Assembly (NCBI RefSeq): GCF_029510815.1
Contig: NZ_CP120360.1
Span: 124,001-188,000 of the forward strand
Length of the DNA stretch: 64,000 bases
Origin: Janibacter sp. DB-40
Lineage (GTDB): Bacteria > Actinomycetota > Actinomycetes > Actinomycetales > Dermatophilaceae
Direction: 5' to 3'
Program-made: the position numbers and the translations under genes
Part shown: positions 1 to 64,000 of the stretch, piece after piece
Numbering within the stretch: position 1 is the stretch's first letter
Layout of the letters: every line of letters starts with the position of its first letter
Notes under the pieces: generated by a model
What the model was told of the DNA's origin: nothing
The model's input: only the letters and a program-made list of their open reading frames with translations
Databases searched by the model: none

Positions 1-316
1 TCAGCAAGGGCGTGAAGGCCACGATCACCCCCGAGATCGCCAGGGCGGGCCCGAGGAGCCGACGCGGATCCACGCGGTCGGCGTACCAGCCGCCCGCCCA
101 CGACCCGAGCGCGATCGCGCCGAGGGCGACCCCGATCACCATCGTGCTCGTCTCCAGCGTGAGCCCGAGGTACGGGGCCAGCAGCCGCAGCGCGACGATC
201 TCGACGACGAGGACTGCGGCGGAGGCCCCGAAGACGAGCACGGCCGCGGTCCGAGGGCCCATGCCGGCGGGCGCGGACACCGGCGCGGCAGGAGGTTGTG
301 AGGTCGAGCCCGTCAT
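1..316 (-). CDS. Fused MFS/spermidine synthase-like membrane protein, N-terminal part
   Basis: The reading frame is open from an ATG at 316 to the left edge, so only about 105 residues are visible. They begin with a short Ala/Pro/Ser-rich tail, then two hydrophobic segments around the motifs VVEIVALRLLAPYLG and TMVIGVALGAIALGSWAGGW, and start a third. This pattern (first helix, a conserved Glu, then an LxxSWxGGxxADR loop) is typical of the membrane half of bacterial fused MFS/spermidine synthase proteins, which carry a C-terminal methyltransferase-like fold. Actual polyamine synthase activity is not established for most of them and the catalytic half is outside this window. It is transcribed away from the two-TM gene that starts at 361, with a 44-bp shared upstream gap. 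Confidence 0.72.
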   Translation of the reverse strand, partial: MTGSTSQPPAAPVSAPAGMGPRTAAVLVFGASAAVLVVEIVALRLLAPYLGLTLETSTMVIGVALGAIALGSWAGGWYADRVDPRRLLGPALAISGVIVAFTPLL

Positions 317-360
317 GGACCGCATCCTGCCAACTGTTCGGGCGTGGCAGGCTGATCGGC

Positions 361-1137
361 ATGGCAGTCGACCGCGCCCGATCCCGAACCGCCGACGAGG
401 AGCCGGCTGCACCACAGCCACCTGCGCAGGAGGTCACCCCCAGCCTGGACCGGCTCGAGGCCGATCTGGTGCAGGTGAGCATCGCGCACCTGGGTCAGCG
501 GATCGCCGCTCGCTTCCCCGCGCGCAACCTGGTCCAGGTGGCAGCCCAGCTCGCCGACCTGGCCGACGAGGTCGAGGACACCTCCGGCGCCAGCCGTACC
601 CGCTTGCGCATCGCACGGTGGGTCTCGGCCCTCCTGGGTCTGGCCATCACGGCCGCGACCGTGCTGATCGTGGTCGCGGTGCTGCGCCAGGTGCGGGTCG
701 AGCTCGTGGACGGCTCGGCCGACTGGGTCCCCCTCGTGGAGTCGGGGATCAACGACGTCGTCTTCGCCGGCATCGCGATCTGGTTCCTCCTCGCCCTGCC
801 CGCGCGCTTCGAGCGGGCGCGCATCCTCGCGCTGCTGCATCGGCTGCGCTCGTTGGCCCACGTCATCGACATGCACCAGCTGACCAAGGACCCCGAGCAC
901 CTCAACCCGAACTACAGCCCCACGGGTGTGTCGGTGCGCGACCCCATGTCACGTGAGGAGATGGCCCATTACCTCGACTACTGCTCGGAGCTGTTGTCGC
1001 TGACCGGCAAGGTGGCCGCCCTCTGCGCCGAGGCGAGTGAGGACGACGTCATCCTCGACACCGTCGCCGGGGTGGAGTCCCTGACCTCGGACCTGGCCGC
1101 CCGGATCTGGCAGAAGATCTCGCTGCTGCCCGACTGA
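361..1137 (+). CDS. Two-TM membrane protein of unknown function
   Basis: A 258-residue protein beginning MAVDRARSR. I do not recognise the family. The first 80 residues are hydrophilic and rich in Ala, Pro and acidic residues, with a predicted helical stretch (LDRLEADLVQVSIAHLGQ). Two hydrophobic segments lie at about 87-108 (WVSALLGLAITAATVLIVVAVL) and 128-148 (INDVVFAGIAIWFLLALP), joined by a short polar loop, and about 110 mostly helical cytoplasmic residues follow. The frame is open further upstream, but the ATG at 361 is the first start after the divergent gene and gives a sensible N-terminus. It stands alone between a divergent gene and the radical SAM gene 70 bp downstream, so its context gives no functional hint. 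Confidence 0.7.
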   Translation: MAVDRARSRTADEEPAAPQPPAQEVTPSLDRLEADLVQVSIAHLGQRIAARFPARNLVQVAAQLADLADEVEDTSGASRTRLRIARWVSALLGLAITAATVLIVVAVLRQVRVELVDGSADWVPLVESGINDVVFAGIAIWFLLALPARFERARILALLHRLRSLAHVIDMHQLTKDPEHLNPNYSPTGVSVRDPMSREEMAHYLDYCSELLSLTGKVAALCAEASEDDVILDTVAGVESLTSDLAARIWQKISLLPD

Positions 1138-1182
1138 GCGAGATCGCTGCGGTAGCTGTCCGCGGGGCCGGTTCGGTATTTT

Positions 1183-1198
1183 CTACGACTGGGCGTAG
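1183..1198. promoter_or_regulatory. Small inverted repeat just before the radical SAM gene
   Basis: CTACG and CGTAG form 5-bp arms separated by six bases, ending about 10 bases before the GTG start at 1208. The spot is locally AT-richer than its surroundings, as promoters here tend to be. It could be a repressor site or part of a leader. No regulator can be assigned from sequence. Confidence 0.25.
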
Positions 1199-1207
1199 TT
1201 TATTCGT

Positions 1208-2392
<1,185 letters not shown>

Positions 2393-2414
2393 CCGCCGCG
2401 GCTCGCCGCCGCCC

Positions 2415-3629
2415 TCACGTCTGCTCGCGCAGGTACCTCCCGAAGTGCGGGACGGTGAAGGCGATCCGGCCCCGCTCGGCGGAGTAGATCAGGCCCTTCT
2501 TCAGCAGCGCGTCGCGGGCGGGGGAGAGGGACTGGGGCTTCTTGTCGAGCACCCGGGCGACCTCCGAGGTGGGGACGGACTCGATGTCGTCGAGCTCCTC
2601 CTCCCCCTTCGCCGCGATGTCTGCCGCCACATCCGCCATGGCGCGCAGGTACTCCCGCTCGCCCGGGGTCGCGCGCTCGTACCGCGAGCCGAAGAAGCCG
2701 ACCGCGAGCTCCGACTCCGCCTCGGGGGAGGCGACCCGGACGTCCTCGGCCCGGATCGGGGACTGCGGCGCGCGGTCCCAGACCGCCTTGCCGTAGGCCT
2801 GGATGAAGTACGGGTAGCCGCCGGTCGCGAAGTACAGCGCGTCGAGCGCTTCCTGCTCGTACTCGGCCATCTCGTCGGCCGCGGGTGCGGTGAGCGCGTG
2901 GTCGGCCTCCGCCCGAGCCAGCCGGTCGATGCGCTGGTAGCGGAAGAGCCGCTCGCTGTAGGACTTGCTCGCCGACAGCACGGCCGGCAGGTGTGGCAGG
3001 CCGGCGCCGACGACGATGAGGGGCGCGCCGTTCTGGCTCATCTCGTGGCAGGCCGCGCAGATCGCCGAGACGTCCTCCGGGCCGAGGTCCTGCATCTCGT
3101 CGATGAAGACCGCGATGCCCCGCCCGAGGTCCGCGGCCAGCCCGCCCACGTCGGTGAAGAGCTCCACGAGGTCGATCTCGATGTCACCCGAGTCCGCGCG
3201 GCCCTTGACGGCGGGGGCGTCGATGCCCGGGTTCCAGACCTCGCGCAGCTTCGTGCCCGGCTTGGCGTCGCGCTGGGCGAAGGACTTGATCACCCCGAGC
3301 ACGTGCGCGACCTCGTCCTCCTGGGTGTGCCCGAGCTCGCGGACCGCCTGGTGCAACGCGCTGGAGAGCGGCCGGCGCAGCCCCTGGTCGGGGCGGGCCT
3401 CGAGCTTGCCGGTGCCCCACTTCGCGCGCACGGCGGCCGAGCGCAGCTGGTTGAGCAGGACCGTCTTGCCGACGCCGCGCAGGCCGGTGAGGACGAGGGA
3501 GCGCTCCGGTCGGCCGGTGACGATGCGCTTGAGCACGACGTCGAATCGCTTCAGCTGCTCGTCGCGGCCGGCGAGCTCGGGAGGGCGCTGGCCGGCGCCG
3601 GGGGCATAGGGGTTGGTGATCGGGTCCAC
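2415..3629 (-). CDS. AAA ATPase with C-terminal winged-helix-like region
   Basis: A 404-residue protein. Walker A is GLRGVGKT at about residues 49-56 and Walker B is GIAVFIDEMQDL near 170. A sensor-like GAGLPHLP strand follows, then a helical lid and a C-terminal helix-turn-helix-like region (SEVARVLDKKPQSLSPARDAL, ending in PHFGRYLREQT). This matches the orphan AAA ATPases related to archaeal-type/Orc1-Cdc6-like proteins that are common in actinobacteria; their role is largely unknown. I chose GTG 3629 as start because the sequence upstream is non-conserved and includes promoter-like TATACAT. It is divergent from the malic enzyme gene and has no partner toxin, nuclease or antitoxin gene, so a defence role cannot be claimed. 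Confidence 0.72.
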   Translation of the reverse strand: MDPITNPYAPGAGQRPPELAGRDEQLKRFDVVLKRIVTGRPERSLVLTGLRGVGKTVLLNQLRSAAVRAKWGTGKLEARPDQGLRRPLSSALHQAVRELGHTQEDEVAHVLGVIKSFAQRDAKPGTKLREVWNPGIDAPAVKGRADSGDIEIDLVELFTDVGGLAADLGRGIAVFIDEMQDLGPEDVSAICAACHEMSQNGAPLIVVGAGLPHLPAVLSASKSYSERLFRYQRIDRLARAEADHALTAPAADEMAEYEQEALDALYFATGGYPYFIQAYGKAVWDRAPQSPIRAEDVRVASPEAESELAVGFFGSRYERATPGEREYLRAMADVAADIAAKGEEELDDIESVPTSEVARVLDKKPQSLSPARDALLKKGLIYSAERGRIAFTVPHFGRYLREQT

Positions 3630-3889
3630 GATGGGACCGTATCCGCATGTATAGGCAACTCCGGATATCTCGGGAGATTGCGCAAGGCGTGTTGCGCGGG
3701 CAGTCGGTCCGGGCGCGGGCGAAGGGGGCGGGGCCGGGTTCGTCGCGACGCCCCGATTCCCTTTTCTAGGCAAATCTAGACATAGACCGATATCGGCGCA
3801 TAGTCGTGCATCGCGCCGGATGGTCCCGTCCTTCGCTCCTCGGCGCGTGCCGTGCCGCGAGCCCGTCGTCGTGGTGAGAGACTGGTCAC

Positions 3890-5368
3890 ATGCCCGCCGC
3901 AACCCCCTCGTCCTACTCCGTCACCATCCGCCTGCACACCTCCACGGACTACGCCGTCGTCGGACGGGTGGCCACCGTGATCGCCGAGCAGGGCGGGATC
4001 GTCACCGCCATCGACATCGCCGACTCGCGGCACGACCGGCTCACCGTCGATGTCACCTGCTCTGGCATCAACGTCGACCACACCGACGACCTCGTCGAGG
4101 CGGTCGAGGCGGTGGACGGGGTGACCGTCCACAAGGTCTCCGACCGCACCTTCCTGCTCCACCTCGGCGGCAAGATCGAGGTGCGCTCCAAGGTCGCGCT
4201 GAAGACCCGCGACGACCTGTCGATGGCCTACACCCCCGGCGTCGGTCGCGTCTCCACCGCGATCGCGAAGAACCCCGACGACGCACGCCGCCTGACGATC
4301 AAGGGCAACAGCGTCGCCGTCGTCACGGACGGCTCCGCGGTCCTGGGCCTGGGCAACATCGGCCCCGAGGCCGCGATGCCGGTCATGGAGGGCAAGGCCG
4401 CGCTGTTCAAGCAGTTCGCCGACATCGATGCCTGGCCGATCTGCCTGGCCAGCCAGGACACCGACGAGATCGTGCGCGCCGTCGAGATGATCGCCCCCGG
4501 CTTCGGTGGCATCAACCTCGAGGACATCGCCGCGCCGCGCTGCTTCGAGATCGAGCGTCGCCTGCGGGAGAGCCTGGACATCCCGGTCTTCCACGACGAC
4601 CAGCACGGCACCGCGATCGTCGTCCTCGCCGCCCTGCGCAACGCCCTGCGCGTCGTGGGCAAGCAGCTCGAGGAGGCGAACGTCGTCGTCGCCGGCGGTG
4701 GCGCCGCCGGGTCGGCCATCGTCACCCTGCTGCTGGCCGCCGGCGCGAAGGACGTCATCGTCTTCGACCGCGAGGGGCTGCTCTCCCGCGACGACGACTC
4801 GCTCTCACCCGCCAAGAAGGAGCTCGCCGAGCGCACCAACCCGCGCAGGATCCGTGGCGACCTGCCGGACGGACTGCAGGACGCCGACGTCTTCATCGGT
4901 GTCTCCGCGCCGAACATCCTCAAGGCCGAGTGGATCCGCGACCGCATGGCGCAGGACCCGATCGTCTTCGCGCTCGCCAACCCGGACCCGGAGATCGACC
5001 CGGCCGAGGCCGCGCAGTACGCCACGGTCGTCGCCTCGGGCCGCAGCGACTACCCGAACCAGATCAACAACGTCCTCGCCTTCCCCGGGGTCTTCCGCGG
5101 CCTGCTCGACGCGCACGCCGAGGACATCACCACCGACATGCTCATCCGCGCGGCCGACGCGATCGCCGGGGTGGTCACCGACGAGGAGATCAACCCCTCG
5201 TTCATCATCCCGAGCGTCTTCCACTCCGAGGTCGCCGACGCCGTGGCCGTCGCGATCTCGGGGGAGGGCAAGTCCACCACCGGCTCACCGACCGGACCGA
5301 TCAAGGTCGGGTCCCGCTCCACCGCCGCGCCGGTCGACGACACCGGCATCATGCCGCGGGTGCAGTGA
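3890..5368 (+). CDS. NAD(P)-dependent malic enzyme with N-terminal ACT domain
   Basis: A 492-residue protein that oxidatively decarboxylates malate to pyruvate. Residues about 8-85 form an ACT domain ([27 protein letters not shown]), a small-molecule-binding module found at the front of many actinobacterial malic enzymes. The catalytic half carries the malic signature SMAYTPGVG with its Tyr, then the metal-binding region with [17 protein letters not shown]. The NAD-binding half has the dinucleotide loop [14 protein letters not shown], and [15 protein letters not shown] follows. Length is normal for the ACT-containing form. ATG 3890 is the only good start. The stop at 5366-5368 is followed after one base by the first of four tandem dyad elements. 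Confidence 0.93.
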
Positions 5369-5369
5369 C

Positions 5370-5487
5370 CGCAACTGCTTAGGCTCTTGCGGCTCTTCCT
5401 GCGCAACTGCTTAGGCTCTTGCGGCCCTTCCTGCGCAACTGCTTAGGCTCTTGCGGCTCTTCCTGCGCAACTGCTTAGGCTCCTGCG
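5370..5487 (+). repeat. Array A: four 22-bp CGCA-N14-TGCG dyad elements, 32-bp period
   Basis: Copies lie at 5370-5391, 5402-5423, 5434-5455 and 5466-5487, each starting exactly 32 bp after the last. The core is GCAACTGCTTAGGCTCYTGC, with the last copy ending CCTGCG instead of CTTGCG. The 10-bp spacers are near-identical to each other (GCTCTTCCTG type). The element is an imperfect palindrome: CGCA and TGCG ends, GC pairs inside, and TA at the centre. The array starts one base after the malic enzyme stop and ends about 50 bp before the next gene on the same strand. Confidence 0.9.
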
Positions 5488-5537
5488 AAGGAGGAGGCCG
5501 GGCAGGCGGAGCCGGTGCGGATGGCAGGCTGGGTCAC

Positions 5538-6317
5538 GTGAGCAGCTCACCGACCTACCGCAAGGACACCTCCGCCGCGCCTCGTGGCTACTCCTCCTGG
5601 GAGGCCGCGGGGCTGCTGTGGCTCGCCGAGGCCGAGGCGGACGGCGGAGCGCACGTCGCCGAGCTGAGGGACGTCGACGTCACCCACATCGACCTCGCGA
5701 AGTACGTCCCGGCCCCCTCGACCAATGTCGCGGCCGACGAGTTCGGGGCGGCCCTGGCGGCCACCCACGCCGCCGGGGCTCCCGCCTTCGGCGCGCCGCC
5801 CGCGCGGTGGACGAGCCACGGGTTCATCGGCCCGGGGGACGCCCCGATGCCGATGCCGGTGGAGCCGACGGAGACGTGGGGTGCCTTCTTCGCCGAGCAG
5901 CGCATCCGCCACATGCTGCGCGCCGGCCGCTCCCAGGGGCTGTGGGAGGAGGAGGGCGAGCTCTTCGAGCGCGTCGCCACCCGCCTCGAGTCCGGTGAGT
6001 TCGACGACGACCGCCCACCCGCGCGCATCCACGGTGACCTGTGGGCCGGCAACGTGCTGTGGACCCGCAAGGGCGCCGTGCTCATCGACCCCGCCGCCCA
6101 CGGCGGCCACCCCGAGACCGACCTCGCGATGCTGCTGCTCTTCACCGCCCCGCACATCGCGCGCATCATCGCCGCCTACGACGAGGCCGCGCCCTTGGCG
6201 GACGGCTGGCAGGAGCGGGTCGGGCTGCACCAGCTCTTCCCGGTGATGGTCCACGCCGTGATCTTCGGTGGCGGCTACGTCCAGCAGGCCGTGGAGATGG
6301 CGCGCAAGTACGCCTGA
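5538..6317 (+). CDS. Fructosamine kinase family protein
   Basis: A 259-residue aminoglycoside-phosphotransferase-like kinase of the fructosamine/ketosamine-3-kinase family, which phosphorylates sugar adducts on protein amines and so starts protein deglycation. Visible signatures are the catalytic-loop motif RIHGDLWAGNVLW with its Asp, the following metal-binding VLIDPAAHGGHPETDLAML, and the family's WGAFFAEQRI region in the middle. The N-lobe is short, about 30 residues before the conserved core. I place the start at GTG 5538; a longer frame would run into the repeat array and encode repeat-derived peptide. It is codirectional with the malic enzyme, but the array separates them and could affect read-through. 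Confidence 0.85.
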   Translation: MSSSPTYRKDTSAAPRGYSSWEAAGLLWLAEAEADGGAHVAELRDVDVTHIDLAKYVPAPSTNVAADEFGAALAATHAAGAPAFGAPPARWTSHGFIGPGDAPMPMPVEPTETWGAFFAEQRIRHMLRAGRSQGLWEEEGELFERVATRLESGEFDDDRPPARIHGDLWAGNVLWTRKGAVLIDPAAHGGHPETDLAMLLLFTAPHIARIIAAYDEAAPLADGWQERVGLHQLFPVMVHAVIFGGGYVQQAVEMARKYA

Positions 6318-6320
6318 CCC

Positions 6321-8096
6321 TCACCCGCGGTACAGCGCCTCGATCTCCTCGGCGTAGCGCTCGTTGATCGGCTTGCGGCGCAGCTTGAGCGTCGGGGTGA
6401 GCACGTCGCTGCCGGGCGCCCAGTACTCGGGGAGCACCCTGAAGCGCTTGACCTGCTCGATGCGGGAGAGCTTGGCGTTCCCCGCCTCGATGCCCTTGTC
6501 GACCTCGGCGACGAGCTCCGGGTGCTCCGCGAGGACGGCCGGGTCCGCGGGGGCACCGACCCGCTCGGCGAAGGCGGCGGCCGCGTCCGGGTCCAGCGTC
6601 ACCAGCGCGACGTTGTAGGGGCGGCCGTCACCCACGACGGTCAGCGTCGCGGCGAGCGGGGTGGTCACCTTGAGCGTGTTCTCGATCATCGACGGGGACA
6701 TGTTCTTGCCGGACGCGTTGATGATCAGCTCCTTCTTGCGGTCGGTGATCGTCAGGTACCCGTCCGCGTCGATCGTCCCGACGTCCCCGGTGTGCAGCCA
6801 GCCGTCGGCGTCGATGGTCTCGGCGGTCTTCTCCGGGTCGCCCCGGTAGCCGGGTGTCACGCAGTCCCCGCGGAAGAGCAGCTCGCCGTCATCGGCGATC
6901 CGCATCTCGAAGCCGGGCAGCGCCGGGCCGACGGTCCCCACCTTCGCCCGACCCGGCGGGTTGATCGTCCCGGCGCCGGCGATCTCCGACATGCCCCAGA
7001 TCTCGCACACGTCGATGCCCAGACCCATGAAGAAACGCAGCGTCTCGGGGGCGATCGCCGCAGCGCCCGACCAGGACCACCGCAGCTGGTCGAGGCCGAG
7101 CGCGCCCCGGACCTTGCTCAGCACCAGCCGGTCGGCGAGTATCAGCTGCACCGCGTCGAGGCCCTTCAGCCGCTTGCCGTCCAGCAACGCGCCGCCCTGC
7201 TTGTCGGCCATCCGCAGCGCCCAGGCGCCCAGCCTCCGCTTCACCGGGCTCTCGTCCGCCGCGACCTTCGCCTCGATGCCCATCTTGATCTTCTCCCACA
7301 CCCGGGGCACGGCGAACCAGACCGTCGGTCGGGCGTCGGGCAGCGCGGTCGCGATCTCCCGCGGGTCGGCGATGTAGGTGACCTGCACCCCCCTGGCCAC
7401 GTTGAAGTACTGCGCCGACGCCCGGTCGGCGATGTGCGCGGCCGGCAGGAAGGAGGTGATGCGGTCACCGAAGCGCACGTCGACGACGCCCTCGGCGCCG
7501 TGGAGCACGGCGAGCAGGTTGCGGTGGGTGAGCTGGACCCCCTTCGGCGGGCCGGTGGTGCCGGAGGTGTAGATCAGGGTGAGCACGTCGTCCGGCTGCA
7601 CCGCGCGCCAGGCGGCCTCGAAGTCGAAGTCGGGATCACCCAGGCCCTCGAGTTCGGCCAGGGTGTGGGTCGCGCCCTCGGGTGTGCCGTCGACGACGAC
7701 GACGTGGTCGAGGGCGACCCCGGAGCCGAGGATCGCCCCCAACAGGGCGGTCTCGGTGACCGCGATCCGGTTGCCCGCGTTGCCGAAGAGGTACTCGACC
7801 TGCTCCGGTGCCGACGTGTTGTAGATCGAGAAGGGGGTCATCCCCAGGTGCATCGCGCCAGCATCGACCCAGGCGAACTCGGGTCGGTTGGAGAGCATGA
7901 TCCCGAGCGTGTCCCCGTGCCGGTACCCGAGTGCGGCCAGGCCTGCGGCCACCGCGCGCACGTGGTCGCCGTACTCCGCCCACGTGACCGAGACGGCGTC
8001 CCCCGGCGTCCGCAGCGCCACCGCCCCCGGGTCGACGGTCAGGGTCTGCTGGAAGGCTTCACAGAGGGTGGCGGCAGCCATGGGGGTCTCCATCAC
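6321..8096 (-). CDS. Long-chain fatty acid-CoA ligase (FadD15-like)
   Basis: A 591-residue ANL-superfamily adenylating enzyme that activates fatty acids to acyl-CoA through an acyl-AMP. The AMP-binding P-loop is LIYTSGTTGPPKG at about residue 175, the second core motif is WGMSEIAGAGTIN, and the hinge region reads GWLHTGDVGTIDADGYLTITDRKKELIINASGKN. The length and the full C-terminal domain fit the AMP-forming long-chain acyl-CoA synthetases that actinobacteria annotate as FadD15. The start used is the first Met of MMETPMAAATL; the later Met of MAAATL is equally possible. It converges with the fructosamine kinase gene three bases away and is divergent from the sensor kinase locus. Confidence 0.92.
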   Translation of the reverse strand: MMETPMAAATLCEAFQQTLTVDPGAVALRTPGDAVSVTWAEYGDHVRAVAAGLAALGYRHGDTLGIMLSNRPEFAWVDAGAMHLGMTPFSIYNTSAPEQVEYLFGNAGNRIAVTETALLGAILGSGVALDHVVVVDGTPEGATHTLAELEGLGDPDFDFEAAWRAVQPDDVLTLIYTSGTTGPPKGVQLTHRNLLAVLHGAEGVVDVRFGDRITSFLPAAHIADRASAQYFNVARGVQVTYIADPREIATALPDARPTVWFAVPRVWEKIKMGIEAKVAADESPVKRRLGAWALRMADKQGGALLDGKRLKGLDAVQLILADRLVLSKVRGALGLDQLRWSWSGAAAIAPETLRFFMGLGIDVCEIWGMSEIAGAGTINPPGRAKVGTVGPALPGFEMRIADDGELLFRGDCVTPGYRGDPEKTAETIDADGWLHTGDVGTIDADGYLTITDRKKELIINASGKNMSPSMIENTLKVTTPLAATLTVVGDGRPYNVALVTLDPDAAAAFAERVGAPADPAVLAEHPELVAEVDKGIEAGNAKLSRIEQVKRFRVLPEYWAPGSDVLTPTLKLRRKPINERYAEEIEALYRG

Positions 8097-8185
8097 AGGT
8101 GCCCTCTACGGTGAGGGCCGTACCAAAGAGTAGGTCCGGCGGTCGCCGCACGACAAGGACACCGACGCAGCACCACGCGGCATGG

Positions 8186-8207
8186 CGAAGGGGGAGAACC
8201 CCCTTCG
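8186..8207. repeat. GAAGGGGG inverted repeat upstream of a sensor kinase gene
   Basis: CGAAGGGGG and CCCCCTTCG are perfect 9-bp arms around a 4-base loop (AGAA). The hairpin lies between the divergent acyl-CoA ligase and sensor kinase genes, about 50 bp before the kinase GTG. Here the frequent GAAGGGGG word is paired with its own complement. It could be a leader hairpin or an operator. Confidence 0.6.
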
Positions 8208-8259
8208 TCCTGGGGAGAACTCGGCAGACCGGGGCGGCGCCGGCTGCGAGAGTTGTCCC

Positions 8260-9558
8260 GTGACCACACAGACGATGAATCCACCACTGGAGCGGCTGGA
8301 GCGCCCCGGCCTCGGGCGACGCTGGCTCGCCGGCTGGGGCAGTGTGCTCCTCCTCGTCACGAGCATCCTCACCTCGGTCGTGGCGATGGTCTTCACGGCG
8401 CTCGTCATCGGCGCGACGGTGGCCATCACCGCGGGCGGCATCGGCCTGCTCCTGCTCATCCCCCTCGTGTGGCTCGCCGGCATCATCGGCCACGCCGAGC
8501 GGCACCGCATCGTCGCCCTCTCCGGTCGTCGCGTGCACCCGCCGGCGCGACGGGAGCAGCCGTGGTGGCGGCGGCTCCTCCTCGACGAGCACTCGTGGCG
8601 CAGCGTCGCCTACCTGGCGCTGCACTCGCTGTGGGGCTTCGTCACCGGCTGGCTGACCGTGCTCGTCCTCGCCCAGACGCTCCTGCTGCTGATCGTCCCG
8701 GTGCTCAGCGGACGCTCGCCCGAGCAGGGGTTTGAGATCTACGGGCTCGTGGAGGTGCAGGGCTTCACGGCGCTCGCGATCACCTGGGTGTCCGCCCTCG
8801 TCGTCCTGATCCTGCTGCCCCTCGTCGCCCACCTGCTCACCTCGGTCGACATCGTGCTCGCCCGCTGGCTGCTCGGGCGGGACGAGCGCAAGGTCCTCGA
8901 GCACCTCACGGCCCGCGTCGACACCCTCACCGACTCCCGCCGCGAGGCCGTCGACTCCGTTGAGGCCGAGCGCCGCCGGATCGAGCGGGACCTGCACGAC
9001 GGGCCGCAGCAGCGCATGGTCTCCATCGCGATGACCCTCGGCATGGCCAAGCAGGCGCTCCACGACGACCCGGAGTCCGCGGCCGGGCTCATCGACGAGG
9101 CACACCGCTCCGCCAAGGAGGCCATCGTCGAGATGCGCCACGTCGCCCGCGGCATCGTCCCGCCGATCCTCGCCGACCGGGGTCTGGAGGCCGCGCTCCC
9201 CGCGCTCGCGGCCCGGTCCGCCGTCCCGGTGTCGGTGGACGTGCGCGACGTCGGCCGGCTCGACCCCACGACCGAGGCGATCGCCTACTTCGTCGTCAGC
9301 GAGGCCCTGACCAATGTCGCCAAGCACTCCGGTGCCGAGCACGCCCGGGTGGACGTCACCCGAGACGAGGAGCACCTGACGACCGTCGTCACCGACGACG
9401 GCCGCGGCGGCGCCGATCCCGCGCGGGGCACCGGCCTGACCGGACTGCGCCAGCGGGTCACCGCCGTCGACGGCACCCTCGAGGTGCACTCCCCGCACGG
9501 CGGACCGACCCGACTGACCGCAACCCTCCCCCTTCGCACCGGACGGAGCCTGTCATGA
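8260..9558 (+). CDS. Sensor histidine kinase (NarL/DesK-type)
   Basis: A 432-residue membrane sensor. The first ~210 residues hold a putative-sensor region with paired hydrophobic stretches (LLLVTSILTSVVAMVFTALVIGATVAITAGG; FVTGWLTVLVLAQTLLLLIVPVL; and a third near residue 180). A HisKA_3 dimerisation helix follows with the phospho-accepting His at about residue 246 in RRIERDLHDGPQQRM. The C-terminal ATPase domain has an N-box (SEALTNVAKHSGAEHA) and G-box (DDGRGGADPARGTGLTGLRQR). GTG 8260 and the in-frame ATG 8275 are the plausible starts; an earlier ATG at 8182 lies before the GAAGGGGG hairpin and is unlikely. Its stop overlaps the ATG of the response regulator (ATGA at 9555-9558). The signal is unknown. 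Confidence 0.9.
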   Translation: MTTQTMNPPLERLERPGLGRRWLAGWGSVLLLVTSILTSVVAMVFTALVIGATVAITAGGIGLLLLIPLVWLAGIIGHAERHRIVALSGRRVHPPARREQPWWRRLLLDEHSWRSVAYLALHSLWGFVTGWLTVLVLAQTLLLLIVPVLSGRSPEQGFEIYGLVEVQGFTALAITWVSALVVLILLPLVAHLLTSVDIVLARWLLGRDERKVLEHLTARVDTLTDSRREAVDSVEAERRRIERDLHDGPQQRMVSIAMTLGMAKQALHDDPESAAGLIDEAHRSAKEAIVEMRHVARGIVPPILADRGLEAALPALAARSAVPVSVDVRDVGRLDPTTEAIAYFVVSEALTNVAKHSGAEHARVDVTRDEEHLTTVVTDDGRGGADPARGTGLTGLRQRVTAVDGTLEVHSPHGGPTRLTATLPLRTGRSLS

Positions 9559-10220
9559 GCGAGACCCCCACCAAGGTCGTGCTGGCCGAGGACTCCGTCC
9601 TCCTGCGTGACGGGATCGTGCGCCTGCTGACATCGGCCGGCTTCGAGGTCGCGGCGGCATGCCCGGACGGCGAGACCTTCCTGGCGGCCGTGGAGGAGCA
9701 CCGGCCCGACCTCGTCGTCGTGGACGTGCGAATGCCCCCGACCTTCACCTCCGAGGGGATCGTCGCCGCACTCAAGGTCCGCGACAGCCACCCCGACACG
9801 GCCGTGATGGTGCTCAGCCAGTACGTCGAGGAGCAGTACGCGACCGAGCTCGTCGCCTCGAAGTCGAAGGGGGTCGGGTACCTCCTCAAGGACCGCGTCG
9901 CCGACACGAGCGACTTCATCGCCGCGCTGCGGGACGTCGCGGGCGGCGGCACGGTCCTCGACCCCGACGTCGTCACCCAGCTGCTGACCCGGGCCCGCCA
10001 CGCGGACCCGCTCGCGGCGCTCACCCCGCGCGAGCGGGACGTGCTCGACCTGATGGCCCAGGGCCGGACGAACTCCGCGATCGCCAAGGAGCTCTTCGTC
10101 TCCCACGGGGCCGTGGAGAAGCACGTGACCTCCATCTTCACCAAGCTCGACCTGCCGCCCGCAGACGGTGACCACCGCCGCGTGCTCGCCGTGCTCCGCT
10201 GGCTCGACCAGGAGGACTGA
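9555..10220 (+). CDS. NarL-family response regulator
   Basis: A 221-residue two-domain regulator. The receiver domain has the acidic pocket (VLAEDSVLLRDGI) and the phospho-accepting Asp at about residue 57 in VVVDVRMPP, then the conserved Lys (GVGYLLKDRV). The C-terminal LuxR-type HTH begins near LTPRERDVLDLMAQGRTNSAI, with the recognition helix in SHGAVEKHVTSIFTKLDL. It overlaps the kinase gene by four bases and is followed after three bases by the membrane protein gene, so the three are co-transcribed. It is the natural partner of the adjacent kinase and may regulate its own operon. Confidence 0.93.
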   Translation: MSETPTKVVLAEDSVLLRDGIVRLLTSAGFEVAAACPDGETFLAAVEEHRPDLVVVDVRMPPTFTSEGIVAALKVRDSHPDTAVMVLSQYVEEQYATELVASKSKGVGYLLKDRVADTSDFIAALRDVAGGGTVLDPDVVTQLLTRARHADPLAALTPRERDVLDLMAQGRTNSAIAKELFVSHGAVEKHVTSIFTKLDLPPADGDHRRVLAVLRWLDQED

Positions 10221-10223
10221 CCG

Positions 10224-11072
10224 ATGTCCCAGACGCCCGTGCCCACCCGACCCGGTGAGCCGCAGGACCCGGAGATGCGGGAGCGCTACCTGCGTGACGC
10301 CCAGCGGGTGCGCGAGACCAGGCGCGCCGAGTCCGCGCGGCTCGCGGCGGAGGTCCCCCCGTCGCGCACCCCCTCCGGCCCCATCTGGGTCGTCGCGGGC
10401 CTGCTCACCATCGTGCTCGTGCTCGGGGTCGGGATCCTCCTCGCCGGGCCGATGCTGAAGCAGACGTCCACGAGCGAGCAGGCACTGCCCGCGGACGTCT
10501 CCGACCTGCGGATCGACAACGCCGTCGGTGACGTACGCGTCCGTGCGGCGGACGCCGGCGAGGAGCCGCGGGTCACCCGCACGACCGAGTGGGGCCTGCG
10601 CCGACCGGACGCCTCAGTCGACGTCACCGGCGGCACCGCCTCGCTGGAGGCGACCTGCCCCTCCGGGGTCGTCCTGCCCTGCTCGACCGACTGGACGGTC
10701 GTCGTGCCCGAGGGTGCGGACGTGCGGATCGAGGAGGGCGTCGGCCGGGTCACGGTCGAGGGCATCGACGGTGACGTCGACGTCGAGACCGGTGTCGGTG
10801 ACGTGCGGATCGCCGAGTCCACGGGCGGGCGCATCACCGCGAACCTGGGGGTCGGCTCGCTGTGGGTCGAGTCCGTCGAGCCTCCGCAGCACGTGCGCGC
10901 CAAGGTCGGCGTCGGCGGCGTGTCGGTGCAGCTGCCGGACACGGCCGCGTACGACGTCGATGCCAGCGGGGGTGTCGGGGACGTGCACAACGACCTCGGC
11001 AGCGACCCCGCGTCGGACCGCACGGTCGTCGTCGAGGGCGGCGTCGGGTCGGTGAGCCTCTCCGCCTCCTGA
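10224..11072 (+). CDS. DUF4097-like beta-helix membrane protein in two-component operon
   Basis: A 282-residue protein with a basic N-terminal cytoplasmic tail, one transmembrane segment at about 53-76 (IWVVAGLLTIVLVLGVGILLAG), and an extracellular domain. That domain is built of short repeating strands with the pattern GVGxVxVEGxDGDVxVxTGVGDVRI. Such Gly/Val/Asp-rich repeats are characteristic of DUF4097/LiaF-like putative adhesin domains, which form a beta-solenoid. Proteins of this type often accompany LiaRS-like envelope-stress systems, and here the gene is third in the operon directly after the response regulator. A role in sensing or modulating envelope stress is therefore an inference from context. 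A strong hairpin follows the stop. Confidence 0.75.
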   Translation: MSQTPVPTRPGEPQDPEMRERYLRDAQRVRETRRAESARLAAEVPPSRTPSGPIWVVAGLLTIVLVLGVGILLAGPMLKQTSTSEQALPADVSDLRIDNAVGDVRVRAADAGEEPRVTRTTEWGLRRPDASVDVTGGTASLEATCPSGVVLPCSTDWTVVVPEGADVRIEEGVGRVTVEGIDGDVDVETGVGDVRIAESTGGRITANLGVGSLWVESVEPPQHVRAKVGVGGVSVQLPDTAAYDVDASGGVGDVHNDLGSDPASDRTVVVEGGVGSVSLSAS

Positions 11073-11084
11073 CTCCGGGCGCAG

Positions 11085-11128
11085 AAATCGACTCAGGACG
11101 CGGTAATTACCACGTCCTGAGTCGATTT
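11085..11128. terminator. Long hairpin terminator between convergent operons
   Basis: The arms AAATCGACTCAGGACG and CGTCCTGAGTCGATTT pair perfectly. The centre is the palindrome GGTAATTACC, giving about 21 pairs with a single C/A mismatch. A TTTT run follows the right arm. It ends the two-component operon and, read on the other strand, the lactate operon. Confidence 0.8.
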
Positions 11129-11157
11129 TCGCGTCCCGGGGCGAAGGGGTGGGTGGC

Positions 11158-11811
11158 CTACACCTCGACGAGCAGCACGACCAGGGTCCGGGGGCCGTGG
11201 ACACCCTCGACCCGCTCGAGCTCGATGTCGCTCGTGGCGCTCGGCCCGCTGATCCACGTCAACGGCCGCGCGTCGTGCGGGTCGGGCCGCAGGCGGGAGA
11301 CCGCGTCCGGCACGTCCGCGACCACCTGGTCGGCACGCACGACGCACACGTGGGTGTCCGGGACGAGCGTCAGGGCGCGTCGGCCCTGGTCGGCCCGGTG
11401 GTCGAGCACGATGGTCCCGGTCGCCGCGATCCCGACCGCGGACGCGGTGAGGACGGCGTCGACCCGGTCCAGGTCGGCGGCGGCGAGCGAAGGGGAGTCC
11501 CGCAGCACCTCGGGTGCGGTCCCCAGGGAGCCGGTCCACTCCTCGTCGACACCGTCGGGGACGATGACCGATCGGCAGTCGTTGTCCTGCAGGACCCGGG
11601 CGATCGTGTCGGCGAGGTCGGAGGCGTGCACCCGCAGGACGCTCGCCTCGTAGTCGGCGACGGCCTCGGCGAAGCGGTTTAGCGTCGCCGTGGCCGGGCT
11701 CTCCTGCGGTGACGCGGTGCCGGTGGGGTGGGGGACCCCCTTCGCCTCCGTGGTGATGTCCGCGGTCGCCCCGCGGATCCGGTCGAGGATCTCCTGCTTG
11801 GCGCTGCTCAC
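11158..11811 (-). CDS. lutC: Lactate utilisation protein C (LutC/YkgG family)
   Basis: A 217-residue LUD-domain protein, third subunit of the LutABC L-lactate oxidase system, which feeds lactate-derived electrons into metabolism while making pyruvate. The family's core is visible in CRSVIVPDGVDEEW, the conserved AVLTASAVGIAATGTIVLDH (compare the LUD motif of the form TxxxxGxAxTGT) and ISGPSATSDIELERVEGVHGPR near the C-terminus. The start is GTG 11811, whose codon overlaps the stop of lutB (GTGA), so translation is coupled. It is the last gene of the operon, with the strong hairpin at 11085-11128 downstream. Confidence 0.9.
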   Translation of the reverse strand: MSSAKQEILDRIRGATADITTEAKGVPHPTGTASPQESPATATLNRFAEAVADYEASVLRVHASDLADTIARVLQDNDCRSVIVPDGVDEEWTGSLGTAPEVLRDSPSLAAADLDRVDAVLTASAVGIAATGTIVLDHRADQGRRALTLVPDTHVCVVRADQVVADVPDAVSRLRPDPHDARPLTWISGPSATSDIELERVEGVHGPRTLVVLLVEV

Positions 11812-13271
11812 TGCGTCCCCCTCTCGCGAGCCCACCACTGCCGGAAGGACTCCGTGGGGGGTGTGGGCACGTCCCGGGCACTCGTCCACGCGCCCATGCC
11901 CGGGACGGTGCGGATCGTGCGGTCACCGAGGAGGCGACCGACGGAGTTCGCGGCCTTCTGTGCGGCGCCGAGGCGGCGCGGGTCCGACAGCACCCAGCCG
12001 GCGGCGGCCATCGCGGCCGACTCGGCGCTGGGTCGCTCCTGGTCGGCGACCTCGCCGCGCAGCTTCACGAGCAGCTCGGGGATGTTGATCTTGACCGGGC
12101 AGACCTCGTAGCAGGCGCCGCACAGGGTCGAGGCGTACGGCAGCGACTTGTCGACCTCGCTCGCGGTGCCGCGCAGCTGCGGGTTGAGCACCGCACCGAT
12201 CGGCCCCGGGTAGACCGAGCCGTAGGCGTGGCCGCCGGTGCGCTCGTAGACCGGGCAGACGTTGAGGCAGGCCGAGCAGCGGATGCACCGCAACGCCTGG
12301 CGCCCGATGCTGTCGCCGAGGACGTGCGTGCGGCCGTTGTCGAGCAGGACGACGTGCACCTCCTGCGGGCCGTCCCCGTCGTGGGTGCCCGTCCACGTCG
12401 AGGTGTAGGGGTTCATCCGCTCGCCGGTGCTCGAGCGAGGCAGCAGCTGCAGCATCGGAGCGAGGTCGTCCCAGCTCGGCAGGACCTTCTCGATGCCGAC
12501 GACGGAGATGAGCGTCTCCGGAAGGGTCAGGCACATCCGGCCGTTGCCCTCCGACTCGACGACCACGAGGCTGCCCGTGTCGGCGATCGCGAAGTTCGCC
12601 CCCGAGATCCCGACCTTCGCCCGCAGGAACTTCTCCCGCAGGTGCAGTCGGGCGGCCTCGGCGAGGCGGGCCGGGTCGTCGGTGAGGTCCTCGGGCGCGG
12701 CCCGGCCGACCGCGCCCATCTCCCGCAGGAAGATCTCGCGGATCTCGCTGCGGTTGCGATGGATCGCCGGGACGAGGATGTGGCTGGGCAGGTCGCCGCC
12801 GAGCTGGACGATCAGCTCGGCCAGGTCGGTCTCCCAGGCGTCGATGCTGGCGTCCCGGAGGGCCTCGTTGAGCTCGATCTCCTGGGTGGTCATCGACTTG
12901 ACCTTGACGACCTCGTCGGTCTCCTTGGCCCGGACCAGTCCGGTGACGATCCGGTTGGCCTCCTCGGCGTCGCGCGCCCAGTGGACGGTGGCGCCGTTGG
13001 CGGTGAGGTTCTCCTCGAGCTGCTCGAGGTAGTCCGCGAGGTGGGCCAGGGCCTCGTCCTTGGCGTCGGCGCCTGCGGTGCGCAGGGCCTGCCAGTCGTC
13101 GAGCTCGCCGACGACCCCGGCCCGCTTGGCGCGGATCGTGTGCGTGGCGTGGTGGAGGTTGTGGCGCTGCTGGGTCCTGCCCAGCGCCTCCTCGGCGGCC
13201 TCCGGGAAGGACGGCATACCCATGAAGGTCGGTGACGTCTCCTGCAGGGGGCCCGGTCGGGTGGTGGTCAC
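11808..13271 (-). CDS. lutB: Lactate utilisation iron-sulfur protein B
   Basis: A 487-residue protein. The N-terminal two thirds is a LUD domain (KVKSMTTQEIELNEAL; SGANFAIADTGSLVVVESEGNGR). The C-terminal third holds two ferredoxin-like [4Fe-4S] motifs, CIRCSACLNVCP and CGACYEVCPVKI. This is the standard architecture of LutB, which passes electrons between the other Lut subunits. The start is GTG 13271, overlapping the end of lutA by four bases; a longer frame exists upstream but lies inside lutA. It also overlaps lutC by four bases, so the genes form a tightly coupled translation unit. Confidence 0.93.
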   Translation of the reverse strand: MTTTRPGPLQETSPTFMGMPSFPEAAEEALGRTQQRHNLHHATHTIRAKRAGVVGELDDWQALRTAGADAKDEALAHLADYLEQLEENLTANGATVHWARDAEEANRIVTGLVRAKETDEVVKVKSMTTQEIELNEALRDASIDAWETDLAELIVQLGGDLPSHILVPAIHRNRSEIREIFLREMGAVGRAAPEDLTDDPARLAEAARLHLREKFLRAKVGISGANFAIADTGSLVVVESEGNGRMCLTLPETLISVVGIEKVLPSWDDLAPMLQLLPRSSTGERMNPYTSTWTGTHDGDGPQEVHVVLLDNGRTHVLGDSIGRQALRCIRCSACLNVCPVYERTGGHAYGSVYPGPIGAVLNPQLRGTASEVDKSLPYASTLCGACYEVCPVKINIPELLVKLRGEVADQERPSAESAAMAAAGWVLSDPRRLGAAQKAANSVGRLLGDRTIRTVPGMGAWTSARDVPTPPTESFRQWWARERGTQ

Positions 13272-14059
13272 AGCTGCTCCTCCTCCGTGCTCGCGAGGAT
13301 CTCGGCGAGGTGCAGGCGCCGCACTCCCGCGCGCTGGCGGGAGAGCATCCCGCCGATGTGTGCCAGGCATGAGTTGTCGCTCGCGACGACGACCTCGGCC
13401 TGCGTGCCGGTGATGTTGCGGGCCTTGTCGGCCCCCATGGCGATGGAGACGTCGGCGTTCTTCATCGCGAAGGTCCCACCGAACCCGCAGCACTCCTCCG
13501 CGCCGGGCAGCTCGACGAGGTCGATGCCCTTGACGGCGCGCAGCAGCGACAGGGGCTTGTCGCCCACGTGCAGCATGCGCAGGGAGTGGCAGGTCGGGTG
13601 GTAGGTCACCCGGTGCGGGAAGTATGCGCCGACGTCGGTCACGCCGAGCACGTCGACGAGGAACTCCGAGAGCTCGTACGTGCGGGGCGCGGTCTGCTGC
13701 ACGCGACCGAGGAGCGTGTCGTCGCCGACCTCACGGGCGATCGTCGCGTGCTGCTCACGCACCGACCCGACGCACGACCCGGACGGGGCGACGACCGCGT
13801 CGTACCCGTCGAAGACGTCGACGAAGCGGCGCACCAGCGGTGCCGCGTCCTTGCCGTAGCCGGTGTTGGTCTGCATCTGGCCGCAGCAGGTCTGCTCCAT
13901 CGGGAACTCGACCTCGCACCCGAGGCGCTCGAGCAGCCGCACGGTCGCCTTGAGCGTCTCCGGCCACATCGTGTCGTTGAAGCAGGTGGCGAAGAGGGCG
14001 ACGCGCAGGTCGGTGGCGCCGATCGGGTGCGAGGACGGGGCGGGCGACGAGGTGGTCAT
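13268..14059 (-). CDS. lutA: Lactate utilisation Fe-S oxidoreductase A
   Basis: A 263-residue protein with two CCG domains, as in LutA and the glycolate oxidase GlcF subunit. The cluster-binding motifs are EQTCCGQMQ in the first half and EECCGFGGTFAMK in the second, accompanied by the supporting cysteines in YHPTCHSLR and ATCFND. It starts at ATG 14059, overlapping the lactate permease stop by four bases (ATGA), which fixes the start. Second gene of the permease-lutA-lutB-lutC operon. Confidence 0.93.
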   Translation of the reverse strand: MTTSSPAPSSHPIGATDLRVALFATCFNDTMWPETLKATVRLLERLGCEVEFPMEQTCCGQMQTNTGYGKDAAPLVRRFVDVFDGYDAVVAPSGSCVGSVREQHATIAREVGDDTLLGRVQQTAPRTYELSEFLVDVLGVTDVGAYFPHRVTYHPTCHSLRMLHVGDKPLSLLRAVKGIDLVELPGAEECCGFGGTFAMKNADVSIAMGADKARNITGTQAEVVVASDNSCLAHIGGMLSRQRAGVRRLHLAEILASTEEEQL

Positions 14060-15786
14060 GGCAGCATCCAGGAGAGAACGGTGGACTGGAGTCCGACGAG
14101 CAGGCACATCACGATGATGAGCCCCACGCTCCACGGTAGGACCTTGCGCAAGATCTCGGACTCCCTGCCGACCAGCCCGACGGCGGTCGCCGCGATGGTG
14201 AGGTTCTGCGGGCTGATCATCTTGCCGACCACACCACCGGAGGTGTTCGCGGCGACGAGCAGCGTCGGGTCGATGCCGGCGCGCTCGGCAGCGCTCTGCT
14301 GCAGCGTGGCGAAGAGGGCGTTGGCGCTGGTGTCCGAACCGGTGACCGCAGTGCCGATCCAGCCGAGCAGTGGGCTGAAGAAGGCGAAGGCGGTGCCGGT
14401 GCCGGCGATCCAGGCGCCGATGGTGATGGTCTGGCCGGAGAGATTCATGACATAGGCCAGCGCCAGCACGGAGGCGACGGTGAGGAAGGCGAAGCGCATC
14501 TGGATGGCGGTGGCCTTCATCTCGGCGAAGAGACCGGAGAAGCCGATGCCGTAGACGAGCGCGACGACGATGCCGCAGATCAGCAGCAGGGTGCCGGGGG
14601 AGGAGAGCCACGGGAAGCCGTAGGTGGTGGAGCCGCTGACGCTGCCGTCGTGGTTGAGGACCTGGCCGTCGAGACCGGGCCACGGGACCGCCACGTCGGT
14701 GCCGGTGAGGAAGGCATCGACCGGCGGGACCAGCTTGGCGATCGAGAAGACCGCGACGACGAGCACGTAGGGGAACATCGCCCACGCGATCGACTTCGGG
14801 GTGAGCGCGTCGGCCTGGGCATCGAGCTCCTCGGGCGAGACGTGGTGCTCACCGGCGGAGCCAGAGGCGGCGTCGGTCGGGGCGCCACCGACGGTCGCGA
14901 ACTGCTTCTCGCGCTCGACCTGCAGGGACTCGGTGGCCTCGTCGCCGCCGGTCGGCTGCCAGACGCGCAGGAAGGCGACGGCGACGGCCAGGGAGACCAG
15001 CGAGGCGATGATGTCGGTCATCTCGACCGAGATCCACGTGGCGGAGATCCACTGGGTGACCGCGAAGGTGATGCCGATGACGACGGCTGCCGGCCAGGTC
15101 TGCTTCACGCCGCGCTTGCCGTCGACCATGAGCACGAGGAGCAGCGGGACGAAGACCGCGATGACCGGGGCCTGGTGACCGACGTAGGCGCCGATCTCCT
15201 GGTAGGGGATGCCGGTGAGGTTGCCGGCGGTGATGATCGGGATGGCGATGGCACCGAAGGCGACGGGGGCGGTGTTGGCCAGCAGTACGACTGTGGCGGC
15301 GCGAAGGGGGGCGAAGCCGACGGCCATGAGCATGACGCCGGTGATGGCCACCGGGGCGCCGAAGCCGGCCAGCGCCTCGAGGAGGGCACCGAAGCAGAAG
15401 GCGATGATGATCGCCTGGATGCGCGGGTCGTCGGAGATCAGCCGGAAGGTCGCGCGCAGGTCCTCGAAGTGACCCGAGCGCACCGTGACCTGGTACAGGA
15501 CGATCGCCGTGAAGACGATCCACATGATCGGGAAGAGGCCGAAGACGGCTCCCTCGGTCGCGGAGAGGAACGCCAGGTCGATCGGCATCCCGAAGAAGAG
15601 GACGGCCACGAGGATGGCGACGGCGACCGAGCTCAGGCCGGCCCAGTGGGCCTTCCACTTAAGGACGCCGAGGGTGACGAAGATCGTCACGAGCGGGAGG
15701 AGGGCCACGAGGGCAGAGGCGACGAGGCTGTCCGCGACCGGGGCGATGTCGGGCTGGAAGGCGGCTGGTGCTGCAGCGGTGCTCAT
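14056..15786 (-). CDS. lldP: L-lactate permease (LctP/LldP family)
   Basis: A 576-residue integral membrane protein with at least twelve hydrophobic segments. It has family hallmarks such as WKAHWAGLSSV, the early hydrophobic block ending FPIMWIVFTAIVLYQVTVRSG, FGALLEALAGFGAPVAITG in the pore region, and a C-terminal ANTSGGVVGKMISPQNLTIA segment. These match LldP/GlcA lactate-glycolate:proton symporters. A hydrophilic loop of about 60 residues near residue 300 is rich in Glu, Ala and Gly. It is the first gene of the lactate operon. Its ATG at 15786 lies 33 bp from the first of three regulator sites, so expression is likely repressed when lactate is absent. Confidence 0.94.
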   Translation of the reverse strand: MSTAAAPAAFQPDIAPVADSLVASALVALLPLVTIFVTLGVLKWKAHWAGLSSVAVAILVAVLFFGMPIDLAFLSATEGAVFGLFPIMWIVFTAIVLYQVTVRSGHFEDLRATFRLISDDPRIQAIIIAFCFGALLEALAGFGAPVAITGVMLMAVGFAPLRAATVVLLANTAPVAFGAIAIPIITAGNLTGIPYQEIGAYVGHQAPVIAVFVPLLLVLMVDGKRGVKQTWPAAVVIGITFAVTQWISATWISVEMTDIIASLVSLAVAVAFLRVWQPTGGDEATESLQVEREKQFATVGGAPTDAASGSAGEHHVSPEELDAQADALTPKSIAWAMFPYVLVVAVFSIAKLVPPVDAFLTGTDVAVPWPGLDGQVLNHDGSVSGSTTYGFPWLSSPGTLLLICGIVVALVYGIGFSGLFAEMKATAIQMRFAFLTVASVLALAYVMNLSGQTITIGAWIAGTGTAFAFFSPLLGWIGTAVTGSDTSANALFATLQQSAAERAGIDPTLLVAANTSGGVVGKMISPQNLTIAATAVGLVGRESEILRKVLPWSVGLIIVMCLLVGLQSTVLSWMLP

Positions 15787-15818
15787 GGGTCTCCGGGTGC
15801 ACTTCGTTGGGCAGGAGT

Positions 15819-15833
15819 AATGGTCGGACCATT
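15819..15833. promoter_or_regulatory. LldR-type operator, site 1
   Basis: AATGGTCGGACCATT is a palindrome around a single central base and fits the FadR-subfamily GntR consensus TNGTNNNACNA. It is the site nearest the permease start and could block its promoter. Confidence 0.8.
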
Positions 15834-15871
15834 CAGGTGGCCGACTGTAGAGGACCGCGCCGTGGCGTGTC

Positions 15872-15886
15872 AATGGTCGGACCATT
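15872..15886. promoter_or_regulatory. LldR-type operator, site 2
   Basis: The same 15-bp palindrome as site 1, extended by one further pair on each side (C and G). Its centre is 53 bp (about five helical turns) from site 1, so a bound regulator at both sites would face the same side and could loop the DNA. Confidence 0.8.
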
Positions 15887-15896
15887 GTCCTCCCGC

Positions 15897-15911
15897 AATG
15901 GTCCGACCATC
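15897..15911. promoter_or_regulatory. LldR-type operator, site 3
   Basis: AATGGTCCGACCATC is a one-mismatch version of the palindrome, 25 bp from site 2 and 38 bp before the regulator's GTG. Its position suggests autoregulation of the regulator gene. Confidence 0.75.
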
Positions 15912-15948
15912 TGTTCTCCACAGCCTCGGCGCGTGCCATCCTGTGCTG

Positions 15949-16677
15949 GTGACCGTTGACGCCACCCCAGCACCGGCTCGGGCCCCCAAGGCCTACGAGA
16001 TCGTGCTCGCGTGGGTCGACGAGCAGATCCTCGGCGGCCGCCTGGCGGTCGGGGACACCCTCCCCGCCGAGCGCGAGCTGGCGAGGATGCTCGAGGTCGG
16101 CCGCGGGGCCGTGCGTGAGGCGGTCCGCACGCTGGAGGCCCAGGGCGTGGTCCGCTCCGCTGTGGGCGCCGGGGGAGCGGGCGGGACGATCATCACCGCC
16201 GTGCCGAGCGGCGCCCTCGGTCGCCTGCTGCGACTGCACGTGGCCCTGGCCAACTTCCCCGTACCCGACGTCCTCGAGGTGCGGGTCTCCCTGGAGTCGT
16301 TGAGCGTGCGGTTGGCGGCGACCAACGCGACGCCCGAGCACCTCGCGTCGATCGAGGAGCTGCTCGAGCGGATGTCGGACCCGGACATCGACCGGGTGAC
16401 CTTCAACGACTGCGACACCGCCTTCCACGTCGCGCTCGCATCGGCGGCCGGCAACCACCTCGCGCGCGACTTCACCGCCGCCATCCGGGAGTCGATGCGG
16501 CTGCCGATACTCGACGCCTTCCGGTCGGTGGGGCGGTGGGAGGACGTCGTCGACAAGCTCCGCGCGGACCACCGGGCGATCTACGAGGCGGTCGCCGCCG
16601 GTGACGGGGACGCCGCCGCGCAGATCACCGAGGAGCACATCCGCTCCGCCTGGCGCCTGATCACCGCCGACGTCTGA
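15949..16677 (+). CDS. lldR: FadR-family GntR regulator of lactate use (LldR-like)
   Basis: A 242-residue regulator with an N-terminal winged HTH (GDTLPAERELARMLEVGRGAVREAVRTLEAQGVV) at about residues 30-65 and a C-terminal all-helical FCD ligand domain with metal-binding residues (the first part of the site in FNDCDTAFHVALASAAGNH, the second in LRADHRAIYEAV). Divergent from the L-lactate permease operon with three matching palindromes between them, it is the obvious local repressor, released by L-lactate by analogy with LldR of Corynebacterium. GTG 15949 is preferred; GTG 15943 in the same frame is possible. The gene ends 15 bp before repeat array B. Confidence 0.9.
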   Translation: MTVDATPAPARAPKAYEIVLAWVDEQILGGRLAVGDTLPAERELARMLEVGRGAVREAVRTLEAQGVVRSAVGAGGAGGTIITAVPSGALGRLLRLHVALANFPVPDVLEVRVSLESLSVRLAATNATPEHLASIEELLERMSDPDIDRVTFNDCDTAFHVALASAAGNHLARDFTAAIRESMRLPILDAFRSVGRWEDVVDKLRADHRAIYEAVAAGDGDAAAQITEEHIRSAWRLITADV

Positions 16678-16692
16678 CCTCCCCCCTGTTTT

Positions 16693-16797
16693 CGCAGGAG
16701 CCTAAGCAGTTGCGGACTTGGGGGCCCGGGTATTCGCAAGAGCCTAAGCAGTTGCGGACTTGGGGGCCTGGTTTTCGCAAGAGCCTGAGCAGTTGCG
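16693..16797 (-). repeat. Array B: three dyad elements, 41-42-bp period
   Basis: Copies in reverse orientation lie at 16693-16714, 16735-16756 and 16776-16797. Spacers share GACTTGGGGGCC-type sequence. The third copy has CCTGAGC instead of CCTAAGC. The array fills the gap between the convergent regulator and Fpg/Nei genes, ending 13 bp before the Fpg stop. Confidence 0.9.
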
Positions 16798-16810
16798 GAC
16801 TTGGGGGCGG

Positions 16811-17671
16811 CTACTTGAGGAACTTGCTCGTGCGCCGGTCGGCGAGCACCTTGCCGCCGGTCTGGCAGGTGGCGCAGTACTGCAGGGACCGGTCGGCGAA
16901 GCTGACCTCGCGCACGACGTCCCCGCACACCGGGCACTCCTCGCCGGTGCGGCCGTGGACGCGCATCCCCGCGCGCTTGGCGTCCTTCAGCTGCTGGGCC
17001 GGTTTGCCGGAGGCGGCGGCGACCGCATCGGTCAGGGTCGTGATCAGTGCCTCGTAGAGGACGTCGACCTCGTCGTCGGTGAGCTTCGCGGCATGGGCGA
17101 AGGGGGACAGCCGCGCCACGTGCAGCACCTCGTCGGAGTAGGCGTTGCCGACCCCCGCGATGAGCGACTGGTCGCGCAGGACGCCCTTGACCTGGGCCGG
17201 GCGCCGGGCGAGCAGCTCGCCGAAGGCCTCCCGGGTGAAGCCCGGGGACAACGGGTCGGGGCCCAGGCGGGCGACGCCTGGCACCTCCTGCACGTCGCGG
17301 ACGAGGTAGGCGGCCACGCTCTTCTTCGTCCCCGCCTCGGTGAGGTCGAAGCCCGAGCCGTCGGACATCCGCAGCCGCAGCGCGACGGGGGACTTGCCCG
17401 GCCGCAGCATCGTGCGCGGGAGCTCCTCGCTGAAGCGGATCCACCCCGCGCGCGCCAAGTGGATGACCATGTGCGTCCCGTCGCAGTCGATGTCGAGGAA
17501 CTTGCCGTGCCGGTGCACCCCGTCGACCGGCGCACCGGCCAGGGCCTGCGGCGGTGGGTCGACCGTCTTCAGGACGGTGAAGGAGGCGAGCTCCAGCGAC
17601 TCGACGGCCAGCCCGCCGAGGTGCTCGTCGAGGAAGTCGACGAGTCCCTGCACCTCGGGCAGCTCAGGCAT
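16811..17671 (-). CDS. Fpg/Nei family DNA glycosylase
   Basis: A 286-residue base-excision-repair glycosylase/AP lyase. The N-terminus MPELPEVQ supplies the catalytic Pro (next to Met) and Glu; HRHGKFLDID has the conserved Lys. The helix-two-turn-helix DNA-binding region is in the middle (KGVLRDQSLIAGVGNAYSDEVLH), and the C-terminus has a four-cysteine zinc finger (CPVC and CATC, 20 residues apart) ending in RRTSKFLK. It is close to the actinobacterial Fpg2/Nei-like subgroup, so the exact lesion preference is uncertain. Its ATG lies inside the 3' end of the APP1 gene (8-bp overlap), implying co-translation. Confidence 0.93.
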   Translation of the reverse strand: MPELPEVQGLVDFLDEHLGGLAVESLELASFTVLKTVDPPPQALAGAPVDGVHRHGKFLDIDCDGTHMVIHLARAGWIRFSEELPRTMLRPGKSPVALRLRMSDGSGFDLTEAGTKKSVAAYLVRDVQEVPGVARLGPDPLSPGFTREAFGELLARRPAQVKGVLRDQSLIAGVGNAYSDEVLHVARLSPFAHAAKLTDDEVDVLYEALITTLTDAVAAASGKPAQQLKDAKRAGMRVHGRTGEECPVCGDVVREVSFADRSLQYCATCQTGGKVLADRRTSKFLK

Positions 17672-18740
17672 CGCTCCGCTCCGAGGGTGTGGTCCCGAGG
17701 GCCTGGCGCATCTGCTCCAGCATCGTGTAGCCGTCGGCCGCGTGGCAGATCGGCAGCTGGACCCCGACGTGCTGCTCGTAGGCGTCGGTGGCGATGGGGG
17801 TGAAGTGGCTCAGCAGCTGCTCGGTCGCGGACAGCACACGGATACCGATGGCGCGCACCCGGTCGGGGCGCTGCTCGGCGAACTCGCCGTAGATGCTCGG
17901 GTCGTGCTGCCCGTCGTCACCGATCAGCACCCACCGGACCTCGGGCAGCTCGCGCACGAGCCGGTGCAGGCAGGCGCGCTTGTGGTCCTGGCCGGAGCGA
18001 AACCAGCCGGTGTTGGTCGGGCCCCAGTCGGTCATGAGCATCGGCCCGAGCGGGTAGCCGGCCCGCCGCAGGAAGCGGGTCAGCGGCGGCACGGCGTTCC
18101 ACGCGCCCGTCGAGACGTAGACGATCGGTGCGCGCGGGTGCTCGCGCAGCAGCTCGCGGTACATCGTCGCCATCCCGGGGACGGCCCGGCGGGTGCCCTC
18201 GTGGCGGAAGAAGGTGTTGTACGCGGCGATCATCGGCCGGGGCATCGTTGTCGTGATGATCGTGTCGTCGATGTCGGAGACGATCCCGAAGGTCTCCTCC
18301 GGGTCGACGATGAAGACCGCCGCCGTCGTGTCCGCGGCCCGCGGCGAGGAGATGTGCAGGTCGTGCCAGCCCGGCTCGAGGTCGTGGCCGGTGATCGTCA
18401 GGTCGAGGATGCCCGAGCGGTCCACGCGGGTGCGGAACTCCTTCTCCCCGATGGTCACGGTGACCGGCTCGCCGCTGGCCGGGGTGGCGAAGAAGAAGCG
18501 CCACCCCCTTCGCTCGTTGTCGGCGGTGCGCAGCTCCAGCCAGGTCGCCCGGGCGTCGGCCGCGGCGGGGGCGTACGGGCGGCGGGTCATCAGCACCCGG
18601 CCGAGGACGCGCACCCGGTCCACGCTCCCGTAGCCGGTGTGGGCGAGCACCCGGGTGCCCCATCCGCGGCGACGCATGGCGCCGGCCACCTGGCGGTGCC
18701 ATGCGTCCTCGATGATCGCGGCGGAGTGCGGTCTCGGCAT
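17664..18740 (-). CDS. APP1-type (DUF2183) phosphatase domain protein
   Basis: A 358-residue protein. The first ~150 residues form a beta-rich domain, and the C-terminal half is the APP1 catalytic domain with the HAD-type motif SDIDDTIITT at about 155-164, followed by the conserved FRHEGTRRAVPGMATMYREL, YVSTGAWN and LIGDDGQHDPSIYGEFA segments. The eukaryotic relative App1 dephosphorylates phosphatidate; the bacterial substrate is unknown. The ATG at 18740 is close to the divergent HPr-kinase-like gene, 28 bp away. The 3' end overlaps the Fpg/Nei gene. Confidence 0.85.
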   Translation of the reverse strand: MPRPHSAAIIEDAWHRQVAGAMRRRGWGTRVLAHTGYGSVDRVRVLGRVLMTRRPYAPAAADARATWLELRTADNERRGWRFFFATPASGEPVTVTIGEKEFRTRVDRSGILDLTITGHDLEPGWHDLHISSPRAADTTAAVFIVDPEETFGIVSDIDDTIITTTMPRPMIAAYNTFFRHEGTRRAVPGMATMYRELLREHPRAPIVYVSTGAWNAVPPLTRFLRRAGYPLGPMLMTDWGPTNTGWFRSGQDHKRACLHRLVRELPEVRWVLIGDDGQHDPSIYGEFAEQRPDRVRAIGIRVLSATEQLLSHFTPIATDAYEQHVGVQLPICHAADGYTMLEQMRQALGTTPSERSDA

Positions 18741-18768
18741 GCTCCGAGCCTAGGGGAGGATGTCGTGC

Positions 18769-19917
18769 GTGAGTCACCGGGCGAAGGGGGAGGACCGTCA
18801 CCTCGACATGGTGTCGATGGGGTGCCGGTGGGTGCTCGACGTGTCCGGGCTCGATGCGGCGACCGCCGCGGGGACCGCGGCCCGGTGGCAGCGGTGCATC
18901 GACCTCGCCACCCGGGCGACGACGATCGTCGACGACGAGCCGGAGACGATCCGCGTCACCACGTCGCAGCAGCCCTACGACCTCTCCCGCGAGGTGACCA
19001 ACAAGGGGCTGGTGCGGCTGCGCGGTCGGGTCACCCTGCTGCACGCGGCGGCGCTCGCCGACGAGTCGGGACGCGCGATCGCTCTCGTCGCACCCTCGGG
19101 TGGGGGCAAGTCGACCGCCACCCGGGTCCTCGGGCGGCGGCTGGGCTACCTCTCGGACGAGACACTCGTGCTGCTGGAGGACCACCGCATCGCGCCGCAC
19201 CCCAAGCCGCCGTCCCTGGTCGTCGACCCGCGGGACCGCTGGCGCAAGGAGGAGCCGTCACCGGACGAGCTCGGCCTCGGGCCGACGCCGGGGCTGGCCC
19301 GGCTCGAGCGACTGCTCACGCTCGAGCGGGACGGGGAGGCCACCGAGCCGAGCATCGAGCCGGTGGGCCTGCTCGACCAGCTCATCGCGGTGCTGCCGGA
19401 GACCTCCTCGACCTGGCTCGTCCCCGACGGTCTGGACCGGCTGGCCCGCGCGGTCACCGTCGGTGGGCCAGCCGCCCGGCTGCGCTACGCCGAGATCGAC
19501 ACCTGCCACGACCTCGTGCGCGAGCACCTCGCCGGCCCCGCCATGCCGCCCCCGGCATGGGAGCACCTGCCCCCCGACGACCCGCACGTCCTCGGGGAAG
19601 TGCCAGACACGGCCCCCAAGGATCCGCACCTCCCTGGGGAAATGCGTCTCGGGGCGGCCACCCAGCTCGTCCGGGGGTCGTGGTCGGACGCCATCGCCCA
19701 CGACGGTGAGGTGCTCGTCCTCGTCGGGTCACGCCCCCTTCGCCTGGCCGGTGCCGGGGCCGCGATCTGGTTGGCCGCGGACGTGGAGCACACCATCGAC
19801 GAGCTGGTCGACGTGGTCGTCGCCGAGCTCGGGGACCACCCCGATGCCAGTGCGCTGGTGCGCGCGGCGGCCGCCGACCTGGTCAACCACGGCGCGCTGC
19901 GGACCGCGTTAGCGTGA
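18769..19917 (+). CDS. HPr kinase-like P-loop protein with PqqD-like C-terminus
   Basis: A 382-residue protein. The Walker A loop VAPSGGGKST lies near residues 107-116 in a context (LLHAAALADESGRAIALV ahead, GYLSDETLVLLEDHRIAPHPKPPSLV after) that resembles HPr kinase-type P-loop domains. The last ~75 residues (RPLRLAGAGAAIWLAADVEHTIDELVDVV) look like a PqqD/RiPP-recognition-type winged helix. No precursor peptide or peptide-modifying enzyme is adjacent, so a RiPP role is only a possibility. The start is decided by an AGGGGAGG ribosome site at 18752-18759: it overlaps ATG 18760 but is well spaced for GTG 18769. Residues about 271-295 contain a repeat-derived insert (see 19583-19646). Confidence 0.65.
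   Translation: MSHRAKGEDRHLDMVSMGCRWVLDVSGLDAATAAGTAARWQRCIDLATRATTIVDDEPETIRVTTSQQPYDLSREVTNKGLVRLRGRVTLLHAAALADESGRAIALVAPSGGGKSTATRVLGRRLGYLSDETLVLLEDHRIAPHPKPPSLVVDPRDRWRKEEPSPDELGLGPTPGLARLERLLTLERDGEATEPSIEPVGLLDQLIAVLPETSSTWLVPDGLDRLARAVTVGGPAARLRYAEIDTCHDLVREHLAGPAMPPPAWEHLPPDDPHVLGEVPDTAPKDPHLPGEMRLGAATQLVRGSWSDAIAHDGEVLVLVGSRPLRLAGAGAAIWLAADVEHTIDELVDVVVAELGDHPDASALVRAAAADLVNHGALRTALA
19583..19646. repeat. Pair of 22-bp dyads in frame within the HPr kinase-like gene
   Basis: Two copies at 19583-19604 and 19625-19646, 42 bp apart. Each starts CGCAC and has CTCGGGGAAGTGC or CTGGGGAAATGCG as its right part, so each is an imperfect palindrome with CGCA and TGC(G/C) ends. In protein they encode DPHVLGEV and DPHLPGEM, 14 residues apart. 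The sequence differs from arrays A-F but the geometry is the same. Confidence 0.7.
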
Positions 19918-19921
19918 GGGC

Positions 19922-20242
19922 ATGATCCTCATCGTCGTGAAGTACCGCACCAAACCCGAGTGGACGCAGCAGTGGCCCGAGCTCGTCCGGGAGTTCACCG
20001 AGGCCACCCGCGCCGAGCCGGGCAACATCTTCTTCGAGTGGAGCAAGAGCCTGGAGCGCGAGGACGAGTGGGTGCTCGTCGAGGCCTTCCAGGACGACGC
20101 CGGCGAGGCGCACGTGAGCAGCGAGCACTTCGCCAAGGGCCTGGAGACCATGCGGCCCGCGCTCGCCGAGACGCCGCGCATCATCAGCCGCGTCGTCGAG
20201 GGCACCGGCTGGGAGGAGATGGGCGAGCTGCAGGTGGACTGA
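19922..20242 (+). CDS. Antibiotic biosynthesis monooxygenase (ABM) domain protein
   Basis: A 106-residue small ferredoxin-fold protein of the ABM/YgiN putative quinol monooxygenase type. The pattern is complete: an opening strand MILIVVKYRTKP, a helix with LVREFTEATRAEPGNIFFEWSKS, a WVLVEAFQDDAGEAHVSSEHF segment, and a final PRIISRVVE strand. Members act on quinols or simply bind hydrophobic ligands; the substrate here is unknown. Only four bases separate it from the upstream gene, so the two are probably co-transcribed. A long hairpin follows 40 bp after the stop. Confidence 0.85.
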   Translation: MILIVVKYRTKPEWTQQWPELVREFTEATRAEPGNIFFEWSKSLEREDEWVLVEAFQDDAGEAHVSSEHFAKGLETMRPALAETPRIISRVVEGTGWEEMGELQVD

Positions 20243-20282
20243 GTTCGCCCCACCAGCCCCCCGATTTCCGGGTGACCCGATG

Positions 20283-20328
20283 AACCCCCGCCTCGCATGA
20301 GTTCCAGACTCTTGCGAAGCGGGGGTTT
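20283..20328. terminator. Two-part hairpin, family with the element at 50155
   Basis: Outer arms AACCCCCGC and GCGGGGGTT pair perfectly. Inside, CGCATGAGT and ACTCTTGCG pair with a single mismatch, and a T run follows. It lies between the convergent ABM and arsC genes, where it can terminate transcripts from both sides. Confidence 0.75.
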
Positions 20329-20349
20329 CTCCTGCTGAGTGGGGTGCGC

Positions 20350-20706
20350 TCAGTCCTCGACGAAGGGGGCGACGCGGTCCTTCGGGCGGCCGATGATCGC
20401 GCGCTCGCCCTTGACGATGACGGGCCGCTGCATCAGGCGCGGGTGCTCGACGAGGACGGCGACGACCTGGTCGGTCGTGGCGACGTCGTCATCGCTCAGC
20501 CCCTGGTCCTTGAAGAACGAGTCCCGGCGCACGAGGTCGGTCGGCTCGTCCTCGAGCTTGGCGATCAGCTCGCGCAGGGCCGCCTCGTCGAGGGGCTCCT
20601 TGAGGTACTGCACGACCTGGGCCTGCTTGCCGGCCGCGTCGAGGGTCTCGAGGGCGGAGCGGGAGGTCGAGCACTTCGGGTTGTGCAGCACGGTGAGGTC
20701 ACTCAT
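20350..20706 (-). CDS. arsC: ArsC family arsenate reductase-like protein
   Basis: A 118-residue protein of the glutaredoxin-linked ArsC/Spx superfamily, with the active-site loop HNPKCSTSR close to the N-terminus. The QYLKEPLDEAALRELI segment follows, and the family's closing pattern VATTDQVVAVLVEHPRLMQRPVIVKGERAIIGRP is present. The Cys and the following Arg/Lys pattern fit arsenate reductases rather than Spx. No arsenic efflux genes or ArsR are present, so the physiological substrate may differ. It starts at ATG 20706 and is the last gene of a probable four-gene operon (GNAT, exonuclease III, lipoprotein, arsC). Confidence 0.88.
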   Translation of the reverse strand: MSDLTVLHNPKCSTSRSALETLDAAGKQAQVVQYLKEPLDEAALRELIAKLEDEPTDLVRRDSFFKDQGLSDDDVATTDQVVAVLVEHPRLMQRPVIVKGERAIIGRPKDRVAPFVED

Positions 20707-20726
20707 GGCTGTCACCGTAGCGGTGC

Positions 20727-22127
20727 CTACCGGGCCTGGTAGACGGTGACCGTCTCCTCGCCGGCAGCGTCGGCGCCGATCACGGCGAAGCGCTCGGACG
20801 CTCCGGTCGGGTCGAGCGCCTTGATGGTGCGCGCCTGCTCCCACGGGCCGTCGACCGACCACGCCTGCTCACCCGTCTCGGGGGCCAGCGCGGTCAGCCC
20901 GTCGTCGTCGGCCACGACGAGGTGGTCGCCGTCGCAGGAGATGGCCGCCTCGTCCGGCAGCGGGCGGCGCCACAGCTCGCGACCGTCCTCGAGGGCGTGC
21001 ACGGAGGCGGCGTGCCCGGTCACGTCGTCGTACGGGTCGTTGGTCAGGGCCACGACGCCACCGCACACGGCTCCCAGCCCCACGTCGGAGGGGATGCTCC
21101 ACAGCGGGTCCTCGTCCACGTCACCGCTGGGCAGCACCTGGGTGTTGCCGGATCCGTCGTGCAGGAAGCGGTGGTCGGTGGCGCTGCCGTCGTCGACGAA
21201 CTGGCGGGCGGACTCGGCGATGCCGGTCAGCGCGTCGGCGTTGTCCGAGGACATCACGACGAGGTCGCCGGTCTCGGCCGAGAGGGCGAAGGGTTCGCCG
21301 TCCTCGGTGGTCACGTGCGTGATGACGAGCTCGTCGCCGAGGAGGTGGATCTCGCTGAGGATCCCGTCGCCGATGCTGGCCGGGGACTGGTTGTGCCACA
21401 GGATCGAGCCGTCGGCCCCGATCCTCGCCGCGTGCACCGACGCCGTCCGGGTGGCGGCCTCGTCCTCCTGGACGAGCACACTCACGTGGACGTCGTCACC
21501 GCGGCGCTCGGCGCTCATGCCGACGATCGTCGAGTCCTGCGGGGTCGGTGCCCCGGCGTAGGGCACGACCTCGGCGAAGGGGGCACGCGCCACCTGCGCG
21601 CCGTTGTCCGCCGAGATGGTGCGGAAGGCGTACTGGTCGGGGCCGCTGGTCCCGGTCTCCACGCAGACGAGCGCGTCGGCGGTCCCGCCGACGCAGATCT
21701 CACCGGTGTCCACCTGCCCCGCGGGGACGGACTCGGAGGTCGACCACGCCACCCCACCGGTCGTCAGGTCGACGGCGGAGCGGAAGTCGTGCCGGTCCCC
21801 GCGGGAGCTGCTGACGGTGCCCTCGGCCACGACGGTGTCGGCGTCGAGCGGGCGCCAGGTGACGACGCACGTCGCTCCGCGGCACTCCTGCCGCGGGTCC
21901 GTCGCGGCGACGGGGAGGGTGAAGAGCTGCGTGGGTGCCCTACCCATCGTCGCCAGCAGGTCGTGCGTCACCGGCCGTCCGGTCTCGCGGAACGCCGTCA
22001 CACGGTCGGACGCCTGTTCCGGCGGCTCGCCCTCGGGGGCGGGGTCGTCACCGATGAGGCTGCACCCGGCGAGCACGCCGACGGCCAGCGCGGCACCGAC
22101 CGCGCGGATCCGCCGGGTGTGGGTCAT
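20727..22127 (-). CDS. PQQ-like beta-propeller lipoprotein
   Basis: A 466-residue secreted lipoprotein. The signal peptide has basic residues (MTHTRRIR), a hydrophobic core and the lipobox LAGC at about residues 18-21. The rest is made of beta-strand repeats with WxxxS/GG turns (for example VDLTTGGVAWSTSES, ALEDGRELWRRPLPD, APETGEQAWSVDG), typical of PQQ-like (DUF-type) eight-bladed propellers. No cofactor-binding or catalytic residues are obvious, so a structural, sensing or binding role on the cell surface is more likely than enzyme activity. It is codirectional with arsC (20 bp) and exonuclease III (30 bp). Confidence 0.82.
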   Translation of the reverse strand: MTHTRRIRAVGAALAVGVLAGCSLIGDDPAPEGEPPEQASDRVTAFRETGRPVTHDLLATMGRAPTQLFTLPVAATDPRQECRGATCVVTWRPLDADTVVAEGTVSSSRGDRHDFRSAVDLTTGGVAWSTSESVPAGQVDTGEICVGGTADALVCVETGTSGPDQYAFRTISADNGAQVARAPFAEVVPYAGAPTPQDSTIVGMSAERRGDDVHVSVLVQEDEAATRTASVHAARIGADGSILWHNQSPASIGDGILSEIHLLGDELVITHVTTEDGEPFALSAETGDLVVMSSDNADALTGIAESARQFVDDGSATDHRFLHDGSGNTQVLPSGDVDEDPLWSIPSDVGLGAVCGGVVALTNDPYDDVTGHAASVHALEDGRELWRRPLPDEAAISCDGDHLVVADDDGLTALAPETGEQAWSVDGPWEQARTIKALDPTGASERFAVIGADAAGEETVTVYQAR

Positions 22128-22157
22128 GCGGGTGAGCCCCCTTCTCGTGGTCTCCGG

Positions 22158-23072
22158 TCAGGCGTCGACGTAGTCGACGACGACGGCCGCGTGGTCGCTG
22201 ACCCGCTCGGCCGCGCTGGCCGGTCGGTCGGTCCCGGCGGCCACGGCCCGCTTGGCCAGCGCCGGGGTCGCGAGGTGGTAGTCGATCCGCCAGCCGGTGT
22301 CCCGGTCGAAGGCGCCGCCCATCCACGACCACCACGACATCGGGCCGTCCGCGTCCGGGTGGACGTGGCGCACGACGTCGATGAGGGTGCGTGGCGAGAC
22401 GATCGAGGAGAACCACTCGCGCTCCTCGGGCAGGAACCCCTCGGACTTGGCGCTCCCGCGCCAGTTGGTGAGGTCCTGGCGGGTGTGGGCGACGTTGAGG
22501 TCACCGAGGAGCAGGAAGTCCCGGCCCGCGGCCCGCGCCGCCTTGCGGGAGCGGTCGAGCTGCCGGGCGAAGGAGGCGAGGAAGCCCATCTTGCGCTCGT
22601 ACTTCGCCCCGCCGTCCGGCGCCTCGCGCCCACCCGGCTTCTGCAGATGGGCCGGCAGACCCCCCTTCGGCAGGTAGAGGGAGGCGACGGTGACCGCGCG
22701 GTCCGACAGGTCCACCTCGACGTACCTCCCCTCGGAGGCGAAGGGGGCCAGTCCCCGCGCCATCGTCCCCGGCGGGGAGGGCTCCCGGTGGGTGTGCTCC
22801 TCGCCGGGTGCGCGCACCAGCACCTCGCCGTCCCAGGTGCGCACGGCCGCCGGGCGCTCGCGGGTGAGCACGGCGACGCCGTTGCGACCGGCGATGTGGC
22901 CGGGCTCGTAGGTCAGGTGGTACTCGCCGAAGACACCCGGCGGCAGCTTGTCGGGTGAGCAACGGACCTCCTGGAGCGCGACGACGTCGGGGTCGCGCTC
23001 GGCGAGCCACGGCTCAAAGCCACGGCGCTGCGCCGCGCGGATGCCGTTGACGTTGAAGGTGGCGACGCGCAT
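22158..23072 (-). CDS. xthA: Exodeoxyribonuclease III
   Basis: A 304-residue exonuclease/endonuclease/phosphatase-fold enzyme that cleaves at abasic sites and trims 3' ends during base excision repair. The N-terminal MRVATFNVNGIRAAQRRGFEPWL, the metal Glu in VVALQEVRC, the central FLLLGDLNVAHTRQDL, and the terminal GWRIDYHLATPAL and VSDHAAVVVD (with the final Asp-His pair) are all present. ATG 23072 was chosen because MRVATFN is the family's normal first strand; a Met six codons earlier lies in the gap after the upstream gene. It follows the GNAT gene by 10 bp in the same operon. Confidence 0.94.
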   Translation of the reverse strand: MRVATFNVNGIRAAQRRGFEPWLAERDPDVVALQEVRCSPDKLPPGVFGEYHLTYEPGHIAGRNGVAVLTRERPAAVRTWDGEVLVRAPGEEHTHREPSPPGTMARGLAPFASEGRYVEVDLSDRAVTVASLYLPKGGLPAHLQKPGGREAPDGGAKYERKMGFLASFARQLDRSRKAARAAGRDFLLLGDLNVAHTRQDLTNWRGSAKSEGFLPEEREWFSSIVSPRTLIDVVRHVHPDADGPMSWWSWMGGAFDRDTGWRIDYHLATPALAKRAVAAGTDRPASAAERVSDHAAVVVDYVDA

Positions 23073-23082
23073 GCGGGCGGTG

Positions 23083-23397
23083 TCAGGCACCGACCGCGGC
23101 GAGGTCGTCCGGCGTGGGCTTGGCGGTGATGTCCTCGTGCTCCGGGTGCTTCGTCAGCCACTTCTTGACGTAGGGGCACACCGGAACGACGGTCAGCCCC
23201 TCCTCGCGGGTCGCGTCGATCGCCTCGCCGACGACGATCCCGGCCAGGCCCTGCCCGCCGAACTCCTCGCCGATCTCGGTGTGGAAGAAGATCCGGCGTC
23301 CGTCCCGGTCGAGGAACTGGGTGAACCCGGCGACGGTGTCGTCGCTGCTGATCTCGAAGCGATCCGGGTTGCTCTCGCGGGTGACAGAGGTACTCAT
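23083..23397 (-). CDS. GNAT-fold N-acetyltransferase (YidJ/Gtn-like small family)
   Basis: A 104-residue protein of the short GNAT family with the cofactor-binding core FHTEIGEEFGGQGLAGIVVGEAIDATR, a preceding beta-hairpin (GFTQFLDRDGRRIFF), and VVPVCPYVKKWLTKHPEH as the closing segment; the last is highly characteristic of this small family, whose substrates are not known. It starts at ATG 23397, with divergent gdhA beginning 163 bp away. First gene of the operon with exonuclease III. Confidence 0.88.
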   Translation of the reverse strand: MSTSVTRESNPDRFEISSDDTVAGFTQFLDRDGRRIFFHTEIGEEFGGQGLAGIVVGEAIDATREEGLTVVPVCPYVKKWLTKHPEHEDITAKPTPDDLAAVGA

Positions 23398-23548
23398 GGG
23401 GCCCACTGTGCCACGCGTCCCGATCCGTGAGAGAGGTCACTTCCGCGGGGTGGCGGGGGGCGCGAGTGTCTTCTCAGCCAAAGGACGGGGACACGGGATC
23501 GGCGACCGGGCCGCTACCGTGTGGCCCCTGAACGCGACCCGACGATGA

Positions 23549-24916
<1,368 letters not shown>

Positions 24917-24929
24917 TCCACCCCACGTT

Positions 24930-24970
24930 GGTCGAGGTGCGAGTTCGCGCAGCGAGCGAGCCTCGAGACC
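24930..24970. repeat. Intergenic REP-like stem (GGTCGAGG ... CCTCGAGACC)
   Basis: Imperfect inverted arms enclose TGCGAGTTCGCGCAGCGAGCGAG. Elements of this wording (GGTCGAGGTGCGAGC... ...GCCTCGAGACC) are common between genes in many high-GC actinobacterial genomes. It lies between gdhA and a convergent gene and may act as a terminator. Confidence 0.55.
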
Positions 24971-24989
24971 GCCTACCTGAGTGCGCACA

Positions 24990-25268
24990 TCAGGTGATCG
25001 GCTCGTGGCAGTCGCACCCACAGCGCGCCTCGAGGTCTTCCTGGTCGTGCGTCACCTGGAAGCGCGAGCCGAGGCACAGCGAGACGAGTGAGACGCAGTA
25101 CGGGTTCTCGCAGATCTCGAACCGCCCCTGCTCGTGTCGACGGAGCAACTCCACCACCGCGAGCATCGCCCCCGCCTCCAGGACGCTGAGGTGCGGCGCG
25201 TGCAGTCGGGCTCGCAAGAGGGTCAGCTCGGCGGTGTGGTCGGGTTGATCCGTCGCGTCTCGGTGCAT
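24990..25268 (-). CDS. Small cysteine-rich protein of unknown function
   Basis: A 92-residue protein. The first half is a helical stretch (TAELTLLRARLHAPHLSVLEAGAMLAVVELLRR) and the second half is rich in Cys and His: CENPYC, a Cys about nine residues on, and CGCDCH before the end. The pattern suggests a metal-binding knuckle. I do not recognise the family. ATG 25268 was chosen because the upstream sequence encodes nothing sensible. It is divergent from the DEAD-box helicase, with the 344-bp gap shared between them. Confidence 0.55.
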   Translation of the reverse strand: MHRDATDQPDHTAELTLLRARLHAPHLSVLEAGAMLAVVELLRRHEQGRFEICENPYCVSLVSLCLGSRFQVTHDQEDLEARCGCDCHEPIT

Positions 25269-25612
25269 TCGGCCACCCTGAGCTCCGGCGAAGGGAGAGT
25301 CAGCTCCCCTCGACGGGTCGTAGCTTAACCGCAGCTCTGCTGTCGAGAAGCCTCGAATGGTTGTGTGTTGAACCGGTACCTCCCGGTGCCGGCAGGGCTC
25401 TTGCAGCGTCCCCGGCAGCGTGGGCCACCTCTTCAACACACAACCGTGGTGAGTGTCCCCCTTCGCCACCTGTAGACTGGACACCAGCAGCCGCCCAGTT
25501 CTGCAGCGTGCTGCTCTTCTTCTTGCAACGATGCCAACGCGCCGCGACCGCACACAGCGGGTCCGCGCCGGGCAGAACCGAAGCATCATGACTCCCTCAG
25601 GAGCACCCCTTC
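25269..25612 (+). promoter_or_regulatory. 344-bp gap with long leader of the DEAD-box helicase
   Basis: No gene is visible. A 14-bp perfect inverted repeat (GGTTGTGTGTTGAA at 25359-25372, its complement at 25432-25445) encloses a 59-base GC-rich segment. A TAGACT -10-like box lies at 25473-25478, with a weak TGAGTG 17 bp upstream. A smaller AGCAGC/GCTGCT hairpin follows near 25486-25520. A CAGGAG ribosome site at 25599-25604 serves the GTG at 25613. If transcription begins near 25485, the helicase mRNA leader is about 125 bases, long enough for the autoregulation known for cold-shock DEAD-box mRNAs. That function is inference. Confidence 0.45.
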
Positions 25613-27094
25613 GTGACCACCACGTTCGCCGACCTCGGCGTGCCCACCGCCCTCACCTCGATCCTCGAGAAGGACGGCATCACCACCCCCACCCCCATCC
25701 AGGCCGCGACGCTGCCGGACTCCCTCGCCGGCCGTGACGTCCTCGGCCGCGGGCGCACCGGCTCGGGCAAGACCCTCGCCTTCGTGCTGCCGATGCTCAC
25801 CCGCCTCGCGGCCAGCGACAAGCGCCGCCAGGGCCGGCGTCCCCGCGCCCTGATCCTCGCGCCGACCCGTGAGCTGGCGACGCAGATCGACGAGGCCCTC
25901 GCCCCCTTCGCCGCCGTCCTCGGCATGCGCAGCCGCACCGTCTTCGGTGGCGTCGGCCAGAACCCCCAGGTCAACGCCATCGCCAAGGGCGTCGACGTCG
26001 TCGTGGCCTGCCCCGGCCGCCTCGAGGACCTGATGAACCAGGGCCACGTGAACCTCGACTCCATCGAGATCACGATCCTCGACGAGGCCGACCACATGGC
26101 CGACCTCGGCTTCCTCCCCGGCGTGAAGCGCATCCTCGACAAGACCCCGCGCGGCAGCCAGCGGATGCTCTTCTCCGCCACGCTCGACGGCGCGATCAAC
26201 CAGATCGTCAAGCGCTACCTGGACCAGCCGGTCACCCACGAGGCCGACTCGGCGCAGTCCCCGGTCGCGAAGATGACCCACCACGTGCTGCACATCCAGT
26301 CCAACCAGCACCTGCCGGTCCTCACCGACCTCGTCGCGGCCCCCGGTCGCAAGGTCGTCTTCACCCGCACCAAGCACCGCGCCAAGCGGATGGCCCGCCA
26401 GCTCAACGCCGCCGGGGTCCCCGCGGTCGAGCTGCACGGCAACCTCAGCCAGGGTGCGCGCACCCGCTCGATGGACGCCTTCCACTCCGGCGCGGCCCAG
26501 ACGCTCGTCGCCACGGACATCGCCGCCCGCGGCATCCACGTCGACGACGTCGCCCTCGTCATCCACGCCGACCCGCCGGTCGAGCACAAGGCCTACCTCC
26601 ACCGCTCGGGCCGGACCGCCCGTGCCGGCGCCGAGGGCACGGTCGTCACGCTCATGACCGACGAGCAGGTCCGCGACGTGCGTGACCTCACCCGCAAGGC
26701 CGGCATCAAGCCGACGACGACCAAGGTCACCTCCGGCGACGCGCTCCTCGCCGAGCTCGCCCCCGGTGAGCGGTCCTTCCCCGGCGGCTTCGTCGCCGCG
26801 ACCCCGCAGCAGCAGAGCGGGGCGAAGGGGGGTTCCCGCGGCGGTCGTGGCGGCTCCGGCCGTGGTGGCCAGGGCGGCCGCAACGGCGGTGGCGCTGGTG
26901 GTCGCGGTGAGCGCGGCGGCGCGGGTCGCAACCGCAACGGTCAGGGCCGCGGCTCCGGCCAGGGCGGCTCCGGTCGCGGTGGCCAGTCCCGCGGTGCCGG
27001 TCAGGGCCGCAGCGGCGGATCGCGCCAGGGCGGCAACTCCCGCGGCGGCAGCGTCGTCGCCTTCTCCTCGAGCAGCTCGGGTCGCAGCCGCTGA
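25613..27094 (+). CDS. DEAD-box RNA helicase with RGG-rich tail
   Basis: A 493-residue ATP-dependent RNA helicase. The Q-motif region (FADLGVP...TPIQAATLP), motif I (GRTGSGKT), Ia (APTRELATQ), DEAD box (DEADHM), motif III (SAT), and motif VI (HRSGRTARAG) are all present in the first ~370 residues. The last ~90 residues are almost entirely Gly, Arg, Ser, Asn and Gln in GGRGG/GRGG patterns, a low-complexity RNA-binding tail that may support condensate formation. It resembles RhlE/CsdA-type cold-shock helicases. The start is GTG 25613, with CAGGAG eight bases upstream. Two hairpins follow the stop. Confidence 0.95.
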   Translation: MTTTFADLGVPTALTSILEKDGITTPTPIQAATLPDSLAGRDVLGRGRTGSGKTLAFVLPMLTRLAASDKRRQGRRPRALILAPTRELATQIDEALAPFAAVLGMRSRTVFGGVGQNPQVNAIAKGVDVVVACPGRLEDLMNQGHVNLDSIEITILDEADHMADLGFLPGVKRILDKTPRGSQRMLFSATLDGAINQIVKRYLDQPVTHEADSAQSPVAKMTHHVLHIQSNQHLPVLTDLVAAPGRKVVFTRTKHRAKRMARQLNAAGVPAVELHGNLSQGARTRSMDAFHSGAAQTLVATDIAARGIHVDDVALVIHADPPVEHKAYLHRSGRTARAGAEGTVVTLMTDEQVRDVRDLTRKAGIKPTTTKVTSGDALLAELAPGERSFPGGFVAATPQQQSGAKGGSRGGRGGSGRGGQGGRNGGGAGGRGERGGAGRNRNGQGRGSGQGGSGRGGQSRGAGQGRSGGSRQGGNSRGGSVVAFSSSSSGRSR

Positions 27095-27113
27095 TCCTCA
27101 CCAGCTGACGCAG

Positions 27114-27146
27114 ACGCCCCGCAGAGCCATGGACCCTGCGGGGCGT
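27114..27146. terminator. Intrinsic terminator after the helicase gene
   Basis: ACGCCCCGCAG and CTGCGGGGCGT form an 11-bp perfect stem around AGCCATGGACC, followed by TTT. Confidence 0.85.
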
Positions 27147-27150
27147 TTGG

Positions 27151-27198
27151 CATTCGAAGAAGGAACGCGGCCTCGAGGGCGCGTTCCTTCTTCGAATG
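27151..27198. terminator. Perfect 19-bp hairpin with CCTCGAGG loop
   Basis: CATTCGAAGAAGGAACGCG pairs base for base with its complement at 27180-27198. The loop is 10 bases and holds CCTCGAGG. It is codirectional with and downstream of the terminator at 27114, and lies before the convergent thioesterase stop. A sibling sits at 29818-29861. Confidence 0.85.
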
Positions 27199-27221
27199 AG
27201 GGTCGTCGGTCGGGTGCTGGC

Positions 27222-28004
27222 TCAGCCGAAGACGGACACCGTCTGCCGGCTGATCGCCACGAGCCGACCGTCCGGGTGCCAGATGCGGGCGTCGGTGTGG
27301 GCGTACCCGTCCTCGGCATGGTCGGTGTGCACGGCGTAGGCCCAGTGGGCGTCCGGCTCGGCGGTCACGTCGTCGAGGAGCTCGAGCGTCCAGGTCAGGC
27401 TGCTGCCCGGCGCGGGCTTCGCCAGCATCTGGATGACCGCGGGCGGCCAGGAGTCGGCGAGGCTGACGAAGTGCCGCTCGTCGAAGGCCGGCGGCGCCTC
27501 GCGGAAGCGCATCCACCCCGTCATGTGCGAGGTCTCCGCTCCGGAGTAGGGGATGTTGCCGTCGGCCAGACGCATCTCGACGTGCTGGAAGAAGTCCGGC
27601 GTCATCCCGGGGACGTAGGGCAGCGGGTCGATCGTCGTGGGCTCGGGCAGCTGCGGCATCGCCATCGCCGAGCGCACCGCCAGGGCCGACTCGCGCGGCG
27701 CGCCGAAGGCGGCCAGTGCCGCAGCCACGACCGTGTCCGCCTGGCGCAGCGTCACCAGGCCCTGCGTCGCGCTCTTGCCCGAGCGCAGGATCTGCACGTC
27801 GACCTCGGCCGCCCCGGGGGTGACCGGCGCGACGAAGTTGACCGTGAGGCTGCGCAGCGGCACGTCCGCGGGCAGCTGGGCCCGCAGCGCCGAGTGCATC
27901 AGCCCCCCGACGAGCCCGCCGTAGGTGGCCCGGCCCTGGCCCCAGCCCTCCTCGACGTGGGCGGTACCGGTGGCGGCTTGGTCGAGCATCTCCTGCAGGT
28001 TCAT
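27222..28004 (-). CDS. Acyl-CoA thioesterase, double hot-dog fold
   Basis: A 260-residue TesB/Acot-like thioesterase. Each half carries a hot-dog pattern: GRATYGGLVGGLMHSAL with LRSLTVNFVAPVTPGAAEVDVQILRSGKS in the first, and PGSSLTWTLELLDDV with HTDHAEDGYAHTDARIWHPDGRLVAISRQT in the second. Such proteins hydrolyse acyl-CoA; chain-length preference is not apparent. The ATG at 28004 is followed on the upstream side, 20 bp away, by the stop of the NAD-dependent epimerase-like gene on the same strand, so the two may be co-transcribed. Confidence 0.85.
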   Translation of the reverse strand: MNLQEMLDQAATGTAHVEEGWGQGRATYGGLVGGLMHSALRAQLPADVPLRSLTVNFVAPVTPGAAEVDVQILRSGKSATQGLVTLRQADTVVAAALAAFGAPRESALAVRSAMAMPQLPEPTTIDPLPYVPGMTPDFFQHVEMRLADGNIPYSGAETSHMTGWMRFREAPPAFDERHFVSLADSWPPAVIQMLAKPAPGSSLTWTLELLDDVTAEPDAHWAYAVHTDHAEDGYAHTDARIWHPDGRLVAISRQTVSVFG

Positions 28005-28024
28005 GGGCTCACCCTAAGCAGGCC

Positions 28025-28864
28025 TCAGGAGTCGAGCTGCACCTGTGCCCGGTAGCCCTCGCGGAAGGTCGGGTACCGCAGCCGGAAACCGCTTTCCCGC
28101 AACCGTGCGTTGCTCATCCGGCGGCCGCTCGGCTCGGTGCTCCCGGTCGGCTCCGGCCGCGGCACCCCCAGCTCGTCGGCGACGAAGTCCCGCACGGCCC
28201 CGGCGGTCGCCGGCTCGTCGTCGGTGCCGATGTAGAGCGGCTGCAGCGGGTCGACCCGGGTGAGCAGGTGGACGGCGGCAGCGGCCGCGTCGTCGCGGTG
28301 CATCCGGTTCGTCCACCTCCCCGGGTCGTGGTTCTCGCCCTGCCGGACGCGGGTGACCAGCCGGTTGCCCGGCGCCCCGTACAGACCGGTGAGGCGCAGC
28401 ACCGCCCCCTTCGTCCGGTCGTGGAAGAGCCGCTCGGCCTCGAGCAGCACCTCCGCCCGCCCGGTGGCCGGCGCGGGTGCGGTGTCCTCGTCGATCTCCC
28501 CCTCGAGGTCGCCGTAGACGCTCGTCGAGGAGATGAGCACCGCTCGCCGCGGGGTGCCGGCGCGCAGCACGGCGTCGACCCCCCGTCGCATCGCCTCGAC
28601 GTAGGTGTGGCGGTACCCGGTCTCGTCCCGCTGGTCGGGAGCGAGGGCCACGAGAAGCAGGTCGGCGGGCAGGTCCGGCAGGTCGTCGGTGGCGAGATCC
28701 GCGGAGAGACCGGTGATCTGGGCGGGGAGGGCGTCGATGGTGCGGCGGACACCGGTGACGTGGTGGCCGGCGTCGGCGAGTGCGGTCCCGACGCGGATCC
28801 CGAGGTCACCGGCACCGATGAGGACGACGCGAAGGGGGGATCCGTCAGCTCGGTAGGTGGTCAC
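28025..28864 (-). CDS. NAD(P)-binding epimerase/dehydratase-like protein
   Basis: A 279-residue Rossmann protein. The dinucleotide loop is GAGDLGIRVGTAL near residue 15, the segment VLISSTSVYG contains the Ser/Tyr catalytic pair of atypical SDRs, and RLTGLYGAP follows, with NRMHRDDAAAAAVHLLT late in the protein. It resembles YeeZ/SDR-a atypical short-chain proteins. The true start is GTG 28864; a longer frame to 28957 reads through repeat array C and would add a repeat-encoded SQEPKQL peptide. It shares its divergent upstream region, containing the array, with the mycothiol-type gene. Confidence 0.82.
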   Translation of the reverse strand: MTTYRADGSPLRVVLIGAGDLGIRVGTALADAGHHVTGVRRTIDALPAQITGLSADLATDDLPDLPADLLLVALAPDQRDETGYRHTYVEAMRRGVDAVLRAGTPRRAVLISSTSVYGDLEGEIDEDTAPAPATGRAEVLLEAERLFHDRTKGAVLRLTGLYGAPGNRLVTRVRQGENHDPGRWTNRMHRDDAAAAAVHLLTRVDPLQPLYIGTDDEPATAGAVRDFVADELGVPRPEPTGSTEPSGRRMSNARLRESGFRLRYPTFREGYRAQVQLDS

Positions 28865-28889
28865 CGCCCGATGGTCCCACGCCCTCACC

Positions 28890-28974
28890 CGCAACTGCTT
28901 GGGCTCCTGCGAGCAGGGCGGCGCAACTGCTTGGGCTCCTGCGAGCAGGTGCCGCAACTGCTTAGGCTCTTGCG
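28890..28974 (+). repeat. Array C: three dyad elements, 31-32-bp period
   Basis: Copies lie at 28890-28911, 28922-28943 (both with CTTGGGC centres) and 28953-28974. This is the only array in a divergent intergenic region, where it occupies 85 of 137 bp between two start codons and so overlaps the likely promoters. Confidence 0.9.
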
Positions 28975-29001
28975 AAACCCTCGGCGCTCTAGGGTGTCGC
29001 C

Positions 29002-29811
29002 ATGACCAACGCTGACCCGCTGACCGTGTGGGACGAGGCCGCGCAGGATCTCCTGGCGCTCCTCCACGACCTGTCCGAGGAGGAGTGGGACCGCCCGGCG
29101 CTCCCGGGCTGGACCGTGCGCGACGTCCTCGCCCACCTGACCCACCTGGAGTCCGAGGCGGCCGGCTTCGAGCAGCCGGCGGGCGGCCGGGTCGTGGTCG
29201 AGCCGGCCCGCAACCAGCCGATGCCGACCGAGGTCACCGAGGCCGGGGTCGCCGCCCGGCGTGGCCGCTCGGCGCAGGAGCTGCTCACCGAGCTCGAGCG
29301 GGCCAGCGCGGTGCGCCGCGAGGCACTGGCGAGCGCGGACCTGAGCGACCCGAAGGCCCCCGCGCTCGGTCTCGCCGGCGAGCTGGGCTGGGACATGCGC
29401 ACCTGGCTGCGCAACCGGCCCATCGACCTGTGGGTCCACGAGCAGGACATCCGCCGCGCCACCGGCCGGCCGATGACGACGGCGACGACGGGCGCGGCGC
29501 ACGTCGCCGGCGTGATGACCGCTGCCTTCCCGGCCGCGCTGCGCAAGCTGCCCGCCGGCACCTCCGTCGTCGCCCACGTCAGCGGCCCCCAGGGCCGGGT
29601 CCTCACCGCCCGGGTCGGCGAGGACGGGCGGGCGGCCCCCTTCGCCCCCGAGGACGGCGCCGAGGCTGAGGCGGTCGTGCTGGAGATGAGCGACGAGACC
29701 TGGCTGCTGCTCACCGGCGGGCGGATCGCGCCCGAGGACGCCGAGGTCACCGTGACCGGCGACGCGGACATCGCGGCGCGCGTGGTGCGCCAGCTGAACG
29801 TCACCCCCTGA
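29002..29811 (+). CDS. Maleylpyruvate isomerase family, mycothiol-dependent enzyme
   Basis: A 269-residue protein with an N-terminal DinB-like helical domain: WDEAAQDLLALLHDL, then the metal-binding context LPGWTVRDVLAHLTHLE with one His, and WLRNRPIDLWVHEQDIRRATG with another. The C-terminal ~90 residues form the SCP2/MDMPI-C-like module (VVAHVSGPQGRVLTARVG; LTGGRIAPEDAEVTVTGD). The family uses mycothiol, an actinobacterial thiol. The reaction is unknown for this member. The ATG at 29002 is 27 bp from array C; a hairpin follows the stop. Confidence 0.82.
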   Translation: MTNADPLTVWDEAAQDLLALLHDLSEEEWDRPALPGWTVRDVLAHLTHLESEAAGFEQPAGGRVVVEPARNQPMPTEVTEAGVAARRGRSAQELLTELERASAVRREALASADLSDPKAPALGLAGELGWDMRTWLRNRPIDLWVHEQDIRRATGRPMTTATTGAAHVAGVMTAAFPAALRKLPAGTSVVAHVSGPQGRVLTARVGEDGRAAPFAPEDGAEAEAVVLEMSDETWLLLTGGRIAPEDAEVTVTGDADIAARVVRQLNVTP

Positions 29812-29817
29812 GACGCA

Positions 29818-29861
29818 GTCGAAGACGGAGCGCGACCTCGAGGCCGCGCTCCGTCTTCGAC
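29818..29861. terminator. Perfect 17-bp hairpin with CCTCGAGG loop
   Basis: GTCGAAGACGGAGCGCG pairs base for base with its complement at 29845-29861 around a 10-base loop containing CCTCGAGG. It is a sibling of the hairpin at 27151. It separates two same-strand genes. Confidence 0.85.
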
Positions 29862-29891
29862 CCAGGCCTCCAGCCCGCGTAGCGTGGCGGC

Positions 29892-30902
29892 ATGAAGCAT
29901 CGATACCTCGGCAACAGCGGTCTGAAGATCTCCGAGATCGCCTACGGCAACTGGCTCACCCACGGGTCGCAGGTGGAGGCGGACGCGGCGAAGGCGTGCG
30001 TGCGCGCCGCGCTCGACCACGGCATCTCGACCTTCGACACCGCCGACGTCTACGCCAACACCGCCGCGGAGAGCGTCCTCGGCGAGGCGCTCGTGGGGGA
30101 GCGGCGCGAGTCGCTGGAGATCCTCACCAAGGTCTACTGGCCGACTGGCCCGAAGGGACCCAACGACTCCGGCCTGTCCGCCAAGCACATCCGCGAGTCG
30201 ATCGACGCCTCGCTGGTGCGGCTGCGCACGGAGTACGTCGACCTCTACCAGGCGCACCGCTTCGACACGGAGACGCCGCTGGAGGAGACGATGCAGGCCT
30301 TCGCGGACGTCGTCCGCTCCGGCAAGGCCCTGTACATCGGCGTCAGCGAGTGGACGGCCGAGCAGATCCGCGAGGGGCACGCGCTGGCCAAGGAGCTGGG
30401 CATCCGGCTGATCTCCAGCCAGCCGCAGTACTCCATGATCCACCGGGTCATCGAGGGCGAGGTCGTCCCGACCTGCCAGGAGCTCGGCCTCTCCCAGGTC
30501 GTGTGGTCCCCGATCGCCCAGGGCATCCTCACCGGCAAGTACCAGCCGGGTCAGCCGCTGCCCGAAGGGAGCCGGGCCGCCCACGAGGAGGCCGGCCAGT
30601 CGATCGCCGGCCGGGTCAACGACGACGCCCTCCTGACCGCCGTGCAGGGTCTGCGGCCGATCGCCGAGGAGCTCGACCTGACGATGGCCCAGCTCGCGGT
30701 GGCTTGGGTCCTGCAGAACGAGAACGTCGCGGCCGCCATCATCGGGGCCTCGCGCCCCGAGCAGGTCGAGGAGAACGTCGCTGCGTCCGGCGTGGTGCTC
30801 GAGCCGGAGGTCATGACCAGGATCGACGACGTCCTCGGCGAGCACGTCGCGAGCGACCCCGCGATCACGGCCAAGCAGGCGCCGCAGACGCGGCCGAGCT
30901 GA
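29892..30902 (+). CDS. Aldo/keto reductase
   Basis: A 336-residue TIM-barrel NADPH-dependent oxidoreductase. The tetrad is visible: Asp in TFDTADVYANTAAE, Tyr two turns later, Lys in LEILTKVYWPTG, and His in YVDLYQAHRFD. The cofactor-binding end reads IIGASRPEQVEENVAAS. Similarity is to the YghZ/Kv-beta-like subfamily, which acts on methylglyoxal and other aldehydes. The start is ATG 29892, preceded by a hairpin terminator. It converges with photolyase 43 bp downstream. Confidence 0.93.
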   Translation: MKHRYLGNSGLKISEIAYGNWLTHGSQVEADAAKACVRAALDHGISTFDTADVYANTAAESVLGEALVGERRESLEILTKVYWPTGPKGPNDSGLSAKHIRESIDASLVRLRTEYVDLYQAHRFDTETPLEETMQAFADVVRSGKALYIGVSEWTAEQIREGHALAKELGIRLISSQPQYSMIHRVIEGEVVPTCQELGLSQVVWSPIAQGILTGKYQPGQPLPEGSRAAHEEAGQSIAGRVNDDALLTAVQGLRPIAEELDLTMAQLAVAWVLQNENVAAAIIGASRPEQVEENVAASGVVLEPEVMTRIDDVLGEHVASDPAITAKQAPQTRPS

Positions 30903-30945
30903 GGTCGACCCCGGGCCGGCTGGCCCCCGGTCGGCCGGCCCGGGG

Positions 30946-32292
30946 TCAGCCGGCCTCGTAGCGCTGGAGGGCGACTGACCGCTCCTCGGCGTGGTCGACG
31001 ATCCGCCGGGGGTAGTCGTGGGCGTACCCGTCATCGTGCTTCCACGGCTCGTGCGCGGCCTTGCCCGGCAGGTGTGCCAGCTCGGGCACCCACCGGCGCA
31101 CGTAGTCACCGTCGGGGTCGAAGCGCTGCCCCTGGGTCACGGGGTTGAAGACGCGGAAGTAGGGAGCCGCGTCGGTGCCGGTTCCGGCGACCCACTGCCA
31201 GCCGTGGTTGTTCGACGCCAGGTCGCCGTCGACGAGGTGCTCGAGGAAGTGCCGGGCGCCGGTGGGCCACCACACGTGCAGGTCCTTGGTCAGGAAGCTC
31301 GCGGTGACCATGCGCACCCGGTTGTGCATCCAGCCCTCGGTGAGCAGCTGACGCATCCCGGCGTCGACGAAGGGGTATCCGGTGCGCCCCTCGCGCCAGG
31401 CCGCGATGGCATCCTCCGGCTCGTCGTAGGAGATGGCCAGCGGGCGCAGGTCGTGCCAGGCGGACTCCGGCTGCGCGAGCAGCACGTCCGCGTAGAACTC
31501 CCGCCACGCGAGCTCGGTGCGGTAGGCCCGGGCGCCTGCGTCGCCGCGGCCGGCGAGGTCGGCCAGGAGCTGTCTGGGGTGGACGACCCCGAGGTGGAGA
31601 TCGGCGGACATCCGCGAGGTGCCGTCGCGGTCCGGCCGGTCCCGGTCCCCGTCGTAGTCCGTCAGCGGCCCGTCGCGGAAGTCCGCCCAGCGCCGCAACG
31701 CGGCCTCCTCACCGGCGTCGGGCAGCTCGATCGGGCTCTCCCGGATCGCCTTGTCGATCATCGCGGCGACGCGGCCGTCGCTCGCGGCCTCGGCCCACCG
31801 CACGTCGGTGGGTGCCGCCAGGGGCGCGGCCCAGCCGTGCTCCAGCCAGGCCCGGGCGAAGGGGGTGAAGACCTTGAAGGGGGTGCCTCCCTTCGTCGTG
31901 AGCGTCCCGGGGTCGACCGCGAAGGGGGACCCCGTGGCAACTCCTTCCACCCCGATCTCCTGCAGCCCGGCGACGACCCGCCGGTCGCGGTCGAGGCCGT
32001 AGGGCTCGTTCTCGCGGGAGACGTGCACGGATCCGGCCTCGACCTCGCGGGCCACGCGCGGCACGACGTCGACCGGGTCGCCGAGCCGGATGACCAGTCG
32101 GCCGCCCAGCGACTCGTCGAGGTGACGCAGGGTCGCGGCGAGCCAGGCGAGCTTCGGTCCGCCGGATGGCTTCCACAGCGAGGGGTCGATGACGAAGAGG
32201 GGGAGCACCTCGCCCCGGGCGGCCGCCTCGCACAGGGCGGGGTGGTCGCCCAGACGCAGGTCCCTGCGGAACCACAGCAGCGAGGTGCTCAT
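30946..32292 (-). CDS. phr: Deoxyribodipyrimidine photolyase
   Basis: A 448-residue flavoprotein of the cryptochrome/photolyase family that reverses UV-induced dimers with blue light. The N-terminal antenna domain starts SLLWFRRDLRLGDHPAL. The FAD-binding region contains ELAWREFYADVLL, the TGYPFVDAGMRQLLTEGWMHNRVRMV block, DLHVWWPTGARHF and LASNNHGWQWVAGTGTDAAPYFRVFNP. These are standard class I CPD photolyase features. It is the last gene of the ohrR-ohr-reductase-phr operon; its ATG overlaps the stop of the upstream gene (TGATG). Confidence 0.95.
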   Translation of the reverse strand: MSTSLLWFRRDLRLGDHPALCEAAARGEVLPLFVIDPSLWKPSGGPKLAWLAATLRHLDESLGGRLVIRLGDPVDVVPRVAREVEAGSVHVSRENEPYGLDRDRRVVAGLQEIGVEGVATGSPFAVDPGTLTTKGGTPFKVFTPFARAWLEHGWAAPLAAPTDVRWAEAASDGRVAAMIDKAIRESPIELPDAGEEAALRRWADFRDGPLTDYDGDRDRPDRDGTSRMSADLHLGVVHPRQLLADLAGRGDAGARAYRTELAWREFYADVLLAQPESAWHDLRPLAISYDEPEDAIAAWREGRTGYPFVDAGMRQLLTEGWMHNRVRMVTASFLTKDLHVWWPTGARHFLEHLVDGDLASNNHGWQWVAGTGTDAAPYFRVFNPVTQGQRFDPDGDYVRRWVPELAHLPGKAAHEPWKHDDGYAHDYPRRIVDHAEERSVALQRYEAG

Positions 32293-33302
32293 CAGAGCCG
32301 CACGAGCATCTTGCCGGTGTTGGCCCCGGCGAGCAGGTCGATGAAGGCCTGCGGCGCGCCCTCGAGACCGTCGCGGACGGTCTCGTCCCCGACCAACCGC
32401 CCCTCGGCGAGCCACGTGGCGGCGTGGGCGCGGTACTCGTCGGCCAGGTGCGGGTACTGACTGACGATGAAGCCGCGCAGGGTCAGTCCCTTGCCGATGG
32501 CCTGGAAGAGGTTGCGTGGGCCCGGAGCGGGCTCGGTCGCGTTGTACTGGGAGATCGCTCCGCACATCGCCACGCGGCCGAAGCGGTTGAGGTGACCGAT
32601 CGCGGCCTCGAGGTGGTCGCCGCCGACGTTGTCGAAGTAGACGTCGATGCCGTCGGGGACGACCTCGCGCAGGCCGTCGCGCACGGAGGTCTCCTTGTAG
32701 TTGAACGCCGCGTCGTACCCGAGCTCGAGCAGCCGCTCGATCTTCGCCGGGGAGCCGGCCGAGCCGACCACACGCGCGGCGCCGAGAGCCTTGGCGACCT
32801 GACCTGCGACCTGCCCGACGGCGCCGGCGGCGCCGGAGACGAAGACGGTCTCCCCCTCACGCATCCCGGCGATGGCGGTCAGGCCCACGTAGGCGGTCAC
32901 CCCGGGCATGCCCAGGACGCCGAGGTAGGCGGACGCCGGTGCGGCCTCGGTGTCGATGACCCTCGCCTCTGCAGCGGGCAGGGTGACGTGCTCGCGCCAG
33001 CCGAGACCGTGCACGACGTGAGCCCCGACCGGGACGTCCGCGGAGCGGGAGGCGATGACCTCGCCCACCGCCCCGCCGTCCAGCGGAGCATCGATCCGGA
33101 AGGGGGCGACATAGGACTTTGCGTCGTTCATCCGGCCGCGCATGTAGGGGTCGACCGACATGAGCGTGTTGCGCACGAGGATCTCGCCGTCGGCCGGCTG
33201 CGGCAGGTCGACGGTCTCGAGGCGGAAGTTCTCCGGCGTCGGCTCGCCGTGCGGCCGTGAGGCCAGGGAGATCTGACGGGTGGTCGTGGGGGTGCTGCTC
33301 AT
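32292..33302 (-). CDS. NADP-dependent zinc-free MDR oxidoreductase (CurA-like)
   Basis: A 336-residue medium-chain reductase. Family marks are LVRNTLMSVDPYMRGRM near the front, the dinucleotide loop VSGAAGAVGQVAGQVAKALGA, and the VYFDNVGGDHLEAAIGHLNRFGRV and MCGAISQYN segments of the leukotriene B4 dehydrogenase/CurA subgroup, which reduce conjugated ketones and aldehydes. ATG 33302 has the better ribosome spacing (AGGAC nine bases upstream); ATG 33308, two codons earlier, overlaps the ohr stop. Between ohr and phr in one operon. Confidence 0.92.
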   Translation of the reverse strand: MSSTPTTTRQISLASRPHGEPTPENFRLETVDLPQPADGEILVRNTLMSVDPYMRGRMNDAKSYVAPFRIDAPLDGGAVGEVIASRSADVPVGAHVVHGLGWREHVTLPAAEARVIDTEAAPASAYLGVLGMPGVTAYVGLTAIAGMREGETVFVSGAAGAVGQVAGQVAKALGAARVVGSAGSPAKIERLLELGYDAAFNYKETSVRDGLREVVPDGIDVYFDNVGGDHLEAAIGHLNRFGRVAMCGAISQYNATEPAPGPRNLFQAIGKGLTLRGFIVSQYPHLADEYRAHAATWLAEGRLVGDETVRDGLEGAPQAFIDLLAGANTGKMLVRL

Positions 33303-33307
33303 CTGCA

Positions 33308-33730
33308 TCAGTCCTGGACGACCGTGACGGTCACGTCGATGTTGCCGCGGGTGGCGTCGGAGTAGGGGCACACCTCGTGGGCGCGGTCCGCCAGCTGCTG
33401 GGCGGCCTCGTCCTCGACGTGCGGCAGGGTCACCTCGAGCTCGACCGCGAGGCGGAAGCCCCCGGCGTCGGTGGAGCCGATGTGCACGCGGGAGCCGACG
33501 GCCGAGTCACGCAGGTCGGCCTTCGTCTCGCGGGCGACGGCCTGGAGGGCGGAGTGGAAGCAGGCGGCGTAGCCGACGGCGAAGAGCTGCTCCGGGTTGG
33601 TGCCGTCGCCGGACCCGCCCATGGCCGTCGGGACGGCCAGGTCGAGGTCGAGCCGCCCGTCGGCGCTGCGGCCGCGGCCGTCGCGCCCGGCCCCGGTGGC
33701 CAGGGCTTCTGCGGTGTAGATGGGGTTCAT
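33308..33730 (-). CDS. ohr: Organic hydroperoxide resistance peroxidase
   Basis: A 140-residue OsmC/Ohr-fold thiol peroxidase that reduces organic hydroperoxides. The two redox cysteines are in GYAACFHSAL and EVCPYSDATRGN, the Ohr spacing rather than the OsmC one. The N-terminal PIYTAEALATGAGRDGR is also typical. The ATG at 33730 overlaps the end of ohrR by four bases. In the same operon the reductase and photolyase follow. Confidence 0.95.
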   Translation of the reverse strand: MNPIYTAEALATGAGRDGRGRSADGRLDLDLAVPTAMGGSGDGTNPEQLFAVGYAACFHSALQAVARETKADLRDSAVGSRVHIGSTDAGGFRLAVELEVTLPHVEDEAAQQLADRAHEVCPYSDATRGNIDVTVTVVQD

Positions 33731-34179
33731 CGTGGTGCTCCTTCGTCGGGGTGGGTGGTCGCCGCCTCGCTGAAGCGGCGGGCGAGCCGGCGGAGCGTCG
33801 CCAGCTCGTCGGTGTCCATGTCCAGGGACTCGTACAGGCGCTGCTGCATGGCGCAGACCCTCGGCTCGAGCTCGCGGCCGGCCGGCGTGAGGTGGATGGT
33901 CACGGCCCGGCCGTCGCTCCCTTCGCGTCGGCGCTCGACGAAGCCCGCGTCGACCATCCGCCCCAGCAGGGGGGAGAGGGTGCCGCTGTCGAGGTGCAGG
34001 GCCGCGCCGAGCTGCGAGACGGTGCGCCCGTCCTCCTCCAGCAGCGCGAGCAGGGCGACGTACTGGGTGTACGTCAAACCCATCGCGGTGAGCTCCTCGC
34101 GGTAGCCCGCCATGGCGGTGCGTGCCGCCGAGTACAGCGCGAAGCAGAGCTGCTGGTCGAGCTGGTGGTCGGTCTGCAT
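33727..34179 (-). CDS. ohrR: MarR-family peroxide-sensing repressor
   Basis: A 150-residue winged-helix regulator. The reactive N-terminal cysteine that senses organic peroxide is in QLCFALYSAARTAM (family pattern LCFALYxxSR), with the conserved partner GLTYTQYVALLALLE. The DNA-reading helices are TVSQLGAALHLDSGTLSPLLGRMVDAGFVERRR. The gene begins at ATG 34179, 22 bp from a perfect 14-bp inverted repeat that is its likely operator, and heads an operon with ohr. It controls its own operon by analogy with OhrR systems. Confidence 0.94.
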   Translation of the reverse strand: MQTDHQLDQQLCFALYSAARTAMAGYREELTAMGLTYTQYVALLALLEEDGRTVSQLGAALHLDSGTLSPLLGRMVDAGFVERRREGSDGRAVTIHLTPAGRELEPRVCAMQQRLYESLDMDTDELATLRRLARRFSEAATTHPDEGAPR

Positions 34180-34200
34180 GCGTCGACAGTTGCACACATT

Positions 34201-34233
34201 TAGATTGCGCACAACTTGGTTGTGCGCAATCTA
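34201..34233. promoter_or_regulatory. OhrR operator: perfect 14-bp inverted repeat
   Basis: TAGATTGCGCACAA and TTGTGCGCAATCTA pair exactly around a 5-base spacer (CTTGG). It lies between divergent ohrR (ATG at 34179) and the unknown gene starting at 34256, so OhrR may govern both directions. Confidence 0.88.
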
Positions 34234-34255
34234 TCCATCCTGCTTGGATGGTCCG

Positions 34256-34882
34256 ATGGCACACAGGCGGACGGTGGACCGGTTCGACGGGCGGATCCTC
34301 GGGGCCGGGACGAGCAGCGGGGTCCGTCTCGTGGTCGGCGACTGGGCCGACTCGCCGCTGGGGTCCTTCACCGACGTCATGGTCGCGACCGCCGACGACC
34401 GCAGGGTGCTCCTGGCGCCCACCGATGCGGTGGCCGACTACGTCACCTCGACCTACACCTTCGACGAGGTGGTGCGGTGCGACGTGGCACTGACCGAGAC
34501 CGGGGCGAAGGGGGCCCGCCGCTGGCTCGTCGAGGCCGGGCCACTGCGCGCCAGCCTCGACCTCGGGTCGCGGACGGCGACCGGGTGGCTGCTCGCAGCG
34601 GTGCCCGGGCCGCTCACCCGCAGCCGGGCCTTCGCGACCCTCGCCGACCCGGTGGCGCGCCTGGTGCACCCGGGCGTGCGGACCCGGGGCAGCGCGGGCA
34701 ACGGGCGCCGGGAGTACTACGGCGCCCGCGACCAGCACGCCGTCACCCACGCGGCCGGGACGTGGCGGGGCCGGGACCTGGGACGCCTGGGCGAGGTGAC
34801 CCCGGACCCGCGCTTCGGCTTCAGCTCCACCCCCGCGCAGCCGAGCCTGACCGTGGTGACGACCACCGTCGTGCGGGTGTGA
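34256..34882 (+). CDS. Conserved hypothetical protein divergent from ohrR
   Basis: A 208-residue soluble protein. I do not recognise the family. It opens with a beta-rich stretch (GRILGAGTSSGVRLVVGDWADSPLG) and has FTDVMVATADDRRVLLAPTDAVADYVTSTYTFDEV, then a more disordered end. No membrane segment or catalytic motif stands out. It starts at ATG 34256, 22 bp after the OhrR operator, so it may belong to the peroxide response. Its stop is 76 bp from the stress-protein gene on the same strand. Confidence 0.6.
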   Translation: MAHRRTVDRFDGRILGAGTSSGVRLVVGDWADSPLGSFTDVMVATADDRRVLLAPTDAVADYVTSTYTFDEVVRCDVALTETGAKGARRWLVEAGPLRASLDLGSRTATGWLLAAVPGPLTRSRAFATLADPVARLVHPGVRTRGSAGNGRREYYGARDQHAVTHAAGTWRGRDLGRLGEVTPDPRFGFSSTPAQPSLTVVTTTVVRV

Positions 34883-34957
34883 ACGGCCCGTGACCGGGTA
34901 GTGCGCCGACCTGCGGCGCCCACCGGTGCCGCACCCCATCCGGAGAAGGAGAGCCAC

Positions 34958-35431
34958 ATGCCGCACGAGAAGGACGTCGTCACCTCGATCATGAAGGACA
35001 CGCGGATCGCGGTCCTGACCTACGTCGACGAGCAGGGACGTCTGGTCTCCATGCCGATGGCCACGCAGGAGTTCGACGACCCGGGTGTCGTGCACTTCAT
35101 CACCGAGGCCGTCGCCGACAAGATGTCCGCCATCGAGGCCACCCCGCAGGTCAACGTCGCCTACTCCTCCGACGACGGGTGGGTCAGCCTCAGCGGCACC
35201 GCCCGACGCAACGACGACCGCAGCCTGCTCGAGCAGCTTTGGGGCCCGGCGAATGCAGCCTTCATGCCCGGTGGACCCGAGGACCCCAACAGCACCGTGC
35301 TCACGGTCACCGCGGAGACCGCCTCCTACTGGGAGTCGCCCGGGAAGGCCGCGCTGGTGGTGGAGATGGCCAAGGGCGTCGTCGGCGACCACAAGGCCAA
35401 GCCCGGCGACTCCGGCACCATCTCCCTGTGA
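34958..35431 (+). CDS. Pyridoxamine 5'-phosphate oxidase-fold general stress protein
   Basis: A 157-residue split-barrel FMN/F420-binding-type protein: KDTRIAVLTYVDEQGRLVSMPMATQEFDD and HFITEAVADKMSAIEATPQVNVAYSSDDGWVSLSGTARRND are the classic strands, LLEQLWGPANAAFMPGGPEDPN is typical of the general stress GS26-like subgroup, and YWESPGKAALVVEMAKGVV ends it. Binding to a flavin is likely but no specific reaction can be named. ATG 34958 is preceded by a good GGAGAAGGAG ribosome site. Confidence 0.88.
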   Translation: MPHEKDVVTSIMKDTRIAVLTYVDEQGRLVSMPMATQEFDDPGVVHFITEAVADKMSAIEATPQVNVAYSSDDGWVSLSGTARRNDDRSLLEQLWGPANAAFMPGGPEDPNSTVLTVTAETASYWESPGKAALVVEMAKGVVGDHKAKPGDSGTISL

Positions 35432-35586
35432 TCCGGGAGGACGGGCGCGTCAGGGGCTGATCGGTCGGGGGCACCTCACCGGACACCCGGCGCCGATCGC
35501 TCGGGTCGGGTAACGTCGATCGCGTCCGAAGCTCCACAACTCGGTGCCCGGCGGGGTTCGTCAGACCTCGTCGCATGGAGGACACG

Positions 35587-36837
35587 ATGACCACGACATC
35601 CACCCGCCCGGACGTCACGAGGCTGCTCGCACGCTTCCGTGACGTCCGCAGCCGTACCGATCGCCTGACCCGGGACCTGAGCCCCGAGGACCAGACGCCG
35701 CAGTCGATGATGCAGGCCAGCCCGGCCAAGTGGCACCGGGCCCACACCACCTGGTTCTTCGAGGAGTTCGTCCTCGGCAGCGACCCCGGGTACCGGCCGC
35801 GCGACCCGGCCTTCCGGTACCTCTTCAACAGCTACTACGAGGCCGTCGGGGAGCGACACCCGCGAGCCGCCCGCGGCCAGGTGACCCGCCCCGGGATCGA
35901 CGAGGTCGCCGCCTACCGCGAGGACGTCGAGCGGCAGGTCGCCGACCGGCTCGCCGCGGGTAGCCTCGACGACGCGGCGCTCGACCTCGTGGAGCTGGGC
36001 TGCCACCACGAGGAGCAGCACCAGGAGCTGCTGCTGATGGACCTCAAGCACCTCCTGTCCGGCAACGTCCTGCAGCCGTCCTACGTCGACCGGGCGCCCG
36101 ATCTGGACCCCGGCGCCGGACCCGACCCCCTTCGCTGGACGCACCTCCCCGGAGGGCTCACCCAGGTCGGCGACGACGGCCGCGGGTTCGCCTTCGACAA
36201 CGAGCGCCCCCGCCACCGGGTGTGGCTGGAGGACGTGGAGGTCGCCGGCAGGCAGGTCACCAACGCCGAGTGGATGGAGTTCATCGCCGACGGTGGCTAC
36301 GGCGATCCCCAGCTGTGGCTGTCGGACGGGTGGGCGACGCTGCAGGCGACCGGCTGGGACGCCCCCGGCTACTGGCGCCGGGACGAGGACGAGGGGTGGA
36401 CGACGTTCACCCTCTCGGGTCGCCGGCCCGTCGTCGCGGCCGAGCCGGTCTGCCACATCTCGTACTTCGAGGCCGACGCCTTCGCGCGGTGGGCCGGGTA
36501 CCGCCTGCCCACCGAGCAGGAGTGGGAGGCCTTCGCCGCCAGCGGCGACGAGGTGCGCGGCGAGCTGCTCGACCCCGAGCGGTGCCACCCGGCGCCTGCC
36601 CGCGAGATCACGCTCGGCAACGTGTGGGAGTGGACGGCCAGCGCCTACCTGCCCTATCCCGGCTTCGAGACGGCACCCGGCGCGGTTGGCGAGTACAACG
36701 GCAAGTTCATGAACGACCAGCACGTGCTGCGCGGTGCGTGCGCCATCACGCCGCTGGAGCACCCGCGGATCACGTACCGCAACTTCTTCCCGGCGGACTC
36801 GCGCTGGGTCTTCTCCGGTCTGCGGCTCGCCCGGTGA
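35587..36837 (+). CDS. egtB: Ergothioneine biosynthesis sulfoxide synthase EgtB
   Basis: A 416-residue non-heme iron enzyme that joins hercynine to a cysteine donor with O2. The N-terminal DinB_2 domain has the iron-ligand set: His at about 50 (KWHRAH) and His-x3-His-x-Glu at 141-147 (HEEQHQE). The C-terminal two thirds is the formylglycine-generating-enzyme-like domain, with YRLPTEQEWEAFAA and NVWEWTASAYLPYP. A GGAGG site five bases upstream of ATG 35587 decides the start over ATG 35575, which it overlaps. egtD follows with a four-base overlap. No egtA, egtC or egtE is in the window. Confidence 0.93.
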   Translation: MTTTSTRPDVTRLLARFRDVRSRTDRLTRDLSPEDQTPQSMMQASPAKWHRAHTTWFFEEFVLGSDPGYRPRDPAFRYLFNSYYEAVGERHPRAARGQVTRPGIDEVAAYREDVERQVADRLAAGSLDDAALDLVELGCHHEEQHQELLLMDLKHLLSGNVLQPSYVDRAPDLDPGAGPDPLRWTHLPGGLTQVGDDGRGFAFDNERPRHRVWLEDVEVAGRQVTNAEWMEFIADGGYGDPQLWLSDGWATLQATGWDAPGYWRRDEDEGWTTFTLSGRRPVVAAEPVCHISYFEADAFARWAGYRLPTEQEWEAFAASGDEVRGELLDPERCHPAPAREITLGNVWEWTASAYLPYPGFETAPGAVGEYNGKFMNDQHVLRGACAITPLEHPRITYRNFFPADSRWVFSGLRLAR

Positions 36838-37769
36838 GCCGGGAGCAGCTCGAGGCCGACTTGCGCGCCGGCCTGTGGTCGCCGCCGCCGTCGCTGCCGC
36901 CGCGGTGGTTCTACGACGAGCGCGGCAGCCGCCTCTTCGACGAGATCACCGGCCTGCCGGAGTACTACCCCACCCGGGCCGAGCACGAGATCCTGGCGCG
37001 TCGCAGCGCGGAGATCATCGAGATCACCGGTGCCAGCGCCGTCGACGAGCTCGGTGCCGGCTCCTCGACGAAGACCCGGGTCCTCCTCGATGCGCTGACC
37101 ACCGGTGACCGGCAGGCGGTGTACGCACCGCTGGACATCAGCGGAGAGGTGCTCCTGGAGGCCGCCGACCGGTTGCGAGCGGAGTACCCGACGCTCACCG
37201 TCGCGCCGGCAGTGGCCGACTTCCACCACCTGCCCTCGCTCGCCGGGGAGCCGGGCAGACGTCTGCTGCTCTTCCTCGGCGGGACCATCGGCAACTTCAC
37301 CGATCCCGAGCGCTCGGACTTCCTGGCGATGGTGCGCGGCGCGCTCGTCCCGGGGGACCATTTCCTCCTCGGCGCGGATCTGGTGAAGGACCCGGCTCGG
37401 TTGGTCGCCGCCTACGACGACGCCGCCGGCGTCACCGCGCAGTTCAACCTCAACCTCATCGACGTCATCAACCGGGAGGCCCCGGTCACCGGGCTGCACC
37501 GGGAGGACTTCGAGCACGTGGCGCTGTGGGACGAGGACGCGCTGCACATCGAGATGCGCCTGCGAGCGGTTCGTGACGTCGAGGCGGACTTCACCGGTAT
37601 CGGCCGGCGGTGGCGGCTTGCGGAGGGGGAGCACCTGCGGACCGAGATCTCCCGCAAGTTCCACCTCGATGCGCTGCACGCCGAGTTGGCGGCCCACGGG
37701 TTGGCGACGGTCGCCGGGTGGACCGACGAGGCGGGCGACTTCTCGCTCACTCTCGCCCGCGCCACCTGA
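36834..37769 (+). CDS. egtD: L-histidine N-alpha-methyltransferase EgtD
   Basis: A 311-residue SAM-dependent methyltransferase that trimethylates histidine to hercynine, the first step of ergothioneine formation. The Rossmann region is AVDELGAGSSTKTRVLLDAL, followed by YAPLDISGEVLLEAADRL and LLLFLGGTIGNFTDPE; the family's N-terminal WFYDERGSRLFDEITGLPEYYPTRAE is intact, and the substrate pocket end reads ISRKFHLDALHAEL. The GTG start overlaps the egtB stop (GTGA). It converges with the DUF2126 gene 24 bp away. Confidence 0.95.
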   Translation: MSREQLEADLRAGLWSPPPSLPPRWFYDERGSRLFDEITGLPEYYPTRAEHEILARRSAEIIEITGASAVDELGAGSSTKTRVLLDALTTGDRQAVYAPLDISGEVLLEAADRLRAEYPTLTVAPAVADFHHLPSLAGEPGRRLLLFLGGTIGNFTDPERSDFLAMVRGALVPGDHFLLGADLVKDPARLVAAYDDAAGVTAQFNLNLIDVINREAPVTGLHREDFEHVALWDEDALHIEMRLRAVRDVEADFTGIGRRWRLAEGEHLRTEISRKFHLDALHAELAAHGLATVAGWTDEAGDFSLTLARAT

Positions 37770-37793
37770 GGGCGCGGTGCGCTGGTCGAGGGG

Positions 37794-40700
37794 TCAGGCC
37801 GTGGGCGGGACCGGGCCCTCGGCGCTCGTCTCCACGACGTCGGCACCGGCGGCAGGAGGCATCCCGGCCCCGCCCGCACCGGCCGGCGGCCCGGCGACGT
37901 CGTCCACGGTCCCCGTGGCCCGGTCCGTCCCGGGGAAGCGGCGCAGGTCGAGGGTGACCGGGAAGTCGGTCACGGCCGGGCCCAGGCTCGCGAGCGGGTC
38001 CGGCAGCGCGGCGACGTCGACCGGTCCGGGGGTGTGCCCGCCGACGACGAAGCGCGCCGCACGGCGGGACTCGGCAGCCGCCGCGTTGACGGGGAAGGTG
38101 CTGTAGGAGATCCCTCCCGGGTGGGTCACGTGGTGGGTGAAGCCGCCGAGCGAGCGCCCGGACCACCGGTCGACGAGGTCGAAGACGAGCGGGCCGTGCA
38201 CGCCGATCGTCGGGTGCAGCGCGGACGGCGGCGCCCACGCGCGGAAACGGACCCCGCCGACGAAGGCGCCGGTGCTCCCCTTCGCCCCGACCGGCCCGCC
38301 CCAGCCCTGCTCGGCGACCGGGACCATCGGGACGGGGACGCCGTTGCACGTGAGCACGTGCCGGCCCTCGACGAGGCCGACGGCGCGGACCTGGACCTTC
38401 TCCACGGAGGAGTCGACGTAGCGGGCGGTGCCGGACTGGCTGACCTCCTCACCGAGGACGTGCCACGGCTCGATCGCGCTCCGCAGCTCCAGCTCGACTC
38501 CGCCGACGACCGTGTCCCCGAGCCGCGGGAAGCGGAACTCCAGGAAGGAGTCGAACCACTCCGGGTCGAGCTGTCCCACGCCCTGCGACCCCAGGTAGCG
38601 GTTGACGTCGTCGAGGACGTCCCGCAGGTCGGCGGCGACGAAGGCCGGCAGCAGGTACCGGTCGTGCAGGCGGGTGCCCCAGTGCACGAGCGGGGCGGAG
38701 TAGGGCTCGTCCCAGAACTTCGCGACGAGGGAGCGCACGAGCAGCGCCTGCAGCAACGCCATCCGCGGGTGCGGGGGCATCTCGAAGCCGCGCATCTCGA
38801 GCAGCCCGAGGCGCCCCCGCTCGCTGCCGGGGGCGAAGAGCTTGTCGATGCAGAACTCCGCGCGGTGGGTGTTGCCGGTGACGTCGGTGAGCAGGTGCCG
38901 CAGCAGGCGGTCGACGAGCCACGGCCGGGTGTGCCGCCTGACGTGGTGGTCCTCGGTCAGCGGCTCGGTGATGTCCTGCGCGTCGTGCTCCATCGCCAGG
39001 ACGTGGTCCATCTGGGCGAAGGCGATCTCGAGCTCGTAGAGCGTGTCCGAGCGGCCCTCGTCCACGCGCGGTGCCTGCGACGTCGGCCCGATGAAGCGCC
39101 CGGAGAAGAGGTAGCTCAGCGCCGGGTGGTGCTGCCAGTAGGTCACGAGCGAGCGCAGCAGGTCGGGGCGGCGCAGCAGCGGGCTGTCGGCGGGGGTGCG
39201 GCCGCCGAGGGTCAGGTGGTTGCCGCCGCCGGTGCCGGTGTGCGAGCCGTCGAGCTCGAACTTCTCGCTCGCCAGGTGGATCTGGCGGGCGTGCTCGTGC
39301 ACGGACTCGGTCTGCTCCACCAGCTCGGCCCACGAGGAGGTGGGGGAGACGTTGACCTCGATGACGCCGGGGTCGGGCGTGACGGACATGGTGCGCACCC
39401 GCTCGTCACCGGGAGGGGGGTAGCCCTCGAGGACGACCGGCTGCCCGACCTCGGCCGCGGCGCCCTCGACGGCCGCGATGAGCCCGACGGCGTCCTCGAG
39501 GTCCTCGAGCGGGGGCAGGAAGACGAAGAGGTGACCGTCGCGGTGCTCCACGGCCAGCGCGGTCCGCGGCGCCTCCTCGATCGGGATCACCTGTGCGGGA
39601 GCTCGCAACTGCCCAGGCTCCTGCGCAGTGGCCGCCCCCTCACCCTGCAACTGCCTAGGCTCCTGCGCGGTGGCTGCCCCCTCACCCTGCAACTGCTTAG
39701 GCTCTTGCGAATTGAAGGCCCTGTCGCCGTGCAACTGCCTAGGCTCCTGCGAAGGGGGGTCGGCGGCGGGCAGCGCTCCGCGCGGGGCGAAGGGGGACCG
39801 CTCCGGCGTGGTCGGCCCCTCACCCCACGCGATGGAGCCGAGCGGCAGGCGCAGACCGGCCGGCGAGTCGCCGGGGACGAGGGCGAGGAAGCCGCGACGG
39901 GTCCGCCACGTCGTCGTCGCCCAGCCCTCGCCGTCGGGGGCGGGGAAGACCGGCAGCACCCACGCGGCCGGCGTGTCCGCGTCGACGGACTCGTCCACCC
40001 CGGCCACGTGGGCCGCCCGGGCCCGCTCGTCGGCCAGCTCCGGGGAGTCCGGGGTCAGGTCGCCCGCGGTGGGCCGCTCGCCCGCCGGCAGACGAGCCTC
40101 CGTGACGAGCCGCTGAAGCGGGTCCTCGACGGCCGCGGCGAGGTGCGCGACGTCGATCCCGAGCCGGCGGGAGATCGCGACGGCGAGGTCGCGGGCGGCG
40201 CCGACGGCCTCCGGCGATCCGGAGTCGAGGCGCTCCTCGCCCCACGGGTCGTCGAGGAGGTCGGGGTCGCTCCACAGCGGCTGCCCGTCGGTGCGGTCGG
40301 CGAGCATGATCTGCCAGCGGGGCAGGGGCTCACCCGGGTACCACTTGCCCTGGCCGTGGTGACGCAGCGTGCCGGGACCGGACAGCCGCCGCGCGAGCGC
40401 CATGGCCAGGGCGCGCTTCTGCTCGCCGTCGGCCGCGGTGTGCCACTGCGGGTCGGTCGTGCCCCCGGCCGCGACGAAGGTCGGCTCGCCGCCCATGGTC
40501 AGGCGGACGTCCCCCTTCGCCAGCAGGTCGTCGACCGCCTCGCCGACGGCGGTGATCCGGGACCACTGCCCGTCGTCGACCGGTTTGGTGACGCGGGGGT
40601 CCTCGGCCAGGCGGGTGACGGTGTTGGCGAAGTCGAAGTCGACGCCGACGGGGCCGGTGGCACCGCTGATCGGGGCGGCGGAGGAGGGGTGCGGGGTGCA

Positions 40701-41543
40701 CGAGAGGGGGATGTGCCCCTCGCCGCAGAGCAGCCCGGACGTCGCGTCGAGGCCGACCCAACCCGCGCCGGGGACGTAGACCTCGGCCCACGCGTGCAGA
40801 TCGGTGAAGTCCTCCTCCGGCCCGCTGGGGCCGTCGACCGCGGCCTGGTCGGTGCTCAGCTGCACGAGGTACCCGGAGACGAAGCGGGCGGCCAGCCCGA
40901 GGTGGCGCAGCGCCGCGACGAGCAGCCAGGCGCTGTCGCGGCACGAGCCGATGCCGCGGTCGAGGGTGTGGGCGGGCGTCTGCACGCCGGCCTCGAGGCG
41001 GACCGTGTAGTCGACGCTCTCGCGGATGGCGCGGTTGAGGCCGACGAGGAAGCCGACGATCGGGGTGCCGGTGCCCACGGCCGCGTCCCGGGGGGCGGTG
41101 AGCAGCGAGGGCAGCCGCTCCTCGAGCCAGGCGACGACGTCGGGGGATGTCGCGGCGTCCCCACGACCCCCTTCGTCGCCCACGGGGTGGAGGTACGGGG
41201 CGAGGTCGCCGCGCAGCTGCTCCGGGTAGGCGAAGGGGAAGGTGGCCGCCCAGTCCTCGACGAAGAAGTCGAAGGGGTTGATGACCGTCATGTCCGCGAG
41301 CAGGTCGACGGTGACCTCGAGGTGGTCGACCTTGTCCGGGAAGACGACGCGCGCCAGCCAGTTGCCGAAGGGGTCCTGCTGCCAGTTGACGAAGTGGTTC
41401 TCCGGCTCGATCCGCAGGGAGTAGCTCGGGATCGGCGTGCGCGAGTGCGGCGCCGGGCGCAGCCGGATCGTGTGCGGATAGACCTGCACGGGCTCGCTGA
41501 AGCGATAACTCGTGCGGTGCTCGAGGGCCACGCGGATGGTCAC
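37794..41543 (-). CDS. Transglutaminase-like/DUF2126 protein with in-frame repeat array
   Basis: A 1249-residue protein. Residues ~1-310 form a bacterial transglutaminase: an N-terminal beta domain (VTIRVALEHRTSYRFSEPVQVYPHTIRLRP), the catalytic Cys in GSCRDSAWLLVAALRHLG, His in DLHAWAEVYVPGAGWVGLDATSG, and its Asp. The remainder is DUF2126, with LTMGGEPTFVA, LGGRTPADSPLLRRPDLLRSL and NTHRAEFCIDKLF. Such transglutaminase-DUF2126 fusions are usual and often sit with a DUF403/ATP-grasp pair, absent here. Unusual is an insert at about residues 598-647 encoding four QEPxQL-centred units of 14 residues, in DUF2126 between SIAWGE and RTALAVEHRDGHLFVFLPP. GTG 41543 is the natural start; longer frames are not conserved. 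Confidence 0.88.
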   Translation of the reverse strand: MTIRVALEHRTSYRFSEPVQVYPHTIRLRPAPHSRTPIPSYSLRIEPENHFVNWQQDPFGNWLARVVFPDKVDHLEVTVDLLADMTVINPFDFFVEDWAATFPFAYPEQLRGDLAPYLHPVGDEGGRGDAATSPDVVAWLEERLPSLLTAPRDAAVGTGTPIVGFLVGLNRAIRESVDYTVRLEAGVQTPAHTLDRGIGSCRDSAWLLVAALRHLGLAARFVSGYLVQLSTDQAAVDGPSGPEEDFTDLHAWAEVYVPGAGWVGLDATSGLLCGEGHIPLSCTPHPSSAAPISGATGPVGVDFDFANTVTRLAEDPRVTKPVDDGQWSRITAVGEAVDDLLAKGDVRLTMGGEPTFVAAGGTTDPQWHTAADGEQKRALAMALARRLSGPGTLRHHGQGKWYPGEPLPRWQIMLADRTDGQPLWSDPDLLDDPWGEERLDSGSPEAVGAARDLAVAISRRLGIDVAHLAAAVEDPLQRLVTEARLPAGERPTAGDLTPDSPELADERARAAHVAGVDESVDADTPAAWVLPVFPAPDGEGWATTTWRTRRGFLALVPGDSPAGLRLPLGSIAWGEGPTTPERSPFAPRGALPAADPPSQEPRQLHGDRAFNSQEPKQLQGEGAATAQEPRQLQGEGAATAQEPGQLRAPAQVIPIEEAPRTALAVEHRDGHLFVFLPPLEDLEDAVGLIAAVEGAAAEVGQPVVLEGYPPPGDERVRTMSVTPDPGVIEVNVSPTSSWAELVEQTESVHEHARQIHLASEKFELDGSHTGTGGGNHLTLGGRTPADSPLLRRPDLLRSLVTYWQHHPALSYLFSGRFIGPTSQAPRVDEGRSDTLYELEIAFAQMDHVLAMEHDAQDITEPLTEDHHVRRHTRPWLVDRLLRHLLTDVTGNTHRAEFCIDKLFAPGSERGRLGLLEMRGFEMPPHPRMALLQALLVRSLVAKFWDEPYSAPLVHWGTRLHDRYLLPAFVAADLRDVLDDVNRYLGSQGVGQLDPEWFDSFLEFRFPRLGDTVVGGVELELRSAIEPWHVLGEEVSQSGTARYVDSSVEKVQVRAVGLVEGRHVLTCNGVPVPMVPVAEQGWGGPVGAKGSTGAFVGGVRFRAWAPPSALHPTIGVHGPLVFDLVDRWSGRSLGGFTHHVTHPGGISYSTFPVNAAAAESRRAARFVVGGHTPGPVDVAALPDPLASLGPAVTDFPVTLDLRRFPGTDRATGTVDDVAGPPAGAGGAGMPPAAGADVVETSAEGPVPPTA
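39604..39751 (+). repeat. Array D: four dyad elements, 42-bp period, inside DUF2126 gene
   Basis: Copies lie at 39604-39625, 39646-39667, 39688-39709 and 39730-39751, exactly 42 bp apart, which is 14 codons. Three have the fully palindromic centre CCTAGG or a CCCAGG variant, and one has CTTAGG. Spacers of copies 1 and 2 share GTGGCYGCCCCCTCACCC, so units duplicated with their spacer. The host gene is on the other strand and stays in frame. Confidence 0.92.
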
Positions 41544-41612
41544 CCGCCCACTGTAGGCGCGGGTGGGGTGCCGGATGACGGGACGAGGAGCCCTGTCGGC
41601 GACAATGCGGGG

Positions 41613-42785
41613 ATGACCGCTGTCCCGACCACGCCCGTCTGGCGCCTGCCCGGGATGCCGGTCCTGCTCGTGGCCACGGTGGCCGGCTTCAGCGGTTTCT
41701 CCGCCCTCATGCCGGTCGCGCCGCTCTGGGCCGCCCAGGGCGGCGCGGACTCGGCGGGTGTCGGGGCCGTCAACGGCGTCCTCATGCTCTTCACGGTGCT
41801 CACCCAGCCCTTCGTCCCCGTGGCGGTGCGACGGTGGGGGTGGGGCCCGGTCATGGCCGCCGGTCAGCTGCTGCTCGGCCTGCCCGCGCTGCTCCACCTC
41901 GTCGCCGACGAGCTGTCGTGGGTCCTCCTCCTCGCGGCCGTGCGCGGCCTGGGCTTCGGGGTCCTCACCGTCACCGGCAGCGCCGCGGTGGCGAATCTCG
42001 TCGACCCCCGCCGGCGCGGTCAGGCGGTGGGCGTCTACGGGCTGGCCATCGCGGCCCCGCAGGTGGTCTTCATGCCGATCGGCCCGTGGCTGGCGCAGGA
42101 GATCGGCTTCTGGCTGGTCTTCGCGGCCGGGGCGCTGCCGGTCGTCGGCGCCGTCCCCGCGTGGCTCGCCGGCCGGTCCCTCGTCGTCGAGCCCGACGAC
42201 TCGCCCGTGACGCACTCGCGGGCGCAGGTCTACCGCTCGCTCGTGCGCGCGATGCTCCTGCTGCTGGGCGTCACCCTCGCCGGCGGCGCGCTCATCACCT
42301 TCTCCAGCGACCTCGCCGGTGCGGCCTGGCTCGCGACCGTGGCGCTGCTCGTGCTCACCGGCGCCGCCGCCGTGACCCGGTGGAAGATGGGCGCGCTCGC
42401 CGACATCTACGGGACCCGCCCCTTCCTGTGGCCGCTCGTGCTCGTCACGAGCACGGGGCTCGTCCTCGTCGCGGTGTCCCTCACCCGGGACGGGGCAGCG
42501 GCCGCGGTCCTGCTCCTGCTCGGCGTCCTGTGCGTCGGCATCTCCTACGGCGCGCTGCAGAACCTCACCCTGCTCCTCGCCTTCGCCTCCGTCTCCCGGC
42601 GTGACTACGGCACGGCGAGCGCGGTGTGGAACGTCGGCTTCGACGCCGGCACCGGCCTCGGCTCGGTCCTCGTCGGTGCGATCGCCGCCGGGGCGTCGCT
42701 CACGGAGGCGCTGCTCGTGGCGGCGGTGCTCTCGCTGGCCACCCTGCCCCTGGCGCTGGTGCGGGGACGCCCCGCAACTGCTTAG
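41613..42785 (+). CDS. Major facilitator superfamily transporter
   Basis: A 390-residue transporter with about 12 hydrophobic segments, opening VWRLPGMPVLLVATVAGFSGFSALMPVAPLW. The MFS loop pattern is represented by the cytoplasmic RRWGWGPVMAAGQ and DPRRRGQAVGVYGLAIAAPQVVF, and VSRRDYGTASAVWNVGFDAGTGLG in the second half. The substrate is unknown. It is divergent from the DUF2126 gene, 69 bp away. Its last codons are GCA ACT GCT TAG, i.e. the stop codon is the TAG at the centre of the first dyad element of array E; the native C-terminus may have been shortened by arrival of the array. Confidence 0.85.
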   Translation: MTAVPTTPVWRLPGMPVLLVATVAGFSGFSALMPVAPLWAAQGGADSAGVGAVNGVLMLFTVLTQPFVPVAVRRWGWGPVMAAGQLLLGLPALLHLVADELSWVLLLAAVRGLGFGVLTVTGSAAVANLVDPRRRGQAVGVYGLAIAAPQVVFMPIGPWLAQEIGFWLVFAAGALPVVGAVPAWLAGRSLVVEPDDSPVTHSRAQVYRSLVRAMLLLLGVTLAGGALITFSSDLAGAAWLATVALLVLTGAAAVTRWKMGALADIYGTRPFLWPLVLVTSTGLVLVAVSLTRDGAAAAVLLLLGVLCVGISYGALQNLTLLLAFASVSRRDYGTASAVWNVGFDAGTGLGSVLVGAIAAGASLTEALLVAAVLSLATLPLALVRGRPATA

Positions 42786-42855
42786 GCTCCTGCGCGTCCG
42801 GTCGCAACTGCTTAGGCTCCTGCGAGGTCCGGGCGCAACTGCTTAGGCTCCTGCG
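42773..42855 (+). repeat. Array E: three dyad elements, 30-31-bp period
   Basis: Copies lie at 42773-42794, 42803-42824 and 42834-42855. The first overlaps the end of the MFS gene and supplies its stop. The array is followed at once by a GAAGGGGG hairpin and sits between convergent genes. Confidence 0.92.
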
Positions 42856-42856
42856 A

Positions 42857-42885
42857 GCGAAGGGGGGGAGTGCCCCCCCCCTTCG
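42857..42885. terminator. GCGAAGGGGG hairpin between convergent genes
   Basis: GCGAAGGGGGGG and CCCCCCCTTCGC pair around AGTG, with an extra C. It lies nine bases before the stop of the convergent pterin dehydratase-VOC gene and directly after array E. Confidence 0.75.
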
Positions 42886-42893
42886 CCACGGGG

Positions 42894-43556
42894 TCAGTTG
42901 TGCGGCTGCCAGGTGCAGACGCACGCCCGGTTGCCGTCGGCGTCCGCGAGGACCCACCAGGCGGGGGCGTACTCGTCGGTGACGAGCCGGCCACCGGCCG
43001 CGACCACCGCGTCGACCCGCTCCTGCGCCGTGTCGTGCGGCACGTACACGTCGAGGTGGAAGGGGCCCCCTTCGCCGGGGTCATCGGTCACCTGGAACCA
43101 GATCTCCGGCATCTGGCCGTCCGGGCTCGGCAGGGAGGTGCTGTCGTGGGGGGCCGGTGCGTGACCGGTCAGGGCCGACCAGAAGTCGCGGATCCTGTCC
43201 GGGTCGGCCGTGTTGATGCCGACGGTCATCGCGGTGGGGACCTGCGGGGCGTGCTCGACCTCGCGGTCGTCCGCGAGCCGGGAGATCACGCCAGCGAGCT
43301 GGATGTCGCGCGAGGTGATCCCGCCCACGTCGTGGCTGACCATCCGCAGGCCGACCCAGCCGTAACGCAGGTCGATGTCGGGGTGGTGGTTGGCCTCGTC
43401 GGCGGCGGTGGCGATCTCGTCGACGAGCCGCAACGACTGGTCGAAGTCCTTGGTGATCAGGCGCGTGCACAGCATCCCGTTCACCTCGCGCCACCCGACG
43501 GGGGCCTGGTCGTTCACCTGCTGGCTGGTCAGGACCTGCTTGGCGTCATCGTTCAT
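42894..43556 (-). CDS. Pterin-4a-carbinolamine dehydratase-VOC fusion
   Basis: A 220-residue protein. Residues 1-~95 resemble 4a-hydroxytetrahydrobiopterin dehydratase, with NHHPDIDLRYGWVGLRMVSHDVGGIT carrying the family's double His and the later His. The rest is a glyoxalase/VOC-type module (MTVGINTADPDRIRDFWSALTGHAP, WFQVTDDPGEGGPFHLDVYVPHDTAQERVDAVVAAGGRLV). Such fusions are seen in actinobacteria; no pterin-dependent hydroxylase is nearby, so a detoxification or ligand-binding role is also possible. ATG 43556 is preferred. Confidence 0.85.
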   Translation of the reverse strand: MNDDAKQVLTSQQVNDQAPVGWREVNGMLCTRLITKDFDQSLRLVDEIATAADEANHHPDIDLRYGWVGLRMVSHDVGGITSRDIQLAGVISRLADDREVEHAPQVPTAMTVGINTADPDRIRDFWSALTGHAPAPHDSTSLPSPDGQMPEIWFQVTDDPGEGGPFHLDVYVPHDTAQERVDAVVAAGGRLVTDEYAPAWWVLADADGNRACVCTWQPHN

Positions 43557-43618
43557 GTGACCCACGTTAGGGCGCTTTCGGGTTCACCCGCACTGGTACG
43601 GCTCGGTAGCCTCGCGGA

Positions 43619-45085
43619 ATGACCGGCGCCGCGTTCTTCGATCTCGACCGCACCCTCCTGCCCAAGGCCTCGGGCCCGGCCCTGTCGGCCGCGATGCGGG
43701 AGACGGGTGTCGTGTCCGCGCGGCTGCCGGGGGAGGCGCTGCTCTTCGGCTACTTCAACCTCCTCGGGGAGTCCCTCGGGTCCATCGCCCTCGCCCGCCA
43801 GGCCGTGCTCGTGGCCAAGGGGCGTCCGGCCGATGCCTTCGACGAGGCCGCGCAGCTGGCGGCGGACGTGCTCGAGCCGATGGTCGGGCCCTTCGCCCAC
43901 ATGCTCATCGACGAGCACCACGAAGCCGGACGACCGGTCGTGCTGGCGACGACGACCCCGGAGCACCTCATCCTGCCCTTCGCCGAGCGCCTCGGCATCG
44001 ACTACGTCATCGCCACCCGGTACGAGGTGGACGACACCGGCCACTTCACCGGCCGCAACGACGGCCACTTCGTGTGGTCGATGGGCAAGGTCGCCGCGGT
44101 GCGCGAGTGGGCGGCGGAGGAGGGCATCGACCTCGACGAGTCCTTCGCCTACTCGGACTCGATCTACGACGCGCCGCTGCTGAGGGCCGTCGGCAACCCC
44201 GGTGCGGTCAACCCCGACCCGCGGCTGCAGGTCCTGGCCACCGCGGCCCAGTGGCCGGTGCTGCACTTCGACGCCTCACCCGGCGTCTTCAAGGTGCCGG
44301 TCCTGGGCATGGAGCTGCAGCGCCTGGTCACGATGCTCGCCCGGCCCGAGGTCTTCCCCTACGCGAGGTTCACCGTCAGGGGCACCGAGAACGTCCCCGA
44401 CACGGGACCGGCGATCCTCGTGGGCAACCACCGCTCGTACTTCGACGTCGCCGCGATGGTCGTCGCGATGGGACGTACCGGCCGGACCGCACGCTTCCTG
44501 GGCAAGAAGGAGCTCTTCGACGCCCCCGCTCTCGGTCGCTTCTTCCGCGCCGGCGGCGGGATCAGCGTCGACCGGCGGCAGGAGGACCCGGACAGTCCGG
44601 ATGCCTTCGCCTCCGCCATGCGCTCGCTCGCGGGTGGGGAGCTGCTCGCGATGATGCCCGAGGGGACCATCCCGCGCGGCATCCACTTCTTCGAGCCGGG
44701 CATGTCCGGCTTCACGGGCGCGGCCCGGCTGGCCCACCTGAGCAAGGTGCCGGTCATCCCCTTCGCCATCACCGGGACGGAGAAGGTCTGGCCGCGCTCC
44801 TCCCGGGTGCCGCGCATGCTGAACCTGCTCGACCCGCCCGAGGTGACGATGACCTTCGGCGAGCCGGTGGAGCTAAAGTACCGCTCGGTCCGGCGTGACA
44901 TGGAGCGGATCTTCGACGCCATCACCGGCATGCTCCCGGACGAGGTTGCCGACCCGCCCCGGCCCACGATGGCCGAGCTCGCGCTGACCTACCCGGACGG
45001 CACGGTCCCCGACGAGGACCGGTGGTTCGCGGTCGACGGGGGCGTCGACGGTGAGGCGTACGTCGAGGGGTCCGACGAGAGCTAG
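43619..45085 (+). CDS. HAD-IB phosphatase-1-acylglycerol-3-phosphate acyltransferase fusion
   Basis: A 488-residue two-domain enzyme. Residues 1-~230 are a HAD-IB hydrolase (FFDLDRTLLPKASG, the nucleophile-donor Asp pair; TTTPEHLILPFAERLG; YSDSIYDAPLL), like the SerB-type lipid phosphatases. The second half is a PlsC acyltransferase with NHRSYFD (HX4D-type motif), ISVDRRQE and MMPEGTIPRG. Actinobacteria use such fusions in glycerophospholipid synthesis and remodelling. A GAAGGGGG hairpin follows 16 bp after the stop, and the next gene is convergent. Confidence 0.9.
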   Translation: MTGAAFFDLDRTLLPKASGPALSAAMRETGVVSARLPGEALLFGYFNLLGESLGSIALARQAVLVAKGRPADAFDEAAQLAADVLEPMVGPFAHMLIDEHHEAGRPVVLATTTPEHLILPFAERLGIDYVIATRYEVDDTGHFTGRNDGHFVWSMGKVAAVREWAAEEGIDLDESFAYSDSIYDAPLLRAVGNPGAVNPDPRLQVLATAAQWPVLHFDASPGVFKVPVLGMELQRLVTMLARPEVFPYARFTVRGTENVPDTGPAILVGNHRSYFDVAAMVVAMGRTGRTARFLGKKELFDAPALGRFFRAGGGISVDRRQEDPDSPDAFASAMRSLAGGELLAMMPEGTIPRGIHFFEPGMSGFTGAARLAHLSKVPVIPFAITGTEKVWPRSSRVPRMLNLLDPPEVTMTFGEPVELKYRSVRRDMERIFDAITGMLPDEVADPPRPTMAELALTYPDGTVPDEDRWFAVDGGVDGEAYVEGSDES

Positions 45086-45100
45086 GTGCCGCTGGACAGC

Positions 45101-45132
45101 GCGAAGGGGGTGGCCGCAGCCACCCCCTTCGC
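45101..45132. terminator. Perfect 14-bp GCGAAGGGGG hairpin, bidirectional
   Basis: GCGAAGGGGGTGGC and GCCACCCCCTTCGC pair exactly around CGCA. It lies between two convergent genes. Here the common word is turned into a full stem. Confidence 0.88.
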
Positions 45133-45150
45133 CCCTCCCCCCGGAGGTCT

Positions 45151-45813
45151 CTACAGGCCGACCTGGTCGGCCGCGTACTCGGCCTGCTCGCGGGTGTAAC
45201 CGTCGCCGGCGTCCGAGGTCAGCTGCTCGATCAGGCCGGAGCGGGAGAAGGACATGAGGTCCAGGTAGCTCTCTGCGGCCTTGACGGCCTGCTCGTTCCA
45301 GTCGACGTCGGACTCGATGTGCTCCACCGCGAACGTGGCCACGTCCTGCGGGTAGTCGTCGCCGGCAGGCGAGGACAACTGCTCGATGAGGCCCTCCTTG
45401 GAGAAGGGCATGAGCTCCAGGTAGTTCTCCGCCGCGCGGACCGCGTTCTCCTGCTCGGTGGTCATCTCACCGGCGGGTGCCTCCGCCTCGTCCTCGGTGG
45501 CCTGGCCCTCGGTGGCCTCCTCGGCGGGGGCCGGCTCCGTCTCCTCCGTCGTCGTGGTCTCCCCGGTGGCGTCCTCCGTGGTGGTCTCCTCCGAGCCCTC
45601 GGCGGCCTGCGAGGTCTCGCTGCCCGTCCCGGTCGTCGAGTCACCACCGGCCATCGTGGCCACGCCCGCGCCGCAGCAGATCACGACGACCAGCAGCGTG
45701 ACCCCCAGGGCGACGGACAGGGCCTTGTGCCGGGCGAACCAGCTCTGCCTGACCGGCGGGACGGGCGGGTTGGTGGGCTGCCACTGGGGCGACTGCGGGG
45801 GCTGCTGGCTCAT
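45151..45813 (-). CDS. Ltp family (PF07553) surface protein, two repeats
   Basis: A 220-residue membrane-anchored protein. After a proline-rich start, one hydrophobic segment at about 31-53 carries VVVICCGAG, which could be a transmembrane anchor or a weak lipobox. A Thr/Glu/Ala-rich linker of about 75 residues follows. Two copies of the Ltp domain end it: AVRAAENYLELMPFSKEGLIEQLSSPAGDDYPQDVATFAVEH and AVKAAESYLDLMSFSRSGLIEQLTSDAGDGYTREQAEYAADQ. Ltp domains were first described in a phage superinfection-exclusion lipoprotein, and are also on host proteins. Divergent from a two-component system, 139 bp away. Confidence 0.88.
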   Translation of the reverse strand: MSQQPPQSPQWQPTNPPVPPVRQSWFARHKALSVALGVTLLVVVICCGAGVATMAGGDSTTGTGSETSQAAEGSEETTTEDATGETTTTEETEPAPAEEATEGQATEDEAEAPAGEMTTEQENAVRAAENYLELMPFSKEGLIEQLSSPAGDDYPQDVATFAVEHIESDVDWNEQAVKAAESYLDLMSFSRSGLIEQLTSDAGDGYTREQAEYAADQVGL

Positions 45814-45884
45814 GGTCCGACTCCTGTGTCCTCGTTCGTTGTCACCGCAGATGCAACCGCTCGGCCGGGGTGCGCCGCCTCGAC

Positions 45885-45895
45885 CGAACGGTTCG
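45885..45895. promoter_or_regulatory. Small palindrome upstream of a two-component system
   Basis: CGAAC-G-GTTCG is a perfect 5-bp inverted repeat in the divergent gap between the Ltp gene and the sensor kinase. It is a candidate for response-regulator binding, with no further support. Confidence 0.3.
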
Positions 45896-45952
45896 ACCTC
45901 GATGACCGAAGGGATGAACCGGTTGTCCTCGGTGGCCCATACGATGCGGCCC

Positions 45953-47212
45953 ATGGACCTGAGGGAGCAGGTGAAGGGGTGGGCCCGCGCCACGTGGTGG
46001 CGCTCGGTGCTGTGGAGCCTCGCCTGCCTCGCGAGCGTCACCTTCGCCGTGGACGCAGGGGAGGCCCGAGCCGATCGTGCTGCCGGCAGGTCCCCCGATG
46101 CCGTCGCCGGTGACTGGTGGGTCCTGCTCTGGGTCCTCGGCCTCGGCCTGATCATCCTGCTGTGGTGGCGCCGGCGCTGGCCGTGGCAGATCGCGATCGG
46201 CTCCTCGGTCCTGATCCTTGCGACCCCGCTCGACCCACTTGTGGCCCTGGTCGCCCTCCTACAGGTGTGGATCCGCTCCAGCTGGCGACTGGTCGCCGTG
46301 TCCACGACCTTCGTGGCCGCGGCCACCTTCGCAGCCACGTGGCGGGACACTCGCGGGATCTCGTCCGAGGGCTCCTTCTGGTGGCTCTGGTTCTCCAGCG
46401 AGGAGGGCACGGTCATGGGGGCCTTCGAGTGGTGGGCCCCGGTGATCATCACCGCCGTCGTCATGGCGGCCTTCATCGGCATCGGGTGGTTGCGCCGTGA
46501 GTTGTCACAGAGCCGGGCGAGTGGGGAGGGGCACCGGGTCGTCGCCGCCGAGCTCTCGGACGAGGTCGCCCGGCAGGCCGAGCGCGAGCGCATCGCGCGC
46601 GAGGTCCACGACGTCATCGGGCACCGGTTGTCCCTCCTGTCGATCCACGCCGGCGCCCTCGAGGCGCAGACCCGCGACCGGGACGACCGGCTGGCGGGGT
46701 CGGCCAGCCTCGTGCGCGAGTCCGCGGCACAGACCTCCGCGGACCTGCGCTCGTTGCTCGAGGTGTTGCGCCGACCCGACGACCCGGACCTCGCCGAGGC
46801 CGTCCCCGGGATCGACGCGATCCCGGCGCTCGTCGACGAGACAGTCGCCCACGGCATGCACCTCGTGGCCACCGTGATGATCGATGGCGCGTCCACGCTC
46901 GACCCGGCGCTCGGCCAGACCGCCTACCGCGTCGTCCAGGAGCTGCTGACCAACGCCCGCCGCCACGCCCCGGGCGCCGGGGTGCGTCTCGTGGTGCAGG
47001 CCCGGCCCGACCTCGGCGTGACGATCGAGGCGGCCAACCATCGCCTCGACTCCGGTCCCCTGGTCAAGGGCAACGGCCTCACCGGGCTGCACGAGCGGGT
47101 CGCCCAGGTCGGCGGCGAGGCACACGTCCACGTCGACGACCAGGGCGTGCTGCGCACGGCGGTTCGGCTGCCCTGGCGGTTCCCCGCCGCGACCGAAAGG
47201 ACCGCGCCGTGA
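45953..47212 (+). CDS. DesK-like sensor histidine kinase
   Basis: A 419-residue sensor with four or five hydrophobic stretches in the first 160 residues (SLACLASVTFAV, WWVLLWVLGLGLIILLWW, IAIGSSVLILATPLDPLVALVALLQVW and WWAPVIITAVVMAAFIGIGW) and no extracellular domain, as in thermosensor- or membrane-state-type DesK kinases. The phospho-accepting His is about residue 219 in IAREVHDVIGHRLSLLSIHAGAL. The ATPase N-box is VVQELLTNARRHAP and the G-box GNGLTGLHERV. ATG 45953 is used; ATG 45944 in frame is possible. Its end overlaps the response regulator start. Confidence 0.92.
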   Translation: MDLREQVKGWARATWWRSVLWSLACLASVTFAVDAGEARADRAAGRSPDAVAGDWWVLLWVLGLGLIILLWWRRRWPWQIAIGSSVLILATPLDPLVALVALLQVWIRSSWRLVAVSTTFVAAATFAATWRDTRGISSEGSFWWLWFSSEEGTVMGAFEWWAPVIITAVVMAAFIGIGWLRRELSQSRASGEGHRVVAAELSDEVARQAERERIAREVHDVIGHRLSLLSIHAGALEAQTRDRDDRLAGSASLVRESAAQTSADLRSLLEVLRRPDDPDLAEAVPGIDAIPALVDETVAHGMHLVATVMIDGASTLDPALGQTAYRVVQELLTNARRHAPGAGVRLVVQARPDLGVTIEAANHRLDSGPLVKGNGLTGLHERVAQVGGEAHVHVDDQGVLRTAVRLPWRFPAATERTAP

Positions 47213-47874
47213 CCGCCACCCCAATCCGCGTCCTCCTCGTCGACGACGACCCGCTCGTGCGCTCCGGGCTGCGCTACATGCTGGAGGCCTCGCCGGACCT
47301 GCTCGTCGTCGCCGATATCGGCTCCGGGGAGGAGGCCGTGCCGGCGATCCACGCCCACCGACCCGACGTCGTGCTCCTCGACTACCGCATGGGCGAGCTC
47401 GACGGCATCAGCACCACCCGGGAGATCCGGCGACTCGACCCGTCCCCGAAGGTGGTCCTGCTGACCACCTGGGACCTGGATGACCTGCCGCTGAAGGCGG
47501 TGCAGGCCGGCGCCAACGGCTTCCTGCTCAAGACGGCCGGCCCGGACGAGATCACCCGCGCAGTCCGGGACGCAGCCGCCGGTCACGCCCCCTTCTCCCC
47601 GCAGTCGGCGCAGCACGTCGTCACCCATGTGCGCAATGGCGACACGGGCGGACGCCGCGAGCAGGCCGCACGACTCGTTGCGACCCTCAGCGAGCGGGAG
47701 CGCGAGATCTGTGTCCGGCTCGCGGACGGCGCGACGACGGTGATGGTCGCCACCGAGCTGCACCTCGCCGAGTCGACGATCAAGACCCACCTGCGCAGTG
47801 CGGAGGCCAAGCTCGGCGTCGGCTCCCGAGCACAGCTGGCCGTGCTCGTCGAGCGGGCCGGCTTGCTCGACTGA
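47209..47874 (+). CDS. NarL/DesR-type response regulator
   Basis: A 221-residue regulator with a receiver domain (VLLVDDDPLVRSGL; phospho-accepting Asp at about 58 in VLLDYRMGELDG; Thr-Thr switch in VVLLTTWDLDD; Lys in GFLLKTA) and a C-terminal LuxR HTH (LSEREREICVRLADGATTVMVATELHLAESTIKTHLRSAEAKLG). The GTG start overlaps the kinase stop (GTGA). Its target is unknown; the divergent Ltp gene and its own promoter are the nearest candidates. Confidence 0.93.
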   Translation: MTATPIRVLLVDDDPLVRSGLRYMLEASPDLLVVADIGSGEEAVPAIHAHRPDVVLLDYRMGELDGISTTREIRRLDPSPKVVLLTTWDLDDLPLKAVQAGANGFLLKTAGPDEITRAVRDAAAGHAPFSPQSAQHVVTHVRNGDTGGRREQAARLVATLSEREREICVRLADGATTVMVATELHLAESTIKTHLRSAEAKLGVGSRAQLAVLVERAGLLD

Positions 47875-47944
47875 CCGGACGACGAGTCGCCCACCCGCTC
47901 GACGCCCGCTCGATCGCCTCCGCGCGCAGCGCTACGGTCACCGG

Positions 47945-48721
47945 GTGGAGATCATCATCGCGTCTGACCGGGAGCAGGTCGCGCGGCTGGGCGCCGACTC
48001 GGTGGCCCAGCACGTCCTGGACGACCCCGAGGCCGTGCTCGGCCTCGCGACCGGGTCCAGCCCCCTTCGCGTGTACCAGGAGCTGGGCCGGCGGGTCGCC
48101 GCCGGTCGGCTCAGCCTGCGCAGGTGCCGCGCCTTCCTCCTCGACGAGTACCTCGGTCTCCCGTCGGGTCACCCGCAGTCCTACCGCGAGGTCATCGAGC
48201 GCGACTTCGTCCGGCTCGTCGACATCGACGGGGCCAACGTGATCGGCCCCGACTGCGGCAGCGTCGATGCGAGCGCCTGCGGCCTCGCCTACGAGGAGCA
48301 GATCGCGGCGGCCGGCGGCATCGACATGCAGATCCTCGGCGTCGGCGCCAACGGTCACATCGCGTTCAACGAGCCCGGCTCGTCCTTCTCCTCCCGCACC
48401 CGCGAGACGACGCTCGCCGAGCGGACCCGGCGGGACAACGCCCGGTTCTTCGGCGACGACGTCGACGCGGTGCCGCACCGCTGCATCACCCAGGGCGTGG
48501 GCACGATCCTCGAGGCAGGGCACCTCGTGCTCATCGCCACGGGGGAGCGCAAGGCCCGGGCCGTCCGGGAACTCGTCGAGGGACCGGTCACGGAGAGGGT
48601 CCCGGTGACCGCGCTGCAGCAGCACCCGCAGGTGACCGTGCTCCTCGACGACGCCGCGGCATCGCTGCTGCAGACGCGGGAAGGTCACCGCGAGGTCATC
48701 ACCGACACGCCCGGAGGCTGA
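47945..48721 (+). CDS. nagB: Glucosamine-6-phosphate deaminase
   Basis: A 258-residue enzyme that converts glucosamine-6-phosphate to fructose-6-phosphate and ammonia. It opens MEIIIASDREQVARLGADSV, with the phosphate-binding LGLATGSSPLRVYQEL, the catalytic LLDEYLGLP (Asp) and SYREVIERDFV, and ILGVGANGHIAFNEPGSSF holding the His-Glu pair. Regulatory GlcNAc-6-P residues cannot be judged. GTG 47945 follows the two-component operon by 70 bp. The next gene is convergent. Confidence 0.94.
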   Translation: MEIIIASDREQVARLGADSVAQHVLDDPEAVLGLATGSSPLRVYQELGRRVAAGRLSLRRCRAFLLDEYLGLPSGHPQSYREVIERDFVRLVDIDGANVIGPDCGSVDASACGLAYEEQIAAAGGIDMQILGVGANGHIAFNEPGSSFSSRTRETTLAERTRRDNARFFGDDVDAVPHRCITQGVGTILEAGHLVLIATGERKARAVRELVEGPVTERVPVTALQQHPQVTVLLDDAAASLLQTREGHREVITDTPGG

Positions 48722-48727
48722 TGAAGG

Positions 48728-49444
48728 TCAGGCATCGCCCCGGGAGCCGAGGTCGTCCATCGCCTGCTGCGCCTCGGAGAGGATCAGCCGCATCGTCTCC
48801 TCCGCGAGCTCTGCCCGGCCCTCCGTGACCGCCGCAGCCACCTCGACGTGCCAGTCGATGGCCCGCTGCTCGGGGACCTCGGGCATGAGGTCGTGGTCGG
48901 TGCGGCCGCGCAGCGCCTCCTCGACGAAGGGGGCGAAGCTCACCAGCAGCGCATTGCCGGACGCCGCCAGCAGGCTGCGGTGGAACTCGATGTCGTGGGC
49001 CAGGTACCCCTGCAGGTCGCCCCGGGGCCCGGCATCGGCCATGCCCTGCGCGGCGGCCCGCAGCCGGGCCGTCTCGTCCGCGTCGGCGCGCTGGGCGGCC
49101 AACCAGGCCGCCTGGGGCTCGATGCCGCGGCGCAGCTCGCTGACCTCGCGCAGCTGGTCAAGCCGCTGGGGGCCCTCGAGGCGCCAGTGGATGATGACCG
49201 GGCTCAGCGCCTCCCAGGAGCTCTCCGGCTGGAAGGTCACGCCCACGCGGCGGCGTGAGGTGGCGACCCCGACGGACTCGAGGACCTTGACCACCTCGCG
49301 CACGACCGTGCGGGAGACGCCGTAGCGCTCCTCGATCTGCTCCATCGACATCACGTCGCCGGCGACGACGCGCCCGTGCGTGAGGTCGGCGCCGACCTTG
49401 GCCAGCACACTGTGGTGCAGCCCTCCGGCGCGCTCTGTCCCCAT
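48728..49444 (-). CDS. GntR/FadR-family regulator divergent from gluconokinase
   Basis: A 238-residue regulator with an N-terminal winged HTH (VVAGDVMSMEQIEERYGVSRTVVREVVKVLESVGVATSRRR) and a C-terminal FCD helical ligand domain (DIEFHRSLLAASGNALL; IDWHVEVAAAVTEG, supplying metal-binding His). Position, divergent from gntK with 164 bp between, makes it the likely gluconate-responsive repressor (GntR-like). ATG 49444 is used; an in-frame extension upstream is not supported. It converges with nagB. Confidence 0.85.
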   Translation of the reverse strand: MGTERAGGLHHSVLAKVGADLTHGRVVAGDVMSMEQIEERYGVSRTVVREVVKVLESVGVATSRRRVGVTFQPESSWEALSPVIIHWRLEGPQRLDQLREVSELRRGIEPQAAWLAAQRADADETARLRAAAQGMADAGPRGDLQGYLAHDIEFHRSLLAASGNALLVSFAPFVEEALRGRTDHDLMPEVPEQRAIDWHVEVAAAVTEGRAELAEETMRLILSEAQQAMDDLGSRGDA

Positions 49445-49574
49445 GGTGCGGATTCTGGCAGAGCCCGCGTCACCGGCCAACGAGCGTCCATGTCGGGCAC
49501 ACCACAGTGCGCTGCCGGGCGATGAGCCGTCGGACGTCATCGTCGTGGAGACCCTCATCGGTACCATCGGACCC

Positions 49575-49607
49575 ATGCTCACCTTCCTGCTCGGCCCGGT
49601 GTCCTGA
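49575..49607 (+). CDS. Possible 10-residue leader peptide ahead of gluconokinase
   Basis: ATG at 49575 opens MLTFLLGPVS and stops one base before the gluconokinase GTG at 49609. The kinase has no clear ribosome site of its own, so coupling to this short frame would explain its translation. It may equally be chance. Confidence 0.25.
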   Translation: MLTFLLGPVS

Positions 49608-49608
49608 C

Positions 49609-50127
49609 GTGACGACGCACGTCGTCGTCATGGGCGTCTCCGGCAGCGGCAAGTCGACCGTGGCCGAGGGGGTCGCCGAGCGGCTGGGCTGGACCTTCGC
49701 GGAGGCGGACGAGTTCCACCCGCAGGCCAACATCGACAAGATGACCCGCGGCATCCCGCTGGACGACGAGGACCGCGCCCCGTGGTTGCGCGACCTCGCC
49801 GCGTGGATGGCCGAGCGCGCCACGGCGGGGGAGGACACCGTCATCACCTGCTCCGCCCTCAAGCGCGCCTACCGCAACGTGCTGCGTCGGGACGTGGCCG
49901 CCCTCGAGGATGGGCACCGCGTGGTCTTCGTCCACGCGCACGGCCCCTTCGAGGTGATCGTGGACCGGATGGAGGGGCGCCGCGGACACTTCATGCCCGA
50001 GTCGCTCCTGCAGTCGCAGTTCGACGACCTCGAGGACCTCGAGCCCGACGAGGACGGATTCGTGCTCGACGTGCGCCACTCCCCGGAGGAGCTGGTCGAC
50101 GAGGCGGTCGAGCGCCTCCGGAACTGA
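49609..50127 (+). CDS. gntK: Gluconokinase
   Basis: A 172-residue small P-loop kinase that phosphorylates gluconate to 6-phosphogluconate. Walker A is VMGVSGSGKST near the front; EADEFHPQANIDKMTRGIPLDDEDRAPWL and VITCSALKRAYRNVLR are the family's defining blocks, with GHFMPESLLQSQFDDLEDLEPDEDG following. The GTG at 49609 gives the normal N-terminus. Likely controlled by the divergent FCD regulator. A hairpin follows the stop by 27 bp. Confidence 0.95.
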   Translation: MTTHVVVMGVSGSGKSTVAEGVAERLGWTFAEADEFHPQANIDKMTRGIPLDDEDRAPWLRDLAAWMAERATAGEDTVITCSALKRAYRNVLRRDVAALEDGHRVVFVHAHGPFEVIVDRMEGRRGHFMPESLLQSQFDDLEDLEPDEDGFVLDVRHSPEELVDEAVERLRN

Positions 50128-50154
50128 CGGTACCGGGGTCCGACTCTGCAAGAG

Positions 50155-50201
50155 AAACCCCCGCTCTGCATGAGTAGGGGACCCTTGCGAAGCAGGGGTT
50201 T
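50155..50201. terminator. Two-part hairpin, sibling of the one at 20283
   Basis: Outer arms AAACCCCCGCT and AGCAGGGGTTT pair with one wobble. Inside lie GCATGAGT and CCCTTGCGA, matching the inner part of the element at 20283 with fewer pairs. It lies between convergent gluconokinase and the diacylglycerol kinase-like gene. Confidence 0.75.
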
Positions 50202-50237
50202 ATCGGGTGACCCGAGAAACTGGAGGCGGGCAGCGAC

Positions 50238-51368
50238 CTAGTCCGTCCCGGCGACCCGGACGATGACCGCCTGGTGGTCGACCGTCAGTCGCATGCGGGA
50301 GGCCTCACCGATGACGTCGCCATCGACCTGGACGGGGCGCGGCTCGTCGACCTCTGCCGTGTAGGTCCGGCCGGAGGTGCGGATGAGCTCGGCGGCATCC
50401 TTGCGGGAGCGGCCGATGACGCGCACGGCGACCGATCCCCACCCGAGGATCGTCTTGGGGGCCACGACGACCGCATCGAGCAGGCCGTCGTCGTACGCCG
50501 CGTCGGGGAGGAGCTGGAGGCCGCCCTGCAGCGTGCCGCAGTTGCCGAAGAGGATCGTGCGGGCGCGCACCTCCGGCTGCTCCTGCCCGTCGATGCTCCA
50601 CCGCACGCGGAACCGCTTGACGAAGAGCTTGCGGCCCCCGGTGACGAAGTAGGCGGTCCAACCGACCTTGTTCTTCAGCTCCTCGCTGGTGCCGCTCATG
50701 ATCTCCGCGTCGAGACCCATGCCGGCCATGACGAGGAAAGGGTGCCGGTCCACCGGCGGGCCCTCGATCGGCTCCTCCGCCTGGCCCGTGTCCTCGGTCG
50801 CCGGTTCCTCGACGGGGTCGAGCTCGAGCCATCCGACGTCGATCGACTTGTTGCGCCCGCTGCAGGCGACCCGCAGGGCCTCGGTGATGTCGGTGCCGAA
50901 GGGGATGTCGAGGTTGCGGGCCAGCAGGTTCCCGGTGCCGCGGGGCAGCAGCCCCATTGGGGTCCGCGTGCCCGCCAGGGCGACGGCCACGGCCCGGATC
51001 GTGCCGTCACCGCCGAGTGGGCAGACGACGTCCACACCTTCCTCGATGGCCACCCGCGCCTGGCCGGTCCCCGGGTCGTCGATCGTGGTCTCGATGAAGA
51101 GGGGCTCGGCCCAGTCGAGGGCACGGCTGGCCTCGGTCAGCTCCTGCCGGACGGCGGCGACGTCGTCGAACTTCGTCGGGTTGATGATGATCCCCGCACG
51201 CCGGGGTGTCCTCTTCTCCCCGCCGCGCCGGAAGCTGCTGCGCTCCGGACGGGACCGCGCGTCGCGCCCGCGACGCGTGCCCGGGCCCGTGAGCACGAGC
51301 GCGACGGCGATGCCGATGAGGATGAGGCAGAGGGCCACGGCGAGGGCCAGCAGGGTCCAGTCAGACAC
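50238..51368 (-). CDS. Diacylglycerol kinase family lipid kinase
   Basis: A 376-residue protein anchored by a hydrophobic segment at residues 4-28, then the DAGK catalytic domain. IIINPTKFDD opens it, VVCPLGGDGTIRAVAVALAGTRTPMGLLPRGTGNLLARNLDIP carries the GGDGT nucleotide motif and the lipid-kinase signature, and LLDAVVVAPKTILGW comes late. Such enzymes phosphorylate diacylglycerol or related lipids to phosphatidate. The GTG 51368 start follows the divergent serS gene by 98 bp. Confidence 0.9.
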   Translation of the reverse strand: MSDWTLLALAVALCLILIGIAVALVLTGPGTRRGRDARSRPERSSFRRGGEKRTPRRAGIIINPTKFDDVAAVRQELTEASRALDWAEPLFIETTIDDPGTGQARVAIEEGVDVVCPLGGDGTIRAVAVALAGTRTPMGLLPRGTGNLLARNLDIPFGTDITEALRVACSGRNKSIDVGWLELDPVEEPATEDTGQAEEPIEGPPVDRHPFLVMAGMGLDAEIMSGTSEELKNKVGWTAYFVTGGRKLFVKRFRVRWSIDGQEQPEVRARTILFGNCGTLQGGLQLLPDAAYDDGLLDAVVVAPKTILGWGSVAVRVIGRSRKDAAELIRTSGRTYTAEVDEPRPVQVDGDVIGEASRMRLTVDHQAVIVRVAGTD

Positions 51369-51466
51369 GGCGGTGACGTTACCGCAGGGTTGCCCCCCGG
51401 GCCGGGACGGACGGAGTGCCCACGGCGGGCGCGGACCCGGGCGCCGTCGCGGATATCCTGCGAGGC

Positions 51467-52798
51467 GTGATCGACCTCAAGTTCCTGCGCGACCAGCCCG
51501 ACACCGTCCGAGCGAGCCAGCGTGCCCGCGGCGAGGACCCTTCCCTCGTCGACGCGGTTCTCGCCGCCGACGAGCGGCGCCGCACCGCGATCGGGGCCTT
51601 CGAGTCCGCCCGCGCGGAGCAGAAGGCCGCGAGCAAGGAGCTCGGGCCCGTCATGGGTCGACTGAACAAGCTGCGCAAGAGCGATGCCGACAGCGCCGAC
51701 CTCCCCGCCCTCGAGACCGAGGCGAACTCCCTGCGGGAGAAGGGCGCTGCCATGTCCGCCCGCGTCAAGGAGCTCGAGGCCGCAGCCGATGCGGCGAAGG
51801 GAGAGCTGGACACCTCCCTTCGCGCCATCGGCAATGTCATCCAGGAGGGCGTGCCCGCCGGTGGTGAGGACGACTTCGCGCTCCTGACGGAGGTCGGGAC
51901 CGCGCGCGACTTCGCGGCGGAGGGCTTCGAGCCCAGGGACCACCTCGCGCTCGGCGAGCTGCTCGGTGCGATCGACATGGAGCGCGGGGCGAAGGTCAGC
52001 GGCAGCCGCTTCTACTACCTCAAGGGCATCGGTGCGCGCCTGGAGTGGGCGCTGATGGGTCTGGCGCAGCAGATCGCGACCGAGGAGGGCTTCACCCCGC
52101 TCGTCGTGCCCAACCTCGTGCGTGCGGAGACGATGGCGGGGGCCGGCTTCCTCGACGAGCACGACGACGAGGTCTACCAGCTGCCCGCCGACGACCTGTA
52201 CCTCACCGGGACCTCCGAGGTCGCGCTCGCCGGCTTCCACGCGGACGAGATCCTCGACCTGAGCGACGGGCCGCTGCGCTACGCCGCCACCTCCACCTGC
52301 TACCGCCGCGAGGCCGGCAGCTACGGCAAGGACACCCGCGGCATCTTCCGCGTCCACCAGTTCCAGAAGACCGAGATGTTCGTCTTCTGCCGCCCGGAGG
52401 ACGCCGTCGCCGAGCACGAGAACCTGCTGCGCATCGAGCGCCGCGTCCTCGACGCCCTCGAGCTGCCCTACCGCGTCATCGACGTCGCCGCCGGTGACCT
52501 CGGCGGCCCGGCGTCGCGCAAGTACGACTGCGAGGCGTGGGTGCCGACCCAGGCGAAGTACCGCGAGCTGACCTCGACGAGCAACTGCACGACCTTCCAG
52601 GCGCGCCGTCTGGACATCCGCGAGCGCGACCCGCAGGGCTCGGGCACCCGCACGCTCGCCACGCTCAACGGCACCGCGATCACCAGCACCCGCCCGATCG
52701 TCGCCCTCCTGGAGAACCACCAGCAGGCCGACGGCTCCGTGCGCGTGCCGGAGGCGCTGCGCCCCTTCCTCGGCACGGACGTGATGTCACCGCGCTGA
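51467..52798 (+). CDS. serS: Seryl-tRNA synthetase
   Basis: A 443-residue class II synthetase. The N-terminal coiled-coil arm that contacts tRNA spans about 25-115 ([24 protein letters not shown] and following). Motif 2 is [18 protein letters not shown] and motif 3 is [33 protein letters not shown] marks the active site. GTG 51467 gives the family's normal MIDLKFLRD beginning. I see no T-box or other riboswitch before it. Confidence 0.96.
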
Positions 52799-52910
52799 CC
52801 CCGGCACGCGGTCGTGGGCGCACCCGCCAGGACCGCGAAGGGGGTCCCACCCCTCCGTATTCATCTCGCCGGGTTACGTTTGGGACACGAACGTCGATGA
52901 GGAGGGTGCA

Positions 52911-55649
52911 TTGAACCTGGCAATGCGGCATCTTCCGTCGGGTACCAACGACCCGGTGGGTCGCACCCGCCTCATCACGTCGGTGACGGCCCGGGTCCTG
53001 GAGGGACAGGCCGTCGCCGTCCACGGTCCCCGCGGCATGGGGCGCAGCACCTTCCTCGCCGCGGTCACCGCCGGCGTCCCGCACCCGATCAGCGTGCGGC
53101 TGCAGCGCCGGGGTGTGCCCGGCCACGGGGTCTCGGTCGTCGCCGCCGCGTTCCCTCAGGCGACCCTCGACGAGCTGCCCGACCGGATGCGCTCCCTCCT
53201 GCTCGACCCCCGGACGCTGCCGGCCACCGATGCCGCGGAGCGCCTCGGCGATGCCCTCACCGAGCTGCTCACCGCCCAGGCGGCCACGGCCCCCTTCGTC
53301 CTCGTCCTCGACGACGCGCAGCACCTGGATGCGGTGAGCCTGGCGGCGCTGCGGGCCGCGGCCTCGCGCTCCCTGGGACCCGGCGCCTTTGGCGCCCTCG
53401 TGGCCGTCGGTCCGGCGGAGGTCGATCCGACGACGGGGCACCCGCGCACGGTCACGGCCCGGGAGCTGTCGCTGCTGCACGTGGACCTGCAGCCCTTCGC
53501 GGCGGCCGACACGGTCGAGCTGCTCGCCGCGCACGACGTGCCGACCGACACCGCCCTGTGGGCGCACCGCGAGTCCGGCGGCAACCCCGGCCTGGCCCGC
53601 GAGATCGCCGCGGCCGTCGACGGACTCCCTCCCGAGGAGGCGGCCCGCCAGCTGGGTGGCCTCGCGCGCGCCCGCGTCCACGGGCTGACCGAGCCGGTGC
53701 GCGCCACCCTCCAGCGGGTTGCGGCGATGCACCAGCCGACGACGGCGATACTCCAGCGCATCGGCGGCGAGACCGCCGTTGCGAGCATCCGCGCGGCCCG
53801 GGCCCTCGGCCTGCTCGTCACCGAGGACGAGTACCTACGACTCACCCCTGAGGCCCTCGGCGACGTCCTCCTGGAGTCCGTGGACAGCGACGAGCTGATC
53901 GCCCTGCACCGCGAGCTCGCCGAGCACGCCGACAGCGAGGGCCTGACCCGGTACCACCTCGCCCTCGCCGGCGACACCGGGACGACCCCCGCCGACCTCG
54001 CCGCCGCCGCGACCGGGTGCGCCTCCAGGGGCGAGCACGACCTCGCCGCCCAGCTGTACCTGCTGGCTGCGGACGCCGGGACGCCCGAGCGGGACGAGTG
54101 GCTCACCCTCAGCCTGGAGAACGCCGTCATCGGCAAGGAGACCCGGGTGCTGCACCGGGCCACCCGTGCCGCAGCGGACCTGACCGAGCCCAGCCTGTCC
54201 GTGCGCGCCAAGCTCGCTCTCGTCGAGCTCGGGGACAGCGCCCCCGACGAGATCCTCGTCGCCGCCCTGTACGAGTCCCGCGACGACCCGACGCTGCAGG
54301 CCCGCGTGCACCTGCAGCGCGCCCGCCTCCTCGCCGGCAGCAACGACCTGCGCTCCGCCATGGACACCGCCGGCCGCGCGGTCGAGCTGGCCCGGCGCGC
54401 CGGCCGCACCGACATCGAGGTCGACGCCCTGACCGTGGGGGCCGCGGTCGGCCGGACCCTCGGCGACCCGGACGCCCGCCGGCTGATGGAGGAGGCGGCG
54501 GCGCTCGCGGGTGACCCGAGGCCCGGCCAGGTGCACACCTCCGCGCGCTACATCGCGGCACGCTTCTCGCTCCACGACGACGACCTGCGCCGGGCGCGCG
54601 CGGCCTTCGTCGACATGCTCGCCGATGTCGGTCCCGACGCCGGCTACGACACCGTGCACGTGCTGCGCTCGCTCGTCGAGGTCGTCGCGCGGCAGGGCCG
54701 TGGTCGCGAGGCCCTCGAGCTCGCCGGCCGCGCCACCCGCGCGGCGACGCACTTCGACACCCCGGTGGCGACCACGTGGTTCATCGAGGAGATCGCCGAG
54801 AGCGTCGGCGGCACCTTCGAGCGCACCCGCGTCGTCAGCTCGCGCGGCGTCGACCTCGCTCGCCGCGAGCGCGACCAGCGCTACCTGCGGCGCCACCTCG
54901 CCCACCTCGGCCTCGCGCTGCTGCACCTCGACGACCTCGAGGGCGCGGTCGGGGTCTACCGGGAGCTGCGTCGCCTGGACGCCGACTCCGGGATCCGCGA
55001 CCTGACCTCCGTCCGGTGGCACACCGACGCCGTGACGGCACTGGTGCTCGGCGGCGAGGTCGACGAGGCCGACGGCCTGCTCGCCGAGGTGCGCGCCGGT
55101 CTCGACGATGGGATGGGTGCCCCCGGCGTGGCCGCCGCCGCCGACCGGGCCGCCGCGGAGATCGCCGCCGCCCGCGGCGACCTGGACACCGCGCGCACGC
55201 TGGCGACGCGCTCCATCACCGCCGCGGAGGAGCACCGACTGCCCATCGAGCTGGCCCGCTCCCTCGTCACCCTGGCGCACATCGAGCGCCGCGCCCGCCG
55301 CGGTGGCCGCAGCCGCGAGGCCGCGGCCCGGGCCCGCGAGGTGCTGCGGCCGCTGCACGCGGTGCCGTGGGCGGAGTGGGTCAACGCGCGCTTCCCCGAG
55401 GGCGCCGCGCTGCACACTCTCGAGCTCGAGGAGCCGGAGGGCACCGCCGACCCGCTCGGCGACCTCACCCTCACCGAGCAGCAGGTCGCCGGGCTCGTCG
55501 CCGAGGGCGCGAGCAACCGCGAGATCGCCCAGCGCCTGCACCTGAGCGTCAAGACCGTCGAGGGCAGCCTGACCCGGATCTACCGCAAGACCGGCGTGCG
55601 CTCACGCACCCAGCTGGCCACGCTCGTCCTCGGCCACGGCCCCCGCTGA
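52911..55649 (+). CDS. Large LuxR-family ATPase regulator (LAL type)
   Basis: A 912-residue protein. An N-terminal ATPase has Walker A GPRGMGRST near residues 38-46 and Walker B FVLVLDDAQHLD near 130. A long Ala-rich helical middle, 300-820, shows TPR-like spacing (for example AAQLYLLAADAG and AVGVYRELRRLD). A LuxR HTH ends it (LTEQQVAGLVAEGASNREIAQRLHLSVKTVEGSLTRIYRKTG). Such LAL regulators are usually activated by small molecules; the target is unknown. TTG 52911 is preferred because AGGAGG at 52899-52904 is correctly spaced for it; ATG 52923 would be 18 bases away. Confidence 0.9.
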   Translation: MNLAMRHLPSGTNDPVGRTRLITSVTARVLEGQAVAVHGPRGMGRSTFLAAVTAGVPHPISVRLQRRGVPGHGVSVVAAAFPQATLDELPDRMRSLLLDPRTLPATDAAERLGDALTELLTAQAATAPFVLVLDDAQHLDAVSLAALRAAASRSLGPGAFGALVAVGPAEVDPTTGHPRTVTARELSLLHVDLQPFAAADTVELLAAHDVPTDTALWAHRESGGNPGLAREIAAAVDGLPPEEAARQLGGLARARVHGLTEPVRATLQRVAAMHQPTTAILQRIGGETAVASIRAARALGLLVTEDEYLRLTPEALGDVLLESVDSDELIALHRELAEHADSEGLTRYHLALAGDTGTTPADLAAAATGCASRGEHDLAAQLYLLAADAGTPERDEWLTLSLENAVIGKETRVLHRATRAAADLTEPSLSVRAKLALVELGDSAPDEILVAALYESRDDPTLQARVHLQRARLLAGSNDLRSAMDTAGRAVELARRAGRTDIEVDALTVGAAVGRTLGDPDARRLMEEAAALAGDPRPGQVHTSARYIAARFSLHDDDLRRARAAFVDMLADVGPDAGYDTVHVLRSLVEVVARQGRGREALELAGRATRAATHFDTPVATTWFIEEIAESVGGTFERTRVVSSRGVDLARRERDQRYLRRHLAHLGLALLHLDDLEGAVGVYRELRRLDADSGIRDLTSVRWHTDAVTALVLGGEVDEADGLLAEVRAGLDDGMGAPGVAAAADRAAAEIAAARGDLDTARTLATRSITAAEEHRLPIELARSLVTLAHIERRARRGGRSREAAARAREVLRPLHAVPWAEWVNARFPEGAALHTLELEEPEGTADPLGDLTLTEQQVAGLVAEGASNREIAQRLHLSVKTVEGSLTRIYRKTGVRSRTQLATLVLGHGPR

Positions 55650-55665
55650 CGCGGCCCGCCCCCTT

Positions 55666-55760
55666 CGCAGGAGCCTAAGCAGTTGCGCAAGGAGAGGCTT
55701 GGGGGTTGCAGGAGCCTAAGCAGTTGCGAAGGGTGGGCTGCAGGAGCCTAAGCAGTTGCG
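55666..55760 (-). repeat. Array F: three dyad elements, mixed 41- and 32-bp spacing
   Basis: Reverse-orientation copies lie at 55666-55687, 55707-55728 and 55739-55760. Spacings are 41 and 32 bp, so both spacing classes occur in one array. It fills the gap between the convergent LuxR regulator and DedA genes. Confidence 0.92.
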
Positions 55761-55775
55761 AAGGGTGGGGCCGGG

Positions 55776-56423
55776 TCAGTCCGTCTCGAGGTCGATGTCG
55801 TCGTCCGGGTCCCGGCGGCGGCGCATCGAGCGGCGGACCATCCACGCGAGGGTGGCCAGCACGGCGATGATGATCAGGGCGTAGACGACCTTGCTGATCG
55901 GGTCCATGTACTGCTCGACGAGGTGGTAGCGGCCGCCGAGCTGGTAGCCGATCGTGACGAAGAGCGAGTTCCACAGCAGCGACCCGGCGGTCGTGTACCC
56001 GAGGAAGATCGTCACCGGCATGCCGTCGATACCCGCAGGGACGGAGATGAGGCTGCGCACCCCGGGGATGAAGCGCCCGAAGAAGACCGCCTTCGGTCCG
56101 TGCCGGTCGAACCACACGTCCGCCTTGTCCACGTCAGCGACGTCCACGAGCGGCATCCTCTTCGCGATGAGGCGCAACCGGTCCAGGCCCAGGGCGGCAC
56201 CGATGCCGTAGAGCAGCATCGCGCCGACGACCGAGCCGAGCGTCGCCCACAGCACGGCCTCGACCGGTGAGTACTTCCCCTGCGAGGCGGTGAAGCCCGC
56301 GAGCGGCAGCACGACCTCGCTCGGGATCGGCGGGAAGACGTTCTCGAGGAAGATGGCCAGCGCGATGCCGGGGCCCCCGATCCGTTCCATGAGGTCGAGG
56401 ACCCACTCGACGATCGTGTTCAT
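55776..56423 (-). CDS. DedA family membrane protein
   Basis: A 215-residue polytopic protein: WVLDLMERIGGPGIALAIFLENVFPPIPSEVVLPLAGF is the classic DedA opening (with the re-entrant helix and E/P/P motif), followed by VFFGRFIPGVRSLISVPAGIDGMP and the closing TAGSLLWNSLFVTIGYQLG. DedA proteins are linked to lipid flipping and membrane-potential homeostasis. The C-terminus is basic then acidic. ATG 56423 is 39 bp from divergent trmH. Confidence 0.93.
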   Translation of the reverse strand: MNTIVEWVLDLMERIGGPGIALAIFLENVFPPIPSEVVLPLAGFTASQGKYSPVEAVLWATLGSVVGAMLLYGIGAALGLDRLRLIAKRMPLVDVADVDKADVWFDRHGPKAVFFGRFIPGVRSLISVPAGIDGMPVTIFLGYTTAGSLLWNSLFVTIGYQLGGRYHLVEQYMDPISKVVYALIIIAVLATLAWMVRRSMRRRRDPDDDIDLETD

Positions 56424-56462
56424 GAGGCCTTTCCGAGGCAGTGGCGTCTACGGTGGGGGCTC

Positions 56463-57149
56463 GTGGGCACCCCGGATGATCAGGACAAGGCTACGGGTGC
56501 TCCCTCGGCAGATCCTGTGAGCCACGGGGTGGGGCCGTGGCCGGGGGAGTGGCCGCAGGACCCGCGGCTGGACCCGGAGCTGCTGCGCGGGGGTGACCGG
56601 CGCAACGTCGAGGACCGCTACCGCTACTGGTCCCACGAGGCCATCACCGCAGACCTCGCCTCCCGGCGGCACGCCTTCCACGTCGCGATCGAGAACTGGG
56701 AGCACGACTTCAACATCGGCTCCGTCGTGCGCACCGCCAACGCGATGGGCGCCGCGGCCTTCCACATCGTCGGCAAGCGGCGGTGGAACCGGCGCGGCGC
56801 GATGGTCACCGATCGCTACCAGGTCGAGCACCACCACCCGTCCGTCGCCGACCTCGTGGAGTGGACGAGCACGGCGGGCGAAGGGGGGACCCCCCTTCGC
56901 CTCATCGGCATCGACAATGTCCCCGGCTCGGTCCCGCTCGAGACGTACGACCTGCCGCGGGAGTGCGTCCTCGTCTTCGGCCAGGAGGGGCCGGGGATCT
57001 CCCCGGAGATGCTCGCCGCGTGCGACGACGTCCTCGAGATCAGCCAGTTCGGCTCGACCCGGTCGATGAACGCCGGTGCGGCCGCGGCGATCGCCATGCA
57101 CGCGTGGGTGCGGCGGCACCACTTCGGTCAGGGCGTGCGCGAGGCGTAG
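56463..57149 (+). CDS. TrmH/SpoU-family RNA methyltransferase
   Basis: A 228-residue protein with the trefoil-knot SPOUT domain: WEHDFNIGSVVRTANAMGAAAFHIVG (motif 1 with the catalytic Arg-Asn), LVFGQEGPGISPEMLAACDDVLEISQFGSTRSMNAGAAAAIAMHAWV (motifs 2 and 3). It methylates a ribose 2'-OH in tRNA or rRNA; the exact position is unknown. The first ~55 residues are a family-specific extension. Residues 139-146 (GEGGTPLR) fall over a perfect GAAGGGGGG palindrome (56878-56900). Confidence 0.92.
   Translation: MGTPDDQDKATGAPSADPVSHGVGPWPGEWPQDPRLDPELLRGGDRRNVEDRYRYWSHEAITADLASRRHAFHVAIENWEHDFNIGSVVRTANAMGAAAFHIVGKRRWNRRGAMVTDRYQVEHHHPSVADLVEWTSTAGEGGTPLRLIGIDNVPGSVPLETYDLPRECVLVFGQEGPGISPEMLAACDDVLEISQFGSTRSMNAGAAAAIAMHAWVRRHHFGQGVREA
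56878..56900. repeat. 11-bp GCGAAGGGGGG palindrome inside the TrmH gene
   Basis: GCGAAGGGGGG and CCCCCCTTCGC pair exactly around a single A. It is inside a coding region, so it cannot be a normal terminator, and it encodes the loop residues GEGGTPLR. Confidence 0.8.
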
Positions 57150-57206
57150 GCGTCCGCCGTCCGAATGGACCTGTCGGCCCCGGCTCCTCGCCCGTACCAT
57201 CGACGG

Positions 57207-57827
57207 GTGAGCCAGTACCTGACCTTCGTCGCCTTCGCCGCGGTCGTGGCCGTCGCGCCGGGACCCGACACGCTCCTGACCCTGCGCAACTCGGTCGTCG
57301 GGGGCCGCGTCCGCGGTGCGTGGACTGCCGTGGGGATCTGTGCGGCCGGCGTCGTGCAGGGTGTGCTCGCCGCCGCGGGGCTGGGCGCGGTCGTCGCGCA
57401 CGTCGAGCCCCTCTTCCAGACGATCCGCTGGGTCGGCGTCGCCTACCTGCTCTTCCTCGGGGTCACCGCCCTGCGGTCGGCCGCCGCCACCGAGGGCGCC
57501 TGGGCCGTGGGCGAGCTGAAGGGGCCGGTCGAGCGTCCGTGGCGGGCGCTCGCCACGGGCTTCCTGTGCAACATCACCAACCCCAAGGTGCTGCTGTTCA
57601 ACCTCGCGGTGCTGCCGCAGTTCCTCGCCCCCGGGGCCGGGACGGGCACCTTCATCGCCTACGCCCTCACGCTGACCGCCCTGGGCGCGGTCGTGCTCTT
57701 CGCGATCGTCCTCGCCGCCCAGCTCGCCCGCGGGGCGATCCAGCGGGTCCGGGTGCGGCGTGGCATCGACGGCGGCACCGGCGCGGCGATGCTCGGCTTC
57801 GCGGGCGCGCTCGCAGCGGGCCACTGA
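57207..57827 (+). CDS. LysE/RhtB family exporter
   Basis: A 206-residue amino-acid/small-molecule efflux protein. It opens YLTFVAFAAVVAVAPGPDTLLTLRNSVVGGRVRGAWTAVGI, the family signature, then WVGVAYLLFLGVTALRSA and the conserved ATGFLCNITNPKVLLFNLAVLPQFL. Five to six hydrophobic segments. The substrate is not predictable. GTG 57207 is the natural start. The aminotransferase gene follows by 34 bp on the same strand. Confidence 0.92.
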   Translation: MSQYLTFVAFAAVVAVAPGPDTLLTLRNSVVGGRVRGAWTAVGICAAGVVQGVLAAAGLGAVVAHVEPLFQTIRWVGVAYLLFLGVTALRSAAATEGAWAVGELKGPVERPWRALATGFLCNITNPKVLLFNLAVLPQFLAPGAGTGTFIAYALTLTALGAVVLFAIVLAAQLARGAIQRVRVRRGIDGGTGAAMLGFAGALAAGH

Positions 57828-57861
57828 CCCGACGCCGGACGTCGACTGCCACGATCGAGCC

Positions 57862-59061
57862 ATGAGCCCTGCACCGTCCCGTCGTTCCGAGGTCGCGCCC
57901 TTCGAGGTCATGGACGTGCTCGCCCGCGTGGCGGCCATGCGCGCCGAGGGCCGCGAGGTCATCTCGCTGTGCGCGGGCGAGCCGAGCCGGGGCGCACCGG
58001 CTGCCGTGCACGCCGCGGCCGCCCGGATCCACACCGAGCGACGGTCGCTGGGCTACACGCCCGCGCTGGGGACCGCCTCCCTTCGCTCCGCCATCGCCGG
58101 GCACTACTCCCGCTGGTACGGCCTCGACCTCGACCCGGGGGAGGTGGCGGTGACGACGGGCTCGTCCGGCGGGTTCGTCCTGGCCTTCCTCGCCGCCTTC
58201 GACCACGGCGACCGCGTCGCGCTCGCCCGCCCGGGCTACCCGGCCTACCGCAACATCCTCGCGGGGCTCGGTTGCGAGGTCGTCGACCTGCCGACCGGCC
58301 CGGTCGAGCGCTACCAGCCGACGGTCGCGCAGCTGGAGGCCGCCCACGCCGAGGCGCCCCTCGCCGGGCTGGTCCTCGCCTCGCCGGCCAACCCCACGGG
58401 AACGATGGTCGACCGCGGCGAGCTGACGGCGATCGCCGCGTGGTGCGCCGCGCACGGCGTGCGGCTGGTCAGCGACGAGATCTACCACGGCGTCACCTAC
58501 GCCGACCCCGACAGCCCGGACGCGAAGGGGGTCTGCGCCCGGGAGGTCGACGAGCACGCCATCGTCGTCTCCTCCTTCAGCAAGTACTGGGGGATGACCG
58601 GGTGGCGCCTGGGCTGGCTGCTCGTGCCGCAGGACCTGCGCGCGGCGGTCGACGCGCTCGCCGGAAACATCGCGCTGTGCCCGCCGGCCGCGGCGCAGGA
58701 GGCGGCGGTCGAGGCCTTCACCGAGGAGACCTACGCCGAGTGCGAGGCGGCACTCGTCGACTTCGCCGAGGCCCGCGAGGTGTTGCTGGCCCGCGCGCCC
58801 GAGCTGGGCTGGGGGGACTCGGCACCCGCCGACGGGGCGTTCTACTACTGGGCGGACCTCGGTGAGGCCCTCGCCCCCTTCGCCGACTCGCGCGAGTACG
58901 CGACCGCCCTGCTCGAGGAGACCGGCGTCGCGCTCACGCCCGGGACCGACTTCGACCCGGTCGACGGCCGTCACTGCGTGCGCCTGTCCCTGGCCGCCGG
59001 TCCCGAGGCGATCGGCGAGGCGCTGGAGCGGATCATCACCTGGCAGCGCTCGGCCCGGTGA
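57862..59061 (+). CDS. Class I/II pyridoxal-phosphate aminotransferase
   Basis: A 399-residue fold-type I aminotransferase. The cofactor Lys is in VSSFSKYWGMTGWRLGWL; ASPANPTGTMV and VSDEIYHGVTYAD supply the Asn, Asp and Tyr that hold the cofactor; GYTPALGTASLRSAIAGHYS is typical of the AspC/AAT-like group. The substrate is not clear. Its final bases overlap the GTG of a tiny downstream frame. It lies in a same-strand run with the LysE-like exporter. Confidence 0.92.
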   Translation: MSPAPSRRSEVAPFEVMDVLARVAAMRAEGREVISLCAGEPSRGAPAAVHAAAARIHTERRSLGYTPALGTASLRSAIAGHYSRWYGLDLDPGEVAVTTGSSGGFVLAFLAAFDHGDRVALARPGYPAYRNILAGLGCEVVDLPTGPVERYQPTVAQLEAAHAEAPLAGLVLASPANPTGTMVDRGELTAIAAWCAAHGVRLVSDEIYHGVTYADPDSPDAKGVCAREVDEHAIVVSSFSKYWGMTGWRLGWLLVPQDLRAAVDALAGNIALCPPAAAQEAAVEAFTEETYAECEAALVDFAEAREVLLARAPELGWGDSAPADGAFYYWADLGEALAPFADSREYATALLEETGVALTPGTDFDPVDGRHCVRLSLAAGPEAIGEALERIITWQRSAR

Positions 59062-59156
59062 GCCTGCTCGAGGAGTTCCACCGGCAGATCCGGCTCGCCG
59101 GACGCGAGGACGAGACCGACCCTAGAGTTACCCGCGAGTACGACGGGCACTACTGA
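59058..59156 (+). pseudogene. Short frame, possible remnant of a GNAT-type N-terminus
   Basis: A GTG overlapping the aminotransferase stop (GTGA) opens a 32-residue frame (SLLEEFHRQIRLAGRED...REYDGHY). The wording, ending in a charged EYDGH stretch, recalls the first ~35 residues of GNAT acetyltransferases that often begin LLxEFDRQxR...ERDGP in actinobacteria. No continuation is seen downstream in any frame. It may be a truncated gene or a small peptide. Confidence 0.35.
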
Positions 59157-59317
59157 TGTATGGCGGACGCGGATTCCTCTGGTTTGGCGATGCTCGTTCG
59201 CGTCCCTCCCGCAAGTGCACGTCGTACCCGCGCGTAGGGTTGCGACCCCATCGCCCCTGCCGCCGATGATCTGCGAGGATCATCGACAAGACCACCCCAG
59301 CACGCCAGGAGGCCGTC

Positions 59318-60352
59318 ATGCCCATCGCTACTCCGGACGTCTACCGCGACATGCTCGATCGCGCGAAGGCCGGGTCGTTCGCCTACCCCGCCATCAACGT
59401 GACCTCGAGCCAGACGCTCAACGCCGCCATCCGCGGCTTCGCAGAGGCCGGGAGCGACGGGATCGTCCAGGTCTCGACCGGCGGCGGGGAGTACCTCTCC
59501 GGCCCGACGATCAAGGACATGGTCACCGGCTCGCTCGCGCTCGCCGCGTACGCGCAGGAGGTGGCGAAGAACTACGACGTCAACATCGCCCTGCACACCG
59601 ACCACTGCCCCAAGGACAAGCTCGACGGCTTCGTGCGTCCGCTCCTCGCCGCGAGCAAGGAGCGTCGCGACAAGACCGGCCTGCCGATCTTCCAGTCGCA
59701 CATGTGGGACGGCTCGGCCGTCGAGCTGCACGAGAACCTCGCCATCGCCGAGGAGCTGCTCGAGCTCGCCGCCGCGGCCGACATCATCCTCGAGGTCGAG
59801 ATCGGTGTGGTCGGCGGCGAGGAGGACGGTGTCGCCAACGACATCAACGACAAGCTCTACACCACCCCCGGCGACACCCTCGACATGGTCAAGGCGCTCG
59901 GGCTCGGCGAGAAGGGCCGGTACATGGCCGCGCTGACCTTCGGCAACGTGCACGGCGTGTACAAGCCGGGCAACGTCAAGCTCCGCCCCGAGATCCTCAA
60001 GCAGTGCCAGGACGCGGTGAGCGAGAAGTACGGCAAGGACGCCGGCAGCCGTCCGCTCGACCTCGTCTTCCACGGTGGCTCGGGCTCGACCCCGCAGGAG
60101 ATCTCCGACGCAGTCGACTACGGCGTCGTCAAGATGAACGTCGACACCGACACGCAGTACGCCTTCACCCGCCCGGTCGCCGGCTGGATGCTGGAGAACT
60201 ACACCGGGGTCCTGAAGATCGACGGTGAGGTCGGCAACAAGAAGCAGTACGACCCACGGGCCTGGGGCAAGGAGGCGGAGGCGTCGATGGCGGCCCGCGT
60301 CGTCGAGGCCTGCGAGAACCTGCGCTCCGCCGGGACGTCGGTGAAGGCCTGA
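59318..60352 (+). CDS. fbaA: Class II fructose-bisphosphate aldolase
   Basis: A 344-residue metal-dependent aldolase of glycolysis and gluconeogenesis. Zinc ligands lie in LHTDHCPKD, EVEIGVVGGEEDG and LVFHGGSGST; the phosphate-binding strand is VVKMNVDTDTQYAF. Length and sequence fit the class IIA (FbaA) type. AGGAGG eight bases before ATG 59318 fixes the start. Its stop overlaps the start of the DUF3151 gene (TGATG), an order common in actinobacteria. Confidence 0.96.
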   Translation: MPIATPDVYRDMLDRAKAGSFAYPAINVTSSQTLNAAIRGFAEAGSDGIVQVSTGGGEYLSGPTIKDMVTGSLALAAYAQEVAKNYDVNIALHTDHCPKDKLDGFVRPLLAASKERRDKTGLPIFQSHMWDGSAVELHENLAIAEELLELAAAADIILEVEIGVVGGEEDGVANDINDKLYTTPGDTLDMVKALGLGEKGRYMAALTFGNVHGVYKPGNVKLRPEILKQCQDAVSEKYGKDAGSRPLDLVFHGGSGSTPQEISDAVDYGVVKMNVDTDTQYAFTRPVAGWMLENYTGVLKIDGEVGNKKQYDPRAWGKEAEASMAARVVEACENLRSAGTSVKA

Positions 60353-60753
60353 TGGACAACCTGCTGAGCATCCCCGAGACCAAGCTCCCCGAGGACCCGG
60401 CCGCGGCGCGGATCGACGCGGGCGAGGACCCCACGACCGTGGCGGCGGACCTCCCTTCGTCCTCCCTGCCGTGGGCCGTCCTGGCCGAGCGGTCGCTCGA
60501 CGGCGGCCGCAGCATCGAGGGCTACGCCTACGCCCGTACGGGCTACCACCGCGGGCTGGACGCGCTGCGCCGCTCCGGGTGGAAGGGCCAGGGACCGGTG
60601 CCGTGGTCGCACGAGCCCAACCGCGGCTTCCTGCGGGCCCTTGCGGCCCTGTCCCAGGCGGCCGGCGAGATCGAGGAGACCGAGGAGGAGCAGCGCTGCC
60701 GCACCTTCCTCGCCGACTCCTCGCCGGAGGCGGCCCAGCAGCTGCTCGGCTGA
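60352..60753 (+). CDS. DUF3151 family protein
   Basis: A 133-residue protein: LPWAVLAERSLDGGRSIEGYAYARTGYHRGLDALRRSGWKGQGPVPW is the DUF3151 signature, and NRGFLRALAALSQAAGEIEETEEEQRCRTFLADSSPEA ends it. No function is known. Its ATG overlaps the fbaA stop, so the two are made together. A 24-bp perfect hairpin starts two bases after the stop. Confidence 0.9.
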   Translation: MDNLLSIPETKLPEDPAAARIDAGEDPTTVAADLPSSSLPWAVLAERSLDGGRSIEGYAYARTGYHRGLDALRRSGWKGQGPVPWSHEPNRGFLRALAALSQAAGEIEETEEEQRCRTFLADSSPEAAQQLLG

Positions 60754-60755
60754 CA

Positions 60756-60808
60756 CGCACGACGAAGGGCGTCACGACCGTGGTGGTCGTGACGCCCTTC
60801 GTCGTGCG
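60756..60808. terminator. Perfect 24-bp hairpin after DUF3151
   Basis: CGCACGACGAAGGGCGTCAC plus GACC pairs exactly with its complement at 60785-60808 around GTGGT. It is the longest perfect stem in the window. No T run follows closely. Confidence 0.8.
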
Positions 60809-60835
60809 GTCCGGTGTCCCCTCCGGAAGCATGAG

Positions 60836-60878
60836 GGGGCGCCGCTGACTGGTCCCCTGAATCCATCCGCGGCGCCCC
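60836..60878. repeat. 10-bp inverted repeat with 23-base loop
   Basis: GGGGCGCCGC and GCGGCGCCCC flank a 23-base loop in the gap before the LuxR-like gene, 28 bp after the 24-bp hairpin. Together they may form a second terminator or a leader structure. Confidence 0.5.
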
Positions 60879-60953
60879 TTGCACTCACAAGTATGCCGCA
60901 CGTCACCCCCCGAAGAACGGCATGAAGAGGACAGTGACACTAACCTGCCAATC

Positions 60954-61751
60954 ATGTCTCCTTCCCCCGACTTCGACGACGAGCCGCTGCGCCGCCTCGA
61001 GTCGCACCTGATCAACGACTCGATCCAGCTCGAGGCCGCGCGCGGTCGCCTGGCCGACATCGGCGACGCCCTGATGACGCTGCGGGCCCGGATGCACAAC
61101 ATCGACTTCGGTGACGACCCCGGCGTGCAGGTGCTCACCCAGGAGGTGGCCGCGCCCATGATCGACCGGGTCGCCGGGGAGGTGGACCGCGTCGACAACG
61201 TCATGCTGTCGATCGAGGTCGGCGCCGGCAGCGAGGACGTCAACACCCGCAACGAGCGCAACCGCGCGCTCGAGGGCCAGCAGCAGCGCACCCTCGTCCA
61301 CCCCGCGGTCCTCGAGACCGACCTCGGACGCAGCCAGCTCGCCGCCAGGCGGGAGGCCGGGCAGGAGCAGCGCGTCACCGACCTCTGCGGCACCGAGTTC
61401 CTCGTCCTCGGCCATGAAGCAGTGATCACCCTGGAGATCTGGGGCGACCCGCACGCGCCGTACGTCTTCATCCGTAACCCGGCCCTGGTGGGCTGCTTCG
61501 CGGCCTGGTTCGACCTCATGTGGGCGCGGGCTCCCGGGATCGAGCCGCCCGACGGGCGGTCGGACGAGGCGCTGGTGCGGATGCTCGCCCTCGGCGCGAA
61601 GGACGAGATGATCGCGCGCACCCTGCACGTCGGCCTGCGCACCGTGCGCCGCCGGGTGGCCGCCCTGATGGACCGCTACGGGGTGGACACCCGATTCCAG
61701 CTGGGCGCCGCCCTCGAGCGCGACGGCCGGTTGTCGGGGGCCGATCGCTAG
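60954..61751 (+). CDS. LuxR-type HTH regulator with TrmB-like N-terminus
   Basis: A 265-residue regulator. The first ~200 residues are helical and then alpha/beta (RRLESHLINDSIQLEAARGRLADIGDAL; TDLCGTEFLVLGHEAVITLEIWGDPHAPYVFIRNPALVG), with no receiver-type acidic pocket, so it is not a response regulator. The C-terminal HTH is DEALVRMLALGAKDEMIARTLHVGLRTVRRRVAALMDRYGVDTRFQLGA. This matches the actinobacterial regulators whose N-terminus is TrmB/PLD-like. ATG 60954 is used. purA follows 82 bp downstream. Confidence 0.78.
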   Translation: MSPSPDFDDEPLRRLESHLINDSIQLEAARGRLADIGDALMTLRARMHNIDFGDDPGVQVLTQEVAAPMIDRVAGEVDRVDNVMLSIEVGAGSEDVNTRNERNRALEGQQQRTLVHPAVLETDLGRSQLAARREAGQEQRVTDLCGTEFLVLGHEAVITLEIWGDPHAPYVFIRNPALVGCFAAWFDLMWARAPGIEPPDGRSDEALVRMLALGAKDEMIARTLHVGLRTVRRRVAALMDRYGVDTRFQLGAALERDGRLSGADR

Positions 61752-61766
61752 ACTGTCCCGGTGAGC

Positions 61767-61789
61767 AGCCGCGGGGGAGCCCCGCGGCT
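61767..61789. promoter_or_regulatory. purA leader hairpin and -10-like box
   Basis: AGCCGCGGGG and CCCCGCGGCT pair around GAG. A TAGACT -10-like box lies just upstream at 61749-61754, at the end of the preceding gene. The hairpin would be near the 5' end of a purA transcript. Confidence 0.5.
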
Positions 61790-61791
61790 GA

Positions 61792-63123
<1,332 letters not shown>

Positions 63124-63195
63124 GAACCACGCCGGGCCATTGCCTTCTCACGGGTCGGTGGCTTGGATGGAGGTCCACCCGATCACGGAGGACCC

Positions 63196-64000
63196 ATGTC
63201 TGCACCGACCCCGTGGCGGCGCCGCGACGAGACCGACGCACCGGCTCTGGACGCTGCCACCCTCGAGCGGATCGACCGGTGGTGGCGTGCGGCGAACTAC
63301 CTGTCCGTGGGGCAGATCTACCTCATGGGCAACCCGCTCCTGCGCCAGCCCCTGCAGCGTGAGCACGTCAAGCCTCGCCTGCTGGGCCACTGGGGCACCA
63401 CACCCGGCCTGACCTTCCTCTACGCCCACCTCAACCGGGCCATCGCCGAGCGGCAGCAGCCCACCCTCTTCGTGACCGGCCCCGGCCACGGCGGGCCCGG
63501 CCTCGTCGCCGCCACCTACCTCGAGGGCACCTACTCCGAGACCTACCCGCGGATCAGCCGGGACACCGAGGGCCTGCAGCGGCTGTTCACCCAGTTCTCC
63601 TTCCCGGGCGGCATCCCCAGCCACGTCGCTCCGGAGACGCCCGGCTCCATCCACGAAGGGGGTGAGCTCGGCTACTCGTTGTCCCACGCCTACGGGGCGG
63701 CCTTCGACGACCCGGACCTGCTCGTCCTCACCGTCGTCGGTGACGGCGAGGCCGAGACCGGGGCGCTCGCCACGGGCTGGCACGGCAACAAGTTCCTCAA
63801 CCCGGTCACCGACGGCGTCGTCCTGCCGGTGTTGCACCTCAACGGGTGGAAGATCGCCAACCCGACGGTCCTCGCCCGGATCGGTGACGAGGAGCTCGAG
63901 GCGCTGATGCGCGGGTACGGCCACACCCCCGTCGTCTTCGAGGCCGGCTTCGACGACGAGTCACCGGCCGAGATCCACCGGCGCTTCGCCGAGCAGCTCG
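63196..64000 (+). CDS. xfp: Phosphoketolase, N-terminal part
   Basis: The frame is open from ATG 63196 to the right edge, showing 268 residues of a protein normally about 800 long. [129 protein letters not shown] and [15 protein letters not shown] are diagnostic thiamine-diphosphate and substrate blocks. It splits xylulose-5- and/or fructose-6-phosphate to acetyl phosphate. A GGAGG site precedes the ATG. Confidence 0.95.

What the first reader, a model, noticed from the sequence alone, without database searches (positions are those of the whole stretch)
5370..55760. Twenty copies of a phased 22-bp dyad element in six arrays
Seen directly: six arrays of three or four copies of an imperfect palindrome, CGCA-N14-TGCG (core GCAACTGCYTAGGCTCYTGC), at 5370-5487, 16693-16797, 28890-28974, 39604-39751, 42773-42855 and 55666-55760. 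Spacings are 32/32/32, 42/41, 32/31, 42/42/42, 30/31 and 41/32 bp. These fall into two classes about 10.5 bp apart, i.e. three or four helical turns, so every copy would face the same side of the DNA. Spacer sequences are not conserved between arrays. This looks like a set of binding sites for a dimeric protein that assembles cooperatively (chromosome organisation, partition, or a broad regulator), or RNA elements processed by an unknown factor. I know of no described element with this sequence and geometry.
Basis: partly seen in the sequence, partly recalled or inferred. Interest (0 to 1): 0.88.

Follow-up and report, generated by a model that had tools for sequence, protein, structure and literature searches.

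The report
Phased palindromes paired with a nuclease
The six repeat clusters belong to a genome-wide family of short palindromes that appears to be tied to one gene for a DNA-binding, DNA-cutting protein, and several related bacteria show their own matched pair of palindrome and gene, which would make this an unrelated counterpart of a known class of 'domesticated' mobile repeats.

Summary
In detail: all 20 copies and spacings check out. The genome (Janibacter) has 163 strict copies (204 by a relaxed scan of the 580 kb held) in 64 arrays; first spacings are 30-32 or 40-43 bp in 54 of 56 multi-copy arrays. One window array lies inside a gene, in frame. Relatives carry the same architecture (CGCA-N14-TGCG, about 31 or 42 bp apart) with different palindromic cores. 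The key lies outside the window: a gene for an AbiEi-type DNA-binding protein fused to a Vsr-like nuclease sits between two of these arrays. Of 14 homologues from 11 genomes, 13 have palindromes on both sides, 1 on one side; in 10 of 10 genomes examined the dispersed elements resemble the gene's own palindromes (three with base changes). Among 13 Janibacter genomes with a hisC hit, 9 of 9 with the gene are element-rich; 4 of 4 without it have 0, 0, 0 and 7 CGCA pairs. Three drafts with elements lack the gene, and also hisC. No RAYT was found. Best reading: a REP/RAYT-like system built on an unrelated nuclease whose AbiEi part binds phased dyads cooperatively. Binding, cutting and mobilisation are inferred, not shown. 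My searches found no paper linking these nucleases to palindromes.

The parts
5371..5486 (+). Array 1: four 20-bp dyads (5371, 5403, 5435, 5467), spacing 32/32/32; starts 2 bp after a called + gene's stop; absent at this site from the sister genome G006 and from G001
16694..16796 (-). Array 2: three dyads (16694, 16736, 16777), spacing 42/41; between a called + gene and the Nei/Fpg-like gene (convergent); no dyad at this site in G006, which has CCCCCTTCGCC there
28891..28973 (+). Array 3: three dyads (28891, 28923, 28954), spacing 32/31; between called divergent genes; G006 has two copies here, G001 none
39605..39750 (+). Array 4: four dyads (39605, 39647, 39689, 39731), spacing 42/42/42; inside and antisense to the DUF2126 CDS, in frame, encoding a 14-aa repeat around QEPxQL; G006 has three copies; G005, G010 and G013 have a 26-bp linker instead, G001 a 38-bp one
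37794..42215 (-). ORF of the DUF2126/transglutaminase-like protein that carries array 4 in frame. The true start is probably nearer 41530: the first 228 residues have no Pfam match and overlap a + strand MFS-like ORF
42774..42854 (+). Array 5: three dyads (42774, 42804, 42835), spacing 30/31; the first dyad supplies the TAG stop (42783-42785) of a + strand MFS-like ORF that my gene caller missed; G006 has four copies at 32/32/32
55667..55759 (-). Array 6: three dyads (55667, 55708, 55740), spacing 41/32; convergent site downstream of a DedA-like gene; G006 has two copies, G001 one (CCCCCTTCGCA...TGCAAGGGGGG) at the same place

Best explanation
The dyads are dispersed, non-autonomous copies of palindromes that flank one gene elsewhere in the genome (G000:C1:2822788-2823726). 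It encodes a 313-aa protein: an AbiEi-type region (winged helix first) fused to a Vsr-like nuclease. Shown: the gene lies between two dyad arrays; homologues in other species lie between palindromes with their own cores; dispersed cores resemble gene cores; elements and gene mostly occur and are missing together. Inferred: dimers of the AbiEi part bind each 22-bp dyad, and because dyads sit about three or four helical turns apart, neighbouring dimers bind the same face and assemble cooperatively. At its own promoter this would repress the gene. Inferred more weakly: the nuclease cuts or nicks near dyads, and repair from other copies adds, removes and seeds units. This would explain tandem units with array-specific spacers, copy-number differences between sister genomes, and whole arrays gained or lost. 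In effect it is a REP/RAYT-like system with an unrelated enzyme.
For: Location: the gene starts 86 bp from a 4-copy array and ends 10 bp from a 6-copy array. Homologues: 14 genes from 9 Janibacter genomes and 2 genomes of another genus; 13 of 14 have palindromes on both sides in the flanks read (190-350 bp), G010 on one side only. Generic flank test: 20 of 24 homologues and 15 of 18 remoter paralogues exceed the best of 60 random genes. Core matching: dispersed and gene-flanking cores agree in 10 of 10 genomes examined (G000, G002, G006, G007, G008, G010, G012, G013, G015, G091), in G002, G007 and G010 only up to one or more base changes. Co-occurrence: of 13 Janibacter genomes where hisC, the usual neighbour, was found, 9 with the gene have at least 8 phased pairs by one of two patterns and 4 without have 0, 0, 0 and 7 CGCA pairs (Fisher p=0.0014 by hand, cut-off chosen after seeing the counts, species not independent). 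Outside Janibacter the clade at E<=1e-50 occurs in 2 of 170 genomes, and the only genome with more than 2 phased pairs (18) is one of them. Protein: AbiEi models hit 13 of 14, MTES_1575 nuclease 14 of 14 at E<=0.01; profile matches to solved structures: an endonuclease-like protein (3hrl, E=0.0013), a mobile-intron protein (3r3p, E=0.11), an abortive-infection protein (6y8q, E=0.72); D241, E252, D254 and K258, which fit a PD-(D/E)XK site as I recall it, are invariant in 62 sequences. Precedent: AbiEi binds two 23-bp inverted repeats with positive cooperativity (PMC7319586, passages).
Against: No binding, cutting or movement was observed. Another AbiEi-type protein, Rv2827c, binds four tandem repeats with negative cooperativity, and published repeat gaps (3, 4 and 13 bp between 23-bp repeats) are not ours. 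The one paralogue palindrome tested is not dispersed (0 copies in 580 kb), so flanking palindromes alone do not imply amplification. A profile search at E<=1e-60 finds homologues in 8 further family genomes that have no CGCA phased pairs. G003 (46 pairs), G014 (21) and G011 (3) carry elements but no gene of this clade was found; all three drafts also lack a hisC hit, so the locus may be unassembled, but G002 and G006 keep the gene away from hisC, so this is not proof. G015's 20/23 TGCA pairs are not far above its reversed-pattern control (12/16), though element-free relatives show only 0-3. In G000 the flanking arrays point the same way, not inverted as in several relatives. No target duplication was found. 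Core distance correlates with protein distance in the winged helix (Mantel r=0.42) but nearly as well in the nuclease (0.39) and the whole protein (0.40), so it shows no domain-specific link. Rayleigh R is as high at 10 and 10.25 bp as at 10.5, and units within an array are not independent.
Confidence: 0.6

Rival explanations
1. The dyads are binding sites of the same AbiEi-nuclease protein, but they serve the host (nucleoid structure, gene insulation, DNA repair), and selection, not nuclease-driven copying, spread them.
For: Two spacing classes across independent arrays, ori-proximal enrichment (KS p=3e-8 for 63 strict arrays), enrichment between convergent genes (31 of 60 intergenic arrays against 67 of 401 gene pairs, p=6e-10), gene next to hisC in 6 of 13 genomes.
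Against: CGCA phased pairs are absent from G004, G005 and G009; two of six window arrays are missing in a sister whose blocks are 93-97% identical; four arrays are called inside coding genes.
Confidence: 0.2
2. The arrays are RNA-level elements: bidirectional transcription terminators or mRNA-protecting hairpins at gene ends.
For: Many arrays lie within 30 bp of the stop codons of convergent genes; outer arms CCCCCTTC...GAAGGGGG resemble words common in 6 of 6 Janibacter samples; one array folds well (z=-4.45).
Against: Folding varied: z -4.45, -2.65, -1.13, -0.99 and -1.90 in the 5 arrays tested of 6. No clear orientation preference in codirectional pairs (13 sense, 10 antisense). Helical phasing is not needed by RNA. 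Nine of 14 gene-flank cores are self-complementary through the centre, where a loop would be free to vary.
Confidence: 0.1
3. Classical REP/BIME elements moved by a RAYT (Y1 HUH transposase).
For: Small, palindromic, mostly extragenic, over 100 copies, species-specific, found in tandem.
Against: No Y1_Tnp match in 16 of 16 Janibacter genomes searched, while the same search rang in 5 of 14 control genomes; by eye no GTAG or CGTC tag is conserved next to the dyad.
Confidence: 0.03
4. The AbiEi-nuclease is a defence or toxin-antitoxin-like regulator; the flanking dyads are only its operator, and the dispersed copies titrate it or are by-products of recombination.
For: AbiEi models from a defence library hit 13 of 14; AbiEi operators are inverted-repeat pairs; a DnaA-box-like motif and dyads sit upstream of the gene.
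Against: Palindromes occur downstream as well as upstream; neighbours read at the Janibacter locus are E1 dehydrogenase (Pfam), hisC and a holin-like gene (names given by me from reading, not by a scan), with no partner toxin seen, though none was searched for.
Confidence: 0.15

Closest known systems
REP/REPIN sequences with RAYT transposases (TnpA-REP)
   Same: Short palindromic extragenic repeats, over 100 copies, species-specific, flanking an enzyme gene; more repeats where the gene is present; tandem arrays; some units inside genes
   Different: Enzyme is an AbiEi-Vsr-like nuclease; no Y1 HUH transposase found (0 of 16 genomes); no GTAG tag; direct tandem arrays in two spacing classes instead of inverted REP pairs
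CGTC-tagged REPs (PMC3733652, abstract and passages)
   Same: REP-like palindromes between convergent or codirectional genes, sometimes inside genes
   Different: Described there as lacking a dedicated transposase and as mostly head-to-head dimers; no CGTC tag on our dyad
AbiEi / Rv2827c antitoxin operators (PMC7319586, passages)
   Same: 23-bp inverted repeats in pairs or tandem upstream of the gene; the protein shares the AbiEi region
   Different: Here fused to a nuclease, repeats on both sides of the gene and dispersed genome-wide, other spacings; no AbiEii partner seen
Vsr-like / homing-type endonucleases (MTES_1575, DUF559, PDB 3hrl, 3r3p)
   Same: Nuclease domain and conserved acidic and lysine residues
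   Different: No intron or mismatch-repair context seen; palindrome-flanked single gene

Membership tests
REP/RAYT | Cognate Y1 (HUH) transposase in the genome | tested here: not met
   PF01797: 0 of 16 Janibacter genomes; rings in 5 of 14 control genomes
REP/RAYT | GTAG (or CGTC) tag beside the palindrome | tested here: not met
   Flanks of the printed arrays show no conserved GTAG/CGTC beside the dyad (read by eye)
REP/RAYT | Many short extragenic palindromes in the genome | tested here: met
   163 strict copies; 60 of 64 arrays extragenic by my gene caller
REP/RAYT | Enzyme gene flanked by the repeats | tested here: met
   13 of 14 clade genes on both sides, 1 on one side
REP/RAYT | Mobilisation of the repeat by the enzyme | not testable with these tools
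   Needs experiment
AbiEi antitoxins | AbiEi domain by profile | tested here: met
   13 of 14 members hit defence-library AbiEi models; PF13338 in 8 of 14 at E<=0.01, the query below its curated cut-off
AbiEi antitoxins | Adjacent AbiEii nucleotidyltransferase toxin | tested here: inconclusive
   None among the neighbours read in G000 and at the hisC loci; no dedicated toxin search was run
Vsr-like / MTES_1575 nucleases | Nuclease domain with intact conserved residues | tested here: met
   PF18741 in 14 of 14 at E<=0.01, the query below the curated cut-off (29.9 of 38.2 bits); D241, E252, D254, K258 invariant in 62 sequences; activity not tested
Insertion sequence / MITE | Terminal inverted repeats with target-site duplication | tested here: inconclusive
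   Inverted palindromes flank several genes; the 3' side of hisC lacks the module in G001, G002, G004, G005, G006 and G009, but no duplication was worked out

The most novel reading that the evidence does not exclude
A large and uncharacterised family of AbiEi-like/Vsr-like nucleases in actinobacteria are palindrome-flanked selfish or domesticated elements. In some lineages one of them has seeded the genome with helically phased dyad arrays, an independent invention of the REP/RAYT lifestyle with a double-strand-DNA nuclease, and palindrome cores co-evolve with the protein. The DnaA-box-like motif before most of the clade genes would tie their activity to replication.
Probability: 0.43. Interest if true: 0.93.

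Novelty: new variant of a known kind. Interest (0 to 1): 0.84.

Why it matters
Some families of bacterial palindromic repeats have no known enzyme; PMC3733652 says so for CGTC REPs (abstract). This is a repeat family with a candidate enzyme that is not a transposase of the known type, found by pairing cores with genes. It gives a direct test of how such repeats arise, it suggests a biology for 'DUF559 / very-short-patch-repair endonuclease' genes, and the species-specific pairs form a natural set for protein-DNA co-evolution.

Tried and rejected
RAYT-driven REPs: rejected, no Y1_Tnp in 16 of 16 genomes. Rfam families and tRNAs in the window: none. The exact core in named GTDB genomes: 0 hits, although records near the window's genome may be hidden. 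Ten window proteins near the arrays as the cognate factor: nothing suitable. Genes beside other close array groups (PucR-type, TetR, Lrp/AsnC, MarR, HetI-like): ordinary families, not followed further. A 'same core in all species' view: wrong; 3 of 16 genomes have the G000 core, yet a core-free pattern finds 3 or more phased pairs in 12 of 16. My first control, 0 of 20 paralogues flanked, tested only CGCA-N14-TGCG-type dyads; a generic test showed that 15 of 18 paralogues have their own palindromes, so that control was dropped as evidence of clade specificity. Two of the 20 paralogue loci (L148, a short contig; L167, a partial hit) and L185 (short contig) were left out. The '1 TGA' flagged for G015 is its normal stop; the ORF is 312 aa. 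In one search the reading frames for L169 and L170 were wrong and were replaced. In one search several loci were misoriented; one search replaces it. The first element scan of relatives was too strict and was replaced. My gene caller extended the DUF2126 gene too far and missed an MFS-like gene, so it filed array 5 as codirectional where it is really convergent; the printed context counts are left as the caller gave them. TGCA-pattern counts have high reversed-pattern controls (4-20); I used element-free relatives (0-3) as the baseline instead. The RNA-structure explanation: folding mixed. The DnaA-box pattern used was chosen after seeing the motif.

Literature searches. None of the papers listed was, by title and abstract, on DUF559/MTES_1575 nucleases with palindromic repeats or on a Janibacter repeat; most lists were capped at 10 to 20 rows and most subscription papers are not held. 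Seen: abstract and passages of PMC3733652; passages only of PMC7319586, PMC3116915, PMC8049555 and PMC3710099. All others: search listing only.


Full report
WHAT IS THERE. The window has 20 copies of GCAACTGCYTAGGCTCYTGC (16 exact, 4 with one mismatch) in six arrays, at the stated places and spacings, against 0.01 expected. The window is C1:124001-188000 of a single-contig genome of 3,351,260 bases; the named close relatives of one window protein are Janibacter. Strict copies number 163 (90 and 73 by strand) with none for the reversed pattern. All 163 are in stretches I held (580 kb), where a relaxed scan gives 204 positions in 64 arrays. Array sizes: 8 with one copy, 10 with two, 25 with three, 11 with four, 5 with five, 4 with six, 1 with eight. 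Relaxed arrays outside the held stretches would be missed.

GEOMETRY. First spacings of 56 multi-copy arrays are 30-32 (20) or 40-43 (34), with one 35 and one 62. R at 10.5 bp is 0.894, but 10 and 10.25 fit as well, so the exact period is not resolved. In samples of eight other genomes, next-neighbour spacings up to 70 bp are 30-32 in 29 of 42, 40-44 in 12 and 62 in 1; control dyads ACG-N14-CGT show no pair within 70 bp in any of the 9 samples. By eye the first copy of an array is often preceded by CCTTC or CCCCCTTC and the last sometimes followed by GAAGGGGG, so the single unit looks like a longer palindrome. At array 6 G001 has one copy, G006 two, G000 three.

CONTEXT. By my own codon-based gene caller, 31 of 60 intergenic arrays lie between convergent genes against 67 of 401 gene pairs (p=6e-10), 23 between codirectional and 6 between divergent genes; 4 of 64 are called inside genes, all antisense. 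The caller is not perfect: at array 5 it missed an MFS-like + strand gene whose TAG stop lies within the first dyad, so that site is convergent. Orientation is neutral: 17 and 14 in convergent sites, 13 sense and 10 antisense in codirectional ones. The array in the DUF2126 gene is in frame because 42 is 3 x 14, and adds QEPxQL-type peptide repeats. C1 starts with an ORF of dnaA size (name inferred, not scanned), so an origin at position 1 is assumed; arrays are then closer to it than uniform (63 strict arrays, median relative distance 0.28, KS p=3e-8).

TURNOVER. G006 is a sister whose aligned blocks are 93-97% identical. Four of the six window arrays are shared but differ in copy number (4 v 3, 3 v 4, 3 v 2, 3 v 2); two are absent from G006.

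SPECIES-SPECIFIC CORES. The G000 core occurs in 3 of 16 Janibacter genomes (163, 64 and 9 copies). A core-free paired pattern, CGCA-N14-TGCG twice at 30-44 bp, finds 3 or more pairs in 12 of 16 Janibacter genomes, 18 in G091 of another genus, and 0-2 in the other 169 of 186 family genomes (reversed controls 0-5). Cores seen: GCAACTGCYTRGGCTCYTGC (G000, G006, G001), GCAACTGCCCGGGCAGTTGC (G002), GCATTTCCCCGGGGAAATGC (G003), GCATTTCCCTAGGGAAATGC (G007), GCATTGCCCTACGGCAATGC (G008), GCACGACCTTAAGGARATGC (G010), GCARRACCCTAGGGTYYTGC (G013). Their symmetry is largely kept while their letters change.

THE GENE. A dense cluster of arrays (G000:C1:2818622-2825234) contains a gene for P0121, 313 aa, 86 bp from a 4-copy array and 10 bp from a 6-copy array. 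Domains: AbiEi_4-like and MTES_1575/DUF559; for P0121 only DUF559 passes its Pfam cut-off, but MTES_1575 is found in 14 of 14 homologues at E<=0.01 and defence-library AbiEi models in 13 of 14. MTES_1575 is described as a Vsr-fold nuclease (PMC3710099, passages). A profile search of solved structures gives an endonuclease-like protein (E=0.0013), a mobile-intron protein (0.11) and two abortive-infection proteins over residues 14-54 (0.69 and 0.72), along with two nanobody-like chains (0.19 and 0.49) that are surely chance; only the first is significant.

GENE AND PALINDROMES GO TOGETHER. In 186 family genomes the clade (single-sequence search, E<=1e-50, at most 12 candidates scored per genome) occurs in 11: nine Janibacter, G090 and G091. 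Of 14 genes, 13 have palindromes on both sides in the flanks read, often inverted between sides; G010 has five copies on one side only. The dispersed elements match the gene-flank core in 10 of 10 genomes examined; in G010 exact copies of the flank core lie only near the gene and the 24 other copies within two mismatches differ by 1-2 bases; in G012, G015 and G091 copies lie well away from the gene (11, 3 and 13 within two mismatches). For G091 the match is to its second gene. G002 has two genes and two dispersed families. Of 13 Janibacter genomes with hisC found, 9 of 9 with the gene are element-rich and 4 of 4 without have 0, 0, 0 and 7 CGCA pairs. G003, G011 and G014 have elements but neither the gene clade nor a hisC hit in their drafts, so they are uninformative or, at worst, exceptions. 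The module sits at the 3' side of hisC in six genomes and that side lacks it in G001, G002, G004, G005, G006 and G009; in G010 a holin-like gene lies between. A profile search of 396 genomes of the order at E<=1e-60 hits 10 genomes in 6 genera, all of the same family; 8 of these are neither Janibacter nor G091 and have no CGCA phased pairs.

IT IS A WIDER PATTERN. A generic test (best match between 300 bp before and after the gene) exceeds the best of 60 random genes (20.5) in 20 of 24 homologues and in 15 of 18 remoter paralogues; random median about 10.5. Nine of 11 remoter loci printed show palindromes on both sides by eye, for example GGCAGCAACCTCTGCTAGCAGAGGTTGCTGCC; G060a and G060b clearly only on one side. 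The one paralogue palindrome tested in G000 is not dispersed (0 in 580 kb, against 187 for the dyad at two mismatches). So flanking palindromes look general, amplification does not.

MECHANISM. Precedent: AbiEi binds two 23-bp inverted repeats with positive cooperativity; Rv2827c binds four tandem repeats but with negative cooperativity (PMC7319586, passages). I infer that this protein's AbiEi part binds each dyad as a dimer and neighbouring dimers touch, which needs whole helical turns. The nuclease, with D241, E252, D254 and K258 invariant in 62 sequences, is the obvious agent for array gain and loss by break and repair. That step is not shown. It works like REP/RAYT: RAYTs are single-copy and vertically inherited, and REPINs are commoner in genomes with a RAYT (PMC8049555, passages); REPIN clusters lie beside RAYTs (PMC3116915, passages). 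It is not a member: no Y1 transposase and no GTAG tag.

LIMITS. The gene was found by looking where arrays are dense; the tests on other genomes came afterwards and are the real support. Gene calls in relatives are six-frame matches. 

Noticed in passing
G000:C1:2822788-2823726 homologues (L138-L146, L154, L168-L171, L178-L181): A DnaA-box-like motif (TGTGGA[ACT]AA or TT[AGT]TCCACA) lies 49-72 bp before the match start in 12 of 14 clade genes and in 4 remoter ones (16 of 24), in either orientation; upstream of 1 of 18 paralogues and of 1 of 380 random genes.
   Followed up: partly
window 39605-39750 in the ORF 37794-42215 (minus strand): The DUF2126 protein carries in-frame 14-aa repeats made by four dyads; close relatives have a short linker there.
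   Followed up: partly
window 42774-42793: The first dyad of array 5 supplies the stop codon of an MFS-like + strand ORF.
   Followed up: no
window and samples of G006, G001, G005, G010, G013: Words of the type CCCCCTTCGC / GCGAAGGGGG are among the commonest 12-mers in 6 of 6 Janibacter samples, with or without the dyads, and look like terminator stems.
   Followed up: no
hisC loci L206-L218: The order of E1 dehydrogenase, module, hisC and holin-like gene differs between species, as if segments had been inverted or moved around the module.
   Followed up: no
G003 (draft relative): G003 carries two dyad families, sometimes mixed in one pair (TTTCCCCGGGGAAA and TTGCCCTACGGCAA cores), yet no gene of the clade was found in its assembly.
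   Followed up: no
L147-L166 (paralogues): Remoter AbiEi-nuclease paralogues have shared palindrome-like sequence on both sides in 15 of 18 cases, some sharing the arms TTCGCAAGAG...CTCTTGCGAA with variants of the window's dyad.
   Followed up: partly
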